DNA from: Pseudacidovorax intermedius
Lineage (GTDB): Bacteria; Pseudomonadota; Gammaproteobacteria; Burkholderiales; Burkholderiaceae_C
Direction: 5' to 3'
DNA length: 64,000 nucleotides
Assembly: GCF_001476815.1 (NCBI RefSeq)
Contig: NZ_LDSL01000038.1
Location: forward strand, 1-64,000
Shown piece by piece: positions 1 through 64,000 of this stretch; positions within the stretch are counted from its first letter, which is position 1; every line of letters starts with the position of its first letter. The notes beneath the pieces are model-generated. The model saw nothing but the letters and a program-made list of their open reading frames with translations, did not search any database and was not told the origin of the DNA. The position numbers and the translations under genes were made by a program.

Positions 1-1
1 C

Positions 2-898
2 GGCGTCGGCACCTCGGCCGGCTATCTGCTGGCCGCGCTGGCGGCCGACCTGCTGGTCCCGCTGTTCAGCTGGCGCTCGCTCTGGCTGCTGGGGCTGCCC
101 ACGGGGCTGCTCATCATCTTCCTGGGGCGCTTCATCCCCGAGTCGCCCCGCTTCCTGGCCAATGCCGGCCTGCCGGCAGCGGCGCAGGCGGTGCTCGACC
201 GCTTTGCCGGGCCGGCGGGCGCCGGGCCGGCCGCCGCGCCGGCGGACGACGAGGCCGCCGCCGCGCCGGCCGCCAGCGCCTCGCTGCTGCGCGGCGCCCA
301 TGCACCGCTCAGCTGGGCGCTCATCGCCGCCGGCCTGGCCTGGGGGCTGGTGAACTTCGGCTTCCTGCTGTGGCTGCCGACCAGCCTGGGCACCATGGGC
401 ATGGCGCCCGAACAGGCCAACGCGCTGCTCGCCCGTTCGGCGCTGGTCGCGCTGCCGGGTACCGCGCTCGTCATCTGGCTCTACCACCGCTGGAGCAGCG
501 TGAAGGCGCTCATGCTCTTCCTGGCGATGACCTGCGCCTCGCTGCTGGTGCTGGCGGTGCTGGGCCTGGGCACCGCGGCCTCGGCGCCGGCGCTCATCGC
601 CGCGTCGGCGCTGTTGCTGCTCAGCGCGAGCGGGGTGATCGCCATGCTCATTCCCTATGCGGCCGAGATCTACCCGGTGCACCTGCGCGGCACCGGCTCG
701 GGCCTGATCGCGGCGAGTTCCAAGGCGGGCGGCATCCTGGGCGCGGCCGGCGGGGTGGCGGGACTGTTCGCCCACGTCACGCTGTCGGCCCTCGTCGTCT
801 CAGTGCCGCTGGCCGTGGCGGTGGCACTGCTGCTGCGCAGCGGCGTCGAGACCCGCGGCCGTCGGCTGGAAGACATCCAGGCCGAGATCCGCGGCTAG
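2..898 (+). CDS. MFS transporter, C-terminal part (5' end outside window)
   Basis: The reading frame is open from the left edge, so 298 residues of a longer protein are seen. The visible part has one hydrophobic segment, then the PESPRFL motif found after helix 6 in sugar-porter/SV2-like MFS proteins, a low-complexity Ala/Pro-rich cytoplasmic loop, and about six further hydrophobic segments. It ends in a short charged tail (GVETRGRRLEDIQAEIRG). The protein is an inner-membrane secondary transporter, probably for a small organic acid or sugar; the substrate cannot be told from this half. The Ala/Pro-rich loop is longer than usual. The next gene is more than 200 bp away. Confidence 0.85.
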   Translation, partial: GVGTSAGYLLAALAADLLVPLFSWRSLWLLGLPTGLLIIFLGRFIPESPRFLANAGLPAAAQAVLDRFAGPAGAGPAAAPADDEAAAAPAASASLLRGAHAPLSWALIAAGLAWGLVNFGFLLWLPTSLGTMGMAPEQANALLARSALVALPGTALVIWLYHRWSSVKALMLFLAMTCASLLVLAVLGLGTAASAPALIAASALLLLSASGVIAMLIPYAAEIYPVHLRGTGSGLIAASSKAGGILGAAGGVAGLFAHVTLSALVVSVPLAVAVALLLRSGVETRGRRLEDIQAEIRG

Positions 899-1133
899 CC
901 CGTCACGGCAGGCCGGCTCCGGGGGCTTAGCATTTGTGCGGGGATGTGCGCATTTGGTTTACATGCCGCAGAATCGCCCGCAGGATGGAGACGCAACAAA
1001 AGCTGGGTGACGGTGCCGATGCGCACGCGATGCGCGGGCGATGGCGATCCGCTGCCCCTTGCGCCCTTTGCCGACGGGCGGCAGGTGGTCGCGCCCTGAC
1101 CGCGCTCCCGTGTCGACGCCGAGCCCATCGCCT

Positions 1134-2267
1134 GTGAAGATCTTTCCGCATTCCAATGCCCCGGCGTCCGCCGGCAAGACGCGCACCTACTGGCTCGTGC
1201 GAATGAACCGCCGCAACCGCGGCATCTTCTATCTGCTGCTGTTCATCGCGGTGGGTTCGCACTTCCTGGCCACGGGGGCGTCGGCCGCGGCCTGGGGTCT
1301 GCTGGCGCTGCAATTCCTGCTCTACCCCCAACTGGCCTATTTCTGGGCGCTGCATGCGAGGGACCAGCGCGAGGCGGAGCATCGCAACCAGGTGCTCGAT
1401 GCGCTGTGGGCCGGCTGCTGGATCGCGGGCCTTGGCTTTCCGCTGTGGATCGCCTTCACCATGTTTGCGGGGGCCTGCCTGCACATGGTCGTCTTCTACG
1501 GGCCGCGGGGATTGCCCCTGGTGATGGCGGCCATGGGCCTGAGCGCAGGCCTGGTGTGGGCCTGCGGCCTGGGCCGCGCACCGCATTTCGACACCGACCT
1601 GCGCACCACGGCGCTGTCGATGGTGTCCCTGACCATCTTCTTCGTGACCTATGCGCTGGACGGCTACCGCCGTGCGATGGACCAGCACCGCAGCGAAATG
1701 AAGCTGCGCACCCAGTTCGAGGAGATCAAGGCTCTGCAGGCCAGGCTCTATCAGCAGACGATCTGCGATCCGCTGACGGGGCTGCTCAACCGCCGGCATC
1801 TGGGCAAGGCCCTGCCGGCCGCCGTCGATGCCGCCCGCGCCGGCGCTGGCGATGGCGAACTCGCCCTGCTGCTGTTGGACATCGACCATTTCAAGGGCGT
1901 CAACGACCGTCACGGGCACGAGGTGGGCGACGAGGTCCTGACGGCGCTGGCGCGCCTCATGCAGGCCGACCTGCAGCCGGGCGAGCTGGCCTACCGCCAC
2001 GGCGGCGAGGAATTCCTGCTGTTGCTGCCGGGCTGCAGCCGTGCCGCCGCCTTCGACCGCGCCGAACGGCTGCGCCAGGCCTTCGCGGGCCGGGCCATCG
2101 GGCACCAGGGCGAGCCGATCCGCTGCACCCTGTCGTGCGGTCTGGCGCAGTATCCCGAGGACGGCGCCAGCGCCCGGGAGCTGCTGCGCGCGGCCGACCA
2201 TGCGCTCTACCGTGCCAAGGACAAGGGGCGCAATCGCAGCGAGGCCTGCGCGCCCGATCTGGTCTGA
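1134..2267 (+). CDS. MASE2-GGDEF diguanylate cyclase (AdrA/DgcC-like)
   Basis: A membrane-bound enzyme making c-di-GMP from two GTP. From the GTG at 1134 the protein has 377 residues. Residues about 15-180 form a MASE2-like sensor: an RTYWLVRMNRR entry, four to five hydrophobic helices and a YPQLAYFWALHARD-like stretch. A GGDEF domain follows (about 200-377) with LLLDIDHFKGVNDRHGHEVGD and an intact GGEEF active site at residues 290-294. The RxxD inhibitory site is degraded (QPGE five residues before GGEEF), so product inhibition may be lost. Start choice is uncertain: the frame is open upstream to 1041 and an ATG lies at 1203, but that ATG would cut the MASE2 start. No strong ribosome-binding site is seen. 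Confidence 0.88.
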   Translation: MKIFPHSNAPASAGKTRTYWLVRMNRRNRGIFYLLLFIAVGSHFLATGASAAAWGLLALQFLLYPQLAYFWALHARDQREAEHRNQVLDALWAGCWIAGLGFPLWIAFTMFAGACLHMVVFYGPRGLPLVMAAMGLSAGLVWACGLGRAPHFDTDLRTTALSMVSLTIFFVTYALDGYRRAMDQHRSEMKLRTQFEEIKALQARLYQQTICDPLTGLLNRRHLGKALPAAVDAARAGAGDGELALLLLDIDHFKGVNDRHGHEVGDEVLTALARLMQADLQPGELAYRHGGEEFLLLLPGCSRAAAFDRAERLRQAFAGRAIGHQGEPIRCTLSCGLAQYPEDGASARELLRAADHALYRAKDKGRNRSEACAPDLV

Positions 2268-2269
2268 GA

Positions 2270-2300
2270 GGCGCCCCGCCGCAGGCGGCGGCGGGCGCGT
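2270..2300. terminator. GC-rich hairpin between convergent genes
   Basis: An imperfect hairpin (arms 2271-2281 and about 2285-2298) sits in the 37-bp gap between the convergent cyclase and FAD-oxidase genes. It has no T-run, so it is only a possible bidirectional terminator. Confidence 0.35.
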
Positions 2301-2304
2301 TCCC

Positions 2305-3903
2305 CTATCGGGCGATGGGCTGGTCGAGCGCTTTCTGCAGCCAGTCCGGCAGGATGATCACCGGCCCCACGCCGCCGCCCGGCGGCATGATCGGGCAGAC
2401 CTCCTGCGCGAACCGAAAGGCGCCGTCCGGGTCGTACTTGCACTTGACGGCGTACAGGCCGGCCTGGGCATCGCCCCAGTAGCAGGGGCCGTAGTCCGGC
2501 TGGCCGACCTGCGGGTAGTTCTGGTAGATCTCGCCGTTCCACATGGGCTGCAGGTAGTCCTTCCAGCCCTCCAGGAAGTCTTCCGCCGGCCCTTTCTGCT
2601 CGTCGTTGAACCAGAAGACGTCGAGCACGGCGTTGAAGGCCGACGTCCGGTGCACGAAGGCGTTGCCCTCGGGCGCATAGGCATTGATGGCCCCGCCGTA
2701 GAACTCCATGTAGAAGTAGGACAGCGTGTTGGGCGAGGTCACGTAGAACCGGAGCAGGCCCTGCCATTCGTCGGCGGTGAGCGCCCGCGTGACGTAGCGG
2801 GACGCCTTGTCCTCGAACGGCATCGGGCTGCCCGGCGGCAGGCAGGGCATGCCGTAGGGCACGTTCAGCAGGTCGTTGTTGAGATCGTAGAAGCTGTCCA
2901 CCTTCGTCCACTGCACGATCGCACCCGGCAGGTCGCACAGCGGCTGGATGGCGGCCTGGCCGTCCGCCTGCGAGCCCACGTACAGCCCCCGCACCATCAG
3001 GTAGGGGTACAGCGGGCCGCTCGGCGACAGGCCGCCTTCCGTGCCCGGCTGGTAGCACAGCGACACCTGCACGTTCAGGGCCGGCGGCAGCGCATCGAGC
3101 ATGTAGTCCGACTGCAGCAGCATCAGCGCCTGGGTGGCGTTCTGGAAGTCGGCGTCGGTCGCCAGGGGCCAGATCAGCGCCCAGCCGAACACGTCCCCGA
3201 GCGGCCGCAGCCGGTAGCGCACCGACAGCAGCACGCCGAAGTTGCCGCCGGTGCCGCCGCGCACGGCCCACCAGAGGTCGCGGTTGACCGTTTCGCTGGC
3301 CGTGACGATCGTGCCGTCGGCCAGCATCACCCGCATGTCGATCACGTTGTCGCAGTTCATGCCGTAGGTGACCGAGGTGAAGCCGTAACCGCCGCCCTGC
3401 ACATAGCCGCCGACGCACACGTCCGCGCATTCGCCGCCCGGAACGTGCAGCCCGCAGCCGGCGAGCACCGAGTCCAGCTTGCTGAAGGGGCAGCCCGTGC
3501 CCACCGTGGCGATCTGGTTGGTTTCGTCCACCGTCGCGTCATTGAGCGCGCTCACGTCGATCAGTGCGCCGTAGCCGGCCGAAAAGCCTGCCGTGCAGTG
3601 GCCGCCGGAGCGCACCGTGAAGGGCAGGGGCAATGCCTTCGCCAGGTCCAGGGCGATCGCCACGTCGCTCTCGACCGCACAGTAGACGATCACGACCGGG
3701 TAGGTGTTGAACACGGGGTTGAACAGCTTGCGGTCGGCGTCGTAGGCCGGGTCGGAGGGCAGGACGATGTGGCCCTGCAGTTTCGACTGCGCGGCCATCA
3801 GGCGCTCACGCGAGACCTGCTCGAACAGTGCATCGTCGAGCTCGGCCCAACGTTTGAACAAGGCACGGTCGCGATGGAATTTCCGGGTGAAGTGATGCGG
3901 CAT
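2305..3903 (-). CDS. Berberine-bridge-type FAD-linked oxidase
   Basis: A 532-residue oxidoreductase of the FAD_binding_4 plus BBE family, which oxidises alcohols, sugars or phenolic/alkaloid-like compounds with O2. From ATG 3903, RSGGHC puts the FAD-linking His at about residue 102, and GGECADVCVGGYVQGGG puts a Cys at about 159 where family members carry the second covalent flavin bond. Bicovalent FAD is therefore likely. The C-terminal BBE block ends NYPQVGQPDYGPCYWGD...KYDPDGAFRF. No signal peptide is evident from this start; the frame is open upstream to 3996, but those codons overlap the repeat region. It stands alone on the minus strand between two c-di-GMP genes. The substrate is unknown. 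Confidence 0.85.
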   Translation of the reverse strand: MPHHFTRKFHRDRALFKRWAELDDALFEQVSRERLMAAQSKLQGHIVLPSDPAYDADRKLFNPVFNTYPVVIVYCAVESDVAIALDLAKALPLPFTVRSGGHCTAGFSAGYGALIDVSALNDATVDETNQIATVGTGCPFSKLDSVLAGCGLHVPGGECADVCVGGYVQGGGYGFTSVTYGMNCDNVIDMRVMLADGTIVTASETVNRDLWWAVRGGTGGNFGVLLSVRYRLRPLGDVFGWALIWPLATDADFQNATQALMLLQSDYMLDALPPALNVQVSLCYQPGTEGGLSPSGPLYPYLMVRGLYVGSQADGQAAIQPLCDLPGAIVQWTKVDSFYDLNNDLLNVPYGMPCLPPGSPMPFEDKASRYVTRALTADEWQGLLRFYVTSPNTLSYFYMEFYGGAINAYAPEGNAFVHRTSAFNAVLDVFWFNDEQKGPAEDFLEGWKDYLQPMWNGEIYQNYPQVGQPDYGPCYWGDAQAGLYAVKCKYDPDGAFRFAQEVCPIMPPGGGVGPVIILPDWLQKALDQPIAR

Positions 3904-3954
3904 GGTGCTGGTGCTGAAGTGTGGAAGGCACCCGGTGGCGGGTCGGCAGCCCGG

Positions 3955-4115
3955 AGAAGGTGTGAACGAACCCGCCATGGCCGCTCGTTCTGCCAAAACA
4001 CGCCCACTCTGCGTTGCAAATGCTCGCCATAGCCCGAGCTATGGCTGCGCTTTGCGCCTGGATTGGCCGCGTTTTGACAGCCCGCTCGGCCACGACGGAT
4101 TCATTCACACCTTCT
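3955..4115. repeat. 161-bp imperfect palindromic element
   Basis: Outer arms of 29 bp (3955-3983 and 4087-4115) match at 25 positions. The four mismatches would all become G-U pairs in minus-strand RNA. The pairing continues inward with gaps (for example CCAAAACACG against CGCGTTTTGACA) to a central perfect hairpin GCCATAG-CCCGAG-CTATGGC around 4026-4045. It lies upstream of the FAD oxidase (minus strand) and of the second cyclase (plus strand). It looks like a REP/MITE-type dispersed hairpin repeat. The rest of the 3904-4338 gap holds only the palindrome at 4154; nothing else is recognised there. Confidence 0.7.
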
Positions 4116-4153
4116 GAGCGTCGAGCGACGTCAAAAGGTGTCCAAGCGTAAAA

Positions 4154-4175
4154 TATTGTTTCTATTGAAGCAATA
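4154..4175. promoter_or_regulatory. AT-rich 22-bp palindrome, possible operator
   Basis: TATTGTTTC-TATT-GAAGCAATA, arms matching 8 of 9, lies in the only AT-rich patch of the gap ahead of the GGDEF gene at 4339. It may be an operator or promoter element. The cognate regulator is unknown. Confidence 0.35.
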
Positions 4176-4338
4176 CCTTACATTTGCGCGCCATGCCTGG
4201 GGCCCGCGCGCCCGCTGTTCCGCAGACCCGCCCAGTACGATACGGTCCGAACGAGTTGCCGGGGGTGCGGGCTGTGACGCTTGATGTTTTGCTGGGTCGG
4301 ACGCCCTGCGCGCGCGGGGGGCCGGTCGGACGCCTGCC

Positions 4339-5985
4339 GTGCGTGCCTCGGCCAGGAAGTGGCGGCCTGTGACGCGCCACGTCATCCTCGGTGACTCGGA
4401 CGACACCCAGGACGGCTCTTTGGCGGCGGCATACGCTGCACTCGACGAGGGCAGATTCCGGACCGCCTACGACTTCGCCGTCACCGCGCTGTCCGCCGCC
4501 AATGGCGACAACCCCCGGCTCGAAGCGCGTGCCCTGGCCTGCCTGGCCCACTGCGACCGCATCACTTCCCACCTGCGCCGCGCCAGCGGCAACAGCCGCC
4601 GGGCCGCCCAGCTTTTCGAACAGCTGGGCGACGCCCAGGGCGAGGCCAATGCGCTGACGACGCTCGCCCATGTCTGCATGCTGCTGGGCCGCAACGACGA
4701 GGCGGTCGAGGCCGCGCTGTTGAGCGTGCAGCTGTGCAAGACGAAGCAGCCGCAGCCGCCCACCGTGCTGGCGTTGAACTGCCTGGGCCTGGCCTATTCG
4801 TGGGGGGGCGACCACCAGCGCGGCGATGCCGCGATGGAACTGGCGGTGGAAACCGCACGGCGCTGCGAGCCCCCTGTCAGCATCTTTCAGCCTCGCCTCA
4901 ACCAGGTGTGGGTCGAGGCCTCCCGGCTGGTCGACGAGCGTTTCCACACCGGCACCATGGGCAGCCTGGCGCGGCTGGAGGCCCTGGTGGCCGAATGCAA
5001 CGACCTCGAGCGGCACGGCAGTGCGCTGGGTCTCCTGCCGGGGCTGCAGCCGATGCGGTCTGTCATTTCCCCGGCCTCGCGCGCCCTGCTGGCCATCTGG
5101 CAGGGCGACCTGTCCTCGGCACGGGCGGAAGTCGAGGCCGCGCGGCGCGCGCTGGGGTCCGACGTGACCTGGCTCGACGCCTTCGTGCGCTGGTGCATGG
5201 CCGAGATCGCCTGGGTGGGCCGGGACTGGGCGACGACGCAGCATGAACTCGAGAAGATGCGCGACCTCGCCCTGAGCGTCGAGCACGAGCAACTGGCCTG
5301 CCGCGCGCACCTGCTGCTGATCCAGGTGTTCGAGCTCCAGGGCCGGTGCGAGGACGCACTGCGCGAGACCCGGACACTCCGGCGGCGCGAGCAGGGCGTC
5401 GTCGCCGACAGCCTGAGCAACCGGGAAGCCCTGGTCTCGTGGCGGCTCGGCGCCCGGCAGAGCGAGCGCCACCTGCAGCAGGCGCTGATGGCGTCCAAGC
5501 AGTTCGAGCGCTGGTCGCTGGAGGATGCGTTGACGGGCATCGCGAACCGGCGGCACCTCGAGCAGGTCATGGGCGACGAACTCCGGCTCCATGCCGCCAC
5601 CGGCCGGCCGCTGGCCGTGGCGCTGCTCGACATCGACCAGTTCAAGGCGATCAACGACCGCTTCACCCATCAGGTGGGCGACCGCGTGCTCAAGACCGTG
5701 GCGAGCATCATGTCCTCCCAGCTGCGCGAGCGCGATTTGCCGGCGCGCTGGGCGGGCGACGAGTTCGTCATCGTGTTCTGCAATGCCACGGCCGACATCG
5801 CGACACCGGTGTGCGAGCGGGTGCAGTCGGCCATCGCGTCCTTCGACTGGGGGTCGATTGCCGCGGGCCTGCACGTGTCGGCCAGCATCGGCCTGGCCGA
5901 GGCGGTGGACGGCGACACGACCGAGTCGCTGCTGCACCGCAGCGACACCTCGATGTACAGGGTGAAGCCTCGCCTCAGCGCATGA
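4339..5985 (+). CDS. Helical-repeat (TPR-like) GGDEF protein
   Basis: A 548-residue soluble protein with no membrane segments. Residues about 20-375 are alpha-helical repeats of TPR/MalT-tail character (for example LEARALACLAHCDR and AALDEGRFRTAYDFAVTAL). A coiled linker leads to a C-terminal GGDEF domain with DALTGIANRRHL, LLDIDQFKAINDRFTHQVGD and the active-site variant AGDEF (472-476). An RERD inhibitory site directly precedes it. AGDEF is found in active cyclases, so cytosolic diguanylate cyclase activity under protein-protein control is likely. The start is GTG 4339 without a clear ribosome-binding site; a later start is possible. A strong terminator hairpin reading the other way follows at 6012. 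Confidence 0.82.
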   Translation: MRASARKWRPVTRHVILGDSDDTQDGSLAAAYAALDEGRFRTAYDFAVTALSAANGDNPRLEARALACLAHCDRITSHLRRASGNSRRAAQLFEQLGDAQGEANALTTLAHVCMLLGRNDEAVEAALLSVQLCKTKQPQPPTVLALNCLGLAYSWGGDHQRGDAAMELAVETARRCEPPVSIFQPRLNQVWVEASRLVDERFHTGTMGSLARLEALVAECNDLERHGSALGLLPGLQPMRSVISPASRALLAIWQGDLSSARAEVEAARRALGSDVTWLDAFVRWCMAEIAWVGRDWATTQHELEKMRDLALSVEHEQLACRAHLLLIQVFELQGRCEDALRETRTLRRREQGVVADSLSNREALVSWRLGARQSERHLQQALMASKQFERWSLEDALTGIANRRHLEQVMGDELRLHAATGRPLAVALLDIDQFKAINDRFTHQVGDRVLKTVASIMSSQLRERDLPARWAGDEFVIVFCNATADIATPVCERVQSAIASFDWGSIAAGLHVSASIGLAEAVDGDTTESLLHRSDTSMYRVKPRLSA

Positions 5986-6011
5986 GGCGCCGCTGGCGGC
6001 GCGCCCAAAAG

Positions 6012-6039
6012 AAAAAACCCGTTGAGGAATCAACGGGTT
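6012..6039 (-). terminator. Rho-independent terminator on the minus strand
   Basis: A perfect 10-bp stem (6016-6025 with 6030-6039, loop GGAA) is followed on the minus strand by a run of six T (6012-6017). It is a textbook terminator for a leftward transcript, yet no leftward gene precedes it, which suggests a short untranslated RNA from about 6040-6180. Confidence 0.7.
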
Positions 6040-6159
6040 GGATCTGTTGGTGGAGAGGCGGAGGTACGTTGCCTCCCTCATTTAGCCGGTACCCAGTGCC
6101 TTTGAAGATCAACCACTTGCTTAACCGAGACCAAGCTTCTTGGTGATCTGTCCAGCATA

Positions 6160-6179
6160 CCAATTGGGTGATCAATTGG
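6160..6179. promoter_or_regulatory. 20-bp perfect palindrome, operator-like
   Basis: CCAATTG-N6-CAATTGG has perfect 7-bp arms and the same 7-6-7 geometry as the TetR-type sites of this locus but a different sequence. A second small palindrome, ACCAAG-CTT-CTTGGT, lies at 6130-6144. Both sit in the 423-bp gap upstream of uptake module 1. The binding protein is unknown. Confidence 0.4.
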
Positions 6180-6306
6180 CCGAGGCCAAGTTACCAGATG
6201 GGAAAACGCTCATGCAAGTTCTTTGATTGCATCGGGCCCAGTTGGGCCGTGTGCGCTCGGCCCGACGAATCTCATGGCCGTACGTCCACTGCTGTCCCTT
6301 CTGAGA

Positions 6307-6348
6307 TCGTCGGATGCGACGATATGCCGTCCCGTCGGACTGTTTATT
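6307..6348 (+). promoter_or_regulatory. LuxR-type box plus -10 for uptake module 1; overlapping TetR-like site
   Basis: TCGTCG-GATG-CGACGA at 6307-6322 is a perfect inverted repeat. A -10-like TTTATT lies at 6343-6348, giving a predicted start near 6355 and a box centred near -41, as for class II activators. Directly abutting, TATGCCG-N6-CGGACTG at 6323-6342 resembles the TetR-type operator with one mismatch in the conserved CGG-N2-TA half. This promoter may therefore combine activation and repression. Confidence 0.6.
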
Positions 6349-6390
6349 GTTCGTTCCGTGCTGGCTCATGCCGGCACGCAGAACGAACAA
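6347..6390 (+). promoter_or_regulatory. Long inverted repeat before livH1
   Basis: Perfect 10-bp arms TTGTTCGTTC (6347-6356) and GAACGAACAA (6381-6390) enclose a second stem (CGTGCTGGC with GCCGGCACG, loop TCAT). The ribosome-binding site follows 6 bp later. Because the predicted transcription start falls inside the left arm, the outer repeat may act as DNA while the inner hairpin forms the mRNA leader. Confidence 0.5.
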
Positions 6391-6408
6391 CGAGCAGGAG
6401 ACAAACCA

Positions 6409-7287
6409 TTGCTGGTACTGCAGATCGTCATCGCAGGCCTGGCGCAGGGCTGCGTCTACGGGCTGATCGCGCTGGGCTTCGTGCTCATCTACAAGGCCAC
6501 CGAGACCGTCAACTTCGCGCAGGGCGACCTGATGATGCTGGGCGCCTTTGCCGGCTTTGCCGGCATGGGCCTGTTCGGCTGGCCCTTCTGGCTGGCCGCC
6601 CTGGCGGCGCTGGGCGCCATGGCGCTGCTGGGCCTGCTGATCGAGCGGTTGATCGTGCGGCCCGTGCTCGGGCAGCCGCAATTCACGATCGTGATGCTCA
6701 CCTTCGGCTTGGGCTACGTGATGCGCGGGCTGATCACCATGGTGCCGGGCGTGGGCACCGACACCCACACGCTGGCCGTCCCCTACAAGGGTGAGACCGT
6801 CGCCCTGGGCGGCGCGGTGGTGCTGGGGGCCGAGCAGCTGGTGGTGATCGTGGCGACGGCCGGCCTGTGCACCGCGCTGTGGCTGCTGTTCCGCTTCACG
6901 CGCGTCGGCATCGCCATGCAGGCCTCGTCGCAGAACCAGCTGGCGGCCTACTACATGGGCATTCCGGTGCAGCGCCTCAACGGGCTGGTGTGGGCGCTGG
7001 CCGCCGCGGTGGCCGCCGCCGCCGGCCTGCTGCTGGCGCCGGTGACCTTCGTGCACGCCAACATGGGCTTCATCGGGCTCAAGGCCTTTCCGGCGGCCAT
7101 CGTGGGCGGCTTCGGCAGCCTGCCGGGCGCCATCGTGGGCGGTCTGATCATCGGCCTGGTCGAGGCGCTGTCGGGCTTCTACCTGCCCGAAGGCTTCAAG
7201 GACGTGGTGCCCTACGTGGTGGTGCTGCTGATGCTGGCCATCAAGCCCACCGGGCTCTTCGGCGACCGCGCCCGCAAGAAGGTCTGA
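6409..7287 (+). CDS. livH: ABC transporter permease, LivH family (uptake module 1)
   Basis: An inner-membrane permease of the branched-chain/hydrophobic amide ABC family, 292 residues. I chose TTG 6409 because AGGAG lies 8 bp upstream (6396-6400) and the protein then begins exactly like the family ([36 protein letters not shown]). The longer frame from 6223 would run through the promoter elements. About eight hydrophobic helices are visible, with [10 protein letters not shown] and the C-terminal [11 protein letters not shown]. It is the first gene of an operon livH-livM-livG-livF-ligase-binding protein. The neighbouring ligase suggests organic acids rather than amino acids. Confidence 0.92.
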
Positions 7288-7290
7288 GCC

Positions 7291-8367
7291 ATGCGCTTCA
7301 TCTTCAAGACCCGCTACGACCAGGACATCGACCTGGCCCGCCACGGCGGCCAGCGCTTCTGGTACGGGCTGCTGCTCGTGGCGCTGCTGGCCGCGCCCTG
7401 GCTGCTGTCCACCTACTGGGTCGCGCAGCTGACCTTCGTCTTCATCTACGCCATCGTGGCCGTGGGGCTGATGCTGCTGGCCGGCTTCACGGGGCAGTTC
7501 TCCATCGGCCATGCGGCCTTCATGGGCGTGGGGGCGTACACCGAGGCTTACCTGATCGCGCGCGGCTGGCCGCTGCCCGTGAGCCTGGCCTGCTCGATGG
7601 CGCTGGCGGCGGCCGTGGGGGTGGTGGTGGGCCTGCCGGCACTGCGCGTCAAGGGCATGTACCTGGCGATCGCCACCCTGTCCTTCGGCTTCATCGTCGA
7701 GGAGGTGCTGGCCCGCTGGGAGAGCGTGACCGGCGGCAACGCCGGCAAGGCGGTGGCCAGCGCCTCGCTCTTCGGCCGGCCGCTGGACAGCACCGAGGCG
7801 CTGTACTTCCTGTGTCTGGTCTGCGTCATCGGGGCCACGCTGGCGGTGCTCAACCTCCTGCGCTCGCCCACCGGCCGCGCCTTCGTCGCCATGCGTGATT
7901 CGGAGATCTCGGCGCAGAGCATGGGCATTCCGCTGGCGCGCTTCAAGTTCATGTCCTTCGCCATCTCCGCCGCGCTGGCGGGCCTGGGCGGTGCGCTGTA
8001 TGCGCACAAGATGCAGTTCATCTCGCCCGACCAGTTCGGCCTGGTGCAGTCCATCGACCTGGTGCTGATGATCGTGGTGGGTGGGCTGGGCTCCATGCAC
8101 GGCGCCTTCTTCGGCGCGATCTTCCTGATCGGCATGCCGCAGCTGATCTCCCTGGCCAAGGACTGGCTGCCGCCCGCCATGGCGCAGGCCGCGGGGCTGC
8201 AGAGCGTGGTGTACGGCGGTGTGCTGATCGCCTTCGTGATGCTGGAGCCGCTGGGCATCTACGGCCGCTGGCTCAAGCTGCGCACCTGGCTGGAGCTGTA
8301 TCCCTTCTACCGCCGCGGCATGTTCCGCCGACAGAAGTCCTACGCCAAATCCGAAAGGCTGAAGTGA
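7291..8367 (+). CDS. livM: ABC transporter permease, LivM family (uptake module 1)
   Basis: The second permease subunit, 358 residues, three bases after livH. It has about ten hydrophobic segments and the family signatures LAGFTGQFSIGHAAFMGVGAY and GGLGSMHGAFFGA. The N-terminus (MRFIFKTRYDQDI) and the basic C-terminal tail are cytoplasmic. Its stop codon overlaps the GTG start of the ATPase gene, so the two are probably translationally coupled. Confidence 0.93.
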   Translation: MRFIFKTRYDQDIDLARHGGQRFWYGLLLVALLAAPWLLSTYWVAQLTFVFIYAIVAVGLMLLAGFTGQFSIGHAAFMGVGAYTEAYLIARGWPLPVSLACSMALAAAVGVVVGLPALRVKGMYLAIATLSFGFIVEEVLARWESVTGGNAGKAVASASLFGRPLDSTEALYFLCLVCVIGATLAVLNLLRSPTGRAFVAMRDSEISAQSMGIPLARFKFMSFAISAALAGLGGALYAHKMQFISPDQFGLVQSIDLVLMIVVGGLGSMHGAFFGAIFLIGMPQLISLAKDWLPPAMAQAAGLQSVVYGGVLIAFVMLEPLGIYGRWLKLRTWLELYPFYRRGMFRRQKSYAKSERLK

Positions 8368-9179
8368 ACGCACAGCCCCTTCTCTCGGCCCGTCACCTCA
8401 GCGTGCGCTTCGGCGGTGTGCTGGCGGTCAACGACGTGAGCTTCGACGTGATGCCCGGCGAGGTCTTCACGTTGATCGGCCCCAACGGCGCTGGCAAGAC
8501 CACGGTCTTCAACCTCATCAGCCGCATCTACGAGGCCACCACCGGCGAGCTGCAGTTTGCCGGCCGCCGCCTGAACGACGTGCCGCCGCATGGGGTGGCG
8601 GCCCTGGGCATCGCCCGCACTTTTCAGAACATCGAGCTGTTCGAGCATGCAACTGTGCTGCAGAACCTGCTGATCGGCCGCCACATCCGCCGTCGCACCA
8701 GCGTGTGGAGCGAGATGCTCTTCCTGCCCCAGGTGCGCCGCGCCGAGCGCGAGACGCGCCGCAAGGTGGAGGAGGTGATCGACCTGCTCGACCTGCAGCA
8801 CTACCGCGATGCGCAGGTGGCGGGCCTGCCCTACGGCGTGCGCAAGGTGGTGGAGCTGGCGCGCGCCCTGTGCACCGAGCCGCGGCTGTTGCTGCTGGAC
8901 GAGCCCTCGTCCGGCCTGAACGTGGAGGAGACCGGCGACATGGCCTTCTGGATCCAGGACATCCGGCGCGACCTGGGCGTGACGGTGCTGATGGTCGAGC
9001 ACGACATGGGCCTGGTGTCCAAGGTGTCGGACCGGGTGCTGGCCATGAACCAGGGCGCGGTTCTGGCCCTGGGCGAACCGGCCGCGGTGCAGTCCGACCC
9101 GGCCGTTGTCGAGGCCTACCTGGGCACGGTGGACGATGTGGCGTCGCTGCGCCGTCCGCGCATGGAGGCGATGGTATGA
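8364..9179 (+). CDS. livG: ABC transporter ATP-binding protein, LivG family (uptake module 1)
   Basis: A cytoplasmic ATPase of 271 residues starting at GTG 8364 inside the livM stop (GTGA). Walker A is GPNGAGKTT, Walker B is LLLLDEPSSGL, and the H-loop histidine lies in MVEHDMGLV. The signature region reads LPYGVRKVVELARAL in place of the canonical LSGGQ, as is common in LivG proteins (LAYGQQRRLE-type). It pairs with the LivF-like ATPase whose ATG overlaps this stop. Confidence 0.93.
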   Translation: MNAQPLLSARHLSVRFGGVLAVNDVSFDVMPGEVFTLIGPNGAGKTTVFNLISRIYEATTGELQFAGRRLNDVPPHGVAALGIARTFQNIELFEHATVLQNLLIGRHIRRRTSVWSEMLFLPQVRRAERETRRKVEEVIDLLDLQHYRDAQVAGLPYGVRKVVELARALCTEPRLLLLDEPSSGLNVEETGDMAFWIQDIRRDLGVTVLMVEHDMGLVSKVSDRVLAMNQGAVLALGEPAAVQSDPAVVEAYLGTVDDVASLRRPRMEAMV

Positions 9180-9988
9180 GCGCGCTGCCGATTGCCGCAC
9201 ATGCGCCGCAGGCCGACATGCAGCCGACCCTGTCGCTCGCCAACGTCGAAAGCGCCTACGGCCCCGTCAAGGCCATCCGCGGCGTGAGCCTGCGCGTGAT
9301 GCCGGGGCAGATCGCGACGGTGCTGGGCTCCAACGGCGCGGGCAAGTCCACCATCCTGAAGACCATCAGCGGCATCATCGATCCGCAGAAGGGCAGCATC
9401 GTCTTCCAGGGCGAGGAGATCACGGCGCGCGACCCGGCCTGGATCGTGCGCCGTGGCCTGTCGCATGTGCCCGAAGGCCGCGAGGTGTTCCCGCTGCTCT
9501 CGGTGCGCGACAACCTGCTGATGGGCGCCTACACCCGGCGCGACCGCGACGCGGTGGCCCGCGACATGGAGACGGTGTTCGGCTACTTCCCCATCCTGCG
9601 CGAGCGCGCCGCGCAGGACGCCGGGCTGCTCTCGGGCGGACAGCAGCAGATGCTCGCCATCTCCCGCGCCATCCTGGCCGGCCCGGCCATGATCCTGCTC
9701 GACGAGCCCAGCCTGGGTCTGTCGCCGCGGCTGACCAAGGAAATCTTCGAGATCGTGGTGCGCATCAACCGCGAGCGCGGCACCACCATCCTGCTGGTCG
9801 AGCAGAACGCCAACATGGCGCTGAACGTGGCCGACCACGGCTACGTGCTGGAGAACGGCCGCATCGTCATGGACGACGCCTGCGACCGGCTGCGCGAGAA
9901 GGACGACATCAAGGAGTTCTACCTCGGCATGAAGGAAGCCGGCGCCCGCGGAGACCGGCGCTGGAAGAAAAAGAAGAACTGGCGGTGA
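9176..9988 (+). CDS. livF: ABC transporter ATP-binding protein, LivF family (uptake module 1)
   Basis: The second ATPase, 270 residues, starting at ATG 9176 in ATGA overlap with livG. It shows GSNGAGKST (Walker A), LLSGGQQQMLAISRAIL (signature) and MILLDEPSLGLSP (Walker B). Unlike amino-acid LivF proteins, which end soon after the YLG motif, it has a basic tail ending RRWKKKKNWR; the LivF of uptake module 2 has a comparable tail. The ligase gene follows, and GTG 9985 in the ligase frame overlaps this stop. Confidence 0.92.
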   Translation: MSALPIAAHAPQADMQPTLSLANVESAYGPVKAIRGVSLRVMPGQIATVLGSNGAGKSTILKTISGIIDPQKGSIVFQGEEITARDPAWIVRRGLSHVPEGREVFPLLSVRDNLLMGAYTRRDRDAVARDMETVFGYFPILRERAAQDAGLLSGGQQQMLAISRAILAGPAMILLDEPSLGLSPRLTKEIFEIVVRINRERGTTILLVEQNANMALNVADHGYVLENGRIVMDDACDRLREKDDIKEFYLGMKEAGARGDRRWKKKKNWR

Positions 9989-9996
9989 GGCGGCGC

Positions 9997-11850
9997 ATGG
10001 CACTCTGGAATCTCGATCACTTCAGGCCCACGGACGACCTCGTCGTCCCCGGCGACACCATCTCGCGCATCTTCTGGGCCGGCGTCGCGGCGCGCGGCGA
10101 CCGCGTCATGATGCGGCAGAAGGACCTCGGCGTCTGGCGCGGCTGGAGCTGGAACGAGGTCGGCACGCTGGTGCGCGAACTCGCGATGGGCCTGGTGGCG
10201 CAGGGCCTCGCGCCCGGCGACTGCGTATCGATCCTGTCGAACACGCGCGTCGAATGGGTCTGGCTCGACCTGGCCGTGCTGGGCGCGGCGGGCGTCTCCA
10301 ACGGCATCTATCCCACCGATGCGGCGGCCCAGGTGCATTACCTGTGCGAGGACTCGCGCACCACCGTGCTGGTGGTGGAGGACGAGGAGCAGCTGGACAA
10401 GGCGCTGGAGGTGCGCGCCCGCCTGCCGCTGCTGCACACCATCGTGCTGATCGACCCCAAGGGCCTGGCCGAATTCAGCGACCCGATGGTGATCACCCTG
10501 GACGCGCTGCGCGAACGCGGTCGCGCGCACGACGCGGCGCACCCGGGCGAGTTCGAGCGCCTGCGCGAGCTGCGCGGCCCCGAGGACCTGGCCATCCTCA
10601 TCTACACCTCGGGCACCACCGGCAAGCCCAAGGGCGCCATGCACAACAACCGCAGCCTGGTGACGGTGGTGCATGGGCAGAACCGCATCCTGCCGCAGGA
10701 CGAGCGCGACGAGCGCATGTGCTTCCTGCCGCTGTGCCACGTGGCCGAGCGGGTGGTCGGGCTCTATGCCTCGATCTACACCGGCACGCGCATGAACTTC
10801 GTCGAGAACCCCGACACCGTGCCCGAGAACGTGCGCGAGATCGCGCCCACCGTGTTCGCGGGCGTGCCGCGCATGTGGGAGAAGTTCTATTCGGCCGTCA
10901 CCATCGCGGTCAAGGAGGCCGGCCCCGTGCAGCAGGCCCTGTACCGCTGGGCCATCGCCCAGGGCCTGGCGGTGGCCGACCGCGTGCTGGCGGGGCAGCC
11001 GGTCGGTGCCGGGCTCAAGCTGCGCTACCGCCTGGCGGGCCTGGCGGCGCTGGACAACGTGCGCCGCTTCATCGGCATCCAGCGCTGCCGCTTCATGGCC
11101 ACCGGCGCGGCGCCCATCTCGCCGGAGCTGATCCGCTGGTACCTGGCGCTGGGCATTCCCATGCTCGAGGCCTGGGGCCAGACGGAGTCGTGCGGCATCT
11201 CGACCAGCATGCCGCCCGGGGGCATCCGCCTGGGCACCATCGGCGCGGCCAGCCCGTACAACGAGGTGCGATTGGACCCGGCCACGGGCGAGCTGCTGGT
11301 GCGCGGGCCCAACGTGTTCATGGGCTACCTCAACCTGCCCGAGAAGACGGCCGAGACCATCGATGCCGACGGCTGGCTGCACACGGGCGACGTGGGCACG
11401 GTGGATGCGCAGGGCTACTTCCGCATCACCGACCGCATGAAGGACATCATCATCACGGCCGGCGGCAAGAACGTGACGCCGAGCGAGTGGGAGAACGAAC
11501 TCAAGTTCAGCCCCTACGTGACCGACGCGGTGGTGATCGGCGACCGCCGCGCCTACCTCACGGCCATCGTGATGATCGAACAGGAGAACGTGGAGAAGTA
11601 CGCGCAGGACCACGACATCCCCTTCTCCAACTACGCCAGCCTGACGCGCGCCCCCGAGATCCAGGCGCTCATCCAGGCCGAGATCGACAAGGCCAACCGC
11701 AAGTTCGCCCGCGTCGAGCAGATCAAGCGCTTCTTCCTGCTGGACACGCAACTGTCGGCCGAGGACGAGGAGCTGACGCCCACCATGAAGCTCAAGCGCA
11801 GCTTCGTGCAGAAGAAGTACGCCGAGCAGATCGAGGCGATGTACCGCTGA
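9997..11850 (+). CDS. Long-chain-type acyl-CoA ligase (uptake module 1)
   Basis: A 617-residue AMP-forming acyl-CoA synthetase of the FadD15/long-chain type, which activates a carboxylic acid with ATP and CoA in the cytoplasm. The P-loop-like motif is YTSGTTGKPKGAMHNN. Further motifs are AWGQTESCG, the hinge region GYFRITDRMKDIIITAGGKNV, and ITAGGKNVTPSEWENELK near the catalytic lysine region. Start: ATG 9997; GTG 9985 in frame would couple to livF. Its place inside a LivHMGF operon suggests it activates the imported substrate. It is paralogous to the ligase at 59765 but unlike the shorter ligase at 54477. Confidence 0.92.
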   Translation: MALWNLDHFRPTDDLVVPGDTISRIFWAGVAARGDRVMMRQKDLGVWRGWSWNEVGTLVRELAMGLVAQGLAPGDCVSILSNTRVEWVWLDLAVLGAAGVSNGIYPTDAAAQVHYLCEDSRTTVLVVEDEEQLDKALEVRARLPLLHTIVLIDPKGLAEFSDPMVITLDALRERGRAHDAAHPGEFERLRELRGPEDLAILIYTSGTTGKPKGAMHNNRSLVTVVHGQNRILPQDERDERMCFLPLCHVAERVVGLYASIYTGTRMNFVENPDTVPENVREIAPTVFAGVPRMWEKFYSAVTIAVKEAGPVQQALYRWAIAQGLAVADRVLAGQPVGAGLKLRYRLAGLAALDNVRRFIGIQRCRFMATGAAPISPELIRWYLALGIPMLEAWGQTESCGISTSMPPGGIRLGTIGAASPYNEVRLDPATGELLVRGPNVFMGYLNLPEKTAETIDADGWLHTGDVGTVDAQGYFRITDRMKDIIITAGGKNVTPSEWENELKFSPYVTDAVVIGDRRAYLTAIVMIEQENVEKYAQDHDIPFSNYASLTRAPEIQALIQAEIDKANRKFARVEQIKRFFLLDTQLSAEDEELTPTMKLKRSFVQKKYAEQIEAMYR

Positions 11851-11921
11851 GGCGGGCTGCATCGCCGCAGGTGCGGGGCGGTGCGCCGCGCGCCTTTGTG
11901 CCACCTGTCGAGGAGACCGTC

Positions 11922-13112
11922 ATGACATCCATCCGTCATTTCCTGCACACCGCCGCGCGGGCCTTGCTGTCCGGACTGCTCGGCGGCCTGGTGCTGGCGG
12001 CCGGGCATGCCCATGCGCAGCAGCCGGTGCGCGGCATCACGAAGGACGAGATCCTGATCGGCAGCCTGCAGGACCTCTCCGGCCCCGCTGCGGGCCCGGG
12101 CAAGGAGATCCGCAACGGCATGCAGATGCGGCTGGACGAGGCCAATGCCCAGGGCGGCATCCACGGCCGCAAGCTGCGCCTGGTGATCGAGGACCACGGC
12201 TACGACCCCAAGCGCGCCGTGCTGGGCGCGCAGAAGCTCATCGATCGCGACCAGGTCTTCATGATGGTGGGCCAGTTCGGCTCGGCCACCATGCTGGCCA
12301 CGCTGCCGCTGCTGGAGCGTGCCGGCATGGTCAACTTCTTTCCGCTGTCATCGGCGCGCCAGGCCTTCGAGCCCGCCTCGCCGCTGAAGTACGCCTTCCA
12401 TCCGGCCGACTACGACCAGATCCGCCATGCGCTGCCCGGCCTGATGCAGGCGCGCGGGCTCAAGCGCATCTGCGCCATCTACCAGGACGACGAACTGGGC
12501 CTGGAGATCACCCGCGGTGCCGAGGCCGCGCTGCAGGCGCAGGGCCTGCAGTGGACCGAGAAGATGGGCTTCAAGCGTGGCTCCACCGACTTCTCGTCGC
12601 AGGTGGCGCGCGCCAAGGCCGCCGACTGCGACGGCGTGGTGCTGGCCACGGTGGTGCGCGAGACCGTCGGCGTGATGACCGAGGCCCGCAAGCTGGGCTT
12701 CAAGCCGGTGTTCGTCGGCACGTCTTCGGCCTATTCGTCGGCGATCCCGCGCCTGGGCGGCGAGGCGGTGGAGGGCCTCTACGCCACCATGCTGGTGGAG
12801 GAGCCCTACCTCGATTCGCCGAACGGGCCGCTGCGCGAATGGGCCGCCCGCTACAAGGCCCGCTTCTCGGACGACCCGACAGTGTTCTCGGGCTACGGCT
12901 ACTTCATCCTCGACAGCTTCGTGCGTGGCGTGCAGGCGGCGGGGCCGGCGCTGACGCCGGCCAGCTTCGGCCAGGCGATGGACGGGCTGCGCATCCCGCC
13001 TTCGCTCTTCGGCACCCCGGAGATGCGCTTCGGCCCGCAGCGGCGGCTGGGCAACGACGTGGCGCGGATCTCGCAGATCCAGGGTGGCCGCTGGGTGCTG
13101 CTGAACAACTGA
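11922..13112 (+). CDS. Periplasmic binding protein, LivJ/K type, paralogue 1
   Basis: The substrate-binding subunit of uptake module 1, 396 residues, with a signal peptide cleaved near AGHAHAQ|QPV. The mature protein begins GITKDEILIGSLQDLSGP and has the family block GRKLRLVIEDHGYDPKRAV and IYQDDELGLEITRG. Three further paralogues (15878, 17663, 18885) share these blocks plus FKRGxTDFSSQVAR. AGGAG lies 9 bp before the ATG. The ligand is unknown. Confidence 0.92.
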   Translation: MTSIRHFLHTAARALLSGLLGGLVLAAGHAHAQQPVRGITKDEILIGSLQDLSGPAAGPGKEIRNGMQMRLDEANAQGGIHGRKLRLVIEDHGYDPKRAVLGAQKLIDRDQVFMMVGQFGSATMLATLPLLERAGMVNFFPLSSARQAFEPASPLKYAFHPADYDQIRHALPGLMQARGLKRICAIYQDDELGLEITRGAEAALQAQGLQWTEKMGFKRGSTDFSSQVARAKAADCDGVVLATVVRETVGVMTEARKLGFKPVFVGTSSAYSSAIPRLGGEAVEGLYATMLVEEPYLDSPNGPLREWAARYKARFSDDPTVFSGYGYFILDSFVRGVQAAGPALTPASFGQAMDGLRIPPSLFGTPEMRFGPQRRLGNDVARISQIQGGRWVLLNN

Positions 13113-13117
13113 TCCGG

Positions 13118-14164
13118 ATGAGCGCCGCCACCGTCATCGCCGATGCGCCGCAGGCGCCGGACCTGAGCGACGCGGCCATCGCCGCGGGCCTGGCGCGTCA
13201 CCTGCGCGACGCGCTCGGCTGCGCGGTGCAGGTCGAGGCCCTGCGCCGCTTCACCGGTGGCATGTCCTGGATCACGGCCGCCTTCACCCTGCGCGCGATG
13301 GGCCATGCGCTAAACGGCCGGCGCTTCATCGTCAAGGTCGGCTCGCCGGCCGGGTTGATGGCGCCGTACTCGGCGCTGCCCCAGGCCCGCGTGCTGCAGG
13401 CCCTGGCCGATTCCGGCGTGCCGGTACCGGCGCTTCGCTGGCATTCGGACGACCCGGCCATCCTGGCCGCGCCCTTCCTGGTCACCGACTGCGTGGCGGG
13501 CGAGGAGCTCAACCCCTTCACCCGCGACTACGGCATCGCCGATGCTTCGGTGCTGGCCCCGCTGGGGGGTGAGCTGGCGCAGGTGCTGGCGCGGCTGCAT
13601 CGCTTCGACTGGCAGGCCGCCGGCATCGACACGCTGCAGGGCGAGGACGCCGCGCAGTCACCAGGCATCGCGCAGGTTCAGTTCTGGCAGGCCCGCGTGC
13701 GGCGCTGGAGCCGGCGGCCTCAGCCGCTCATGGCCCATGCGTCCCACTGGCTGCAGGCCAGGGCGCCGCAGGTCGCGCGGCCGGTGGTGGTGCATGGCGA
13801 CTACCGCGTGGGCAATTTCCTCAGCGTTGGCCCGCGCATCACGGCCATGCTCGACTGGGAGATGACGCACCTGGGCGATCCGCACGAGGACCTGGCCTGG
13901 GTGATGCTGCCCGACATGCGCCTGGCGGGCCTGATCGACCACGAGGCCTTCATCGCGCAGTACGAGGCCGCCGGTGGCCTTCGCGTGGACCGGCAGGCGC
14001 TGGCTTACTGGCAGGTGTTCTCGCTCTACAAGATGGTGGCCATCAACCTCGGCGGCGAATCGGGCTTCCTCTCGGGTGGGCAGGACCTGCGCCTGGTCTG
14101 TCTGGCGCACAACAACCCGAGCTTCCTGCTGCGTCTGGCGCAGGCGATGGAGGAAGCGGCATGA
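13118..14164 (+). CDS. APH-fold phosphotransferase, triad copy 1 (LvaA/ACAD10-like)
   Basis: A 348-residue small-molecule kinase of the aminoglycoside-phosphotransferase fold. A candidate ATP lysine sits in FIVKVGSP (K73). The catalytic loop HGDYRVGN (H226, D228, N233) and the metal-binding LDWEMTHLGDP (D246) are intact. In CoA-ester clusters such proteins phosphorylate hydroxyacyl-CoA so that phosphate can leave: LvaA of the Pseudomonas putida levulinate pathway, and the kinase domain of ACAD10/11. It overlaps the next gene, a DUF6285-like partner, by four bases. Antibiotic resistance is an unlikely role in this context. The substrate is unknown. Confidence 0.8.
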   Translation: MSAATVIADAPQAPDLSDAAIAAGLARHLRDALGCAVQVEALRRFTGGMSWITAAFTLRAMGHALNGRRFIVKVGSPAGLMAPYSALPQARVLQALADSGVPVPALRWHSDDPAILAAPFLVTDCVAGEELNPFTRDYGIADASVLAPLGGELAQVLARLHRFDWQAAGIDTLQGEDAAQSPGIAQVQFWQARVRRWSRRPQPLMAHASHWLQARAPQVARPVVVHGDYRVGNFLSVGPRITAMLDWEMTHLGDPHEDLAWVMLPDMRLAGLIDHEAFIAQYEAAGGLRVDRQALAYWQVFSLYKMVAINLGGESGFLSGGQDLRLVCLAHNNPSFLLRLAQAMEEAA

Positions 14165-14712
14165 ACGCACGCATCACCGTCGCCGATGGCGCCTCCGATG
14201 GAGCCGGCGCCGGGCGAGCGGCGCAGCCGGCTCTGTGCGAGACCCCCCAGATGATCCTTGCCGCCATGGCCGCCACGGTGGAGGACCAGCTGATGCCGCG
14301 GCTCACCGATGCCCCGGCGCGGGCCGCCGCGGCCAGCCTGCTGCAGGTGATCGCGCAGCTCGGCGCCACCGTGGCCTGGGACCCGGCGCCCCTGGCCGCC
14401 CGGCTGGCCGCACGGCAGGCGCTGCTGGCACAGCCGCCCGTGGCGGATGCGCCGGGCGTGCCGCGCCCCATGCCCGCCGCCACCGATGCCGTGGCGCTGG
14501 AACAGGCCATCCATGCCTGCGACGCCTGGGCCGAAGCCCAGGTGCCGCCGGGCGCGCAACCCGTGCCACCCGACCTCGACGCCTGGCTGCTCGCCTACGG
14601 CCGCGTGGCCGCCGAGGCCGACCTTCGCTTCATGGCGCCCACCCACCTCGGCCGGCTCACGCGCAAGCGGGCGCCGGCCCCTTCCGCCGCACCGGCAGGC
14701 CCCCGACCATGA
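14161..14712 (+). CDS. DUF6285-like helical protein, triad copy 1 (LvaB-like)
   Basis: A 183-residue, Ala-rich, predicted all-helical cytoplasmic protein without catalytic motifs or signal peptide. It has an ATPQ/AAMAATVEDQLMPRL-type N-terminal helix and a low-complexity Ala/Pro tail. It always follows an APH-fold kinase in this window (also 31581 and 52864), each time with a four-base overlap. In the levulinate pathway a small helical partner (LvaB) is needed for the kinase LvaA; I infer the same role. The DUF6285 assignment is from memory of family context and should be checked. It overlaps both neighbours by four bases. Confidence 0.6.
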   Translation: MNARITVADGASDGAGAGRAAQPALCETPQMILAAMAATVEDQLMPRLTDAPARAAAASLLQVIAQLGATVAWDPAPLAARLAARQALLAQPPVADAPGVPRPMPAATDAVALEQAIHACDAWAEAQVPPGAQPVPPDLDAWLLAYGRVAAEADLRFMAPTHLGRLTRKRAPAPSAAPAGPRP

Positions 14713-15830
14713 TCACGCCCCAGGACGACTTCTTCGGCCACCAGACGGCCGCGCCCCTGCACGAGCCGGCGGCCGACGACAGCGGCATGACGGTGTTCAC
14801 CGAACGCTTCTGGTACACCGGCCAGGTGGTGCCCGGGGGCCGGCTGGCCTTCAACGTCGGCATGGGCCGCTACCCGGGCCGCGGCATCGTCGATGGCTAC
14901 GCGGGCGTGTCGATGGACGGCCGCCAGTTCGACTACCAGGTCTCGCGCCATGCCGGCGACCGGCCGCTGGACCCGGAGGCCGGCGCCCTGCGCATCGAGG
15001 TTCAGGCCGGCTTCGACCGCCATCGCCTGGTGGTGGCGCCCAACGCGTCGGGCGTGGCGATGGACCTGCTGTTCCATGGCCGCATGGTGCCCAACGAGGA
15101 AGGGCGCGAGCTGATCCGCAAGGACGGCGTGCTGTATTCCGACGTCAACCGCTTCGTGCAGCTGGGCCGCTACGAGGGATGGATCGAATTCGACGGCCGT
15201 CGCCACGCCGTGGACGCCGACACCTGCTGGGGCGCGCGCGACCGCTCCTGGGGCCGCCGGCTGGAACTGCGCACCGAAGCCGGCGACGCCGCACCTTCGC
15301 GCTTTCCGCCCATGTTCTATGCCTTCGCCTGCCTGCAGTTCGAGGACGAGGCGCTTCACTTCTTCCTCAAGGAAAAGGCGCCGGGCCAGGTGCGCTTCCT
15401 GGGCGGCTCGCGCAGCGGCCGGCGCGGGCAGGGCGGGGCGCCGGTGCCCATCGTCGGCGTCACGCACGCGCTCGACTGGGACGCGTCGGCGCCCAGCCAG
15501 GTCGTCACCGGCGGCCGCCTGACGCTGGCCTTCGCCGACGGCTCGACGCGGGCCCTGAGCCTGCGCGCCCTGCCGGGTCGCTACTTCCTCAAGGGCGGCC
15601 TGTACGGCGGCCTGGATGGCTGGAACCACGGCGACGACAAGGGGCCGCTGCATGCAGGCGCGCGCCGGTGGGACTTCGCGGACCCGGCCGACCGCGCGCT
15701 GCTGCGCAGCCTGGCCGACCAGGTGCTGGAGATTCGCGACGGTGCACGCATCGGCTACGGCGCGCTGCAGTGCGGCCTCTCGCCCGGCTACGGCCGCTAC
15801 GACGAGGTGGCGCACCTGCCGCCCATGTGA
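14709..15830 (+). CDS. Lipocalin-like (CrtC/AttH-type, DUF7064/7065-like) protein, triad copy 1
   Basis: A 373-residue beta-rich protein with no signal peptide. Landmarks are FTERFWYTG near residue 35, WGARDRSWGRR near 175-185 (a variant of the GxxDHSWG signature of carotenoid-hydratase/AttH-like lipocalin tandems), GLYGGLDGWNHGDDKG and a GYGRY end. It is clearly paralogous to 53341 and more distantly to 29522. It may bind or hydrate a hydrophobic substrate; no enzyme activity can be assigned. It is translationally coupled to the DUF6285-like gene by ATGA. Confidence 0.65.
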   Translation: MITPQDDFFGHQTAAPLHEPAADDSGMTVFTERFWYTGQVVPGGRLAFNVGMGRYPGRGIVDGYAGVSMDGRQFDYQVSRHAGDRPLDPEAGALRIEVQAGFDRHRLVVAPNASGVAMDLLFHGRMVPNEEGRELIRKDGVLYSDVNRFVQLGRYEGWIEFDGRRHAVDADTCWGARDRSWGRRLELRTEAGDAAPSRFPPMFYAFACLQFEDEALHFFLKEKAPGQVRFLGGSRSGRRGQGGAPVPIVGVTHALDWDASAPSQVVTGGRLTLAFADGSTRALSLRALPGRYFLKGGLYGGLDGWNHGDDKGPLHAGARRWDFADPADRALLRSLADQVLEIRDGARIGYGALQCGLSPGYGRYDEVAHLPPM

Positions 15831-15877
15831 GCGCACATGCCGGCCGGCCGACCGATCCGCCACCCCAGGAGACATCG

Positions 15878-17047
15878 ATGAAGACCACGACCAAGACCGC
15901 ATCCCTGCGCAGCGCCCTGATGGCCCTGGTGCTGGGCACCGCCGCCGCGCTGGCCGGTGCCCAGGCGCGCGGTGTGGGTCCGCAGGAGCTGCGCATCGGC
16001 ACACTGCTGGACCTCTCCGGCGCGCTGGCCAGCGCCGGCAAGGATGCGCGCGACGGCATGCAGATGCGCGTCGACGAGATCAATGCCCAGGGCGGCATCG
16101 GCGGCCGCAAGCTGCGCCTGCTGGTGGAAGACCACGGCTACGACCCCAAGCGGGCCGTGCTGGGCGCGCAGAAGCTGATCGAGCGCGACGGCGTCTTCGC
16201 CATCGTGGGCCAGTTGGGCACGGCGCCCATGATGGCATCGGCCGGTCTGCTGCGGCAGACGCAGACGCTCAACTTCATGCCGCTCACCGCCACGGCGCTG
16301 ACCTACGAGCCGCCGCAGCCGCTGACTTTCGCCTACCTGCCGTCGTACGTGGACCAGCTCTCCAAGGGCTTGCCCGCCTTCCTGCGCCAGAGCGGCGCGC
16401 GCACCGTCTGCACGGTCTACCAGGACGACGAATTCGGCCAGGAGATCCTGCGCGGGTCCGAGGCCGGGCTCAAGGCCGCCGGCCGCACGCTGGCCGAGCG
16501 CACCAGCTACAAGCGCGGCGCGACGGACTTTTCTTCGCAGGTGGCCCGCCTGGCGGCCGCGGGCTGCGACGGCGTGGTGCTCGGCACCGTGATCCGCGAG
16601 ACCGTGGGCGTGATGACCGAGGCCCGCAAGATCGGCTTCCGCCCCGCCTTCCTGGCCACCGTGTCGGCCTACTCGGCCACCGTGCCGCGGCTGGGTGGCG
16701 AGGCGGTGGAGGGTCTGTACGCCAGCGTCGTCATCGACCAGCCCTATGCCGACAGCGGCCCCGCCCCCGTGCGCGCCTGGGCCCAGCGTTACAAGGCCGC
16801 CTTCGGCGAGGAGCCCAGCGTCTTCTCGGCTCAGGGCTATTTCGTCATCGACAGCTTCGCCGCCGCGGCGCGTGCCGCCGGCCCCGCGCTGGACACCGCC
16901 AGCCTCGTCAAGACGCTGGAGACGCAGCCCCTGCCCGCCACCCTCTTCGGCACGCCGGAGATCCGCTATGCCCCGGGCCGACGCCTGGGCATCGACGCCG
17001 TCCGCCTGGCCCGAATCCACGACGGCCGATGGGTGTCGGCGGACTGA
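15878..17047 (+). CDS. Periplasmic binding protein, LivJ/K type, paralogue 2
   Basis: A 389-residue secreted solute receptor. The signal peptide (MKTTTKTASLRSALMALVL...) ends near LAGAQA. The mature part contains ELRIGTLLDLSGALASAGKD, GRKLRLLVEDHGYDPKRAVL and VYQDDEFGQEILRG. It is closest in the window to paralogue 1, with identical stretches around the DHGYDPKRAVLGAQKLI block. It has no permease of its own, so it probably docks on the LivHM of uptake module 1 with a different ligand range. A clear AGGAG precedes the ATG. Confidence 0.92.
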   Translation: MKTTTKTASLRSALMALVLGTAAALAGAQARGVGPQELRIGTLLDLSGALASAGKDARDGMQMRVDEINAQGGIGGRKLRLLVEDHGYDPKRAVLGAQKLIERDGVFAIVGQLGTAPMMASAGLLRQTQTLNFMPLTATALTYEPPQPLTFAYLPSYVDQLSKGLPAFLRQSGARTVCTVYQDDEFGQEILRGSEAGLKAAGRTLAERTSYKRGATDFSSQVARLAAAGCDGVVLGTVIRETVGVMTEARKIGFRPAFLATVSAYSATVPRLGGEAVEGLYASVVIDQPYADSGPAPVRAWAQRYKAAFGEEPSVFSAQGYFVIDSFAAAARAAGPALDTASLVKTLETQPLPATLFGTPEIRYAPGRRLGIDAVRLARIHDGRWVSAD

Positions 17048-17081
17048 CCGTCCTTTCCCTTCCACTTCCAAGGAGCGAACC

Positions 17082-17492
17082 ATGAGCACCCAAGAACTGC
17101 AAAGCACCGAACACCTGCTGGACGTGACCGAGCGCCTCACGCGCTGCTGGGACCAGCGCGACATCGAAGGCACGCTGAACTACTACACCGAGGACGTGCA
17201 GTACAGCGAGCCCGGCGCCGGCGTGCGCATCGATGGCCGCGACCGGCTGCGCAACTACCTGAACAGCTACTTCAAGGCGTGGGACTCGCGCTGGACCATC
17301 TACGAGCACCATCGCCTGGAAGGCCAGAACGGCCTGGTCGTGTTCTGGGACATGGAAGTCTGGCGCCCGGGCTCGACCGACCGCGTCATGACCAAGGGCA
17401 TGGACCTGGTGATGGTGCGCGGCGACCAGATCTCGCGCGACACGGTGTACTTCGACCGCATGCAGCTGAAGTCGCTGCTGGCCGCGGCCTGA
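17082..17492 (+). CDS. SnoaL/NTF2-fold small protein
   Basis: A 136-residue protein of the NTF2-like superfamily, with the typical LTRCWDQRDIEGTLNYYTEDVQYSEPG start, a buried acidic/aromatic pocket and an HHRLEGQNGLVVFWDMEVW strand pair. Members include ketosteroid isomerases, cyclases, dehydratases and simple ligand binders, so the activity is open. It is preceded by AAGGAG and sits between two binding-protein genes. The gene ends 170 bp before the next, in a gap holding a LuxR-type box. Confidence 0.75.
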   Translation: MSTQELQSTEHLLDVTERLTRCWDQRDIEGTLNYYTEDVQYSEPGAGVRIDGRDRLRNYLNSYFKAWDSRWTIYEHHRLEGQNGLVVFWDMEVWRPGSTDRVMTKGMDLVMVRGDQISRDTVYFDRMQLKSLLAAA

Positions 17493-17558
17493 GCGGCGAC
17501 CTGCAGCGCACCGCCGCGCGTCGCGCTGCAGGTCGGTGCAGGATCGCGCGCCCCGCGC

Positions 17559-17602
17559 TCGTCGGATACGACGATACCGGCCGCCCTCGCGCGCCCTATG
17601 GT
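17559..17602 (+). promoter_or_regulatory. LuxR-type box plus -10 ahead of binding protein 3
   Basis: TCGTCG-GATA-CGACGA (17559-17574) is followed by the -10-like TATGGT (17597-17602). Spacing from box to -10 is nearly the same as at 6307 (38 versus 36 bp between start positions). The predicted transcript would start near 17609 with about 54 bases of leader. Confidence 0.6.
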
Positions 17603-17662
17603 TCGGGCACGACAACATGCCGGCCCCGCACCGACCGGCCAGCCACTGACGGAGACAACCCC

Positions 17663-18841
17663 ATGCGCACTTCGAGACGCCTTCATTCCTTCATCGGCGG
17701 CGTGGCCCTGGCGGCCTGCGGCTTGGCCGCCGCCCAGATTCAGGGCGTGACCAAGGACGAGATCCTGGTCGGCACCCTGCAGGACCTGTCGGGCCCGCTG
17801 GCCGGCTACGGCAAGGACCTGCGCAACGGCATCCAGATGCGCATCGCCGAAGCCAACGACAAGGGTGGCGTGCAGGGCCGCAAGCTGCGCCTGCTGGTCG
17901 AGGACTCGGGCTACGACCCGAAGCGTGCCGTGCTGGCGACGCAGAAGCTGGTGAACCAGGACCGCATCTTCGTCATGGCCGGCTCGCTGGGCACCGGCGT
18001 CAACAACGCCGCGCTGCCGGTGCTGGCGTCGAAGAACGTCATGAACTTCTTCCCGGCCGCGCTGTCGCGTGACATGTACGAGCCGGTGAGCAAGCTCAAG
18101 TTCGCCTTCCTCTCGTCCTACTATGACCAGATCGCGCCGGCGGCGGCGCGGCTCTACCGCGAGAAGAAGGCGGCCAGGCCCTGCATCATCTACCAGGACG
18201 ACGAATACGGCCTGGAGATCCTGCGCGGCACCGAGGCCGGGCTCAAGACCGTGGGCGCCGAGTTGGCCGAGAAGACCAGCTTCAAGCGCGGTGCCACCGA
18301 CTTCTCGTCGCAGGTGGCACGCATGAAGGCCGCGGGCTGCGACTTCGTGGTCACCGGCACGCTGATCCGCGAGACCGTGGGCACGCTCAACGAGGCGCGG
18401 CGCATCGACTTCAACCCCACCTTCCTGGGCGCCTTCGGCACCTACACCGACCTCATCCACAAGCTGGGCGGCAAGCCGATGGACGGCTTCTATTCCACGA
18501 TGACCGTGCAGCATCCGTACGAAGACAGCGTGTCGGACGCGCTCAAGCCCTGGCTCACGGCCTACCGCGGTCGCTTCAACGAGGCACCCAGCGCCTATTC
18601 GATCTACGGCTACGTGATCGCCGACCGCCTGGTGCAGGCCCTGGACAAGGCCGGCGCCCAGCCCGACACCGACAGCCTGGCGCGCGCCGTGGAGGCGCTG
18701 AAGACGCCGGCCGACATGTTCGGCGTGCCCGAGCTGTCCTTCGCGCCCGACCGCCACCTGGGCTCCAACAAGGCCCGGCTGTCGCAGATCCAGGACGGCC
18801 GCTGGAAGGTGGTGCTGGACTACGACCAGATGGCGCGCTGA
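17663..18841 (+). CDS. Periplasmic binding protein, LivJ/K type, paralogue 3
   Basis: A 392-residue receptor with a signal peptide (MRTSRRLHSFIGGVALAACGLAAA|QIQG). The core has DEILVGTLQDLSGPLAGYGKDLRNG, GRKLRLLVEDSGYDPKRAV and a C-terminus ending in RWKVVLDYDQMAR. That end is nearly identical to the end of paralogue 4, so these two form a recent pair. It is the first gene after a LuxR-type box, in an apparent unit with 18885, the thiolase at 20083 and possibly the activator gene at 21309. The ribosome-binding site is GGAG 7-8 bp upstream. Confidence 0.92.
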   Translation: MRTSRRLHSFIGGVALAACGLAAAQIQGVTKDEILVGTLQDLSGPLAGYGKDLRNGIQMRIAEANDKGGVQGRKLRLLVEDSGYDPKRAVLATQKLVNQDRIFVMAGSLGTGVNNAALPVLASKNVMNFFPAALSRDMYEPVSKLKFAFLSSYYDQIAPAAARLYREKKAARPCIIYQDDEYGLEILRGTEAGLKTVGAELAEKTSFKRGATDFSSQVARMKAAGCDFVVTGTLIRETVGTLNEARRIDFNPTFLGAFGTYTDLIHKLGGKPMDGFYSTMTVQHPYEDSVSDALKPWLTAYRGRFNEAPSAYSIYGYVIADRLVQALDKAGAQPDTDSLARAVEALKTPADMFGVPELSFAPDRHLGSNKARLSQIQDGRWKVVLDYDQMAR

Positions 18842-18884
18842 GCTGCCGGCCCGCTTCGCCCTGCATCGACACGGAGACACGGCC

Positions 18885-20078
18885 ATGCCGCTTCCTTCCA
18901 TCCTGGACCGCTCTGTGCGCACGATGGCGCTGTTGGGCGCCGGCCTGCTCGCCGCGCTCGCCCAGGCCCAGACGCCGCCCCAGGGCGTGACGCCCAACGA
19001 GGTGCTGCTGGGCACCATCGCCGACCTCTCCGGCCCGGTGGCGCCCTATGGCCGCGACGTGCGCAACGGCCTGCAGATGGCCATCGCCGAGATCAACGCG
19101 CGCGGCGGCATCCACGGCCGCCAGCTGCGCCTGCTGGTCGAGGACCACGGCTACGACCCCAAGCGCTCGGTGCTCGCGGCGCAGAAGCTGGTGAACCAGG
19201 ACAAGGTCTTCGCCATCGTCGGCAGCTTCGGCACGCCGCATTCGCTGGCGGCCATGCAGGTGATGTTCCCGAAGGGCGTGTTCAGTCTGTTTCCGATGGC
19301 GCTGGCGCGCGAGACCTACGAGCCGCTGAACCCGCTCAAGTTCGCCATGCTGCCGGCCTCCTTCGACCAGATCGCGCCGGTGGTGCCGGGGCTGTACCGC
19401 GAACGCAAGGCCACGCGGGCCTGCGTGCTCTACCAGGACGACGACTTCGGCCACGAGGTGCTCAGCGGCACCGAGGCGGGCCTCAAGACCGTGGGCGCCA
19501 CGCTCGTCGAGCGGGCCAGCTACAAGCGCGGCGCCACCGATTTCTCCTCGCAGGTGGCGCGTCTGAAGGCGGCCAACTGCGACTTCGTGGTGCTGGGCAC
19601 CATCATCCGCGAGACGGTGGGCGTGATCGCCGAGGCGCGCAAGCTGGGCTTCTCGCCGACCTTCCTCATCTCGTCCACCGGCTATTCGGAGCTCATTCCG
19701 CGCCTGGGCGGCAAGGACATGGATGGCCTCTATGCGGTGCACACGGCGGCCTTTCCGTATCTGGACGATGCCTCTGCGCCCGTGGCCGACTGGGCCCGGC
19801 GCTACCAGGCGCAGTTCCAGTCGGCGCCCACCATCTTCAGCGTGTACGGCTACACCAAGATCAACCTGATCGCCAGGGCGCTCGAACGCGCCGGGCCGCA
19901 GCTCACGACCGAGGGCTTCACGCGTGCGATGGAGGGCGTGGACGTGCCCGGTGACATCTTCGGCAACCCGCCGATGCGCTTCTCGGCCGCGCAGCACCTG
20001 GGCTCCAGCCGCTCGCGACTGTCGCAGCTGCAGAACGGCCGCTGGAAGGTGGTGCTCGACTATGACCAGTTCCGCTAA
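18885..20078 (+). CDS. Periplasmic binding protein, LivJ/K type, paralogue 4
   Basis: A 397-residue receptor with a signal peptide ending near LAALAQAQ. The mature part carries NEVLLGTIADLSGPVAPYGRD, GRQLRLLVEDHGYDPKRSVL and LYQDDDFGHEVLSG. The C-terminus RWKVVLDYDQFR matches paralogue 3. It is the fourth consecutive receptor of one family, served by a single set of permeases. The thiolase gene begins five bases after its stop; an in-frame ATG at 20062 even lies inside this gene. Confidence 0.92.
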   Translation: MPLPSILDRSVRTMALLGAGLLAALAQAQTPPQGVTPNEVLLGTIADLSGPVAPYGRDVRNGLQMAIAEINARGGIHGRQLRLLVEDHGYDPKRSVLAAQKLVNQDKVFAIVGSFGTPHSLAAMQVMFPKGVFSLFPMALARETYEPLNPLKFAMLPASFDQIAPVVPGLYRERKATRACVLYQDDDFGHEVLSGTEAGLKTVGATLVERASYKRGATDFSSQVARLKAANCDFVVLGTIIRETVGVIAEARKLGFSPTFLISSTGYSELIPRLGGKDMDGLYAVHTAAFPYLDDASAPVADWARRYQAQFQSAPTIFSVYGYTKINLIARALERAGPQLTTEGFTRAMEGVDVPGDIFGNPPMRFSAAQHLGSSRSRLSQLQNGRWKVVLDYDQFR

Positions 20079-20082
20079 GGCC

Positions 20083-21264
20083 ATGCAGCCGGTGCACGTC
20101 GTCGGCGTGGGCATGCTGCCCTTCGCCAAGCCCGGCGCCAGCGAGGCCTACGACGTCATGGGGGCGCGCGCCGCGCGGGCCGCGCTGGACGACGCCGGTG
20201 TCGACTACCAGTCGGTGCAGCAGGTCATGGCCGGCTATGTCTACGGCGACTCCTGCTGCGGCCAGGCGGTGTCGTACCGGCTGGGGCTCACCGGCGTGCC
20301 GGTCTTCAACGTCAACAACAACTGCGCGACCGGCTCCACGGCCCTGTTCCTGGCCCGGCAGGCGGTGGCCAGCGGCGCCGCCGACTGCGTGCTGGCGGTG
20401 GGCTTCGAGCAGATGGGCCGCGGCGCCATCGCCGCGCAGTGGTCCGACCGGCCCGACCCGTCGCAGCGGCTGCTGGACACGCTGGACCAGGTGCAGGGCC
20501 GCGACCCGCAGGCGCCCATCGCGGCGCAGCTCTTCGGCGGCGCGGGGCGCATGCACATGCAGCTCTATGGGACCCGTGCCGACACCTTCGGTCGCATCGC
20601 GGTCAAGGCCCGCGCGCATGCGGCGCACAACCCGCTGGCGCTGTTCCGTACGCCGCTCACGCTGGACGAGGTCATGGCATCGCCCATGGTCTTCGATCCG
20701 CTCACCCGTCTGCAATGCTGTCCGCCCACCTGCGGCGCCGCGGCGGCGGTGCTGTGCTCGGCCGCCTTCGCGCGTCGCCATGGCCTCGACATGCGGGTGC
20801 GCATCGCGGGCCAGGGCATGGCGACAGACGGCAACAGCAGCTTCGACGAGCAGGACCTGCGCAAGCTGGTGGGCTACGACATGGCCCGTCGCGCCGCGCG
20901 CGCGGCCTACGAGGAGGCCGGCGTTGGGCCCGAGGACATTCCGGTGGTGGAGCTGCACGACTGCTTCACCGCCAACGAGCTCATCAGCTACGAGGCCCTG
21001 GGCCTGTGCCGCGAGGGGGAGGCCGAGGGCTTCGTGCTCGATGGGCAGAACACGCACGGCGGGCGGGTGGTGACCAATCCCTCGGGCGGCCTGCTTTCCA
21101 AGGGCCATCCGCTGGGCGCCACTGGGCTCGCACAGTGCGCCGAGCTGACCTGGCAGCTTCGCGGCGAGGCCGGCGGCCGGCAGGTGCCGGGTGCCCGCCA
21201 TGCGCTGCAGCACAACCTGGGCCTGGGCGGCGCCTGCGTGGTCACGGTGTACGAACTCGGTTGA
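20083..21264 (+). CDS. SCP2-type thiolase / lipid-transfer-like acyl-CoA acetyltransferase
   Basis: A 393-residue thiolase-fold enzyme of the SCP-x/Ltp type, which cleaves or forms 3-ketoacyl-CoA, often with bulky or branched chains. The nucleophilic Cys is in NNNCATGST (C81). The second site motif is [13 protein letters not shown] near residue 345, and VVELHDCFTANELI lies at about 290. Start ATG 20083 has AAGG upstream; ATG 20062 is an alternative. Its place with the uptake receptors and upstream of the activator suggests it belongs to the same pathway. A 7-bp hairpin (ACCGGCG-CGCAT-CGCCGGT, 21276-21294) follows the gene. Confidence 0.85.
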   Translation: MQPVHVVGVGMLPFAKPGASEAYDVMGARAARAALDDAGVDYQSVQQVMAGYVYGDSCCGQAVSYRLGLTGVPVFNVNNNCATGSTALFLARQAVASGAADCVLAVGFEQMGRGAIAAQWSDRPDPSQRLLDTLDQVQGRDPQAPIAAQLFGGAGRMHMQLYGTRADTFGRIAVKARAHAAHNPLALFRTPLTLDEVMASPMVFDPLTRLQCCPPTCGAAAAVLCSAAFARRHGLDMRVRIAGQGMATDGNSSFDEQDLRKLVGYDMARRAARAAYEEAGVGPEDIPVVELHDCFTANELISYEALGLCREGEAEGFVLDGQNTHGGRVVTNPSGGLLSKGHPLGATGLAQCAELTWQLRGEAGGRQVPGARHALQHNLGLGGACVVTVYELG

Positions 21265-21308
21265 ACCCTGTGCGCACCGGCGCGCATCGCCGGTAGCATT
21301 CCAGTCCC

Positions 21309-24080
21309 ATGAGACTGCTAATCGCCGATGTCGGCGCGCCAGCGCCCGCCGCACCGCTGCCGGTGCCGCTGGCCGGTAAGCTGCGTCCGCCGCTGGACAC
21401 CGCCTTCGAGCTGCCGCGCACCGAGGTGTGCGAACGCATCTTCAACGCCGGCGCTGCGCGCCTCGTGCTGCTGCGCGCGCCGGCCGGCTTCGGCAAGACC
21501 ACCGTCATGCTGCAGGTGCGTCGCCGCTTCGAGGAGACCGGCCTGCCCCACGCCTGGCTGACGCTGGACCGGGCCGACAACGACGTGGGCCGGCTGCTGG
21601 CCGTGCTGATCGCGGCGCTGGAGCCGCTCATCCCCGCCCTGCGCCGCCTTCAGCCCGCCGGCCCGGCCGGCGCCGACGAACTGGCCTTCGCGCTCATCGA
21701 TGCGGTGGCCGCGCATCCCGCGCCCTTCGCACTCTTCCTCGACGACCTGGAGGAGCTGCAGGGCGCCGTCGGCCTGGGCCTGCTGCAGGAGCTGATCGCG
21801 CAGTTGCCGCGCGGCGCGCAGCTGATCGCCGGTTCGCGCGGCGCGCCCGAGCTGGGCCTGGGCCGGCTGCGGGCCCGCGGCCGTCTGCTGGAGATCGAGC
21901 CCGAGCAGCTGCGCTTCTCGGAGGCCGAGGTCGACGGCTACCTGCGCGAGCGCCGCGGCCTGGCCCTGCAGCCGGAGGACATCCGCCGCCTGCATCGCAG
22001 CACCGAGGGCTGGGTGGCGGCGCTGTGGCTGGCCTCGGTCACGCTGGAAGACCGCGACGAGCCTGGCCGCTTCATCGCCGGCTTCTCGGGCTCCAATGCC
22101 GCGGTCATGGACTACCTGATGGAGGATGTGCTGGCCCGCCAGAGCGAGACCGTGCGCGCCTTCCTGCTCAACACCAGCATCCTGGCGCGCCTCGATGCCT
22201 CGCTCTGCGATGCCGTGTGCGCGGCGGTGGGCGAGCAGCACGACAGCGCCGAACTGCTGCGAGCCATCGACCAGGCGCACCTGTTCCTCATTCCCCTGCA
22301 GGCCGACCGCAGCGAGTTCCGCTACCACGGCATGTTCGCGGAGTTCCTGCGGGCGCAGCTGCGGCGCCAGCATCCGGGGCGCATCGCCGTGCTGCATCGG
22401 GCCGCGGCCGACTGGTTCCTGGCCAGCGCAAGGCCGGTGCCGGCCATCGAGCATGGCCTGGCCGCGGGCGACCTGGGCTTTGCGTTGCCGCTGCTGCGCG
22501 CGCATGCGCAGCCGCTGCTGGATCAGGGCCGGGTGCGGATGCTCTCGCGCTGGCTCGATCCGCTGCACAAGGCCGGTCAGCTGCGTGACCAGCCGCTGCT
22601 GCAGGTGGTGCATGCCTGGGCCGTGTGCCTGGCCGACGGCCCGCGCGCCGCCGGTCCGCTGGCCGATGCGCTGGGGCCGGACGTGCACGACGATCCGCAC
22701 AGCCGTGCCATCCTGCTCGCCCTGCAGCCGCTGCTGATGGTGCTCACCGACCGCACTGACGAGGCCATGGACAGCGTGGCGCCGCTGCTCAAGGCGCTGC
22801 CGTCCAGCGCCAGCTTCGCGCGCAGCTTTCTCGAAGTGGTGCTGGCCAACCTGTCGATGATCGCCGGCCGCTATCCCGAGGCGCTGCGTCTGGCCGATGC
22901 CGCGCGCAGCCGCCAGCCGGCGCATGCCAGCAGCTTCAACTTCGCCATCTCCGAAGCGGCCGAAGGCGCTGTCGATCTGACGCAGGGGCGCCTGCACAAG
23001 GCCCTGGCGCGCCTGCGTCTGGCCGTGAGTGCGGGCGCCGCCGATTCCACCCGCGCCACCAACGGCAATGCCATGGCCGGCGTGTTGCTGGCCGAGGCGC
23101 TGTACGAGGCCGACCAGTGTGAGCAGGCCGAGCGCCTGCTGGCGGTCTACATCCCCCTGATCCGCCGGGTCGGCATTCCGGACCAGCTCATCGGTGCGCA
23201 CATCGTCATGGCCCGCATCGCGCGCGGGCAGGGCGACGCCGATCGCGCGCAGCGCCTGCTGACCGAGCTGGAGCACATCGGCCATCGCGAGGGCCTGCCG
23301 CGTGTGGTGGCCTGTGCGCGCCTGGAGCGGGCCCGCTCGCTGGTGGTGGAAGGTCGCCTGGCCCAGGCCCATGCGGAGCTGGAACGGTGTAATGACAAGG
23401 CGCTGTGGCGGCGCGTGAGCCGGCTGTCCCTGCGCGCCAACGAGGTGGAGACCCACGACGTGGGCCTGGCGCGCTGGGCCATTGCCAGCGGCCATGCGGA
23501 TGAGGTGGCCGAGCTGCTGCGCCGCCAGCTGGACACGGTCGAGCGCGCCCACCGCGAGCGACGCGCGCTCACGCTGCGGCTGCTGCTGGCCCAGGCCCTG
23601 TACCGGCTGGAGCAGCGCAACAAGGCCATGCGCGTGCTGGCCAAGGCGGTGCGCCAGGCTACCGCGGAAGGCTATGTGCGCGCCTTCCTCGACGAGGACG
23701 CCTACCTGATGACACTGATGCGCGACCTGCGGGCCGTGCCCGACTTGCTGCTCGATGGCGCGGGGGAGGGCAGTGCCGACGCGCCGCTGGCCTTCATCGA
23801 CCGCCTGCTGCGGGAGCCGCCCGCCGCGGCATTCGACAGACGGCCCGCCGAGGCGCCAGGGCTGCGCAGCGCCGCTGCGGCCAGCGAGCTGCTCACGCGC
23901 AAGGAGATCCAGGTCATGCGCCTGGCGGCCGAAGGCCTGTCGAACGACGACATCGCCGAGCGCCTGTTCGTGGCCGAGACCACGGTGCGCACGCACCTGC
24001 GCAACATCAACGTCAAGCTCGATGCGCGCAACCGCATGGAAGCCATCGCGCTCACGCGCAAGGCGGGTCTGATTCCCTGA
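21309..24080 (+). CDS. MalT/LAL-type LuxR-family transcriptional activator
   Basis: A 923-residue regulator of the large ATP-binding LuxR class. The N-terminal STAND NTPase has Walker A APAGFGKTT (about 57-65) and an LFLDDLEEL Walker B-like motif. A long helical-repeat middle follows (about 350-800). The C-terminal LuxR HTH (about 860-920) reads LLTRKEIQVMRLAAEGLSND...TTVRTHLRNINVKL. Such proteins are activated by a small inducer with ATP. It sits in the middle of the cluster, just upstream of one of the three TCGTCG-N4-CGACGA boxes, and is the best candidate to bind them; this link is inferred. It is probably cotranscribed with the thiolase gene 44 bp upstream. Confidence 0.88.
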   Translation: MRLLIADVGAPAPAAPLPVPLAGKLRPPLDTAFELPRTEVCERIFNAGAARLVLLRAPAGFGKTTVMLQVRRRFEETGLPHAWLTLDRADNDVGRLLAVLIAALEPLIPALRRLQPAGPAGADELAFALIDAVAAHPAPFALFLDDLEELQGAVGLGLLQELIAQLPRGAQLIAGSRGAPELGLGRLRARGRLLEIEPEQLRFSEAEVDGYLRERRGLALQPEDIRRLHRSTEGWVAALWLASVTLEDRDEPGRFIAGFSGSNAAVMDYLMEDVLARQSETVRAFLLNTSILARLDASLCDAVCAAVGEQHDSAELLRAIDQAHLFLIPLQADRSEFRYHGMFAEFLRAQLRRQHPGRIAVLHRAAADWFLASARPVPAIEHGLAAGDLGFALPLLRAHAQPLLDQGRVRMLSRWLDPLHKAGQLRDQPLLQVVHAWAVCLADGPRAAGPLADALGPDVHDDPHSRAILLALQPLLMVLTDRTDEAMDSVAPLLKALPSSASFARSFLEVVLANLSMIAGRYPEALRLADAARSRQPAHASSFNFAISEAAEGAVDLTQGRLHKALARLRLAVSAGAADSTRATNGNAMAGVLLAEALYEADQCEQAERLLAVYIPLIRRVGIPDQLIGAHIVMARIARGQGDADRAQRLLTELEHIGHREGLPRVVACARLERARSLVVEGRLAQAHAELERCNDKALWRRVSRLSLRANEVETHDVGLARWAIASGHADEVAELLRRQLDTVERAHRERRALTLRLLLAQALYRLEQRNKAMRVLAKAVRQATAEGYVRAFLDEDAYLMTLMRDLRAVPDLLLDGAGEGSADAPLAFIDRLLREPPAAAFDRRPAEAPGLRSAAAASELLTRKEIQVMRLAAEGLSNDDIAERLFVAETTVRTHLRNINVKLDARNRMEAIALTRKAGLIP

Positions 24081-24113
24081 GCAGGTGCGCTCGGCCCCGG
24101 CCAGGCCGCAATC

Positions 24114-24157
24114 TCGTCGCAAGCGACGATACCGCAGCGGCTCGCGCTTTCGACACT
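24114..24157 (+). promoter_or_regulatory. LuxR-type box plus weak -10 ahead of acyl-CoA dehydrogenase
   Basis: TCGTCG-CAAG-CGACGA (24114-24129) is followed at the same spacing as the two other boxes by a weak -10-like GACACT (24152-24157). The predicted start coincides with the ATG at 24165, implying a leaderless mRNA. Confidence 0.5.
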
Positions 24158-24164
24158 GCGACGC

Positions 24165-25304
24165 ATGACGCAGACGAGCGAGCTCTACCGCCCCGACCAC
24201 GAACTCTTCCGCGACACCGTACGCCGCTTCATGGCCGAGCGGGTCGGCCCGCAGCTGGACCGGTGGGCCGAGCGCGGCTGCTTCGACCGCAGCATCTTCC
24301 GCGAGGCCGGCGAGCTGGGCCTGCTGTGCCCCACCGTGCCCGAGGCGCTGGGCGGCCCGGGGGCGGACCTGCTGTATTCGGCCGTGCTGCTGGAGGAAGC
24401 TGCGCCGTACAGCAACTTCGGCCTGTCGCTGACGATGCACTCCGAGATCGTCACCAACTACCTGCTGCACTTCGCCAGCCCGGCGCTGCAGGCGCAGTGG
24501 CTGCCGCGCATGGTCACGGGCGAAGCCATCGGCGCCTTGGCCATGACCGAGCCCGACGGCGGCTCCGACGTCAAGGCCATCCGCACGCATGCGGTGCTGG
24601 AGGACGGGCACTGGCGGCTCAACGGCGCCAAGACCTTCATCTCCAACGCCACTACCTGCGACCTGGTCATCGTTGTGGCCCGCACCGAGCCCGATGCGGG
24701 GGCCCGCGGCATCAGCCTGCTGGTGGTGGACACCACGCTGCCCGGCGTGCGCAAGGGCCAGCCGCTCAAGAAGATCGGCCTCAAGTCCCAGGACACGGGC
24801 GAACTCTTCTTCGAGGATGTGCGCGTGCCTGCCGACCAGTTGCTGGGCGAACGCGGCCAGGGCTTCGTCTACCTGATGAAGGAGTTGCCCTGGGAGCGGC
24901 TGCAGATCGCCGTCTCCGCCGTGGCCGCCGCCGAGGATGCCTACCGCCAGACCCTGGCCTATGTGCGCGACCGCCGCGCCTTTGGCCAGGCGGTGGCCGA
25001 CTTCCAGCACACGCGCTTCCTGTTGGCCGAACTGAAGACCGAGATCCGCATCGGCCGCACCTTCGTCGAGCGCTGCCTGGCGGACCTGATGGCCGGCCGC
25101 CTCGATGCGCAGGCCGCCTCGATGGCCAAGTACTGGTGCAGCGACCTGCAGGGGCGCGTGGTCGATGCCTGTGTGCAGTTGCACGGCGGCTACGGCTTCA
25201 TGGCCGAGGTGCCCATCGGCCGCGCCTATGTCGATGCGCGCGCCCAGCGCATCTACGGCGGCACCAACGAAATCATGAAGGAACTGATCGCCCGCGATCT
25301 TTGA
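24165..25304 (+). CDS. Acyl-CoA dehydrogenase, long-chain/isovaleryl type
   Basis: A 379-residue FAD enzyme introducing the alpha,beta double bond in an acyl-CoA; electrons go to ETF. Conserved blocks are AMTEPDGGSDVKAIRT (flavin/substrate loop), GAKTFISNATTCDLVIVVA and the C-terminal IYGGTNEIMKELIARDL. The usual C-terminal catalytic Glu is Gly in IYGGT. The base is instead Glu244 in LPWERLQIA, as in long-chain and isovaleryl-CoA dehydrogenases. It opens a beta-oxidation operon running to about 31964. The start is fixed by homology (LYRPDHELFRDTVRRF directly follows); no ribosome-binding site is seen, which fits leaderless expression. Confidence 0.92.
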   Translation: MTQTSELYRPDHELFRDTVRRFMAERVGPQLDRWAERGCFDRSIFREAGELGLLCPTVPEALGGPGADLLYSAVLLEEAAPYSNFGLSLTMHSEIVTNYLLHFASPALQAQWLPRMVTGEAIGALAMTEPDGGSDVKAIRTHAVLEDGHWRLNGAKTFISNATTCDLVIVVARTEPDAGARGISLLVVDTTLPGVRKGQPLKKIGLKSQDTGELFFEDVRVPADQLLGERGQGFVYLMKELPWERLQIAVSAVAAAEDAYRQTLAYVRDRRAFGQAVADFQHTRFLLAELKTEIRIGRTFVERCLADLMAGRLDAQAASMAKYWCSDLQGRVVDACVQLHGGYGFMAEVPIGRAYVDARAQRIYGGTNEIMKELIARDL

Positions 25305-25314
25305 AGGACAGCGC

Positions 25315-26112
25315 ATGAGCGAATCCGAAACCAAGGCCTCTTTCGCCCGCGACGGCATCGCCGTGCGCCACGATGGCCCGCTGGCGGTGGTCGAGCTCGA
25401 CCTGCCGCAACCCAAGAACAGCTTCCGCGCTGGCAACGCGCAGGCCCTGTCGGCGGCGCTCGACGGCGCGCTGGCCGACGGCGCCCGCGCCGTGCTGCTG
25501 CGCGGCGCCGGCGCGGTCTTCTGCGCGGGCTGGGACGTGGCCTCGATCCGGCCGGGCGACTCGGACCCGATGGCCGTGATCGCCGAGGTGGTGGGTCCGC
25601 TGCTGCGCCAGTTGCGCGAACTGCCCGTGCCCACCGTGGCCGAGGTGGCCGGCCCCGCGCTGGGCTTCGGCTTCGGCCTGGCGCTGTGCTGCGACATCGT
25701 GCTGGCCGCGGAAGACGCGCTGCTGGGCAGCCCCTTCCGCAATCTGGGCATGGTGCCCGACAGCGGCACCCACCACCACTTGCTGAGCCGACTGGGCCTG
25801 GGCCTGGCAAGCGAGCTGATCTACACCGGCCGGCTGCTCAAGGGCGGCGAGGCCGCGGCCCTGCGCCTGGTCAACCGCGCGCTGCCGGCGGCCGAGCTGC
25901 CCGCCGAGGCACGGCGGCTGGCCCAGGACATCGCGCAGGGCCCCACCCGCGCCTTCGCCCTCAGCAAACAGTTGCTGCTGCAGGGCGGCGACTTCGACGC
26001 CATGGTGGCGCACGAGGGCCGGCAACTGCAGCAGGTCTTCGCCACCGCCGACCTGCGCGAAGGCATCGCTGCCTTCCAGCAGCGACGCAAACCGCAGTTC
26101 CAGGGCCGATGA
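25315..26112 (+). CDS. Enoyl-CoA hydratase/isomerase family protein (PaaG-like active site)
   Basis: A 265-residue crotonase-fold protein, cytoplasmic, acting on CoA esters. The oxyanion block is FCAGWDVASI. Both hydratase glutamates are missing (GFGFGLAL and GSPFRNL). An Asp is present in MVPDSG at the position used by PaaG and other isomerases, so double-bond or ring isomerisation is more likely than hydration. It follows the dehydrogenase by 10 bp with AAGGA as ribosome-binding site. Confidence 0.88.
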   Translation: MSESETKASFARDGIAVRHDGPLAVVELDLPQPKNSFRAGNAQALSAALDGALADGARAVLLRGAGAVFCAGWDVASIRPGDSDPMAVIAEVVGPLLRQLRELPVPTVAEVAGPALGFGFGLALCCDIVLAAEDALLGSPFRNLGMVPDSGTHHHLLSRLGLGLASELIYTGRLLKGGEAAALRLVNRALPAAELPAEARRLAQDIAQGPTRAFALSKQLLLQGGDFDAMVAHEGRQLQQVFATADLREGIAAFQQRRKPQFQGR

Positions 26113-26149
26113 CCGGCCGCTCCTTTTTTTCTCCGCTCCCTTCGAACCC

Positions 26150-27358
26150 ATGACCGACGCCTTCATCCTCGACGCCGTGCGCACGCCGCGCGGCAAGGGC
26201 CGCGCCAGCGGACGCCTGCACGAAGTGCCGCCCGCCCGGCTGGCGGCCGTGACCCTGGACGCGCTGCGCACGCGCAACGGCTTCGCGCCCGAGCAGATCA
26301 ACGACGTGATCCTCGGCTGCGGTGAGCCCTCGCTGGAGCAGGCCTCCAACATCGCCAAGGCCGCCACGCTGGCCACGCCGGGCTTCCGCGAGGTGCCCGG
26401 CGTCCAGCTCAACCGCTTCTGCGGCTCGGGCCTGGAGGCCTGCAGCTTCGCCTCGGCCATGGTCATGGCCGGCCAGGCAGACCTGATGATCGGCGGCGGC
26501 GTGGAGAGCATGTCGCGCGTGCCCATGTTCGCCGGCGGCGGTGCCTGGGTGACCGATCCGCAGATCACGCTGCCCAATCGCCTCGTGCCGCAGGGCATCT
26601 CGGCCGACCTGATCGCCACGCTGCACGGCTACAGCCGCCGCGACGTGGACGCCTACGCCGCCGAGAGCCAGCGCCGTGCCGCGGCGGCCTGGGCCGAAGG
26701 CCGCTTCGCCCGCTCGGTGGTGCCGGTCAAGGACATGCACGGCAACCTGCTGCTGGACCGCGACGAGCATGTGCGCGGCGACACCACGGTCGAGTCGCTG
26801 GCGCAGCTGGAGCCCTCCTTCACGCAGCTGGGCGAGAAGATGGGCTTCGACGCTGTCGCCATCCAGCGCTATCCGCAGGTGGGCGCCATCTCGCATGTGC
26901 ACCATGCGGGCAATTCCTCGGGCATCGTGGACGGCGCCTCCGCGGTGCTGATCGGCAGCCGCGCCATGGCCGACCGGCTGGGCCTCAGGCCGCGCGCCCG
27001 CGTGCGCAGCTTCGGTGCCGTGGGCAGCGAGCCCACCATCATGCTCACCGCACCGGCCGCCGCAGCCGAGGCCGCGCTGCGCCGCGCCGGCATGACGGCC
27101 AGCGACATCGACCTCTTCGAATGCAACGAGGCCTTCGCGGCCGTGGTGCTGCGCTTCATGGAAGCGCTGGGCGTGCCGCACGACAAGGTCAACGTCAACG
27201 GCGGTGCGATCGCCATGGGCCATCCGCTGGGTGCCACCGGCGGCATGCTGCTGGGCACGGTGCTGGACGAACTGGAGCGCCGCGACCTGGCCACCGGCCT
27301 CGTCACGCTGTGCGTGGGCGGCGGCATGGGCTCGGTGATGGTGATCGAGCGGGTGTGA
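26150..27358 (+). CDS. Acetyl-CoA acetyltransferase / 3-ketoacyl-CoA thiolase
   Basis: A 402-residue classical thiolase (FadA/PcaF type) that cleaves 3-ketoacyl-CoA with CoA to acetyl-CoA and a shortened acyl-CoA. The nucleophile is C91 in [11 protein letters not shown]. The other active-site residues are in [22 protein letters not shown] and CVGGGMGS near the C-terminus. Length is normal. It forms a functional pair with the multifunctional FadB-like gene 14 bp downstream. Confidence 0.93.
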
Positions 27359-27372
27359 GGAGCAAGGAGCAC

Positions 27373-29505
27373 ATGGACATGATCGACTACCAGGTGGACG
27401 CGGACGGCATTGCCACCCTGCGCTGGAACGTGGCCGACCGGCCGATGAACGTGATGAACGCCGAGAGCACGGCGGCCTTCGACGCCGCGGTGCGGCGCGT
27501 GCTGGAAGACCCCGCCGTGAAGGGTGCCATCGTGACCTCGGCGCGGCCGGAGTTCGTGGCCGGGGGCGACCTGGACCTGATCCGCGGCATCGCCGACGCG
27601 CAGCAATCCTTCGCCGCATCGGGTCCGGTGAGTGCCACGCTGCGCCGGCTGGAGACCGGTGGCAAACCCTTCGTCGCCGCCATCAACGGCACGGCGCTGG
27701 GCGGCGGGCTGGAGCTGTGCCTGGCCTGCCATCGCCGCATCGCGGCCGACAACCCGCAGGCGCAGTTCGGACTCCCCGAAGTGACGCTGGGCCTGCTGCC
27801 CGCGGCCGGCGGCACGCAGCGGCTGCCGCGCATGATCGGCATCAAGAACGCGCTGCCCTACCTGCTGGAAGGCCGCAAGGTCGGGCCCGCTGCGGCGTTG
27901 GCGGCCGGTATCGTCGACGAGGTGGTGCCCGCCGACCAGCTGCTGGCCAGGGCCCGCGAGTGGCTGCTCGCCGAAGGCGCGAAGGCCACGGTCAAGCCCT
28001 GGGACGCCAAGGGCTTCAAGTTCCCGGGCGGTTCGCCGCAGACGCCGGGGCCCACGCAGCTCTTCTTCGGCGTGGGCGGCGGCCTGCTGCAGAAGACGCA
28101 GGGCCTGGTGCCGGCGCCCGAGGCCATCCTGGCCTGCGTGTACGACGGCTGCCAGGTGGACATCGACACGGGCCTGCGGATCGAGCAGCGGCAGTTCGCG
28201 CGCCTGGCCACCTCGCAGGCCACCAAGAACATGATCCGCACGCTGTTCTATGCCATGGGTGAGGCCAACCGACTGGCCGACCGGCCGCGCGGCGTTCCGG
28301 TGCGCAGCTACTCGCGCATCGCGGTGCTGGGCGCCGGCATGATGGGCGCGGGCCTGGCCTATGTGTCGGCGCAGGCCGGGCTGGAGGTGGTGCTGCTGGA
28401 CACCAGCATCGAGGCTGCCGAGAAGGGCAAGGCCTATGGCGCGAAGGTCATGGACGCGCAGGTGGCCAAGGGCCGGCTCGCCGCGGAAAAGCGCGACGCA
28501 ACCCTGGCCCGCGTGCGCTGCACCACCGACTATGCGCAGCTCGCCGGCTGCCAGCTGGTGATCGAGGCCGTGTTCGAGGACCGCGCCGTCAAGGCCGAGG
28601 TCACGCGCCGCGCCGAGGCGGCCATGGATGCGGATGCGATCTTCGCCACCAACACGTCGACGCTGCCCATCACGGGGCTGGCCGAGGTGTCGTCGCGGCC
28701 GGCGCAGTTCGTCGGGCTGCACTTCTTCTCGCCGGTGGAGAAGATGCCGCTGCTGGAGGTGATCCGCGGCGCGCGGACGAGTGAGGAGACCATCGCCCAT
28801 GCGCTGGACTTCGCCAAGCGCATCCGCAAGACGCCCATCGTGGTCAACGACTGCCCCTCCTTCTATGCCAACCGCGCCTTCGCCATGTTCCCCTACGAGG
28901 CCATGACGATGCTGGGCGAGGGCGTGGACCCGGTGCTGATCGAGAACGCCGGCCGGCAGGCGGGCATGCCGATGCCGCCGCTGGCGCTGATCGACGAGGT
29001 GTCGGCCGAGCTGCTGCACAAGGCCATGAAGCAGCTGCGCGCCGACCAGGGCGCGGCCTACCGCGAGCAGCCGCAGGACCATGTGCTGACCACCATGGTC
29101 GAGCGCCTGGGCCGGCTGGGCCGCAAGGTGGGGCAGGGCTTCTACGACTATCCGGCCGAGGGGGCCAGGCAGCTGTGGTCCGGTCTCGCGGAGGTCTTTC
29201 CGCGTGCGGCCGAGCAGCCGACGGTGGACGAGGTGCGCGAGCGGCTGATGTATTCGCAGTCGCTGGAGGCCGCGCGCTGCGTGGCCGAGGGCATCGTCAG
29301 TCCGCGCGATGCCGACGTGGGCTCGCTGCTGGGATGGGGCTTCCCGGCCGTGCTGGGCGGGGCGCTGGGTCAGATCGACACGGTGGGGTCGGCCGCCTTC
29401 GTCGAAGCCTGCGACCGGCTGGCTCGCCGGCATGGCGAGCGCTTCGAGGTGCCGCCCGCGCTGCGCGAGCTGGCCGCAAGCGGCGGGCGCTACCACCCGG
29501 CCTGA
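27373..29505 (+). CDS. FadB-type enoyl-CoA hydratase / 3-hydroxyacyl-CoA dehydrogenase
   Basis: A 710-residue bifunctional beta-oxidation enzyme. Residues about 1-190 are a crotonase domain with both hydratase glutamates present ([12 protein letters not shown] and [11 protein letters not shown]). Residues about 305-490 are the NAD-binding domain ([12 protein letters not shown]), followed by the catalytic [16 protein letters not shown] and the C-terminal dehydrogenase domains. It converts 2-enoyl-CoA to 3-ketoacyl-CoA and partners the thiolase upstream. Start ATG 27373 has AAGGAG 5-8 bp before it; ATG 27379 is an alternative. Confidence 0.93.
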
Positions 29506-29521
29506 GGGCAGGCGCGAGCGC

Positions 29522-30571
29522 ATGGACTACTCCGGCCGCTTCCGCCCGGTGCGCCCGCTGCGGCCGGAGGACGACTTCAACCATCCGGTGGAGGCGCATC
29601 CCTTCTTCAACGAAAGCCGCTACCTGCATCTGGTCGATGGCGCGCAGGGCCTGGGCGGCTGGTTCCGCGTGGGCCAGCGGGCCAACCAGGGCTTCGGCGA
29701 GATGACCGTGTGCCTCTACCTGCCGGACGGGCGCGTGGGCTTTCACCACGCGCGGCCGCAGGGCGTGGACCCGCTGCGTGCCGAAGCGGCGGGCCTGCAC
29801 TTCGAGGTGATCGAACCCTTCGCGCAGCGGCGGCTCACCTACCGCGGGCCGCTGCACGTGCTGCCGCACGGCGCGCTGATGGAAGACCCACGTGCGGCCT
29901 TCCAGGCGCATCCCGTGGTGGACTGCGAGGTCGATCTGTTGCTCGACGCCGTGGCGCCCCCGCATGGCGGCGAACTGCTGGACGACGCGGGCCGGCCCTA
30001 CGACGAGGGCGAGGGCCGCTACTTCGCCCGCGCCCACATCGACCAGTCGCTGCGCGGCCAGGGCCGCATCACCGTGGGTGGTGAATCGTGGACGCTGCAG
30101 GGCCATGGCCTCATCGACCATTCCTGGGGGCCGCGCATCTGGCAGGCCATTCCCTGGTACCGCTGGTTCCCGTGTACCTTCGGCGCGGACTTCGCCTTCT
30201 GCCTGATGGTGGTGCGCCAGGCCAACGGACGCCTGCTCAAGACCGGCTACCTGCACGACGGCGGGCCCGCGCTGCTGCATGTGGAGGAGATCGCGCTGGA
30301 AAGCCGCTACGGCGCCGATGGCTACCCGGCCGGCTTCCACCTGCGCTTCGTCGACGAGCGCGGCCGGAAGCACCAGGTCGAGGGCGAGACGGTGAACGCC
30401 TTGCCCTGCCGCCATGTGCGCCGGCTGGCCGACGGCCGCAGCGACCGCACCCGCATCATGGAAAGCCTCACGCGCTACCGCTGCGGCGGCCGCGAGGGTT
30501 GGGGCCTGGCCGAGTACATGGACCATGTCGATGCGCAGGGCCACTTCGAAGGCATGGCCGCGGGATGGTGA
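29522..30571 (+). CDS. Lipocalin-like (CrtC/AttH-type, DUF7064/7065-like) protein, triad copy 2
   Basis: A 349-residue beta-rich protein, the most diverged of three. It carries the canonical form of the motif, [12 protein letters not shown] (about 190-205), seen in carotenoid-hydratase/AttH-like lipocalin tandems; the other copies have WGxRDRSWG. It begins with [21 protein letters not shown] and has an aromatic-rich [10 protein letters not shown] stretch. There is no signal peptide. In this copy it precedes rather than follows the kinase gene, which starts within its last codons. The function is not known. Confidence 0.62.
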
Positions 30572-31584
30572 GCACCGCCGCCGACGACACGCTGGCGCCC
30601 GCGCTGCTGCGCCATCTGCGCGCGCACGATCCGGCCATCGACGCCGTGGAGGCGCTGCGGCCCGTGACCACCGGCGCCAGCCAGGAGATCTGGACCTTCG
30701 AGGCCTGCCGGGCCGGCACGCGCGAGCCCCGCGTGCTGCGCCGGGCGCGGTTGTGGAGCTGCGAGAGCCAGGCCATGAGTGCCGGCATGCCGGCCGAAGC
30801 CGCGCTGCTGCGCCTGGCCGGCCGCCATGGCGTGCCGGTGCCTGAAGTGTTCAGCGAGTTGGCGGACGACGAAGGTCTGGGCTCGGGCTACGTGATGGCC
30901 CATGTGGCGGGCGAAACCGCCGGGCCGCGCGTCGTGCGCGAGCCTGCGCTGGTGGCCGCCCATGGCCAGCTGCTGCGGGACTGCGCCGCGGCGCTCGCCC
31001 GGCTGCATGCCATTCCCGCCAACGCACTGCCGCCGCTGCGGGAAGGACAGGCGGCCGACGAGTTGCGCCACTGGGCGCAGGCCCATGCGGCCAACGGCAC
31101 GGCGCGGCCCGTCTTCAGTCTGGCGCTGCGCTGGCTCGAAGCCCACCGGCCGCCCGCGGTGGCACCGGTGCTGGTGCATGGCGACCTGCGCAACGGCAAT
31201 CTGGTCGTGGGGCCCGAGGGCCTGCGCGCCGTGCTCGACTGGGAATTGGCCCATCGCGGCGACCCCATGGAAGACCTGGGCTGGTTCTGCGTGAACGCCT
31301 GGCGCTTCGGCGGCACCGGCCGGCCCGCTGGCGGCTTCGGCACGCGCGAGCAACTGTTCGCCGCCTACGAGGCGGCCGGCGGCGCGCGGGTGGACCCGCA
31401 GCGCGTGCGCTTCTGGGAAGTGCTGGGCAACCTCAAGTGGGGCGTCACCTGCGACGCCATGGGCCTGGCCTGGCGCAGCGGGCAGGACCGCCGCATCGAA
31501 CGCCTGGCCATCGGCCGCCGCGCCACCGAGGTCGAGGCCGATCTTCTTCAACTCATCGCGCCCCGCGGCGCGGCGTCATCATGA
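30565..31584 (+). CDS. APH-fold phosphotransferase, triad copy 2 (LvaA/ACAD10-like)
   Basis: A 339-residue kinase-fold protein. The catalytic loop is HGDLRNGN (H205, D207, N212) and the metal site LDWELAHRGDP (D225); both are intact. The candidate ATP lysine position is Arg in RVLRRARL. It has the extended middle region (AMSAGMPAEAALLRLAGRHGVPVPEV) typical of the ACAD10/LvaA-like group rather than antibiotic kinases. ATG 30565 overlaps the upstream lipocalin-like gene and the stop overlaps the next start by four bases. A hydroxyacyl-CoA kinase is inferred from context. Confidence 0.8.
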   Translation: MVSTAADDTLAPALLRHLRAHDPAIDAVEALRPVTTGASQEIWTFEACRAGTREPRVLRRARLWSCESQAMSAGMPAEAALLRLAGRHGVPVPEVFSELADDEGLGSGYVMAHVAGETAGPRVVREPALVAAHGQLLRDCAAALARLHAIPANALPPLREGQAADELRHWAQAHAANGTARPVFSLALRWLEAHRPPAVAPVLVHGDLRNGNLVVGPEGLRAVLDWELAHRGDPMEDLGWFCVNAWRFGGTGRPAGGFGTREQLFAAYEAAGGARVDPQRVRFWEVLGNLKWGVTCDAMGLAWRSGQDRRIERLAIGRRATEVEADLLQLIAPRGAASS

Positions 31585-31964
31585 ACCTGCCTGCCCAGCC
31601 CGAGGAGATCCTGGCCGCGGCGCAGTCCGCCATCGAGGCGGCGGTGCGCCGGGAGGAGGGCGCGGGCCGATCCGACTTCGACCTGCGCGTGGCCGCGCGG
31701 CTGCTGGGCGTGCTCCAGCGCGAGCAGCGGCAGGGCGAGGCCGCGGAAGCGGAAGAGCGCGCGGGCCTCCTGCGACTGCTGTGCGCACATGGCATGGCCG
31801 ATGACGACTTGGCGGGCGGGGCGTCGGTGGACGAGCTGCGGCAGCGCCTGTGCGACGGCATGGCCGATGACCGGCTGGCGGTCGACGACCCGTCGCTGCT
31901 CGTCCATCTGTGGCGAACCACCCTGGCCCGACTGGCCATCGACAACCCGGCCTACCGGTGGTGA
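31581..31964 (+). CDS. DUF6285-like helical protein, triad copy 2 (LvaB-like)
   Basis: A 127-residue, predicted all-helical soluble protein (PEEILAAAQSAIEAAVRREEGAGRSDFDLRVAARLLGVLQREQ...). It is the shortest and most compact of three kinase partners here and probably shows the minimal domain. It is coupled to the kinase by ATGA and has no catalytic motif. It ends the operon that begins at 24165: a 148-bp gap with a new promoter follows. Confidence 0.6.
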   Translation: MNLPAQPEEILAAAQSAIEAAVRREEGAGRSDFDLRVAARLLGVLQREQRQGEAAEAEERAGLLRLLCAHGMADDDLAGGASVDELRQRLCDGMADDRLAVDDPSLLVHLWRTTLARLAIDNPAYRW

Positions 31965-31986
31965 AGCGGTTGACCGCGCCGTGCTT

Positions 31987-32014
31987 TTGATAAACCGACG
32001 CGTCGGGTTATAAA
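31987..32014 (+). promoter_or_regulatory. Promoter with TetR-type operator ahead of quinone reductase
   Basis: -35 TTGATA (31987-31992) and -10 TATAAA (32009-32014) are spaced by 16 bp. TAAACCG-ACGCGT-CGGGTTA (31991-32010) fills the spacer. It matches the locus consensus TA-N2-CCG-N6-CGG-N2-TA with changed N2 positions. A bound repressor would block RNA polymerase. Confidence 0.65.
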
Positions 32015-32112
32015 CAAGGGAGTCGTGCGATTCGCAGCCCGACGCCGCAGCGTGCCGCGCGGCGCGTCGCCGCCCCCTGTTCCCACGCCGAATCCCATTC
32101 AGGAGCCCTTCC

Positions 32113-32883
32113 GTGAACGTGCTGATCGTCCATGCCCATCCCGAGCCGCGCTCCTTCAACCGTGCATTGCTGGACACGGCCGTGCGCACGCTGGGCGAGC
32201 AGGGCCATCAGGTGGTGGTGTCCGACCTGTATGCCATGGGCTTCAACCCGGTGGCGGGCCCCGATGACTTCAGCGAGCGCCGCTTTCCCGATGCCCTGCA
32301 GTACGACCGCGAGCAGAAGCAGGCGTCGCAGCGCGGAAGCTTCGTGCCCGACATCCAGCAGGAGATCGACAAGCTGCTCGCCTGCGACCTGCTGATCCTG
32401 CAGTTCCCGCTGTGGTGGTTCTCGGTGCCCGCCATCCTCAAGGGCTGGATCGACCGGGTCTTCGTCAACGGGCTGGTCTATGGCGCGGGCGGCAAGCGCT
32501 TCGACCAAGGTGGGCTGCGCGGCCGGCGGGCCATGCTGTCCTTCACCACCGGCTGCTTCCCGGCCATGATGGACAGCGACGGCCTGCTGGGCGAGCGCGA
32601 CGTGATCCTGTGGCATCTGCAGCATGGCGTCTTCGGCTACAGCGGCCTGCAGGTGCTGCCGCCCTTCGTGGGCTGGGCCATCCAGTACAGCGACGAGGCA
32701 CAGCGAGCGGCCTATCTCGATGCCTATGCGCAGCGGCTGCGCGGCATCGAGGGCGACAGTCCCATGCCCGCACATCCACTCTCGGACTTCGGTCCCGACT
32801 GGCGGCTCAGGCCCGAGGTCGCATCGCGCACGGCCGGCCACCGCCGCGCCGCCGCCGCGCCCACGACGAGGCCGGACCTGTGA
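32113..32883 (+). CDS. NAD(P)H-quinone oxidoreductase, flavodoxin-like (NQO1/MdaB family)
   Basis: A 256-residue cytoplasmic flavoprotein reducing quinones by two electrons. It begins MNVLIVHAHPEPRSFNRAL (FMN/FAD phosphate loop). The family hallmark FPLWWFSVPAILKGWIDRVF lies at about residues 97-116. A Pro/Ala-rich tail extends beyond the fold. Start is GTG 32113 with AGGAG at 32101-32105. It is the first gene behind a TetR-type operator and overlaps the thioesterase gene by GTGA. A quinoid or aromatic intermediate, or redox stress from the oxygenase, would explain its presence. Confidence 0.9.
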   Translation: MNVLIVHAHPEPRSFNRALLDTAVRTLGEQGHQVVVSDLYAMGFNPVAGPDDFSERRFPDALQYDREQKQASQRGSFVPDIQQEIDKLLACDLLILQFPLWWFSVPAILKGWIDRVFVNGLVYGAGGKRFDQGGLRGRRAMLSFTTGCFPAMMDSDGLLGERDVILWHLQHGVFGYSGLQVLPPFVGWAIQYSDEAQRAAYLDAYAQRLRGIEGDSPMPAHPLSDFGPDWRLRPEVASRTAGHRRAAAAPTTRPDL

Positions 32884-33758
32884 GCGCCACTGTCCTCGTT
32901 CCCGATCTGGCCGACCGACTGCAGCTGCGCGCCGCCGGACCCGGCCGCTGGCGCAACCTTCATGGCGACGCCAACCAGAACGGCCGCGCCTATGGCGGCC
33001 AGCTGCTCGGCCAGGCCATGCGCGCCCTGCTGCTGGACATGCCGGCCGGCCGCGCGCCCACGATGATGCAGTTCCTCTTCCTGCAGGGTGCCATGCCCGA
33101 GCAGCCCATCGTCTTCGAGGTGACGCGGCTGCAGGAAGGCAAGCGCTTCAGCGCCCGCCATGTGCGCGGCACGCAGGGCGAACGCACAGTGCTCGATGCC
33201 CACGCGACCTGCGCCGCCGCCATGGAAGGGCCCTCGCACCGGCTGGGCAGTGCCGCGCCGCCTGGCGAGCAGCCGGCGATCCTGCCCACGCTCGACGACA
33301 TCCCCGCTGCCACGCGCGAGGCCCTGGCCCGCATGGGCGGCTACGGCCGAGGCTGCGATGCCGCGATCGATTTCCGCATTCCAGAGATGGAGCGCCAGCT
33401 CGATCCGCGGCGCGCCGGCCCGCAACTGCGCTACTGGCTCAAGGCGCCGCAGCCGCTGGGCGACGATCCGGCGGTGCAGATCGCCGCCTTCGCCTATCTG
33501 TCGGACTGGTGGCTCAACGCCTGCATGCTGTTGCCGCACCTGGGGGAGGCGGGCGAGCGGGCCATGTACATCTCAAGCCTCAACCATGCGCTGTGGCTGC
33601 ACGCCCCGCTGCGGGCCGACGACTGGCTGCATGTGCAGACCGCCTGCGTGCATTCGGCCGGCGGCCGGGGCCTGGCGGTGGCGCAGTACCACGATGCCGA
33701 CGGCCGGCATGTGGCCAGCGCCACGCAGGACTGCCTGATGGCCTTCGCGGGGCGTTGA
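32880..33758 (+). CDS. tesB: Acyl-CoA thioesterase II (TesB family)
   Basis: A 292-residue double-hotdog thioesterase that hydrolyses acyl-CoA to free acid and CoA. It has the family opening FHGD/LHGDANQNGRAYGGQLLGQAM, a YISSLNHALWLHAPLRADDWL stretch and a SATQDCLMAF end. It could recycle CoA from dead-end thioesters formed in the pathway. Start is GTG 32880 overlapping the previous stop. It is the last gene of a two-gene unit and converges with the ferredoxin gene. Confidence 0.9.
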   Translation: MSATVLVPDLADRLQLRAAGPGRWRNLHGDANQNGRAYGGQLLGQAMRALLLDMPAGRAPTMMQFLFLQGAMPEQPIVFEVTRLQEGKRFSARHVRGTQGERTVLDAHATCAAAMEGPSHRLGSAAPPGEQPAILPTLDDIPAATREALARMGGYGRGCDAAIDFRIPEMERQLDPRRAGPQLRYWLKAPQPLGDDPAVQIAAFAYLSDWWLNACMLLPHLGEAGERAMYISSLNHALWLHAPLRADDWLHVQTACVHSAGGRGLAVAQYHDADGRHVASATQDCLMAFAGR

Positions 33759-33767
33759 GCCGGCCTT

Positions 33768-34088
33768 TCAGACCTGCTCGTCGGGCAGTTGCACCCGCAG
33801 GCCCTCCAGCTCGGCCTGCATGCGGATCTGGCAGCACAGCCGGCTGGTCTCGCGCAGATCGGGCACACCCTCCAGCATGAAGGTCTCGGTCTCGGTGCGC
33901 GCGGGCAGCAGGGGCAGGAAGGCCGGGTCCACGTAGCCATGGCAGGTGGCGCAGCTGCAGGCCCCGCCGCAGTCGCCCAGGATGCCCGGCACGCCGTGGT
34001 CCACGGCCACCTGCATCAGGCTGCGGCCCACCGGCGCCTCGACGGCATGTTCGGCACCTTGGGGGTCGATGAATACAACGGTGGGCAT
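33768..34088 (-). CDS. [2Fe-2S] ferredoxin, putidaredoxin/adrenodoxin type
   Basis: A 106-residue electron carrier. Cluster ligands fit C40-x5-C46-x2-C49 and C86 in RLCCQIRM, the vertebrate/putidaredoxin pattern. C44 and C85 are extra cysteines beside the cluster. It would carry electrons from the ferredoxin reductase at 56743 to the Rieske oxygenase. It is transcribed divergently from the oxygenase gene across a 125-bp region containing a TetR-type operator, so both are probably controlled together. Confidence 0.92.
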   Translation of the reverse strand: MPTVVFIDPQGAEHAVEAPVGRSLMQVAVDHGVPGILGDCGGACSCATCHGYVDPAFLPLLPARTETETFMLEGVPDLRETSRLCCQIRMQAELEGLRVQLPDEQV

Positions 34089-34125
34089 GGGTCTTCGTCC
34101 TTCGTGAAAGTCGCTGAAACGGAGT

Positions 34126-34155
34126 TTGACATAGTCCGTCTCGTCGGACTATTAT
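34126..34155 (+). promoter_or_regulatory. Promoter with TetR-type operator ahead of Rieske oxygenase
   Basis: -35 TTGACA (34126-34131) and -10 TATTAT (34150-34155) are 18 bp apart. TAGTCCG-TCTCGT-CGGACTA (34132-34151), a perfect 7-bp inverted repeat, occupies the spacer. This is the best copy of the operator in the window, in the divergent region with the ferredoxin gene. Confidence 0.75.
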
Positions 34156-34213
34156 TCCATCAACGCAGTCGCCGGACAACACACACATCCACATCGAACG
34201 GAGGACCCCTGGC

Positions 34214-35515
34214 ATGGACCCTTGCGCCCACGTGATCCCCATTGCTCCCGTCGCCTCTGCCGCCGCTGCGGCAGCGCCGCGCTGGGACCAGCTCGTGCAC
34301 GACGGCCGCGTGCACGGCTCGCTCTACACCGATCCGGCCGTCTACGAGGCCGAGCTGGAGAAGATCTGGTTCCGCACCTGGGTCTACGTCGGCCACGAGA
34401 GCGAGATCCCCAACGCCAACGACTACGTCATGAAGTCCATCGGCCCCGAACCCGTGCTCATGACGCGCGACCGCACGGGCCGGATCCACCTGCTGCACAA
34501 CCGCTGCCCGCACCGGGGCAACCGCGTGTGCATGACGGAGCAGGGCAACGCGCGCTCCTTTACCTGCCCCTATCACGGCTGGACCTTCGCCAACGACGGC
34601 GCACTCAAAGGCTGGCCCTTTCCCTCGGGCTACGAGGGTGTGGACCGCAAGGACCATGGCCTGGGCAAGGTGGCCCGCGTCGCCAGCTACCGCGGCTTCG
34701 TCTTCGGCTCCATGGCGGCCGAAGGCCCCAGCCTCGAAGAGCATCTGGGTGCGGCCATGAAGTCCATCGACGCGCTGTGCGAGACCTCGCCCGAGGGCGA
34801 GGTGCAGGTGACCGCCGGCTTCCTCAAGCACAAGGTCAAGGCCAACTGGAAGTTCCTGGTCGAGAACGAGACCGACGGCTATCACCCCTCCTTCGTGCAT
34901 GCCTCGATCTTCGAAGTGGCGCAAAGCGGCATCGGCTCGCTCTACAGCGCCGAGTCGACCGCGGTCTCGCGCGACTTCGGCAACGGCCACACCGAGAACG
35001 ATCTGCGGCCCGAGTTCCGCAAGCGCGACGAGCCCATGTCCTGGTTCGGCACCACGGCCGACCGGCTGCCCGACTACACCGCGCGCATGAACGCGGCCTA
35101 TGGCGAGCAGAAGGCGCGCCGCATCATGATCGACGGCACGCCCCACATCATGATCTTCCCGAACCTGTTCATCGCGGAGATCCAGATCTTCGTGCTGCAG
35201 CCGCTGTCGGTGAACGAGACCGTGCAGCACGTGACCGCACTGCAGTTCAAGGGCGCACCCGACCTCAACCGCCGCATGCGCCAGCAGACCATGGGCTCGG
35301 TGGGGCCCGCGGGATTCCTGCTGGCCGACGATGCCGAGATGTACGAGCGCACGCAGATGGGCGTGCAGATGCGCAATCCCGAATGGCTGTTCCTCGGCCG
35401 CGGCATGCACCGCGAGCGCCGCGACGAGGACGGCTTCCTGATCGGCGACAACACCGACGAGGTGCCCAGCCGCGGCATCTGGCGCCATTACCGGCAGATG
35501 ATGGAGGCCGCGTGA
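34214..35515 (+). CDS. Rieske oxygenase, large (alpha) subunit, benzoate-dioxygenase-like
   Basis: A 433-residue terminal oxygenase subunit. The Rieske cluster ligands are C98-P-H100 and C118-x2-H121 (RCPHRGN and CPYHGW). The mononuclear iron site is D221-x2-H224-x4-H229 in NETDGYHPSFVHA. The region VARVASYRGFVFGS and the length resemble benzoate/toluate/anthranilate dioxygenases, so a ring or side-chain hydroxylation of an acid is plausible. The substrate cannot be fixed. The ribosome-binding site is CGGAGGA, about 9 bp before ATG. The beta-subunit gene overlaps its stop. No ring-cleavage dioxygenase is present in the window. Confidence 0.92.
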   Translation: MDPCAHVIPIAPVASAAAAAAPRWDQLVHDGRVHGSLYTDPAVYEAELEKIWFRTWVYVGHESEIPNANDYVMKSIGPEPVLMTRDRTGRIHLLHNRCPHRGNRVCMTEQGNARSFTCPYHGWTFANDGALKGWPFPSGYEGVDRKDHGLGKVARVASYRGFVFGSMAAEGPSLEEHLGAAMKSIDALCETSPEGEVQVTAGFLKHKVKANWKFLVENETDGYHPSFVHASIFEVAQSGIGSLYSAESTAVSRDFGNGHTENDLRPEFRKRDEPMSWFGTTADRLPDYTARMNAAYGEQKARRIMIDGTPHIMIFPNLFIAEIQIFVLQPLSVNETVQHVTALQFKGAPDLNRRMRQQTMGSVGPAGFLLADDAEMYERTQMGVQMRNPEWLFLGRGMHRERRDEDGFLIGDNTDEVPSRGIWRHYRQMMEAA

Positions 35516-36006
35516 TGCCGATGAGCCCCGAAGCGCGCGCCGCGCTGGAAGACGTCACGCAGTTCATCTACCGCGAGGCCCGTCTGCAGGACGAGCACCG
35601 CTACGACGACTGGGAAGCGCTGTGGACCGACGACGGCGTGTACTGGGTGCCCGCCAACGGCGACGGCGGTGACCCGGAGCAGGTCATGTCGATCATCTAC
35701 GACAACCGCTCGCGCATCGCACTGCGCATTCGCCAGTACCACACCGGCAAGCGCTTCAGCCAGACGCCGCAGTCGCGCCTGCGCCGGCTGGTGTCGAACA
35801 TCGAGGTGGAGCAGGACGATGGCCAGGAGCTGTCGGTGGGCTGCAACATGCTCATCTTCGAGAACCAGACCCGCGGCGACGTGCTCTGGGCCGCGCGCAC
35901 CGAGTACCGGCTGCGCCGCGTGGACGGCACGCTGCGCATGGTGCGCAAGAAGGTGAATCTGGTGAACAACCAGGACGCCCTCTATTCCATGGCCTTTCTC
36001 GTCTGA
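35515..36006 (+). CDS. Rieske oxygenase, small (beta) subunit
   Basis: A 163-residue structural subunit of the NTF2-like fold, with the typical TQFIYREARLQDEHRYDDWEALWTDDGVYWVP opening and RRVDGTLRMVRKKVNLVNN end. It assembles with the alpha subunit into an alpha3beta3 oxygenase in the known family. ATG 35515 overlaps the alpha stop; GTG 35512 and ATG 35521 are alternatives. A repeat-rich 171-bp gap follows. Confidence 0.92.
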   Translation: MPMSPEARAALEDVTQFIYREARLQDEHRYDDWEALWTDDGVYWVPANGDGGDPEQVMSIIYDNRSRIALRIRQYHTGKRFSQTPQSRLRRLVSNIEVEQDDGQELSVGCNMLIFENQTRGDVLWAARTEYRLRRVDGTLRMVRKKVNLVNNQDALYSMAFLV

Positions 36007-36017
36007 CATGAACCCAC

Positions 36018-36126
36018 CCCGTTTGGACTTCCTCACTGCGTGTGGAAGTCCCATCCCCCTCAAGGGGCGCACCCGGCGGCCGGGCAAAGCCCGTTCCGCG
36101 GGTGCACTGATATGGCCTGCTCCGCG
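36018..36126. repeat. Intergenic hairpin-rich repeat
   Basis: A compact series of inverted repeats: GGACTTCC-N11-GGAAGTCC (36025-36051, perfect), CCCCCTCAAGGGG, CCCGG-CGG-CCGGG, and two CCGCGG palindromes flanking TGCACTGATATGGCCTGCT. It resembles dispersed intergenic repeats of Comamonadaceae genomes as I remember them. It lies between the oxygenase operon and the next CoA operon and may work as terminator or RNA-stability element. Confidence 0.5.
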
Positions 36127-36177
36127 GCCATTCGATGGATAACTGACACGCCATCCATGGCGGACACGGAGACACGC

Positions 36178-37008
36178 ATGAACACCCCGACTCAACCCGG
36201 CCCCGAGCGGCTGGTGGCCGATGGACCGGTGCTGCTGAGCCTGCATGCGGATGGCGTGGCCCATCTGCACCTGAACCGGCCCGACGCAGCGAACGGCCTC
36301 AACGTGGAGCTGCTGCGCGCGTTGCACGATGCGGTGCTTCGCATCCACGGCGACGGCCGCGTGCGCGCCGTGCTGCTGACCGGCGAAGGCAGGCACTTCT
36401 GCGCGGGCGGCGACGTCCACACCTTCCTTTCCAAGGGCGAGGCGCTGCCGGACTACATCCGCGTGGCGACCGCGCTGCTGCAGCTGGCCACGGCTGCGCT
36501 GATCCGGCTCAACCCGCCGGTCGTCGCCGCTGTGCATGGCTTCGCGGCGGGTGGGGGCGGCATGGGCCTGGTCTGTGCCAGCGACTTCGTGCTCGCGGCT
36601 GAGTCGGCCAGGTTCCTGGCCGGTGCCACCCGCGTGGCCATGGTGCCCGATGCCGGCGTGTCGGTGACGCTCACGCAGCTGGTGGGCTTCCGGCGTGCGA
36701 TGGAGATCCTCATGCTCAACCCGACGCTCACGGCGGCCGAGGCGAAGGAGATCGGCCTGGTCACGCGCGTGGTGCCCGATGCCGAACTGCAGGACGCCGC
36801 CTGGGCCCTGGCCCGCGAGCTGGCGGCCGGCGCGCCGGCCGCGCTGGCCAACACCAAGCGCCTGCTGTGGAACGGCATCGGCCAGGGCGTGGAAGCGGCC
36901 ATGCCTGAAGAGAACCATGCGCAGGCCTTCCTCTCGGGCATGGCCGATGCGCGAGAAGGCCTGGCGGCGGTGATCGAGAAGCGCGCGCCGCGCTTCACGG
37001 GGCGCTGA
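36178..37008 (+). CDS. Enoyl-CoA hydratase/isomerase family protein
   Basis: A 276-residue crotonase-fold protein, first gene of the 36-48.8 kb CoA operon. The oxyanion motif is FCAGGDVHTF. The first hydratase Glu is absent (GGGGMGLV), and Asp occurs in MVPDAG as in PaaG-type isomerases. Start ATG 36178 has GGAG 6-8 bp upstream; ATG 36157 (MADTETR) is an in-frame alternative. No obvious promoter or operator was found in the 171-bp gap before it, so read-through from the oxygenase genes is possible. Confidence 0.86.
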   Translation: MNTPTQPGPERLVADGPVLLSLHADGVAHLHLNRPDAANGLNVELLRALHDAVLRIHGDGRVRAVLLTGEGRHFCAGGDVHTFLSKGEALPDYIRVATALLQLATAALIRLNPPVVAAVHGFAAGGGGMGLVCASDFVLAAESARFLAGATRVAMVPDAGVSVTLTQLVGFRRAMEILMLNPTLTAAEAKEIGLVTRVVPDAELQDAAWALARELAAGAPAALANTKRLLWNGIGQGVEAAMPEENHAQAFLSGMADAREGLAAVIEKRAPRFTGR

Positions 37009-37749
37009 ATGCCCGGCGCAACCACGACGCGGCGACGCGCTCTGGTGACCGGCGGTGCCCGCGGCATCGGCGCGGCCATCGTCCGGCGTCTGGCGGCGGA
37101 CGGTCTGGAGGTCTGGTGCGCCGACCTCGATGCCGAGGCAGCCCGGGCCCTGGCCGAAGAAGCAGGGGCCACGGCCTGCGTCCTCGACGTCTGCGACTTC
37201 GACCGCGTGCATGCCGCGCTGGCCGACATCGGCCCGCTCGACGTGCTGGTCAACAACGCGGGTGTGGACCAGCATGCCTTCTTCACGCAGACCCTGCCCG
37301 CGGACTGGCGCCGGCTGCTGGCCGTGAACCTGGAGGCCGTGCTCAACACCACCCACGCCGTGCTGCCGGGAATGCAGGCCCGCGGCCATGGCCGCATCGT
37401 CAACGTCGCTTCCGAGGCGGGCCGACTGGGCTCGCGTGGCGGCTCGGTCTATGCGGCGGCCAAGGGCGGCGTGATCGCCTTCACCCGCTCCATCGCCCGC
37501 GAGAACGGCCGCAAGGGCATCACCGCCAACGTGGTGGCCCCCGGCCCCATCGACACGCCGCTGCTGCGGCAGGCGGTCGCGTCAGGTGGCGAGCGCTTGA
37601 TGGACGCGATGACGCAGGCCACGCTGCTGGGCCGGCTCGGCAGCGCCGACGAGGTGGCGGCGGCCGTGGCCTTCCTTGCGTCGGAGCAGGCCAGCTATGT
37701 GACCGGCGAGGTGCTGGGCGTCTCGGGCGGCATGGGGTGCGGGGCATGA
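37009..37749 (+). CDS. Short-chain dehydrogenase/reductase
   Basis: A 246-residue classical SDR. The cofactor loop is TGGARGIG (14-21), an Asp ends the second strand (CADLDAE, favouring NAD), NNAG lies at 82-85, and the catalytic residues are S135, Y148 and K152. It could oxidise a cis-dihydrodiol made by the Rieske oxygenase, or a 3-hydroxyacyl-CoA. It starts immediately after the previous stop and overlaps the next gene by ATGA. Confidence 0.9.
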   Translation: MPGATTTRRRALVTGGARGIGAAIVRRLAADGLEVWCADLDAEAARALAEEAGATACVLDVCDFDRVHAALADIGPLDVLVNNAGVDQHAFFTQTLPADWRRLLAVNLEAVLNTTHAVLPGMQARGHGRIVNVASEAGRLGSRGGSVYAAAKGGVIAFTRSIARENGRKGITANVVAPGPIDTPLLRQAVASGGERLMDAMTQATLLGRLGSADEVAAAVAFLASEQASYVTGEVLGVSGGMGCGA

Positions 37750-38696
37750 ACGGCGATCCGTCAACGACCGCCGACGACGGCGCCGTCGAGGCCGTCATCG
37801 CCAAGGTCCGCGCCGTCTACGGCCGCTGGCGCCGCGACACGCCCGTGGCGCAGATGCGCGCCGACTGGGACCAGCTCTTCGGCGCCACCGGCGACGCGCG
37901 CTTCACGCCCGTGCAGGCCGACGGCGTGCCCTGCGCCTGGATCGCCGCGCCGGGGGTGCGCGAGGACCGCGTCATCGTCTACTTACACGGCGGCGGCTTC
38001 CAGGTCGGCTCGCTGCAGTCGCATCGCGAGCTGATGGGCCGGCTCTCCGCCGCGGCGGGCGTGCGCGTACTGGGCGTGGACTACCGGCTGGCGCCGGAGC
38101 ACCGCCATCCCGCGCCGCTGGAGGACGCCCTCACCGTGATTCGCTGGCTGGGCCAGCAGGGCCTGCCGCTGTCGCACATCGCATTGGCCGGCGACTCCGC
38201 GGGCGGCGGGCTGGCGCTGGCCACGGTGCTGGCTCTGCAAGGTCTGGGCGACGAGCGCCCGGCCGCCGCCTTCCTGATGTCCGCCTGGACCGACCTGGCC
38301 GCCACCGGCGAGAGCTACGAGACGCGCAAACAGGCGGACCCCATCCACCAGCGGCCCATGATCCAGGCCATGGCCCGCAACTTCCTGGGCCCGCAGGCCG
38401 ATGCGCGCGACCCGCTGGCCTCGCCCCTGTATGCCGATGCGGCCGCGCTGGGCCGGTTGCCTCCACTGCTACTGCAGGTTGGCGACCGGGAGACGGTGCT
38501 GAGCGACTCCGTCGAGTTCGCGCAGCGCGTCAATGCCGCCGGCGGCCGGGCCGTCTGCCAAGCCTGGCCGGAGATGGTCCATGTGTTCCAGCAATTCCCG
38601 AACGAGCTGCCCCAGGCGCGCGCTGCGCTGGCGGAGGGCGGCCTCTTCCTTGCCGCCCACCTGGGTGGCCCTTCCACCGGAGACATCGCCCCATGA
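37746..38696 (+). CDS. Alpha/beta-hydrolase, hormone-sensitive-lipase family
   Basis: A 316-residue esterase or lactonase of bacterial HSL family IV. The oxyanion motif is HGGG (81-84), the nucleophile S161 in GDSAGG, and the acid and base lie in QVGDRETVLSDS and MVHVF near the C-terminus. There is no signal peptide, so it acts on an intracellular ester, lactone or possibly a thioester intermediate. It is coupled to both neighbours by four-base overlaps. Confidence 0.9.
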   Translation: MNGDPSTTADDGAVEAVIAKVRAVYGRWRRDTPVAQMRADWDQLFGATGDARFTPVQADGVPCAWIAAPGVREDRVIVYLHGGGFQVGSLQSHRELMGRLSAAAGVRVLGVDYRLAPEHRHPAPLEDALTVIRWLGQQGLPLSHIALAGDSAGGGLALATVLALQGLGDERPAAAFLMSAWTDLAATGESYETRKQADPIHQRPMIQAMARNFLGPQADARDPLASPLYADAAALGRLPPLLLQVGDRETVLSDSVEFAQRVNAAGGRAVCQAWPEMVHVFQQFPNELPQARAALAEGGLFLAAHLGGPSTGDIAP

Positions 38697-40156
38697 TCGG
38701 AATCACCGCCTACGGCGGCTACATCCCGCGGCTGCGCCTGTCGCGCCAGGCCGCGGCCCAGGCCAATGCCTGGTACGCGCCGCAATTCGCCGGCCGCAAG
38801 GGTACGCGCGCCTTCGCCAACTGGGACGAGGACAGCATCACGCTGGCCGTGGCCGCTGCACGCGATGCCCTCGGCCCGGCCACGCAGCGCGACCGCGGTC
38901 GCGTGCGCGCACTGCTGCTGGCCTCGGACACGCTGCCCTTCGCCGAGCGGCTCAACGCCGGCGTGGTGGCCGGTGCGCTGGCGCTCGATGAGGACATCGA
39001 GGCGCTGGACCTCGGCGGCACGCAGCGCGCCGCGCTCTCGGCCTTCACCCAGGCCGTGGCCCGGGTGCGCGCTGGCGGCGGCGACACGCTGGTGCTGGCC
39101 GCCGACAACCGGCGCACCCGCGCGGCCAGCGCGCAGGAGCTGGACTATGGCGACGCCGCCGCGGCGGTGCTCGTGGGCACCGAGGACGTGCTGGCCGAGT
39201 ACCTGGGCGCCGGCACTGTCACGGCCGACTTCGTGGACCACTTCCGCGCCGCCGGCGAGGACGTCGACTACCAATGGGAAGAGCGCTGGGTGCGCGACGA
39301 AGGCATCGCCAAGCTGGTGCCCGCGGCCGTGAAGGCGGCGCTGCAACAGGCGGGCGTGGCCGCGGCGGAGGTGGACCACTTCCTCTTTCCCAGCACCTTC
39401 GCCAAGATGGACCAGCAGCTGGCCAAGGCCTGCGGCATCCGCGCCGAAGCCGTGGCCGACAACCTGGCGGACAGCGTGGGCGACAGCGGCGTGCCGCACG
39501 GCCTGCTGCTGCTGGCGCGGGTGCTGGAGAAGGCCACGCCCGGCCAGTGCATCGTGCTGGCGCAGTTCGGCAGCGGTGCGCAGGCGCTGGTCTTCCGCGT
39601 GACCGAGGCCATCCGCGGTTTTGCGCCGGCGCGGGGCGTCTCGCGCTGGCTGGCGCGTGGCGTGGAGGAGCGCAACTACACCCGCTTCCTGTCCTTCAAG
39701 GGCCAGCTGCAACTGGAGCGCGGCATGCGCGGCGAGGCCGACCGCAAGACGGCGCTTTCCACCGCCTGGCGCCACCACCAGGCATTGCAGGCGCTGGTGG
39801 CCGGTCGCTGTGAGGTGACGGGCAGTGTGCACTTTCCGCCTTCGCGCCTGAGCTACGACGCCACGCCGCTTCAGGACACGCAGAAGCCCCATCCGCTGGC
39901 GGACCGACCTGCGCGCATCCTGAGCTGGTCGGCCGAATACCTGTCGTGGCACCCGGCGCCGCCACACCACTACGGCCAGATCGACTTCGAGGGCGGCGGG
40001 CGCATCCTGATGGACTTCACCGACCTGGAGGTGGGCGAGGTCGACGCCGGCACCGCCATGGAGATGGTTTTTCGCATCAAGGACATCGACGAGCGCCGCG
40101 GCTTCACGCGGTATTTCTGGAAGGCCACGCCGGTTCGTGGCGAGGCACAGGACTGA
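38693..40156 (+). CDS. HMG-CoA-synthase-like thiolase-fold protein fused to DUF35-like OB domain
   Basis: A 487-residue protein. Residues about 1-350 have the ketoacyl-synthase-III/HMG-CoA-synthase fold (MIGITAYGGYIPRLRLSR, SVGDSGVPHGLLLLARVLE). Residues about 375-487 resemble a DUF35 OB domain (ILMDFTDLEVGEV). Where active enzymes have the nucleophilic Cys before a GT pair, this one has LDLGGTQRAAL, so Claisen chemistry by the usual route looks lost. The OB domain also lacks zinc cysteines. With the SCP2-type thiolase 17 bp downstream it resembles thiolase/DUF35 pairs that do retro-aldol cleavage of side chains; this is only an analogy. Confidence 0.75.
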   Translation: MIGITAYGGYIPRLRLSRQAAAQANAWYAPQFAGRKGTRAFANWDEDSITLAVAAARDALGPATQRDRGRVRALLLASDTLPFAERLNAGVVAGALALDEDIEALDLGGTQRAALSAFTQAVARVRAGGGDTLVLAADNRRTRAASAQELDYGDAAAAVLVGTEDVLAEYLGAGTVTADFVDHFRAAGEDVDYQWEERWVRDEGIAKLVPAAVKAALQQAGVAAAEVDHFLFPSTFAKMDQQLAKACGIRAEAVADNLADSVGDSGVPHGLLLLARVLEKATPGQCIVLAQFGSGAQALVFRVTEAIRGFAPARGVSRWLARGVEERNYTRFLSFKGQLQLERGMRGEADRKTALSTAWRHHQALQALVAGRCEVTGSVHFPPSRLSYDATPLQDTQKPHPLADRPARILSWSAEYLSWHPAPPHHYGQIDFEGGGRILMDFTDLEVGEVDAGTAMEMVFRIKDIDERRGFTRYFWKATPVRGEAQD

Positions 40157-40173
40157 ACGAGGAGCACACCACC

Positions 40174-41376
40174 ATGGCACAAGGCATCAAGGACAAGGTC
40201 GCCATCCTCGGCATGGGCTGCAGCAAGTTCGGTGAGCGCTGGGACGCCAGCCCCGAGGACCTCATGCTGGAGGCCTACAACGAGGCCATGGCCGACGCCG
40301 GCATCGCGCCCGAGCAACTGGGCGCGGCCTGGTTCTCGACCCACATGGACGACGTGGGCACCGGCCGCGGCGGCACGCCCATGGGCATCGCGCTGCGCCT
40401 GCCCAACATCGGTGTCACGCGGGTGGAGAACTTCTGCGCCGGCGGCTCCGAGGCGGTGCGCGCGGCCGTCTACGCGGTGGCGGCTGGGGCCTGCGACATC
40501 GCACTGGCTCTGGGCGTGGAGAAGCTCAAGGACACCGGCTATGGCGGGCTGCCGATGGCCACCGTCGGCACCTACATCCCGCAGTGGTATCCCAATGCGG
40601 TGGCGCCGGCCAACTTCGCACAGCTGGCCACTGCTTATCGCGCCAAGCATGGCGTGGATGCCGCGCTGCTCAAACGGGCCATCTCGCATGTCTCGATCAA
40701 GAGCCATGCCAACGGCGCCAAGAACCCCAAGGCCCACCTGCAGAAGCCGATCACCGAGGAGCAGTGCCTGAAGGCACCGACCATCGCGGCGCCGCTGGGG
40801 CTGTTCGACTGCTGCGGCGTTTCGGACGGGGCGGCGGCCGTGATCGTCACCACGCCGGAGATTGCGCGCAGCCTGGGCAAGACGGACCTCGTCACCTTCA
40901 AGGCCCTGCAGATCGCCACCTCCAACGGCTGGGAGCTGCAGTCCAGCGAATGGGACGGCAGCTACGTGCACACCGCCCGCATCGCCGCTCGCCGCGCCTA
41001 TGCGGAAGCCGGCATCGCCGATCCGCGCACCGGCATCAGCATGACCGAGGTGCACGACTGCTTCTCCATCACCGAGCTGGTGACCATGGAAGACCTGGGC
41101 CTGTCGGACGAAGGCCGCGCGGTCTACGACGTGCTCGACGGCGATTTCGACGCCGAGGGCCGGGTGCCCTGCCAGATCGACGGCGGCCTCAAGTGCTTCG
41201 GCCATCCGGTGGGCGCCAGCGGCATCCGCATGCTCTACGAGATCTACCTGCAGTTGCAGGGCCGGGCGGGCGCGCGCCAGCTGTCCAACCCGAAGACGGG
41301 GCTGATCCACAACCTGGGCGGGCAGCCCTCGCAGAACGTCTGCGCGGTGTCCATCGTGGGGCTGGAGGGCGTCTGA
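40174..41376 (+). CDS. SCP2-type thiolase-like protein (lipid-transfer/acetyl-CoA acetyltransferase family)
   Basis: A 400-residue thiolase-fold enzyme. The Cys motif is VENFCAGGSEAVR (C88), MTEVHDCFSITELV lies at about 290, and KCFGHPVGASG holds the active-site His. It is related to the thiolase at 20083 but clearly distinct. The gene directly follows the HMG-CoA-synthase-like gene, and the two may form a heteromeric lyase or thiolase. The ribosome-binding site GAGGAG lies 10 bp before ATG. Confidence 0.85.
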   Translation: MAQGIKDKVAILGMGCSKFGERWDASPEDLMLEAYNEAMADAGIAPEQLGAAWFSTHMDDVGTGRGGTPMGIALRLPNIGVTRVENFCAGGSEAVRAAVYAVAAGACDIALALGVEKLKDTGYGGLPMATVGTYIPQWYPNAVAPANFAQLATAYRAKHGVDAALLKRAISHVSIKSHANGAKNPKAHLQKPITEEQCLKAPTIAAPLGLFDCCGVSDGAAAVIVTTPEIARSLGKTDLVTFKALQIATSNGWELQSSEWDGSYVHTARIAARRAYAEAGIADPRTGISMTEVHDCFSITELVTMEDLGLSDEGRAVYDVLDGDFDAEGRVPCQIDGGLKCFGHPVGASGIRMLYEIYLQLQGRAGARQLSNPKTGLIHNLGGQPSQNVCAVSIVGLEGV

Positions 41377-41378
41377 CG

Positions 41379-42185
41379 ATGGGGGCCAACGCGAGCGCAT
41401 CGGTCGTTCTGCTCGACCATCCGGCGCCCCACGTGGCGCGGCTGCGCATCAACCGCCCCGACAAGCGCAATGCCATCGACCAGGCCGTGCGTCAGGGCTT
41501 CGTCGACCACCTCACGGTGCTGCTGGCCGACCCGCAGGTGCGAGCCCTTGTGCTGGGCGGCGTCGAAGGCGTGTTCTCCGCTGGCGGCGACATCCCCAGC
41601 ATGGTGGGCCTGTCGAAAGCACAGGCACGCGAGCGCATGCAGCACATCCACGGCCTGTGCCGGATGGTGGCCCATGCGCGCATCCCGGTGGTGAGCGCCA
41701 TGGAAGGCGTGACGGCCGGCGCCGCCGTGGGACTGGCGCTGCTGGGCGACCGCATCGTCATCGGCCGCGGGGCGCGGGTGCTCTTTCCCTTCCTCAAGCT
41801 GGGCCTGGCGCCCGACTGGGGCCAGCTGCTGACGCTGCCGCGCCGCGTGGGCCTGCCTGTCGCCCGCCGGCTGCTCAGCGATGGTCAGGCCGTCGACGGC
41901 GAGGAGGCGGTGCGCCTGGGCCTGGCGGATGCGGTGCACGACGACGCCGACGTGATGGTCGGGGCCGTGGCCCTGGCCGCCTCGCTGGCCCGCCTGCCCG
42001 GTGAGGCCTTCGCCCGCATGAAGCAGCGGCTGCACCATCCTTCGGCCACGCTTGACGAAGAGCTGCAGCGCGAAGAGGCCGACCAGGCCGTGTGCCTCAC
42101 TGGCGAGGACTTCCGCGAGGGCTACGACGCCTTCATGACCAAGCGCAGCGCCGACTTCATCGGCCGCCCGGGAGCCGCGCGATGA
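41379..42185 (+). CDS. Enoyl-CoA hydratase/isomerase family protein
   Basis: A 268-residue crotonase-fold protein. The oxyanion motif is FSAGGDIPSM. Neither hydratase Glu is present (GAAVGLAL and FPFLKLG); Asp is found in LAPDWG. It is the third such protein in the cluster with the aspartate-type site, so an isomerase or other CoA reaction is more likely than hydration. It starts two bases after the thiolase stop and overlaps the next gene by four bases. Confidence 0.86.
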   Translation: MGANASASVVLLDHPAPHVARLRINRPDKRNAIDQAVRQGFVDHLTVLLADPQVRALVLGGVEGVFSAGGDIPSMVGLSKAQARERMQHIHGLCRMVAHARIPVVSAMEGVTAGAAVGLALLGDRIVIGRGARVLFPFLKLGLAPDWGQLLTLPRRVGLPVARRLLSDGQAVDGEEAVRLGLADAVHDDADVMVGAVALAASLARLPGEAFARMKQRLHHPSATLDEELQREEADQAVCLTGEDFREGYDAFMTKRSADFIGRPGAAR

Positions 42186-42982
42186 TCGCCGACGGCCACG
42201 CCGTGGATGTCGGCGTCGAACTCGTCCTGCGCCACCGCGAGGGCGCGGTGGGCGTGCTCACGCTCAACCGGCCCGACAAGCGCAATGCGCTGGACCTGGC
42301 CATGCGCGCCGCCATTGCCGAGGCCCTGCGCGCTCTGGAGGCCGATGCCGAGGTGCGCGCCATCGTCATCACGGGCGGCGACCAGGTCTTTGCAGCCGGG
42401 GCCGACCTCAACCTGCTGGTGGACAAGGGTGCGCAGGACGTCGCAGGGCTGGACCTGGGCCAGTACTGGGCCCCCCTGGCGCAGTCGCGCAAGCCGGTGA
42501 TCGCGGCGGTGAGCGGCTTCGCGCTTGGCGCGGGCTGCGAGCTGGCGCTGATGTGCGACTTCATCGTGGCCGACGTCACCGCGCGGCTGGGCCAGCCCGA
42601 ACTGGCGGTGGGCATCATGCCCGGCGCAGGCGGGACGCAGCGGCTGGTGCGCAGCGTGGGCAAGCAGGTCGCCAGCCTGATGCTGCTGACGGCCGAGCCG
42701 CTGACCGGCGAGCGGGCCTTCCAGCTGGGGCTGGTGGCCGAGCTGGCGCCGGAGGGCCAGGCGCTGCCGCGGGCGATGGAACTCGCGCGCAAGGCGGCGC
42801 GCCTGCCGCCCAAGGCGGTGGAAGCCACCCGGCGCGTGCTGCGCCAGGGCGCCGACCTGCCGCTGGAGGCCGCACTGGCGCTGGAGAACCGCGAGTTCCT
42901 GCTGCTCTTCGACACCGAGGACAAGACCGAGGGCATGCGCGCCTTCCTCGACAAGCGCAAGCCGCAGTTCAACGGCCGCTGA
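42182..42982 (+). CDS. Enoyl-CoA hydratase (PaaF-like)
   Basis: A 266-residue classical crotonase with both catalytic glutamates (GAGCELALMCD and LGQPELAVG) and the GIMPGAGGTQRL block. It hydrates 2-enoyl-CoA to 3-hydroxyacyl-CoA. The end (FDTEDKTEGMRAFLDKRKPQF) is typical of PaaF/short-chain hydratases. It precedes a PaaH-like dehydrogenase, reproducing the paaF-paaH order of beta-oxidation of dicarboxylyl-CoA. Confidence 0.92.
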   Translation: MIADGHAVDVGVELVLRHREGAVGVLTLNRPDKRNALDLAMRAAIAEALRALEADAEVRAIVITGGDQVFAAGADLNLLVDKGAQDVAGLDLGQYWAPLAQSRKPVIAAVSGFALGAGCELALMCDFIVADVTARLGQPELAVGIMPGAGGTQRLVRSVGKQVASLMLLTAEPLTGERAFQLGLVAELAPEGQALPRAMELARKAARLPPKAVEATRRVLRQGADLPLEAALALENREFLLLFDTEDKTEGMRAFLDKRKPQFNGR

Positions 42983-43015
42983 AGGCCATCATCACCCCTT
43001 CGCGTTCATCGTTCA

Positions 43016-44536
43016 ATGGCCACTTCGTCAAACACCACCACGATCGGCGTCGTCGGCGCCGGCACCATGGGCCGCGGCATCGCGCAGCTCTTCCTGCAGG
43101 CGGGCCACATGGTGCGCTGCCACGATGCCCAGCCGGGCGCGGCCGCCAAGGCGGTCGAGTACGTCGACGGCATGCTCGCCCGTGCCGTCGAGAAGGGCCG
43201 CATGACGACGGCCGACCACCAGGCGGCGCGCGGGCGGCTGCAGGCCTGCAACGCGCTCGAAGAACTGGCCGGCTGCACGCTGGTCATCGAGGCCATCGTC
43301 GAAGACCTGGAGGCCAAGCGCAACCTGTTCCGGCAACTGGAGGCGCTGGTCGCCGACGATGCCATCCTGGCCAGCAACACCTCCTCGCTCACGGTGGCCG
43401 AGATCGCCGCCGCCTGTGCGCGGCCCGGGCGCGTGGCCGGGCTGCACTTCTTCAACCCGGTGCCGCTGATGAAGGTGGCCGAGGTGATCGCCGCGGTGCG
43501 GACGGCACCGGCCGTGGTGCAGCGCCTGTGCGCGCTCACCGAATCGGCCGGCCACCGCGCGGTGGTCACGGCCGACCAGCCGGGTTTTCTCATCAACCAT
43601 GCCGGCCGTGGCCTGTACACCGAGGGCCTGCGCATCGTCGAAGATCAGGTCGCCAGTCCCGCCGACGTGGACGACGTGCTGCGCGAGGCGCTGGGCTTTC
43701 GCATGGGGCCCTTCGAGCTGCTGGACCTGACGGGCCTGGACGTGTCGGCACGCGTGATGGCCTCGATCTACGAGCAGTTCCAGCAGGAGCCGCGCTTCCG
43801 TCCCTCTTCGCTGGTGCCGCCGCGTGTGGCGGCTGGCCTGTTCGGCCGCAAGAGCGGGGAGGGCTGGTACCGCTATGCGGACGGCCAGCAGCAGCGGCCG
43901 GCCGCACGTCCCGTGCCTGCCTTGCCTACCGGTCTGGCGGTGTGGGTGGATCCGCAGTCCAGCGGCGCTGATGGGCTGCGCGCACTGGCCGAGGCTGCAG
44001 GCGCACGCACCCTGTCGCAGGCGGCCGAGGCCGACCTGCTTCTCCTGCAGCCCTGGGGCGAGGACGCCACCTCGGCCGCACTGCGCCTGGGCCTGGATGC
44101 CGCGCGCTGCGTGGCGGTGGACCCGCTGCCCCCGCTGGCGCTGCGCCGCACGCTGATGCTCACGGCCGTCACCGCGCCGGCGGTGCGCGACGCCGCCCAT
44201 GCCCTGCTCGCAGCCGACGGCACGGCCGTCACCGTGATCAACGACAGCCCCGGCTTCATCGCGCAGCGGGTGATGGCGACCATCGTCAACATCGCCGCCA
44301 ACATCGCGCAGCGCGGCATCGCCAGCGTGGCCGACCTGGAGGACGCGGTGCGCCTGGGCCTGGGCTACCCGCGCGGCCCGCTGGGCTGGGGCGACCACCT
44401 GGGCGCGGCCCGCCTGCTGCAGGTGCTGCGGGCGCAGCTCGCGGCCACGGGCGACCCGCGTTACCGCCCCAGCGCCTGGCTTCAGCGCCGCGTGGCGCTG
44501 GGCCTGCCGCTGACCACGCCCGAGGCGCAGCGCTGA
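43016..44536 (+). CDS. 3-hydroxyacyl-CoA dehydrogenase (PaaH-like)
   Basis: A 506-residue NAD-dependent enzyme oxidising 3-hydroxyacyl-CoA to 3-ketoacyl-CoA. The NAD loop is VVGAGTMGRGIA (12-23) and the catalytic His region is AGLHFFNPVPLMKVAEVI. It has two C-terminal 3HCDH domains (about 190-285 and 400-500), as in the long PaaH/PaaC proteins of phenylacetate and adipate-type pathways, rather than the 280-residue short form. A 33-bp gap separates it from the hydratase. Confidence 0.92.
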   Translation: MATSSNTTTIGVVGAGTMGRGIAQLFLQAGHMVRCHDAQPGAAAKAVEYVDGMLARAVEKGRMTTADHQAARGRLQACNALEELAGCTLVIEAIVEDLEAKRNLFRQLEALVADDAILASNTSSLTVAEIAAACARPGRVAGLHFFNPVPLMKVAEVIAAVRTAPAVVQRLCALTESAGHRAVVTADQPGFLINHAGRGLYTEGLRIVEDQVASPADVDDVLREALGFRMGPFELLDLTGLDVSARVMASIYEQFQQEPRFRPSSLVPPRVAAGLFGRKSGEGWYRYADGQQQRPAARPVPALPTGLAVWVDPQSSGADGLRALAEAAGARTLSQAAEADLLLLQPWGEDATSAALRLGLDAARCVAVDPLPPLALRRTLMLTAVTAPAVRDAAHALLAADGTAVTVINDSPGFIAQRVMATIVNIAANIAQRGIASVADLEDAVRLGLGYPRGPLGWGDHLGAARLLQVLRAQLAATGDPRYRPSAWLQRRVALGLPLTTPEAQR

Positions 44537-44594
44537 GCCGGTTGGCACGGCGAAGCGCGCCCCTCCCCAAAGAACTTCCCGAGGAGACAAGACC

Positions 44595-45911
44595 ATGACC
44601 CAATCCCATTACGACGCCATCGTCATCGGCGCCGGCGCAGGCGGCATGAGCGCCGCCGCCCACCTGGTGGCCGCCGGCCGCAAGGTGCTCATCGTGGAGT
44701 CGCAGGACCGCCTGGGCGGCCGCGCCTCCAGCGAGGAGATCGACGGCTTCATCGTCAACCGCGGCGCCATCGCCATCGAGCGCGGCAGCGGCTTCGAGCA
44801 GACCTTCGACCTGCTGGGTGTGCCACTGGATGTGCGCGAACCGCAGCCGGCCACCGTCTTCCGCATCGACGGCAAGATCATCGACCCGAGCAAGGGCGGC
44901 GGCTGGAACCTGATCATCGGTGGGCTGACCAAGGCCGCCGCCAAGATCGGCGCCACCTTCGGCGACGTGCGCAAGGGCAACACCGAGCTGCCCGAAGAGG
45001 CGCTCAGCACCGAGGAATGGCTGCGCAAGTTCACCAAGAACCAGACGGTGCACCGGCTGTTCCGCAACCTGTGCGCCGCCATCTGGGCGGCCAATGCGGA
45101 CGAGCTGCCGGCCCGGGCCTTCCTCACCTACTTCTCCTTCAAGGGCGCGTTCAAGCGCTTCGGCTTCTGCCCGCGCGGCACCATCGGCCTGTGGAACGAC
45201 CTGGGTGACGCCATCCGCGCGCGCGGCGGCGAGATCTGGCTCGACGCGCCGGTCACGCGCATTCATGTCGACGGCGGCCGCGCCACCGGCGTGGACGTGG
45301 TGCGCAACGGCCGTACCGAGCGCATTGAAGCCGGGGTGGTCATCAGCAACATCGGGCCTGCGGCCACGGTGCCGCTGGCGGGCGAGGCAGCGCTGGGCGC
45401 GGACTACGTGGCCAAGGTGCGCCGCGTGCTGCGCCCCGCCGCCAACATCGTCGTCAACTTCGCCACCCGCGAGCGGCTGATCGACCTCCCGGGCCTGGTC
45501 ACCTTCGCCAACACCGAGCGGCTGTGCAACATGGGCGAGCTGACGGCCATGTGCCCGGAGATGGCGCCGCCCGGCTGGCACCTGTACGTGGCTTACGTGG
45601 TGCCCAAGCCCGCGCTGGGCGACTTCGACGAGAAGGCCGAGACCGAGCTGGGCCTGCAGGACCTGCGCAACGAATTTCCGAGCTTCAAGGACGCGAAGAT
45701 CCTGTCGATCCGCGTCATGCGCGGCGAGTGGCCGGCCCAGCGCTCCTGCGCCGGCTTCGACCTGCCGCAGGAGACGCCGCTGCCCAACCTGTGGAACGTG
45801 GGCGACGCCGTCAAGGACTACGGCGGCGGCGGCACCCAGGCCTGCGTCGACACCGGCCGCGAGGCCGCGCACAAGGCGCTGGCCGTGCTGGGCGTGGGCG
45901 TAGCGGCATGA
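44595..45911 (+). CDS. FAD-dependent oxidoreductase, phytoene-desaturase-like
   Basis: A 438-residue flavoprotein of the phytoene desaturase/amine-oxidase superfamily. The N-terminal dinucleotide motif is AIVIGAGAGGMSAAAHLV, with VESQDRLGGRASS. The C-terminal FAD motif is LWNVGDAVKDYGGGGTQACVD. Relatives desaturate or hydrate hydrophobic cyclic or isoprenoid compounds; CtmA/CtmB of anaerobic limonene degradation belong to this superfamily. It is unusual within a beta-oxidation operon and may introduce a double bond in an alicyclic ring. The ribosome-binding site is GAGGAG, 8-9 bp before ATG. Confidence 0.82.
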   Translation: MTQSHYDAIVIGAGAGGMSAAAHLVAAGRKVLIVESQDRLGGRASSEEIDGFIVNRGAIAIERGSGFEQTFDLLGVPLDVREPQPATVFRIDGKIIDPSKGGGWNLIIGGLTKAAAKIGATFGDVRKGNTELPEEALSTEEWLRKFTKNQTVHRLFRNLCAAIWAANADELPARAFLTYFSFKGAFKRFGFCPRGTIGLWNDLGDAIRARGGEIWLDAPVTRIHVDGGRATGVDVVRNGRTERIEAGVVISNIGPAATVPLAGEAALGADYVAKVRRVLRPAANIVVNFATRERLIDLPGLVTFANTERLCNMGELTAMCPEMAPPGWHLYVAYVVPKPALGDFDEKAETELGLQDLRNEFPSFKDAKILSIRVMRGEWPAQRSCAGFDLPQETPLPNLWNVGDAVKDYGGGGTQACVDTGREAAHKALAVLGVGVAA

Positions 45912-47596
45912 CCGGCTCGCAGCTTCTGCAACCGCACGCGGCGCAGGCCCGCGACATGCTCGGCCGTCTGCGCGCGCTCTTTGATCAGTCCGTCCGCAAC
46001 CTCGCCGAGCAGTGCCTGGACGCCGGCCGCCTCAGCGCCGCGCGCCTCGACGCCCACCAGATCGCCAGCTTCGAGCTGGCCTGGGCTGGTGCTGAACTCC
46101 TGGCCGCTGAAACCGCCATCGCCTCGCTCGACGCGCAGGCCGATCCGCTGGAAGCCCAACTGGCGCTGGTCTTCACCACCGACGCCATCGTCGCCCTGCT
46201 GGACCGCCTGGACGTGATCGCCGCCGAAGCCGGCATGGCGCCCGATGCTGTCGATGCCCTGCGCAGCCTGCCTGCCTGGCGCGCCCTGCGCGCCGCAATG
46301 GGCAGCGCCGCCGCCCTGCGCGCGGCCGGCCATGGGGTGGTCGAAGCCCAGGGCCTGGTCGGCGAGGTCGCGCTCGACGAGCCGCATGCCCTGGCGCAGG
46401 ACGCCTTCCGCCGCTTCGCCGCCGAGGTGGTGGCGCCGCAGGCCGAGGCCATCCACCGGCACGACCTCACCGTGCCCGAATCGCTGCTGCAGCCCATGCG
46501 CGAGATGGGCGTCTTCGGTCTGGCCATTCCCGAATCGCACGGCGGCAGTGCCCCGGACGACCGGGAGGACACGCTGCTGATGGTGGTGGTGACCGAGGCG
46601 CTGTCGGAAGGCTCGCTGGCCGCGGCCGGCAGCCTGATCACCCGGCCCGAGATCCTGACCCGCGCGCTCATGGCCGGCGGCACCGAGGCGCAGAAGGCGC
46701 ACTGGCTGCCGCGGCTGGCGGCGGGCGACCCGCTCTGCGCCATCGCCATGACCGAGCCCGACTGCGGCTCGGACCTGGCGGCCTGCCAGCTCAAGGGCAC
46801 GCGCTTGGAAGGCGGCTGGCTGCTCAATGGCGCCAAGACCTGGTGCACCTTCGCCGGCAAGGCGGGCGTGCTGATGGTGGTGACGCGCACCGACCCCGAC
46901 CGCGCGCTGGGCCACAAGGGCCTGTCGGTGCTGCTGGCCGAGAAGCCCGCCTTCGACGGCCACAGCTTCGAGGTGCAGCAGCCCGGCGGCGGCAGGCTCA
47001 GCGGCCGGGCGATTCCGACCATCGGCTACCGCGGCATGCATTCCTTCGACCTCGCCTTCGAGGACTACTTCGTGCCCGACGCCAACGTGGTCGGTGGCGA
47101 AGCGGGTCTGGGCAAGGGCTTCTACTACACGCTGTCCGGCATGGTCGGCGGCCGCATGCAGACGTCGGCCCGCGCCTGCGGCGTGATGCGCGCCGCCCTG
47201 CGCGCGGCGGTGCGCTATACGCAGGACCGCAAGGTCTTCGGCGCGCCGCTGGCCGACCTGGCGCTCACGCAGGCCAAGCTGGCGCGCATGGCGGCCCGCC
47301 TGGCCGCCTGCCGCCGCCTGGCCTATGCGGTGGCCCGCATCGTGGACACCGGTGAAGGCCGCATGGAGGCCAGCCTGGTCAAGCTGCTGGCCTGCCGCTC
47401 GGCCGAGCTGGTCACGCGCGAGGCGCTGCAGTTGCACGGCGGCATGGGTTATGCCGAGGAGACGGCGGTCAGCCGCTACTTCGTCGACGCCCGCGTGCTG
47501 TCGATCTTCGAGGGCGCCGAGGAGACGCTGGCGCTCAAGGTGGTGGCCCGCAGCCTGATGGAACGCGCGCTCGGCCTGAACGCCTCCGGAGGTTGA
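45908..47596 (+). CDS. mcd: Acyl-CoA dehydrogenase with N-terminal extension, (2S)-methylsuccinyl-CoA-dehydrogenase-like
   Basis: A 562-residue protein with a helical extension (about 1-155) before the dehydrogenase core, the architecture of Mcd from the ethylmalonyl-CoA pathway. Core motifs are AMTEPDCGSDLAACQL, AKTWCTFAGKAGVLMVVTRT, IGYRGMHSFDLAFEDY, RMQTSARACGV and the C-terminal SIFEGAEETLALKV with the catalytic Glu. Mcd oxidises methylsuccinyl-CoA to mesaconyl-C1-CoA. The next gene looks like the mesaconyl-CoA C1-C4 transferase, which strongly supports the assignment; a related branched dicarboxylyl-CoA is possible. It overlaps the upstream gene by ATGA. Confidence 0.75.
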   Translation: MTGSQLLQPHAAQARDMLGRLRALFDQSVRNLAEQCLDAGRLSAARLDAHQIASFELAWAGAELLAAETAIASLDAQADPLEAQLALVFTTDAIVALLDRLDVIAAEAGMAPDAVDALRSLPAWRALRAAMGSAAALRAAGHGVVEAQGLVGEVALDEPHALAQDAFRRFAAEVVAPQAEAIHRHDLTVPESLLQPMREMGVFGLAIPESHGGSAPDDREDTLLMVVVTEALSEGSLAAAGSLITRPEILTRALMAGGTEAQKAHWLPRLAAGDPLCAIAMTEPDCGSDLAACQLKGTRLEGGWLLNGAKTWCTFAGKAGVLMVVTRTDPDRALGHKGLSVLLAEKPAFDGHSFEVQQPGGGRLSGRAIPTIGYRGMHSFDLAFEDYFVPDANVVGGEAGLGKGFYYTLSGMVGGRMQTSARACGVMRAALRAAVRYTQDRKVFGAPLADLALTQAKLARMAARLAACRRLAYAVARIVDTGEGRMEASLVKLLACRSAELVTREALQLHGGMGYAEETAVSRYFVDARVLSIFEGAEETLALKVVARSLMERALGLNASGG

Positions 47597-47597
47597 T

Positions 47598-48815
47598 TTG
47601 AGCAACGACATCCTCACCGGCCTGCGCGTGGTGGAGGCGGCGGCCTTCGTGGCCGCGCCGCTGGGCGGCATGACCCTGGCGCAGATGGGCGCCGACGTGA
47701 TCCGCATCGATCCGCTGCACGGCGGCCTGGACCATCGCCGCTGGCCGGTCACGGCCGACGACGCCAGCCTCTTCTGGTGCGGCCTGAACAAGGCCAAGCG
47801 CTCGGTGGCGCTGGACCTGGCCTCGGCCGAGGGCCGCGAGATCGCCATGGCCCTGGCCTGCGCGCCGGGCGAGGACGCGGGGCTCTTCCTCACCAACTTC
47901 CCGGCCCGCGGCTGGCTGGCGCACGAGGCGCTGCGCGCCCGCCGGCCCGACCTGATCCAGCTCACCCTGACCGGCGACCGGCATGGCGGCTCCGCGGTGG
48001 ACTACACCGTCAATGCCCGCCTGGGCTTGCCCTACATGACCGGTGCCGTCGAGGCCCAAGGTGCGGTCAACCATGTGCTGCCGGCCTGGGACCTGATCAC
48101 CGGCCAGATGGTGGCCGTGGGCCTGCTGGCTGCCGAGCGGCACCGCCGGCGTACCGGTGAGGGCCAGCATGTGAAGCTGGCGCTGGAGGACGTGGCCCTG
48201 GCCGTGATGCAGCACCTGGGCTTCATCGCCGAGGCGCAGCAGGGCCAGCCGCGCGAGCGCCATGGCAATGCGCTGTTCGGCGCCTTCGGCCGCGACTTCT
48301 TGACGGACGATGGCCAGCGCGTGATGGTGGTCGGCCTCACGCTCAAGCAGTGGCGCGCGCTGGTCGAAGCCACCGGCTGCGCCGACGCGGTGGCGGCCCT
48401 GGCCAGGCAGCGCGGCGTGGACCTGGACCGCGAGGGCGAGCGCTTCCGCGCCCGCGAAGAACTGGCTGCGCTGATCGGCCCATGGATCGCGGCCCGACCC
48501 TTCGCCGAGGTGGCCGCGGCCTTCCAGCAGCATGGCGTGTGCTGGAGCCGCTACCAGGACGTCGCCGCCCTGGCGCGCGATCCCGAATGTTCGCCGGCCA
48601 ATCCGCTGTTCACCCGGACCGGTCAGCCCGGCGTTGGCGAGATGCTGCTGGCCGGCCTGCCGCTGGATTTCGGTGCCGCGCCGCGCCAGCCTGCGCGGCC
48701 GGCCCCGCAGCTGGGCGCCCACACCGAGGAAGTGCTGGCCGAACTGCTGGGCATCGATGCCGCCGGCTTCGGCCGCCTGCACGACCGCGGCGTGGTGCGG
48801 CAGGCCGCGGGCTGA
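47598..48815 (+). CDS. mct: CaiB/BaiF CoA-transferase, 2-methylfumaryl-CoA isomerase-like (Mct)
   Basis: A 405-residue family III CoA-transferase. The opening LRVVEAAAFVAAPLGGMTLAQMGADVIR-type block, LFLTNFPARGWL, GGSAVDYTVNARLG and HVLPAWDLITGQM (catalytic Asp165) closely follow the Mct pattern as I remember it. Mct moves CoA within mesaconyl-CoA from C1 to C4. The start is TTG 47598 with CCGGAGG 6-10 bp upstream. It sits one base after the Mcd-like gene and ends the 36-48.8 kb operon. No mesaconyl-C4-CoA hydratase is present in the window, so the next step must lie elsewhere. Confidence 0.75.
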   Translation: MSNDILTGLRVVEAAAFVAAPLGGMTLAQMGADVIRIDPLHGGLDHRRWPVTADDASLFWCGLNKAKRSVALDLASAEGREIAMALACAPGEDAGLFLTNFPARGWLAHEALRARRPDLIQLTLTGDRHGGSAVDYTVNARLGLPYMTGAVEAQGAVNHVLPAWDLITGQMVAVGLLAAERHRRRTGEGQHVKLALEDVALAVMQHLGFIAEAQQGQPRERHGNALFGAFGRDFLTDDGQRVMVVGLTLKQWRALVEATGCADAVAALARQRGVDLDREGERFRAREELAALIGPWIAARPFAEVAAAFQQHGVCWSRYQDVAALARDPECSPANPLFTRTGQPGVGEMLLAGLPLDFGAAPRQPARPAPQLGAHTEEVLAELLGIDAAGFGRLHDRGVVRQAAG

Positions 48816-48887
48816 GCGTCCGGGCCCAGGCCGGGCCCAGGCGCCAGGGGGAAACCCCGAGCGGAAACCGGAAGGTTGAACCTCCTA

Positions 48888-48911
48888 TATTCCGTCTCGT
48901 CGGACTATTAT
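48888..48911 (+). promoter_or_regulatory. TetR-type operator and -10 ahead of TRAP operon
   Basis: TATTCCG-TCTCGT-CGGACTA (48888-48907) shares 18 of 20 positions with the site at 34132 and overlaps a -10 TATTAT (48906-48911). No good -35 is seen at the right distance. An 11-bp tandem duplication CCGGGCCCAGG lies just upstream (48820-48841). Confidence 0.68.
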
Positions 48912-48975
48912 TGAGCGTCGTCAAAGGCAGGCCGTTTTCCCGCGATGGCCCCCACCTACAACCGGAGACACAGCC

Positions 48976-50007
48976 ATGATTTCCCGTACCCGCCGCCTCG
49001 TCGGTGCCCTGGCGCTCATGGGCGCCGCCGCGGCGGCCCCGCCGGCCGCCGCGCAGACCACGGTCCTGAAGTACTCCAACTGGCTGCCCGTCGGCCAGGC
49101 CATGCGCATGGAGGTGATCGAGCCCTGGATCGCCGAGGTTGAGAAGGTCACCGCCGGCCGCGTCAAGATCGACACGCTGCCGAAGGTGGTCGGCACCTTG
49201 CCAGCGCAGTTCGACGTGGCGCGTGACGGCCAGGCCGACCTGGTCGTGTTCATCCCAGGCTACACGCCGAACCGCTTCGACATCCTCGAAGCGCTGCAGA
49301 TGCCCTTCGTGAGCGACAACCCCGAAGTGCTGGCGCCGGTGGCCGACCGCTTCTTCCGCAAGCACCTGGCGAGCTATGGCGAGTTCAAGGGTGTGTTCCC
49401 GCTGTCGGTGTACGTGGTGTCGCCGGGCCAGCTGTTCAACAACAAGCGGCCGCTGCGGACGCTGGACGACTTCAAGGGCCTGAAGATGCGCAGTCCCCAG
49501 CCCAGTGCCACGCAGGCGCTGACGCTGATGGGCGCAGTGCCGGTCAGCAAGCCGGTGAGCGAGACCTACGAGCTCATGTCCTCGGGCGTGCTCGACGGCA
49601 CGCTGATGCCGCCGGAGTCCATCCCGGCATTCAAGCTCAACGACCTGGTGCCCTACGCCACCATCGTGCCGGGCGCCATCTACAACACGGTGCTGGTGCT
49701 GGGCATCAACGAATCGAAGTGGAACAGCCTGCGGGCCGAGGACCGCGAGGCCGTCATGCGCATCAGCGGCGACGTGTTCGCGGCGAAGATCGGCGCCGCC
49801 TACGCCAAGGGCGACCGCGCGGCCTTCGACGGCCTGCGCAAGGCGGGCAAAAGCGTGGAGACGGCCTCGCCCGCGCTGGTGGCGGACATGAAGAAGGTGC
49901 TGGTGCCGGTCGAGCAGGACTGGATCGCCAAGGCCCGCAAGAAGGGCGTGGCCGAGCCGCAGAAGCTGCTGGATCAACTGCGCGCCGACGTGGCCGCCGG
50001 GAAGTAA
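48976..50007 (+). CDS. dctP: TRAP transporter substrate-binding protein (DctP family)
   Basis: A 343-residue periplasmic receptor with a signal peptide (MISRTRRLVGALALMGAAAAAPPAAAQ). It has the TRAP motif LKYSNWLP at the mature N-terminus and LDDFKGLKMRSPQPSATQALTLMGAVPV containing the conserved Arg that binds the ligand carboxylate. The ligand is therefore an organic acid. GGAG lies 9 bp before ATG. It is the first gene of an operon running to the ligase at 54477, under a TetR-type operator. Confidence 0.93.
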   Translation: MISRTRRLVGALALMGAAAAAPPAAAQTTVLKYSNWLPVGQAMRMEVIEPWIAEVEKVTAGRVKIDTLPKVVGTLPAQFDVARDGQADLVVFIPGYTPNRFDILEALQMPFVSDNPEVLAPVADRFFRKHLASYGEFKGVFPLSVYVVSPGQLFNNKRPLRTLDDFKGLKMRSPQPSATQALTLMGAVPVSKPVSETYELMSSGVLDGTLMPPESIPAFKLNDLVPYATIVPGAIYNTVLVLGINESKWNSLRAEDREAVMRISGDVFAAKIGAAYAKGDRAAFDGLRKAGKSVETASPALVADMKKVLVPVEQDWIAKARKKGVAEPQKLLDQLRADVAAGK

Positions 50008-50011
50008 AGGC

Positions 50012-50503
50012 GTGGCCATGATGACACCCGGCCGCCTGGAGCGCCTGCTCACGGCGGTTGGCACGCTCAGCCTGCTCGCCCTGATGGGCATCGTCTTCGT
50101 CGATGTGCTGGGCCGCAACCTCTTCAACCGGCCGCTGCTGTGGGGCACCGAACTGGCCGAGGTGCTGCTGGCGCTCATGGTGTTCGTCTTCTACCCTGTG
50201 CTGGCGCGGCGCGACGGACACATCGTGGTCGATCTGATTCCGGTGGCGCCTGCGCTGCGCATGCTGCAGCGCGCGCTCGCCGGTGTGGTCGGCGCGGCGC
50301 TGTTCGGCATCGTGGCGTGGTGCTGCGGGCGCCAGGCGCTGCGCTCGGCCGAATACGGCGATGCGTCCGCCGTGCTGGGCCTGCCCACGGCCTGGGTGCT
50401 CTGGGCCATGACGGCGCTGGCGGCCCTCAGCGCCGTCATCTTCCTGGCGCGCGCAGCGGGCGTGCTGACGGTCGCACCGGCGTCGGCCGGGCAGGGGGGC
50501 TGA
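50012..50503 (+). CDS. dctQ: TRAP transporter small permease (DctQ family)
   Basis: A 163-residue inner-membrane protein with four hydrophobic helices and the DctQ signature VDVLGRNLFNRPLLWGTELAEVLL. It forms the permease with the DctM subunit. Start GTG 50012 or one of the ATGs at 50018 and 50021 directly after; the ribosome-binding site AAAGG favours the later ones slightly. The next gene starts one base after its stop. Confidence 0.92.
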   Translation: MAMMTPGRLERLLTAVGTLSLLALMGIVFVDVLGRNLFNRPLLWGTELAEVLLALMVFVFYPVLARRDGHIVVDLIPVAPALRMLQRALAGVVGAALFGIVAWCCGRQALRSAEYGDASAVLGLPTAWVLWAMTALAALSAVIFLARAAGVLTVAPASAGQGG

Positions 50504-50504
50504 G

Positions 50505-51812
50505 ATGCTGGCCGTCACCCTGGGCTTCCTCGTTGCCTTCGCACTGATCTTCATGCAGGTGCCGATCGCCACGGCACTGGGCCTGGTCGGCTTCGGCGGC
50601 GTGGTGCTGCTCAACGGCTGGACGCCCGCGCTCAGCATGGCGGCCACGATCACGCGCGACAGCACCCTGGTCTACACGCTGATCGTCCTGCCCCTGTTCG
50701 TGCTGATGGGCAACCTGGTGGCGGGCGCCGGCATCTCGGGCGACTTGTTCCGCGCCGCCCAGGCGCTGATCGGGCGCCGGCGAGGCGGCGTGGCCATGGC
50801 GACGGTGGCGGCCTGCGGCGCCTTCGGCGCCATCTGCGGCTCCAGCGTGGCCACCGCCGCGACCATGGGCAAGGTCGCGATCCCGGAGATGCGCCGCCTC
50901 GGCTATGGCGACCGGCTGGCCAGCGCCGCGGTGGCAGCCGGCGGCACGCTGGGCATCCTCATTCCGCCTTCCGTGATCATGGTGGTCTACGGCGTCGCCA
51001 CGCAGACGCACATCGGCAAGCTGTTCGCCGCCGGCATCGTGCCGGGCCTCATCGCGGTCATCGGCTACATGCTCGCCGTGCGCTGGACGGTATGGCGGGA
51101 TCCCTCGCAGGCGCCCGTGGACGCCGAGCGCGTCCGCATGGACGGGGGGGCGCTGCTGCGCACGCTGTGGCCGGTCGCGGCCATCTTCGGCATCGTGATG
51201 GGCGGCATCTACGGCGGCTTCTTCACCTCCGTCGAAGCCTCGGGCATCGGCGCCGCGGCCGCGCTGGTGTTTGCACTGACCCGACACAACCTGAGCCTGG
51301 CGCAGATCGGCGAGATCTTCGCGGACAGCGCACGCACCTCGGCCATGATGTTCGCCATCATCCTGGGCGCGGCCCTGTTCGGCGAGTTCGTCAACATCAC
51401 CGGCGTGCACCAGGGGCTGCTGGCGATGGTGCAGGGCAGTGGGCTGTCGCCCTTCGGCATCATCCTGGCGATGATCGCCGTCTACCTCGTCCTGGGTTGC
51501 GTGCTCGAGAGCCTGTCGATGATCCTGCTGACGGTGCCGATCTTCTTTCCCATCGTGACGGCGCTGGGCTTCGATCCCGTGTGGTTCGGCATCCTCATCG
51601 TCGTGGTGGTGGAGATCGGGCTCATCACGCCGCCCATCGGCGTCAACCTCTTCGTCATCCGCTCCGTGACGCCGGACATGCCGATGGGCGCGATCGTGCG
51701 CGGCGTGGTGCCTTTCATCGTGGCCGACCTGACGCGGGTGCTGCTGATCGCCGGCGTGCCTGCCCTCAGCCTGTGGCTGCCCAACCTGCTGTTCAAGAGC
51801 GCTGCCGGATGA
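50505..51812 (+). CDS. dctM: TRAP transporter large permease (DctM family)
   Basis: A 435-residue inner-membrane protein with about twelve hydrophobic segments, carrying out sodium-driven uptake in the known family. Signatures are FVLMGNLVAGAGISGDLFRAAQ, GSSVATAATMGKVAIPEM and LITPPIGVNLFVI. Its stop overlaps the ATG of the kinase gene of triad copy 3, so transport and kinase are translationally coupled. Confidence 0.94.
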   Translation: MLAVTLGFLVAFALIFMQVPIATALGLVGFGGVVLLNGWTPALSMAATITRDSTLVYTLIVLPLFVLMGNLVAGAGISGDLFRAAQALIGRRRGGVAMATVAACGAFGAICGSSVATAATMGKVAIPEMRRLGYGDRLASAAVAAGGTLGILIPPSVIMVVYGVATQTHIGKLFAAGIVPGLIAVIGYMLAVRWTVWRDPSQAPVDAERVRMDGGALLRTLWPVAAIFGIVMGGIYGGFFTSVEASGIGAAAALVFALTRHNLSLAQIGEIFADSARTSAMMFAIILGAALFGEFVNITGVHQGLLAMVQGSGLSPFGIILAMIAVYLVLGCVLESLSMILLTVPIFFPIVTALGFDPVWFGILIVVVVEIGLITPPIGVNLFVIRSVTPDMPMGAIVRGVVPFIVADLTRVLLIAGVPALSLWLPNLLFKSAAG

Positions 51813-52867
51813 CGCAGCCGGCCCTCGACCTCTCGGCGCCGGTGCTGGTGCCCCGGCTGGCCGGCTTCCTGTCCGCGGCCTGGGCCCGGCCGGTGGCCAT
51901 CGACGCGCTGCATCGCTTTGCGGCCGGCATGTCGTGGATCACGCTGGGCTTCAGCGCCATGCTGCCGGCCCACGGGGACGCGCCGGGCGAGACGCGCGCG
52001 CTGATCCTGCGCGTGGGCGATCCGGCCGGGCTGCTTGCGCCCTATCGCGCCGAGCCCGAATACCACGTGCTCGCCGCGCTGGAGAGCCTGCCGGCGCTGC
52101 CGGTGCCGCGCGTCTTCGCCTTCAGCGACGATCCGGCCGTGATCGGCGCACCCTTCCTGGTGACCGGCCGGGTGGAGGGCGACACGCCCATGCCCTGGAA
52201 GGGCGCTGCGGAGGCCCGCGGCGAGGCCCTCAACGCCAGCCTGGCCGCCGACTTCGTCGATGGCCTGGCCGCGCTGCACCGGGTGGACTGGCGCGCCACC
52301 CCGCTGGCGCGGCTGTGGGGCGCGGTGGACGCCACCGAGGTCGCCCGCGCGCAGGTGGACTTCTGGTGGACGCATGCCGGCCTGGCCGGCCACGACACGG
52401 CCCCGCCGCCGCAGATGCACCATGCCCTGCGCTGGCTGCAGCGCCATGCGCCCGTTGCGCCGCGCGTGGTCATCGTCCATGGCGACTACCGCGTGGGCAA
52501 CTTCCTGCAGCAGGCCGGGCGCATCACGGCGGTGCTGGATTGGGAGCTGGTGCATGCCGGCGATCCGCACGAAGACCTGGCCTGGGCGGCCCTGCGCATC
52601 TTCTCGGGCGGCACCGGCCGCGTGGGCGGCCTGATGACGCGCGACGCCTTCCTGGACCGCTACGCCGCCCAGGCCGGCTTCCAGCCCGATCCGCGCGTGC
52701 TGCGCTACTACGAGGTGCTGGGCCTGTTCAAGAGCGCGTCGATGCTGATGGGTGCGGCCCAGCGCGTGCAGGGCGGCCAGGCGCGCGACGTGCGCATGGC
52801 GTCGATGGGCTTCCAGGTGGCCTCCACGCTGCTCGAACTCAACCGCCTGCTGGGAGAGGCGCCATGA
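51809..52867 (+). CDS. APH-fold phosphotransferase, triad copy 3 (LvaA/ACAD10-like)
   Basis: A 352-residue kinase-fold protein close to copy 1 (shared FAAGMSWIT, HGDYRVGNFLQ, WELVHAGDPHEDLAW). The catalytic loop is H224-G-D226 with N231, and the metal Asp D244 is intact. The candidate ATP lysine position is Arg (LILRVGDP). ATG 51809 overlaps the DctM stop; the stop overlaps the next ATG. As in the other copies, a hydroxyacyl-CoA kinase role is inferred from the ACAD10/LvaA relationship and the CoA-pathway context. Confidence 0.8.
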   Translation: MTQPALDLSAPVLVPRLAGFLSAAWARPVAIDALHRFAAGMSWITLGFSAMLPAHGDAPGETRALILRVGDPAGLLAPYRAEPEYHVLAALESLPALPVPRVFAFSDDPAVIGAPFLVTGRVEGDTPMPWKGAAEARGEALNASLAADFVDGLAALHRVDWRATPLARLWGAVDATEVARAQVDFWWTHAGLAGHDTAPPPQMHHALRWLQRHAPVAPRVVIVHGDYRVGNFLQQAGRITAVLDWELVHAGDPHEDLAWAALRIFSGGTGRVGGLMTRDAFLDRYAAQAGFQPDPRVLRYYEVLGLFKSASMLMGAAQRVQGGQARDVRMASMGFQVASTLLELNRLLGEAP

Positions 52868-53337
52868 ACGACGACCTGCCGCGCCTGATCGAGGCCCTGC
52901 GCCGTGCGCTCGAGCAGTCGGTGGCGCCCGAGCTGCAGAGCGACTTCGCCCGCGGCCAGCTGGCGGCGGTGCACGACATCCTCGGCAAGCTGGCCGGCAT
53001 GGCGGTGTGGGACCCGGCCGCGCGCAGTGCGCAGGCCGAGGCCCTGCGTGCGGGCCTTGGCCGTTTCGAGGCCTATGCCGCGCAGGCCGGGCAGCGGCTG
53101 CCCGCCGCGGCCGGCAGCCCTGATGCCGACGAACTGGCCGCCGCCGAGGCACGCGTGCGCCAGTGCGTGGACTGGCTGGATGCCAGCGCCGAGGACCTCG
53201 GCCCCGCACGCCATGCCGAACTCGACGCCATCGTGCGCCAAGCCCTGCGCGAACAGCTCCTGGTGGAGCGCAGGCGCATTCCCCTGACCGACTTCGGCGC
53301 CATGACGGCCGGAGCCGCAACCGCTCCCAAGGACTGA
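52864..53337 (+). CDS. DUF6285-like helical protein, triad copy 3 (LvaB-like)
   Basis: A 157-residue, predicted all-helical protein (LPRLIEALRRALEQSVAPELQSDFARGQLAAVHDILGKLAGMAVWDP...). Its AxWDP element is shared with copy 1 (VAWDPAP), which supports homology despite low overall identity. There is no catalytic motif or signal peptide. It overlaps the kinase gene by ATGA and is followed three bases later by the lipocalin-like gene. Confidence 0.6.
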   Translation: MNDDLPRLIEALRRALEQSVAPELQSDFARGQLAAVHDILGKLAGMAVWDPAARSAQAEALRAGLGRFEAYAAQAGQRLPAAAGSPDADELAAAEARVRQCVDWLDASAEDLGPARHAELDAIVRQALREQLLVERRRIPLTDFGAMTAGAATAPKD

Positions 53338-53340
53338 CCC

Positions 53341-54456
53341 ATGCTCACTTCGCAGGACGACCTGCCAGGCCACCAGACGCCGGCCCCCTTCGCCCAGGCG
53401 GGCCAGGGCGATCCCCGCTTCACCGAACGCTGGTGGTACACGGCCCATCCGCTGGACGGACGGCCGCTGATCCTGGACGTGGGCTTCGGCTACTACCCCA
53501 ACCGCGGCGTCATGGATGCGTTTGCCGGCGTGACGGTCGGGCGCACGCAGCACAACTTCCGTGCCTCGCGCCAACTCGGCGACCGTCCGCTGGACCTGGA
53601 GGTCGGGCCGCTGCGGCTGCAGATCGTCGAAGGCCATCGGCTGCATCGGCTCACGCTCCGCGACAACGCCTCGGGCATCGCCTTCGAACTGGACTTCGAG
53701 GCCTGCTTTCCCGCCGCCCAGGAGAAGCAGAGCCGGCGCGAGCGCGACGGCGTGGTCGACGAAGACCTGGCGCGCGTCGCCCAGTTCGGCCGCTGGCAGG
53801 GCTGGCTGCAGGTGGCCGGCGAGCGGCATGCAGTGAGCGCTTCCGACTGGTGGGGCCAGCGTGACCGGTCCTGGGGTGTCCGGTCCGAGATGCGTACCGA
53901 CTGGGCCGTGCCGCCCATGCAGACGCACAAGCAGTTCTTCTGGACCTGGTCGATGTTTCAGACGCCCTCGGTCGGCGTCTCGCTGTTCCTCAAGGAGCGC
54001 GAGGCGGACAGGCCCTATTACCTGTCGGGCGCCGAGTTCCAACGCGACGCCCACGGGCGGGTGCGCAAGCGCGAGGTGCGCGAGCTGGCGCATGCGCTGG
54101 AGTGGGCCGACGACCCGCTCGGCCAGACGCTGACGGCCGGCGAGTTCATCCTGCGCTTCGACGAGGGCCCGGCGCGCGTGCTGCGCGTGGAGGCGCTGCC
54201 GGCGCGGTACTACCTCAAGGGGGGCCTCTACGGCGGCTGGGGCGGCTGGAACCACGGCGACGACCGCGGCGCCTATGCCGAGGCCCACGACCGCTGGAAT
54301 CTGGACGACCCGCTCACGCGCGAGCGTGCCCGCACCCTCGGCGACCACGTCATGCGTGTGCACACAGAGGGCGAACAGGGCATCGGGATCAGCGAATACG
54401 GCGTGGCCACTGGCTACGGCCGCTATCCGCTGCCGCAGAAGCATCCGGCGCTGTAG
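53341..54456 (+). CDS. Lipocalin-like (CrtC/AttH-type, DUF7064/7065-like) protein, triad copy 3
   Basis: A 371-residue homologue of the 14709 product throughout. Shared landmarks are DDLPGHQTPAPF/DDFFGHQTAAPL at the start, FTERWWYT, WGQRDRSWGVR, YYLKGGLYGGWGGWNHGDDRG and a YGVATGYGRY end. There is no signal peptide. Because it is always next to the kinase pair, it may bind or modify the same hydrophobic substrate. Activity is unknown. Confidence 0.65.
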   Translation: MLTSQDDLPGHQTPAPFAQAGQGDPRFTERWWYTAHPLDGRPLILDVGFGYYPNRGVMDAFAGVTVGRTQHNFRASRQLGDRPLDLEVGPLRLQIVEGHRLHRLTLRDNASGIAFELDFEACFPAAQEKQSRRERDGVVDEDLARVAQFGRWQGWLQVAGERHAVSASDWWGQRDRSWGVRSEMRTDWAVPPMQTHKQFFWTWSMFQTPSVGVSLFLKEREADRPYYLSGAEFQRDAHGRVRKREVRELAHALEWADDPLGQTLTAGEFILRFDEGPARVLRVEALPARYYLKGGLYGGWGGWNHGDDRGAYAEAHDRWNLDDPLTRERARTLGDHVMRVHTEGEQGIGISEYGVATGYGRYPLPQKHPAL

Positions 54457-54476
54457 CTGCGCCAGGGAAACCCGCC

Positions 54477-56030
54477 ATGCAACTCACGCAGGCACTGACC
54501 CGCGCGGTGCAGATCCGCCACCGCCACACGGCCACGCTCTACAACGACCGCTCGCGCACCTGGGCCGAAGTGGGCGAACGCGTGCCGCGGCTTGCGGCCG
54601 GGCTTCGCGCGATGGGGCTGAAGGCCGGGGAGCGCCTGGCCGTGCTGGCCCTCAACAGCGACAACTACATCGAGCTCCTGTTCGCCGCCGCCTGGGCCGA
54701 CCTGGTGCTGGTGCCGCTCAACACCCGCTGGGCGGTGCCCGAGAACATCTACAGCCTGCGGGACGCGGAATGCGCGGGCCTGGTGCTGGACGACGCCTTC
54801 GCGGAGCAGGCGCCGGCCCTGCTGGACGGCCACGCCATGGCGCATGTGGTGCATATGGGCGATGCGCCCACGCCCGCCGGCATGACCGGCTCCGAAGCCC
54901 TGATCGCGCGCTCGGCGCCCATGCCCGACGCCTGCGGCCGCGACGATGCGCTGTGCGGCATCTACTACACGGGCGGCACCACCGGCAGCCCCAAGGGCGT
55001 GATGCTGTCGCATCGCAACTTCGTCGCCGCCTCCATCAACTGGATCGCCACGCTGCACTTCACCGACCAGACCCGCTACCTGCATTCGGCCGGGCTGTTC
55101 CACCTGGCCGGCGCGTCGCCGGCCTTCGCCCTCACCATGGCCGGTGGCACGCATGTGTGCCTGCCCAAGTTCGATGCCCTGCTGGCCTTCCAGGCCATCG
55201 AGCGCCACCGGGTCAACTACGTGCTGTTCGTGCCGACCATGATCAACATGATGCTGAACCACCCGGACTTCGAGCGCCACGACCTCAGCAGCGTGCGCTA
55301 CTGCGAATATGGCGCCTCGCCCATTCCCGACGCGGTGCTGGCCGCCGCCATCGAGAAGCTGCCGGGCTGGGAGTTCATCCAGGGCTATGGCATGACCGAG
55401 ACGGCCGCGTTGACGGTGAGCCTGCCCTGGCGCTTTCACTTCGACGGGGAGCACGGCCCTCACAAGCGTAAGGCAGCGGGCCGCGCGTCGTATGGTGTCG
55501 ATGTGCGCATCGTGGATGCCGAGGGTCAGGAAGTGCCGCGCGGCATGCCGGGCGAGATCGCGGTGCGCGGCGCACAGGTCATGCTGGGCTACTGGAAGCG
55601 TCCCGAGGACACGGCGGCCGTGCTGCGCGACGGCTGGATGCACACCGGGGACGGCGCCTGGATGGACGAGGCCGGCTTCATCTACATCGTCGATCGCGTC
55701 AAGGACATGATCATCAGCGGGGGCGAGAACATCTACTCGCGCGAGGTGGAGAACGCCGTGCATGCGCACCCGGCCGTGCGCGAATGCGCGGTGATCGGCA
55801 TCCCCGACGAGAAGTGGGGCGAGGCGGTGCTGGCCGTGGTGGCGCTCAAGGCCGGCCATGCCGTGACCGAGCAGGAACTGATCGCGCACTGCCGCATGCT
55901 GATCGCCAGCTACAAATGCCCGCGTCGCGTGGCGTTCTGCGAGGCGCTGCCGCTTTCCGGTGCCGGAAAGATCATGAAGAACGTGCTGCGCGCGCCCTAC
56001 TGGGAGGGAAAGAAGCGCGCGGTCAACTGA
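54477..56030 (+). CDS. AMP-forming acyl-CoA ligase, medium-chain/aryl type
   Basis: A 517-residue acyl-CoA synthetase. The P-loop-like motif is YYTGGTTGSPKGVMLSH; other motifs are GYGMTETAALTV, DRVKDMIISGGENIYSREVE, and the catalytic Lys in PLSGAGKIMKNVLR. It is about 100 residues shorter than the two ABC-module ligases and of a different subfamily (fatty/aromatic acid ligases). As last gene of the TRAP operon it probably activates the acid brought in by that transporter. Its 3' end overlaps the convergent TetR gene by 8 bp. Confidence 0.92.
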   Translation: MQLTQALTRAVQIRHRHTATLYNDRSRTWAEVGERVPRLAAGLRAMGLKAGERLAVLALNSDNYIELLFAAAWADLVLVPLNTRWAVPENIYSLRDAECAGLVLDDAFAEQAPALLDGHAMAHVVHMGDAPTPAGMTGSEALIARSAPMPDACGRDDALCGIYYTGGTTGSPKGVMLSHRNFVAASINWIATLHFTDQTRYLHSAGLFHLAGASPAFALTMAGGTHVCLPKFDALLAFQAIERHRVNYVLFVPTMINMMLNHPDFERHDLSSVRYCEYGASPIPDAVLAAAIEKLPGWEFIQGYGMTETAALTVSLPWRFHFDGEHGPHKRKAAGRASYGVDVRIVDAEGQEVPRGMPGEIAVRGAQVMLGYWKRPEDTAAVLRDGWMHTGDGAWMDEAGFIYIVDRVKDMIISGGENIYSREVENAVHAHPAVRECAVIGIPDEKWGEAVLAVVALKAGHAVTEQELIAHCRMLIASYKCPRRVAFCEALPLSGAGKIMKNVLRAPYWEGKKRAVN

Positions 56031-56640
56031 GCGGCCGGCCTTCGGCATCGAGTTGAACGAAGCCCGCCGTCCACAGCGCCGAGACGCGGGCGGCCAGCTC
56101 GCGCGGCGGGATCTGGCCGCTCTTGCGATACCAGGTGAAGGTCCAGATCATCATGCCGAAGAGCAGCAGCGAATAGGGCTTGCGCGCCTTGGGGTCGCGC
56201 ATGACGGTGGGGTTCATCTCGCCGAGCAGCTGTTCCAGCAGGTCGGCCAGCTCCACTTCCATGACGCGAATCTGCTCGCGCTCGGCGCGCGGCAGGAACT
56301 TGAGGTCGGCCATCAGGATGAGGTGCTCGCTGCGCGAGCGGGCCGCGCCCTGCACGAAGCTGTCGATGAAGCGCGCGAAGCGTTCCTCTGCCGGCAGCGG
56401 CAGGGCCACGATGGCCCGCAACTCGGCCGTCTGCTGCGCGATGTGCTCATGCACGACGGCGAAGAGCAGGTCCTCCTTGCTGGGGAAGTAGTGGTAGAGG
56501 TGGGACTTGGAGGCATTGCAGGCCTTCGCCACATCCATCATCGTGGCCTGGTCGAAGCCCTTGCGCGCGATCAGGGCCGCCGCCTTCTCCAGGATGGCGC
56601 GCTTCTTGTCCTCGTAGTCGTCTGCACGGGTGCGTGTCAC
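56023..56640 (-). CDS. TetR-family transcriptional repressor
   Basis: A 205-residue one-component regulator. The N-terminal HTH (about 12-60) reads RAILEKAAALIARKGFDQATMMDVA...SKSHLYHYFPSKEDLL, and a helical ligand-binding domain follows. The start is GTG 56640. The divergent region to the ferredoxin-reductase gene holds TAGACCG-N6-CGGACTA, the same palindrome that covers other promoters of the cluster. Autorepression and control of the oxygenase, TRAP, quinone-reductase and ABC-2 promoters is the natural reading, with a CoA ester or the substrate as inducer. This link is inferred from motif sharing, not shown. Confidence 0.9.
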   Translation of the reverse strand: MTRTRADDYEDKKRAILEKAAALIARKGFDQATMMDVAKACNASKSHLYHYFPSKEDLLFAVVHEHIAQQTAELRAIVALPLPAEERFARFIDSFVQGAARSRSEHLILMADLKFLPRAEREQIRVMEVELADLLEQLLGEMNPTVMRDPKARKPYSLLLFGMMIWTFTWYRKSGQIPPRELAARVSALWTAGFVQLDAEGRPLS

Positions 56641-56692
56641 GTTGCGTGTCCTTCGCCGGTTGTCTTGCCACTTGTTGACCCAGTCGATATAT

Positions 56693-56716
56693 TAGACCGA
56701 CCGGACGGACTATAAG
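56693..56716. promoter_or_regulatory. TetR-type operator in the tetR/ferredoxin-reductase divergent region
   Basis: TAGACCG-ACCGGA-CGGACTA (56693-56712) is an inverted repeat with one mismatch between arms. It overlaps a rightward -10 TATAAG (56711-56716), and TAATAT-like sequence lies on the leftward side. It probably represses both genes. Confidence 0.7.
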
Positions 56717-56742
56717 GCGCCCGCTTCGAGGCGGCACACAGG

Positions 56743-58005
56743 ATGAACATGGAGACAGTACAGCAAGCGCACTGGGACCTGATCGTGATCGGTGCCGGCC
56801 ATGCCGGCAGCGAGCTGGCCGTGACCACGCGCCAGGCGGGCTGGGCGGGCAGCATCCTGCTGCTCGGTGACGAGCCGGGACTGCCCTACCACCGGCCACC
56901 GCTTTCCAAGGCGTACCTCAGTGGCGAGATGGACGCCGGCGCCCTGGCGCTGCGCCCCGAGGCCGCCTACGAACGCGCAGGCGTGGTGCGCCGCAGCGGC
57001 GTGCGCGTCGCTGCCATAGACCGGGTCCGGCACGAACTGGTGCTGGCCGGCAGCGGCGAACGGCTGCGCTACGGCAAGCTGGCCCTGTGCACCGGTGGCC
57101 GGCCACGGCCGTACCGCTGCGAGGGGATCGATCCGGACGCTCCGCCGTCCAACCTGCTGTACCTGCGTACCGCTGCCGACGCAGACCGGCTTCGCGCCTT
57201 CGTCAAGCCCGGCGCACGGATTGCGGTGCTGGGCGGCGGCTATGTGGGCCTGGAAGTGGCGGCCTCGGCCGCCAAGGCCGGCATGCAGGTGACGGTGCTC
57301 GAAGCGCAGCCGCGCGTGCTGGCGCGCGTGGCCGGTCCTCGGCTGTCGCAGTTCTACGAGGACGAGCATCGACGCCACGGGGTGGACATCCGCACGGGCA
57401 TGCAGGTGCTGGCGGTGCAGTGCGTGGACGGCGTCATCACCGCGCTCGATGGCACGAACGGCGAGCGCATCGAGGCCGACGTGGTCGTGGCCGGCATCGG
57501 CATGGAGCCCGAGGTGAGCCTGGCCATCGAGGCCGGCCTGGGCGGCGTCGATGGCATTCCGGTGGACACGCACGGCCAGACGGCTGACCCGGACGTGTTC
57601 GCCGCAGGCGACTGCACGCGGCACGTGCATCCGGCCTACGAGCGGGATGTGCGCATCGAGTCGGTGCCCAACGCGCTGGAGCAGGCCCGCGCGGTCGCCG
57701 GCTGGCTGGGCGGCAAGCCCAAGCCGTACACGGCGATTCCGTGGTTCTGGTCCGACCAGTACGACCTCAAGCTGCAGATGGCCGGCCTCCCGCAGGGGCA
57801 TGACCAGTGCGTGCTGCGCGGCGATCCCGCAACACGCAGCTTTTGCGCGTTCTACCTGAAGGGCGGCCAGCTGCTGGCGATCGACGCTGTGAACCGGCCC
57901 GGCGACTTCATGCTCGTGCGCCGCGCCATGGCCCAGCCGCTGCATGTGGATGCGGCCCGCCTCGCCGACGAGTCGCAACCCCTGAAGGCGCTGCTGCAGG
58001 CTTGA
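56743..58005 (+). CDS. Ferredoxin reductase, FAD/NAD-dependent (rubredoxin/putidaredoxin-reductase type)
   Basis: A 420-residue flavoprotein that takes electrons from NAD(P)H and reduces a [2Fe-2S] ferredoxin. Its motifs are the FAD loop VIGAGHAGSELA near residue 15, PYHRPPLSKAYLSG, the NAD loop VLGGGYVGLEVA near 165 and DVFAAGDCTRHVHP near 285. The C-terminal reductase domain has WFWSDQYDLKLQMAG. It is the only ferredoxin reductase in the window and so probably serves the ferredoxin at 33768 and the Rieske oxygenase 22 kb away, under the same operator type. Confidence 0.92.
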   Translation: MNMETVQQAHWDLIVIGAGHAGSELAVTTRQAGWAGSILLLGDEPGLPYHRPPLSKAYLSGEMDAGALALRPEAAYERAGVVRRSGVRVAAIDRVRHELVLAGSGERLRYGKLALCTGGRPRPYRCEGIDPDAPPSNLLYLRTAADADRLRAFVKPGARIAVLGGGYVGLEVAASAAKAGMQVTVLEAQPRVLARVAGPRLSQFYEDEHRRHGVDIRTGMQVLAVQCVDGVITALDGTNGERIEADVVVAGIGMEPEVSLAIEAGLGGVDGIPVDTHGQTADPDVFAAGDCTRHVHPAYERDVRIESVPNALEQARAVAGWLGGKPKPYTAIPWFWSDQYDLKLQMAGLPQGHDQCVLRGDPATRSFCAFYLKGGQLLAIDAVNRPGDFMLVRRAMAQPLHVDAARLADESQPLKALLQA

Positions 58006-58061
58006 CTTAGGTGTAAGCCCCAAGTGGTGCAGCAGGCCCCCATGCGCAAAATCGCGCCCAA

Positions 58062-58089
58062 TTGATAGTCCGACGAGTCGGTCTAATTA
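58062..58089 (+). promoter_or_regulatory. Promoter with TetR-type operator ahead of uptake module 2
   Basis: -35 TTGATA (58062-58067) and -10 TAATTA (58084-58089) are 16 bp apart. TAGTCCG-ACGAGT-CGGTCTA (58066-58085) covers the spacer. The layout is the same as at 31987. The predicted transcript would start around 58096, after the first ATG of the open frame. Confidence 0.72.
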
Positions 58090-58090
58090 T

Positions 58091-58930
58091 ATGGATCCAG
58101 ATCACAGTAGCCTCATCCCGACAGCCGCAGTGCCGCCCGCACTGGCGATCCGCAGCCTGCAGGTCGTCTACGGCGGCGCCATCGAGGCGGTGCGCGACGT
58201 CTCGCTGGAGGTCCGGGCCGGTCAGATCGTGGCGCTGCTGGGCTCCAACGGTGCCGGCAAGTCCACGGTGCTCAAGGCCGTGTCCGGCGTCCTCGACGCC
58301 GAGGACGGCGAGATCGACAAGGGCACGATCGAGCTGTTCGGCCGGCCGATCAAGCAGGCCGGTGCGCCCGACATCGTGCGCCAGGGCATGGTGCAGGTGC
58401 CCGAGGGACGGCGGCTGTTCGCCACGCTGACGGTGGAAGAGAACCTGATGGCGGGCGCGCACACACGCAGCACCGCTGAGCTGGCCGAGGCGCGCGAGCG
58501 CGTCTTCCGCCTCTTTCCACGACTGGTGGACAAGCGCAGCACCGTGGCCGGCTACCTCTCGGGCGGCGAGCAGCAGATGGTCGCCATCGGCCGCGCCCTC
58601 ATGAGCCGGCCGCGCGTGCTGGCGCTGGACGAGCCTTCGCTCGGGCTGGCGCCGCTGGTGGTGGCCGAGATCTTCGACAGCGTGCAGAAGCTGCGCGCCG
58701 ACGAAGGCGTGACCATCCTGCTGGTGGAGCAGAACGCCAGCCGCGCTCTCGCCATCTGCGACTACGCCTACATCATGGAAAACGGCCGTGTGGTGCTCGA
58801 CGGCACCGGCGAGCAACTGCGCCGCAATGCCGATGTGCGCGAGTTCTACCTGGGCCTGTCCTCCGGATCAGGCCGTACCCACATGAAAGACGTCAAGCAT
58901 TACAAGCGCCGCAAGAGGTGGCTGTCATGA
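58091..58930 (+). CDS. livF: ABC transporter ATP-binding protein, LivF family (uptake module 2)
   Basis: A 279-residue ATPase if read from ATG 58091. That ATG lies directly after the -10 hexamer, so GTG 58130 (giving PPALAIRSLQVVYGG at the N-terminus) may be the true start. Motifs are GSNGAGKST (Walker A), LSGGEQQMVAIGRAL (signature) and VLALDEPSLGLAP (Walker B). The C-terminus is a basic tail HYKRRKRWLS, comparable to the LivF of module 1. The next ATPase gene overlaps its stop. Here livF is first in the operon, unlike module 1. Confidence 0.9.
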   Translation: MDPDHSSLIPTAAVPPALAIRSLQVVYGGAIEAVRDVSLEVRAGQIVALLGSNGAGKSTVLKAVSGVLDAEDGEIDKGTIELFGRPIKQAGAPDIVRQGMVQVPEGRRLFATLTVEENLMAGAHTRSTAELAEARERVFRLFPRLVDKRSTVAGYLSGGEQQMVAIGRALMSRPRVLALDEPSLGLAPLVVAEIFDSVQKLRADEGVTILLVEQNASRALAICDYAYIMENGRVVLDGTGEQLRRNADVREFYLGLSSGSGRTHMKDVKHYKRRKRWLS

Positions 58931-59772
58931 GCGCCCACACGGCCGCGCCCCAGGGCGGTCGCGCCGCAGGCACTTCGGGGGCCGCCGCTGGCCTGGATGT
59001 TCCGGTGCTGGAGGCCCGCAACATCTCCAAGCGCTTCGGCGGCGTCAAGGCCGTGAACGACGTGAGCCTGCGCGTGATGCCCGGCGAGATCGTGAGCCTC
59101 ATCGGCCCCAATGGCGCCGGCAAGACCACCACCTTCAACCTGGTGAGCGGCGTGCTGCCGCCCAGCGCCGGGCAGATCCTGTTCGAGGGCCGTGACACCG
59201 CGGGGCTCAAGTCCTCCGACTTCGCAGCGCTGGGCATCGGCCGCACCTTCCAGAACCTGGCGCTGTTCCGCAACGGGACGGTCGTCGAGAACCTGCTGGT
59301 GGGCCGCCACATCCACTTCCACTACAGCATTCTGGAGTCGCTGCTTTTCTGGGGCCGGCCGCGGCGCGAGGAGATCGCGGCCCGCGAGCGGGTGGAGCAG
59401 ATCATCGAGTTCCTCGAGATCGAGGAGCTGCGCGACAAGCCCGTGTCGCAGCTGGCCTACGGCCAGCAGAAGCGGGTGGAGCTGGGCCGTGCCCTCGCCT
59501 GCGAGCCCAAGCTGCTGCTGCTCGACGAGATCGTGGCCGGCATGAACCGCGAGGAGAAGGAGGACATCGCCCGCTTCACCCTCGACATCCGCGACGAGTT
59601 CGGCATCGCCGTGCTCATGATCGAACACGACATGCAGGTGGTGATGGACCTGTCGGACCGCGTTTATGTGCTCGACTTCGGCGTCCTGATCGCAGAGGGC
59701 ACGCCGCAAGAGATCGCTGCCGATCCGAAGGTGCTCAAGGCCTATCTGGGCGAGGAGGACAGCCATGCTTGA
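58927..59772 (+). CDS. livG: ABC transporter ATP-binding protein, LivG family (uptake module 2)
   Basis: A 281-residue ATPase. Motifs are GPNGAGKTT (Walker A), LAYGQQKRVELGRAL in the signature position and LLLLDEIVAGM (Walker B). The Asp-Glu-Pro of most ABC proteins is DEI here, as often seen in LivG proteins of aromatic-acid transporters. The H-loop is MIEHDMQVV. An Ala/Gly-rich N-terminal extension of about 28 residues precedes the fold. ATG 58927 overlaps the livF stop (ATGA); GTG 58918 is a weaker alternative. Confidence 0.92.
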   Translation: MSAHTAAPQGGRAAGTSGAAAGLDVPVLEARNISKRFGGVKAVNDVSLRVMPGEIVSLIGPNGAGKTTTFNLVSGVLPPSAGQILFEGRDTAGLKSSDFAALGIGRTFQNLALFRNGTVVENLLVGRHIHFHYSILESLLFWGRPRREEIAARERVEQIIEFLEIEELRDKPVSQLAYGQQKRVELGRALACEPKLLLLDEIVAGMNREEKEDIARFTLDIRDEFGIAVLMIEHDMQVVMDLSDRVYVLDFGVLIAEGTPQEIAADPKVLKAYLGEEDSHA

Positions 59773-61624
59773 GCATGCCGCGCTGTTGAACGGAGAGGGC
59801 ACACTGCCGGCACTGCTGCGCCACCGCGCACAGGAGCGGGGCGGGCAGGTTGCGCTGCGCGAGAAGGTGCAGGGCGTCTGGCGGGGCCGCACCTGGGCCG
59901 AGTACTACCGCGACGCGCGGCGCACCGCGCTGGGGTTGATGAAGCTGGGCCTGGAGCGCGGCGACCGCATCGTGATCGCGGCCGAGGACGTGCCCGAGTG
60001 GTTCTATGCCGACCTGGGCGCGCAGATGCTGGGCGTGCAGGTGGTGGGCATCTACCCGACGAACCCCTGGGCCGAGGTGCTCTACATCGCCGGCCATTGC
60101 CAGGCGCGGGTGGCGATCACCGGCGACCAGGAGCAGACGGACAAAGTGCTCGAGGCCCTGCAGCAGGGCAATGGCCTGCCGCATCTGCAGCACATCTTCT
60201 GCGTCGACATGAAGGGCATGCGCCGCTACGAGCCGGGCCGGCCGCATGCCTTCGCGCACCTGATGGCGCTGGGCGACCAACTGGCGCAGGAGGACGCGCT
60301 GGCCGAGCAGCGGCTGGACCGCAGCATCGACAGCCTGGTGCCCGACGACGTGAACATCCTGGTCTACACCTCCGGCACCACCGGCCCGCCGAAGGGCGCG
60401 ATGCTCACGCACCGCAACTTCATCTTCGCGGCGTATTCGTATGCCAGTGCACGCGGCATGGTGAGCCAGCGCTTCGAGTCGGTCTGCTACCTGCCGTTGT
60501 GCCACGTGGCCGAACGTGGCTACTCGACCGTGCTGCACTTGCTGATGGGCGGTTGTGTGAACTTCGCGGAGTCGGTGGATACCGTGTCCGCCAACATCCG
60601 CGAGATCGCCCCGACCTTCTTCCTCGGCGTGCCTCGCATCTGGGAAAAGCTGCAGCAGCACTTCGAGTTCCGCATGAAGGACAGCGGCCGGCTTCAGCGC
60701 TGGCTCTACCGCAAGGGCATGCAGCAGGGCCGCGTGCTGTCGGACCGGCGGGCGGAACACGGGCGACTGGTCCGCCTGGGCGACCGGCTCGCCTTTGGCA
60801 TGTGGTGGCTGCTGCTGTTTCGCAACATGCAGCGGCACATGGGGCTCAACCGGACGCACACGCGCATGTGCGGTGGTGCCTCCGTGTCGCCGGAGACGCT
60901 CAAGTTCTTCGACATCATCGGGCTGCCGGTGGGCCAGGGCTACGGTCTTACCGAGGTGGGCGGGCTGGCTTTCGTCCAACAGCCGGGCCGGCCGTTCGTG
61001 CCCGGCAGCTGCGGCCCGGCCATGCCGGGCGTGCAGTGGCGGCTGGGCAGCGACGGCGAGATCTTCGTGCGCTCGCCCGGCGTGTTCCGCGGCTACCTAT
61101 TCGACGACAAGGGCACCCGCGACATCCTTTCCGAAGACGGCTGGCTCGCCACCGGCGACATCGTGGAGCAGCGCGCCGGCGACGAGATCGCGGTGGTCGA
61201 CCGCAAGAAGGCCATCATCATCACCAGCGGCGGCAAGAACATTGCCCCTTCGGAAATCGAGAACGCGCTCAAGGACAGCCCCTTCGTGCGCGAGGCCATC
61301 GTGGTGGGCGACGGCCGGCACTTCCTGGGCGGGCTGATCCAGATCGACTACGACACGGTGGGCCGCTGGGCCACCGAGCAGGGTCTGCAGTACACCACCT
61401 TCAAGTCGCTCACCCTCATGCAGGAGGTGGTGGCGCTGATCCAGGGCGTGGTCGACGAGGTCAACGCCCGCTTCGCCCGCGTCGAGAACATCCGCAAGTT
61501 CGTGCTGCTGGAAAAGGAGCTCGATCACGACGACGGCGAACTCACGGCCACGCAGAAGGTGCGTCGCGGGCTCATCGACAAGAAGTTCGCGCGAGAGCTG
61601 CAGCTCATCTACGGCAAGTCCTGA
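59765..61624 (+). CDS. Long-chain-type acyl-CoA ligase (uptake module 2)
   Basis: A 619-residue AMP-forming acyl-CoA synthetase of the same type as the 9997 product. Its motifs are YTSGTTGPPKGAMLTHRN, GYGLTEVGGLAFV, DRKKAIIITSGGKNIAPSEIENAL and a C-terminal LTATQKVRRGLIDKKF region with the catalytic Lys. It overlaps livG by 8 bp and lies between the ATPases and permeases of the second ABC transporter, again suggesting import coupled to CoA activation. Confidence 0.92.
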   Translation: MLEHAALLNGEGTLPALLRHRAQERGGQVALREKVQGVWRGRTWAEYYRDARRTALGLMKLGLERGDRIVIAAEDVPEWFYADLGAQMLGVQVVGIYPTNPWAEVLYIAGHCQARVAITGDQEQTDKVLEALQQGNGLPHLQHIFCVDMKGMRRYEPGRPHAFAHLMALGDQLAQEDALAEQRLDRSIDSLVPDDVNILVYTSGTTGPPKGAMLTHRNFIFAAYSYASARGMVSQRFESVCYLPLCHVAERGYSTVLHLLMGGCVNFAESVDTVSANIREIAPTFFLGVPRIWEKLQQHFEFRMKDSGRLQRWLYRKGMQQGRVLSDRRAEHGRLVRLGDRLAFGMWWLLLFRNMQRHMGLNRTHTRMCGGASVSPETLKFFDIIGLPVGQGYGLTEVGGLAFVQQPGRPFVPGSCGPAMPGVQWRLGSDGEIFVRSPGVFRGYLFDDKGTRDILSEDGWLATGDIVEQRAGDEIAVVDRKKAIIITSGGKNIAPSEIENALKDSPFVREAIVVGDGRHFLGGLIQIDYDTVGRWATEQGLQYTTFKSLTLMQEVVALIQGVVDEVNARFARVENIRKFVLLEKELDHDDGELTATQKVRRGLIDKKFARELQLIYGKS

Positions 61625-61635
61625 GGAATCCAACC

Positions 61636-62508
61636 ATGGGCTATTTCATCGAACTCGTGCTGTCGGGCCTGGCCATCGGCGCGATCTACGGCCTCATGGC
61701 GATGAGCTTCGCCGTGATCTACAAGGCCACCGGCATCGTCAACTTCTCGCAGGGCGAGCTGGGCATGCTGACGGCCTACCTCTCCTGGTCCATCGCCGTC
61801 ACGCTGGGCACCAGCGGCATCCTCACCGTGGTGGTGGCGCTGGTCTGCGGCGCGCTGCTGGGCATGTTGTGCGAGCGGCTGATCATGCGGCCCATGCTGG
61901 GCGAACCGGTGCTGTCCGTCGTGCTCGTCACCGTGGGGCTGGCCGTGGTGTTGCGCGCCATCGTCACCATGGTGTGGGGCGCGGCACCGCGCAAGTTCGA
62001 GGTGGCCGGCGCCGATGCCGTGGTCCACGTGCTGGGCACCGGCATGCGGGTGAGCCAGCTGGGCGTGATCATCGTGCTGCTGCTGGTGCTCGCGGGTTTC
62101 TGGTGGTTTCTGCGCTACAGCCGCTTCGGCGTGGCCATGCGCGCGGTCGCTGCCGACGAGAACACGGCGCGCCTCATGGGCATCTCCACCGCAAGGGTTC
62201 AGTCGGTGGCCTGGGCCTGCGCCTCGGCCCTGGCGGGGCTGGCGGGCGTCTTCTTCGCGGTGATCTACGGGCTCTCGCCCATGATCTACGAGCTCGGGCT
62301 CAAGGCCTTCCCGGCCACGGTGCTGGGTGGCTTCGACGCGGTGCTCGGCTCCGGAGTCAGCGGTCTGATCATCGGCGTCTTCGAGAACCAGGTGGGTGGC
62401 TACCTGTCCAGCATCCTCAAGGACGTGGCGGGCTTCATCCTGATCCTGGTGGTGCTGATGGTGCGGCCCTTCGGGCTGTTCGGTGAAAAGCGGATCGAGA
62501 GGGTCTGA
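61636..62508 (+). CDS. livH: ABC transporter permease, LivH family (uptake module 2)
   Basis: A 290-residue inner-membrane permease with about eight hydrophobic helices. It begins MGYFIELVLSGLAIGAIYGLMAMSFAVIYKATGIVNFSQGEL and ends RPFGLFGEKRIERV. It is moderately diverged from the LivH of module 1, so the two systems are unlikely to be a recent duplication. GAGGA lies about 8 bp before ATG. Its stop overlaps the livM start by one base. Confidence 0.92.
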   Translation: MGYFIELVLSGLAIGAIYGLMAMSFAVIYKATGIVNFSQGELGMLTAYLSWSIAVTLGTSGILTVVVALVCGALLGMLCERLIMRPMLGEPVLSVVLVTVGLAVVLRAIVTMVWGAAPRKFEVAGADAVVHVLGTGMRVSQLGVIIVLLLVLAGFWWFLRYSRFGVAMRAVAADENTARLMGISTARVQSVAWACASALAGLAGVFFAVIYGLSPMIYELGLKAFPATVLGGFDAVLGSGVSGLIIGVFENQVGGYLSSILKDVAGFILILVVLMVRPFGLFGEKRIERV

Positions 62509-63554
62509 TGAGAAGCGGCTTCTTCAAACAGCGCTACGGCGAACTGGTCGTCCTGACCGACTCGAAGGCCGTCAAGGCGTGGACCGCGGCCATGCTGCTG
62601 GCCCTGGTACTCGCGCCGCTGGTGCTCAGCCCCTTCCTGATGGCGCACATGACGACGATCTTCTTCGTTGCCATCGGTGCCCTGGGCATCACGGTGCTCA
62701 CCGGCTTCGCCGGACAGATCTCGCTGGGCCATGTGGGCTTCCTGATGTTGGGCGCCTACACCTATGCCATCGCGATCACCCGGCTGGGCCTGCCGGCCGA
62801 GCTGGCGCTGGTGGCGGCGGCGGTGGTTCCGGCCCTGTTCGGCCTCATCGTCGGGCTGCCCTCGCTGCGGCTGCATGGGCTGTACCTGGCAATCACCACG
62901 CTGGCCTTCAGCCACATCGTGGGCGCGGCCCTGCTGGCCGGCGGCAGCTTCACCGGTGGCGGACGGGGCATCGTCATCACGCGGCCCGTGCTCTTCGGAC
63001 TGGACCTGGGCAGCGACCGCGCCTTCTACTGGTTCTGCCTGGCGATGTGCGTGCTGGCGGTGCTCGTCACGCTCAACCTGCGGCGCTCCTATGCCGGGCG
63101 GGCCATGGTGGCGATCCGCGACAACGACATCGCAGCGCGCACCATGGGCATCAACCTGATGCGCTTCAAGCTCATGGCCTTCCTGCTGAGCGCTGCCATC
63201 ACCGGCGTCGCCGGCGCGCTGATGGCGATGTACATCAGCATTGTGAGCGTCGAGAGCTTTCCCTTCCTGCTGTCCATCGAAGCACTGGCCATCATCATCG
63301 TGGGCGGCCTGGGTTCCGTGCTCGGGGCCATCCTCGGCACGGTCTTCATCCTGACGCTGCCGGAGCTGTTCTCGCTGTTGATGGCCTTCCTGGGCGGGCG
63401 CTATGCGGACCTGATGACCACCAGTGCCCACGAGGTCAAGACCATCCTCTACGGTCTGGCCATCATCGCCTTCCTGCGCTTCGACCCCCGTGGGCTGCGC
63501 GGCATGTGGCACGACCTGCGCCATGCCTGGGTGCACTGGCCGCTGCGCTATTGA
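62508..63554 (+). CDS. livM: ABC transporter permease, LivM family (uptake module 2)
   Basis: A 348-residue inner-membrane permease with the family blocks LTGFAGQISLGHVGFLMLGAY and GGLGSVLGAILGTVFI, about ten hydrophobic segments and a short N-terminal cytoplasmic stretch (MRSGFFKQRYGELVVLTDSKAVK). It forms the membrane channel with LivH. The binding-protein gene follows after 37 bp. Confidence 0.92.
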   Translation: MRSGFFKQRYGELVVLTDSKAVKAWTAAMLLALVLAPLVLSPFLMAHMTTIFFVAIGALGITVLTGFAGQISLGHVGFLMLGAYTYAIAITRLGLPAELALVAAAVVPALFGLIVGLPSLRLHGLYLAITTLAFSHIVGAALLAGGSFTGGGRGIVITRPVLFGLDLGSDRAFYWFCLAMCVLAVLVTLNLRRSYAGRAMVAIRDNDIAARTMGINLMRFKLMAFLLSAAITGVAGALMAMYISIVSVESFPFLLSIEALAIIIVGGLGSVLGAILGTVFILTLPELFSLLMAFLGGRYADLMTTSAHEVKTILYGLAIIAFLRFDPRGLRGMWHDLRHAWVHWPLRY

Positions 63555-63591
63555 TTTCCCCCGAGCAAGACGACTTCCACAGGAGACATCC

Positions 63592-64000
63592 ATGAACCGG
63601 AGACTCGCCGCTACCACGCTGGGCCTGCTTGCCGCAGGCGCATTCCTGCCCGCCGCCGCCCAGCAGCAGGGCGTGACCGACACCGAGATCGTGATCGGCG
63701 ACATCCTGCCGCTGACCGGGCCGCCGGCGCTGCTGGGCGTGGCCCACAACCTCGGCGTCAAGCTCGCCGTCGCCGAGGCCAACGCCGCCGGCGGCATCCA
63801 GGGCCGCAAGCTGCGTCTGATCTCGGAGGACGACGGCTATGTGCCTTCGCGCACCATCCAGGGCGTGCGCAAGCTGGTCAACAGCGACAAGGTCTTCGCG
63901 CTGACCTCGATCTCGGGCACCGCACAGGCGCAGGCCGCCATGCCGCTGATCAAGCAGACTGGGCTGCCGGCGATGGCGCCGATCACCACTTATGAGGGCC
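63592..64000 (+). CDS. Periplasmic binding protein, LivJ/K type (uptake module 2), truncated by window edge
   Basis: The first 136 residues of a solute receptor with a signal peptide ending near AAAQQQG. It then has TDTEIVIGDILPLTGPPALLGVAHNLGVKLAVAEANAAGG and GRKLRLISEDDGYVPSRTI. It is related to but clearly distinct from the four receptors of module 1 (for example DDGYVPSRTIQG replaces DHGYDPKRAVLG). The ribosome-binding site AGGAG is 8 bp before ATG. The gene continues past the right edge. Confidence 0.9.
   Translation, partial: MNRRLAATTLGLLAAGAFLPAAAQQQGVTDTEIVIGDILPLTGPPALLGVAHNLGVKLAVAEANAAGGIQGRKLRLISEDDGYVPSRTIQGVRKLVNSDKVFALTSISGTAQAQAAMPLIKQTGLPAMAPITTYEG

What the first reader, a model, noticed from the sequence alone, without database searches (positions are those of the whole stretch)
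31987..58089. A TetR-type operator family (TANNCCG-N6-CGGNNTA) covers five promoters across 26 kb
The same 20-bp inverted repeat occurs at 31991 (quinone reductase/TesB), 34132 (Rieske oxygenase and divergent ferredoxin), 48888 (TRAP operon), 56693 (tetR/ferredoxin reductase) and 58066 (ABC module 2). In the clearest cases it lies between -35 and -10 hexamers, for example TTGACA-18-TATTAT at 34126-34155. One site is in the TetR gene's own divergent region. The oxygenase, its scattered electron-transfer partners, two transporters and a ligase thus appear to form one repressor regulon. The pathway limits can be drawn from the operator alone.
Basis: partly seen in the sequence, partly recalled or inferred. 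Interest (0 to 1): 0.85.

Follow-up and report, generated by a model that had tools for sequence, protein, structure and literature searches.

The report
Shared TetR operator of catabolic operons
A short mirror-image DNA sequence sits in the promoters of most operons of a bacterial breakdown pathway and very probably lets one TetR-type repressor, or two sister ones, switch these operons on together; the kind of switch is already known.

Summary
In detail: five exact copies of TANNCCG-N6-CGGNNTA lie at the stated places (0.01 expected), all upstream of genes. A sixth lies 1.6 kb past the window end. A profile built only from other genomes ranks five of the six first in the genome; 31991 is weak. 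Relatives carry the operator before the same operon heads (oxygenase 10/10, ABC-2 20/20, TRAP 11/11, acyl-CoA dehydrogenase 14/14), also where operons moved, and hardly ever before internal genes. Among 299 family genomes the strict operator and TetR1 occur in the same six. The regulon is well supported by footprinting; binding is untested. Two corrections. A paralogous TetR2 just outside the window sits at the sixth operator, with a slightly different recognition helix and a partly private box variant, so 'one repressor' is not established. And the operator does not mark the whole cluster: 6.4-31.6 kb holds one weak, unconserved site. The core resembles the proven PaaR box of Burkholderia cenocepacia; similar folds include acyl-CoA-sensing TetRs. 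New member of a known kind; substrate unknown.

The parts
31991..32010 (.). operator before quinone reductase (Flavodoxin_2)/TesB; weakest of the five
   Evidence: 12.8 bits, partial match; orthologous promoter has a site in 5 of 8
34132..34151 (.). operator between divergent ferredoxin and Rieske oxygenase genes, filling the 18-bp spacer and overlapping the -10
   Evidence: site in 10 of 10 oxygenase-alpha and 7 of 7 ferredoxin orthologues
34126..34131 (+). -35 hexamer TTGACA of the oxygenase operon
   Evidence: TTGACA directly before the operator in 7 of 10 oxygenase-promoter sites
34150..34155 (+). -10 hexamer TATTAT; its first TA is the end of the operator
48888..48907 (.). operator before the TRAP/CoA-ligase operon
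   Evidence: 11 of 11 DctP orthologues
56693..56712 (.). operator between tetR1 and ferredoxin reductase
   Evidence: within 127 bp before TetR1 in 23 of 27 loci
58066..58085 (.). operator before ABC module 2
   Evidence: 20 of 20 livG2 orthologues
6323..6342 (.). doubtful weak site before livH of ABC module 1
   Evidence: one mismatch; not in the profile scan at E<=10; absent in 5 of 5 other livH1 orthologues
56023..56640 (-). TetR1, 205 aa, GTG start; TetR_N + TetR_C_24
32113..32883 (+). Flavodoxin_2 quinone/FMN reductase
32880..33758 (+). TesB-like acyl-CoA thioesterase
33768..34088 (-). [2Fe-2S] ferredoxin (Fer2)
34214..35515 (+). Rieske oxygenase alpha subunit
35515..36006 (+). Rieske oxygenase beta subunit
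36178..48815 (+). rest of the presumed oxygenase operon: enoyl-CoA hydratases, SDR, hydrolase, HMG-CoA-synthase-like protein, SCPx-type thiolase, 3-hydroxyacyl-CoA dehydrogenase, FAD oxidoreductase, acyl-CoA dehydrogenase, CoA transferase
   Evidence: no site before these genes in orthologues except ECH2 1 of 8, in G137 where it stands first
48976..56030 (+). TRAP transporter (DctP, Q, M), APH-like kinase, two proteins without a Pfam hit, CoA ligase
56743..58005 (+). ferredoxin reductase (Pyr_redox_2 + Reductase_C)
58130..63554 (+). ABC module 2 (livG, livF, FadD-like ligase, livH, livM); the binding protein follows at contig 63592-64749, past the window end

Best explanation
The sites are operators of TetR1 (56023-56640), a PaaR-like TetR repressor that probably senses an acyl-CoA. 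Without substrate a TetR1 dimer sits on the palindrome TAGWCCGWC-NN-GWCGGWCTA in the spacer, -10 or start region and blocks RNA polymerase at the oxygenase, ferredoxin, ferredoxin-reductase, quinone-reductase/TesB, TRAP/ligase, ABC-2 and its own promoters. A CoA thioester made by one of the pathway's ligases releases it. The paralogue TetR2, just outside the window at a sixth operator, governs the acyl-CoA dehydrogenase operon there and may share sites with TetR1. Shown here: site positions, rarity in the genome, conservation at orthologous promoters, TetR1-operator co-occurrence, overlap with promoter-like hexamers. Inferred: binding, repression, the CoA-ester signal, the split of labour between TetR1 and TetR2.
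For: Five sites against 0.01 expected; six contig sites among nine genome matches, five of them top of an independent profile scan. Strict operator in 6 of 299 family genomes and TetR1 (E<=1e-40) in the same 6 of 299; in the class sample 1 genome of 186 besides the own one has a match, a perfect palindrome with G or C at the W positions, context not examined. Operators precede the same operon heads in related genomes, also where operons are rearranged. Sites within 250 bp upstream: ACAD3 14/14, livG2 20/20, oxygenase alpha 10/10, Fdx 7/7, DctP 11/11, TetR2 14/15, FdR 23/27, TetR1 24/31 rows, NQO 5/8; internal genes 0 except ECH2 1/8 and a CoA ligase 1/20. Site within 127 bp before TetR1 in 23 of 27 loci. 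Macromonas (L075/G137, linked by equal contig length) has TetR1 and no TetR2 at E<=1e-50, yet keeps sites, some degenerate, at DctP, oxygenase, ligase and ECH2/ferredoxin promoters. Precedent: B. cenocepacia PaaR box ACCGACCGGTCGGT between -35 and -10, needed for repression (PMC2770484, section 8). Fold matches include PfmR, AibR with isovaleryl-CoA, KstR2, FadR.
Against: No binding or expression data. The 31991 site is weak and NQO orthologues have a site in only 5 of 8. Four of 27 TetR1 loci lack a site with at most one core mismatch close upstream (L063, L070, L074, L075); L063 and L075 keep degenerate ones. TetR2 is of the same subfamily, so assigning each site to TetR1 is not proven. The fold list also holds TetRs with other ligands (DarR with c-di-AMP, AmtR, PhlH), so the CoA-ester signal is a guess. 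The exact PaaR box is absent from the own genome and was found in only 2 of 120 genomes of the order sample, with no clear TetR relative beside it.
Confidence: 0.8

Rival explanations
1. Two paralogous repressors share one operator family: TetR1 and TetR2 (and a third paralogue in some genomes) bind overlapping sets of the sites, so the regulon integrates two CoA-ester signals.
For: TetR2 (41% identical, TetR_C_24) lies at its own copy of the operator, contig 65561. TetR2 accompanies TetR1 in 5 of 6 carrier genomes. Recognition helices differ at S44 (T in 16 of 17 TetR2 rows) and H47: H in 27 of 29 TetR1 rows, M in 17 of 17 TetR2 rows. Sites at TetR2/ACAD3 carry a variant (TAAA at one end, C at position 13) in 9 of 15, against 1 of 83 other sites. 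One ACAD3 site equals the TetR1 consensus (L054).
Against: Macromonas keeps operators although no TetR2 was found. The box variant argues for partly separate specificities; its 9 carriers are related sequences, the 15 include one dubious second match in L076, and the TetR2 site of G105 lacks it. Cross-binding is not shown.
Confidence: 0.35
2. The palindrome is the operator of a regulator encoded elsewhere, for example a LuxR-type LAL regulator of the cluster or a global factor, and TetR1 is a bystander.
For: The window has a LuxR-type regulator at 21363-24080 and another lies downstream on the contig.
Against: Operator and TetR1 occur in the same 6 of 299 genomes; the site sits directly before TetR1 in 23 of 27 loci; no site precedes the LuxR gene (0 of 2); the core resembles a proven TetR (PaaR) box.
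Confidence: 0.04
3. Chance palindromes in a GC-rich genome.
For: Three further matches of the loose pattern lie elsewhere in the genome, as many as the reversed control gives, and one coding-sequence match scores above the 31991 site.
Against: Shuffle expectation 0.01; the pattern at orthologous operon heads.
Confidence: 0.01

Closest known systems
PaaR of Burkholderia cenocepacia (TetR repressor of phenylacetate genes)
   Same: TetR type; inverted repeat ACCGACCGGTCGGT between -35 and -10, needed for repression, at several operons (PMC2770484, passages and section 8; gel shift and release by 'compound II', which I take to be phenylacetyl-CoA, in the review PMC9493321, passages). The six contig sites agree with it at 9-12 of 14 core bases; six of those bases are fixed by the search pattern.
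   Different: Here the box is extended by TAG/CTA ends, the inner bases vary, the exact box is absent, and the targets are a Rieske oxygenase and beta-oxidation type pathway, not paa genes; no clear paa cluster was found in the genome (one borderline PaaA_PaaC hit).
TetR beside the paa cluster of Novosphingobium pentaromativorans US6-1 plasmid pLA3
   Same: 37% identical to TetR1; upstream of paaA I read by eye TAGACCGTCCGGTCAATCAA, three mismatches from the consensus.
   Different: Phenylacetate genes; the strict core pattern has no match in this locus, and the right half lacks CGG.
PfmR/TTHB023 of Thermus thermophilus
   Same: Best PDB fold after 3ccy; an earlier reported box TACCGACCGNTNGGTN shares the CCGACCG core (PMC7022988, passages).
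   Different: Fatty-acid genes; 22-23% identity; the later in-vitro consensus of the same paper is differently spaced.
AibR, KstR2, FadR (acyl-CoA-related TetRs)
   Same: Among the fold matches; AibR is solved with isovaleryl-CoA, with and without operator DNA, FadR with stearoyl-CoA.
   Different: 18-24% identity; their operators were not compared here.
MbdR of Azoarcus sp. CIB
   Same: TetR repressor released by an aromatic CoA thioester, 3-methylbenzoyl-CoA (PMC4424350, passages).
   Different: Operator ATACN10GTAT; not among the best sequence matches of TetR1 shown.

Membership tests
TetR-family repressor | TetR_N helix-turn-helix domain and all-helical TetR fold | tested here: met
   TetR_N 63 bits, TetR_C_24 68 bits; AlphaFold2 model from 12 sequences, pLDDT 89, TetR hits in the PDB
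TetR-family repressor | palindromic operator in its own promoter region | tested here: met
   56693-56712; site upstream of TetR1 in 23 of 27 loci
TetR-family repressor | binds the operator and represses | not testable with these tools
   needs gel shift, footprinting or a mutant
PaaR (Burkholderia type) | box ACCGACCGGTCGGT in the core promoter | tested here: inconclusive
   similar core, 9-12 of 14 identical at six sites; exact box absent in the own genome
PaaR (Burkholderia type) | encoded with and controls phenylacetate (paa) genes | tested here: not met
   no paa epoxidase genes among the cluster proteins scanned; one borderline PaaA_PaaC hit in the genome, on another contig
PaaR (Burkholderia type) | phenylacetyl-CoA as effector | not testable with these tools
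   ligand unknown
MbdR | operator ATACN10GTAT | tested here: not met
   the operator is TAGWCCGWCNNGWCGGWCTA (MbdR box from PMC4424350)
FadP / LiuQ regulons of Betaproteobacteria | their DNA motifs | not tested
   the passages seen of PMC5343134 give no motif letters

The most novel reading that the evidence does not exclude
Two paralogous PaaR-like repressors, TetR1 and TetR2, kept together in Comamonadaceae, read one operator family whose promoter-specific deviations are shared across genera, and so gate a mobile pathway of about 37 genes by two different CoA-thioester intermediates, an early and a late one.
Probability: 0.3. Interest if true: 0.5.

Novelty: new member of a known kind. Interest (0 to 1): 0.42.

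Why it matters
If true it groups about 37 genes (own count) of an accessory breakdown pathway (oxygenase, its ferredoxin and reductase, two transporters, ligases, thiolase-type enzymes) into one regulatory unit, found in many Comamonadaceae and on plasmids of two Variovorax strains. Operator plus TetR1 become a handle for finding the pathway and for learning its unknown substrate by screening CoA esters. It also ties the PaaR-type box to a wider branch of TetR regulators.

Tried and rejected
6323 was considered as a member: one mismatch, not in the profile scan, not conserved; left as doubtful. 34325 lies inside the oxygenase gene and was set aside. The three matches on other contigs (C234, C251, C281) do not appear in the profile scan at E<=10 and were set aside. 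The third TetR_C_24 gene of the genome over the cut-off (C113) is about 25% identical to TetR2 and was set aside; a fourth (C231) is under the cut-off. A search for the exact PaaR box in 120 genomes of the order gave 2 genomes, 3 sites; the 3-kb loci showed one short weak TetR-like stretch and were not followed. On the Variovorax sp. SRS16 plasmid (TetR1 60% identical) the oxygenase/ferredoxin site is perfect, but the site nearest to TetR1 has one mismatch and lies 212 bp upstream. Naming the pathway failed: phenylacetate-, ibuprofen- and steroid-like routes were considered from memory only; no NCBIfam model reached its cut-off for the oxygenase subunits; paper searches listed nothing that I recognised as this cluster. 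That I know of no description of this regulon rests on paper searches in open-licence papers only.

One search listed 108 sites; minus 10 of these loci 98; minus 5 without a recognised catabolic neighbour gives the 93 of the profile. All of these sites were picked by matching the motif, so the profile itself is no independent proof; one search is the less biased count (thresholds: at most one core and four consensus mismatches; orthologues at 40% identity or more; single-base shuffles as control).
Full report
Observation. The loose pattern gives exactly the five sites named, against 0.01 expected in shuffled sequence. With one mismatch two more appear: 6323, 67 bp before the permease gene of ABC module 1, and 34325, inside the oxygenase gene as called. 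In the whole genome (5.55 Mb, 295 contigs) the pattern occurs nine times, six of them within 34 kb of this contig; the reversed pattern occurs three times. The sixth contig site is at 65561, 1.6 kb past the window end.

Genome-wide profile. A sequence profile was built from 31 sites of other genomes, none from the window's genome. Scanned over the own genome at E<=10 (150 of 7960 first-look candidates scored) it returned 15 rows, ten distinct places. Five contig sites rank first (58066, 34132, 56693, 65561, 48888; best-strand scores 15.8 to 19.5 bits). Next is a place on contig C242 (14.5 bits) that I read by eye as coding sequence of a short-chain dehydrogenase; then 31991 with 12.8 bits over 16 of 20 positions; then three weaker places. 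6323 is not in this list.

Conservation. In 299 genomes of the family (own one included) the strict operator TAGNCCGNCNNGNCGGNCTA occurs in six (14 sites; all 14 lie in this cluster or its fragments) and TetR1 at E<=1e-40 occurs in the same six. By plain arithmetic two sets of six among 299 agree by chance about once in 1e12, but the operator lies inside the cluster that carries TetR1, so the two are not independent draws. Three genomes of the same genus in that sample have neither, so the cluster is accessory. In a class-wide sample of 187 genomes one besides the own has a match, a perfect palindrome with G or C at the W positions, whose context I did not examine. A scan of the genome collection gave 27 TetR1 loci, with record titles of Pseudacidovorax, Caenimonas, Comamonas badia, Hydrogenophaga, Variovorax (one on plasmid pVarWS11_2), Rhodoferax, Ramlibacter, Pseudorhodoferax, Macromonas and unnamed Burkholderiales. 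In 23 of 27 the operator lies within 127 bp before TetR1 with at most one core mismatch; L075 and L063 keep degenerate sites there, L074 one at 256 bp, L070 none that convinces.

Pattern over the genes. For every gene of the cluster I asked whether the 250 bp before its orthologues hold a site (starts from tblastn, identity at least 40%, four duplicate loci dropped). Operon heads: acyl-CoA dehydrogenase 3 14 of 14, livG2 20 of 20, oxygenase alpha 10 of 10, ferredoxin 7 of 7, DctP 11 of 11, TetR2 14 of 15, ferredoxin reductase 23 of 27, TetR1 24 of 31 (rows include paralogues), quinone reductase 5 of 8. Genes inside the operons are at 0, except ECH2 1 of 8 (G137, where it stands first) and the CoA ligase 1 of 20 (by this is L070). 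The adjoining part (ABC module 1, beta-oxidation genes, LuxR) is at 0 except livH1 1 of 6 (the window's own 6323) and livG1 1 of 5 (a 45%-identical paralogue in G272 beside a third TetR). Several of those genes had only one to three orthologues to test. Single-base shuffles of the upstream regions gave at most 0.05 hits per gene. None of the 108 sites lies inside a gene recognised there.

Promoters. At the oxygenase gene TTGACA and TATTAT flank the operator with 18 bp between; TTGACA stands directly before the operator in 7 of 10 oxygenase-promoter sites. In many other sites the closing TA of the operator begins a -10-like TATTAT or TATAAA, or the operator follows a TTGC-N17-TATA-like promoter (ferredoxin reductase, acyl-CoA dehydrogenase 3). 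Both placements fit repression by blocking RNA polymerase. These promoter readings are by eye.

Repressors. TetR1 has TetR_N and TetR_C_24 domains. A second TetR of the same type, TetR2, lies at contig 64814-65410, divergent from an acyl-CoA dehydrogenase operon, with the operator 65561 between them. The two are 41% identical and separate in a tree of 52 rows with middling support (89/70 for the TetR2 fork; 90/88 for TetR1 together with a third paralogue type; one very long outgroup branch). Their recognition helices differ at S44 and H47: His in 27 of 29 TetR1 rows, Met in 17 of 17 TetR2 rows. Sites at TetR2/ACAD3 carry a box variant in 9 of 15, against 1 of 83 elsewhere; the carriers are related, one of the 15 is a dubious second match, and the TetR2 site of G105 lacks the variant. 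So partly separate, overlapping specificities are likely, and cross-binding is open. In Macromonas no TetR2 is found at E<=1e-50, yet sites remain at DctP, oxygenase, ligase and ECH2/ferredoxin promoters, some of them degenerate, which favours TetR1 as sufficient.

What is known. The core WCCGWC-NN-GWCGGW resembles the PaaR box ACCGACCGGTCGGT of B. cenocepacia, shown by mutation to be needed for repression of paaA and lying between -35 and -10 (PMC2770484, passages and section 8); a review reports gel shift and release by its 'compound II', which I take to be phenylacetyl-CoA (PMC9493321, passages; PMC4424350, passages, names phenylacetyl-CoA as the signal of PaaR). The six contig sites agree with that box at 9 to 12 of 14 bases, six of them fixed by the pattern. 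The exact box is absent from the own genome and rare in the order sample, 2 of 120, without a clear TetR relative beside it. A TetR beside the paa cluster of Novosphingobium US6-1 is 37% identical to TetR1; the strict core has no match there, but a box with three mismatches stands before paaA, read by eye. A TetR of Variovorax sp. RA8, 34% identical, has TAGCCCGTCCGGACGGAATA before it, one of seven core-pattern matches in that 24.6-kb locus. Fold matches of the TetR1 model are led by 3ccy (function not known to me) and PfmR, then an uncharacterised TetR (3dcf) and AibR with isovaleryl-CoA; KstR2 and FadR follow, but so do TetRs with other ligands such as DarR (c-di-AMP) and AmtR. PfmR's earlier reported box shares the core (PMC7022988, passages). 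A CoA-thioester signal is the best guess. The window genome has no clear paa cluster, so TetR1 is PaaR-like, not PaaR.

Pathway. About 37 genes lie behind the operators (own count; operon ends inferred from gene order): Rieske oxygenase with [2Fe-2S] ferredoxin and FAD reductase, HMG-CoA-synthase-like protein, SCPx-type thiolase, acyl-CoA dehydrogenases, CoA transferases, ligases, TRAP and ABC transporters. The substrate could not be named.

Verdict. The finding is real and well supported as a regulon; a single repressor and sharp pathway limits go beyond the evidence. The kind of system is known.

Noticed in passing
window 38693-40156: HMG-CoA-synthase-like protein of 487 aa (match to about residue 340) whose C-terminal part looks by eye like a DUF35/OB-fold domain, next to an SCPx-type thiolase: possibly a fused complex that makes or breaks carbon-carbon bonds.
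   Followed up: partly
L044; G272:C1:1271821-1273944: A third PaaR-like TetR type beside an ABC transporter with a related operator (TCGACCGACGCGACGGTTTA) in G272; similar paralogues in L065 and L068.
   Followed up: partly
L055:8561, L057:8566, L059:8569, L061:8548 and L055:17729, L057:18221, L059:18209, L061:17752: Operator deviations typical of one promoter (AAGACC... before livG2, TATACCGTCCCG... before DctP) recur, the first also in Caenimonas (L052) and G272, as if affinities were tuned; common descent was not ruled out.
   Followed up: no
L094 (Variovorax sp. SRS16 plasmid 3); L058 (Variovorax sp. WS11 plasmid pVarWS11_2): The cluster or parts of it lie on plasmids in two Variovorax strains, so it may be mobile.
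   Followed up: partly
L063:4220-4239: A TetR1 locus whose only near-operator (TGGACCGACCAGTCGGCCGA) lacks the TA ends; its TetR1 has Leu instead of His in the recognition helix. One case only.
   Followed up: partly
window 11922-20078: Four LIV-type binding proteins near ABC module 1 (11922, 15878, 17702, 18924).
   Followed up: no
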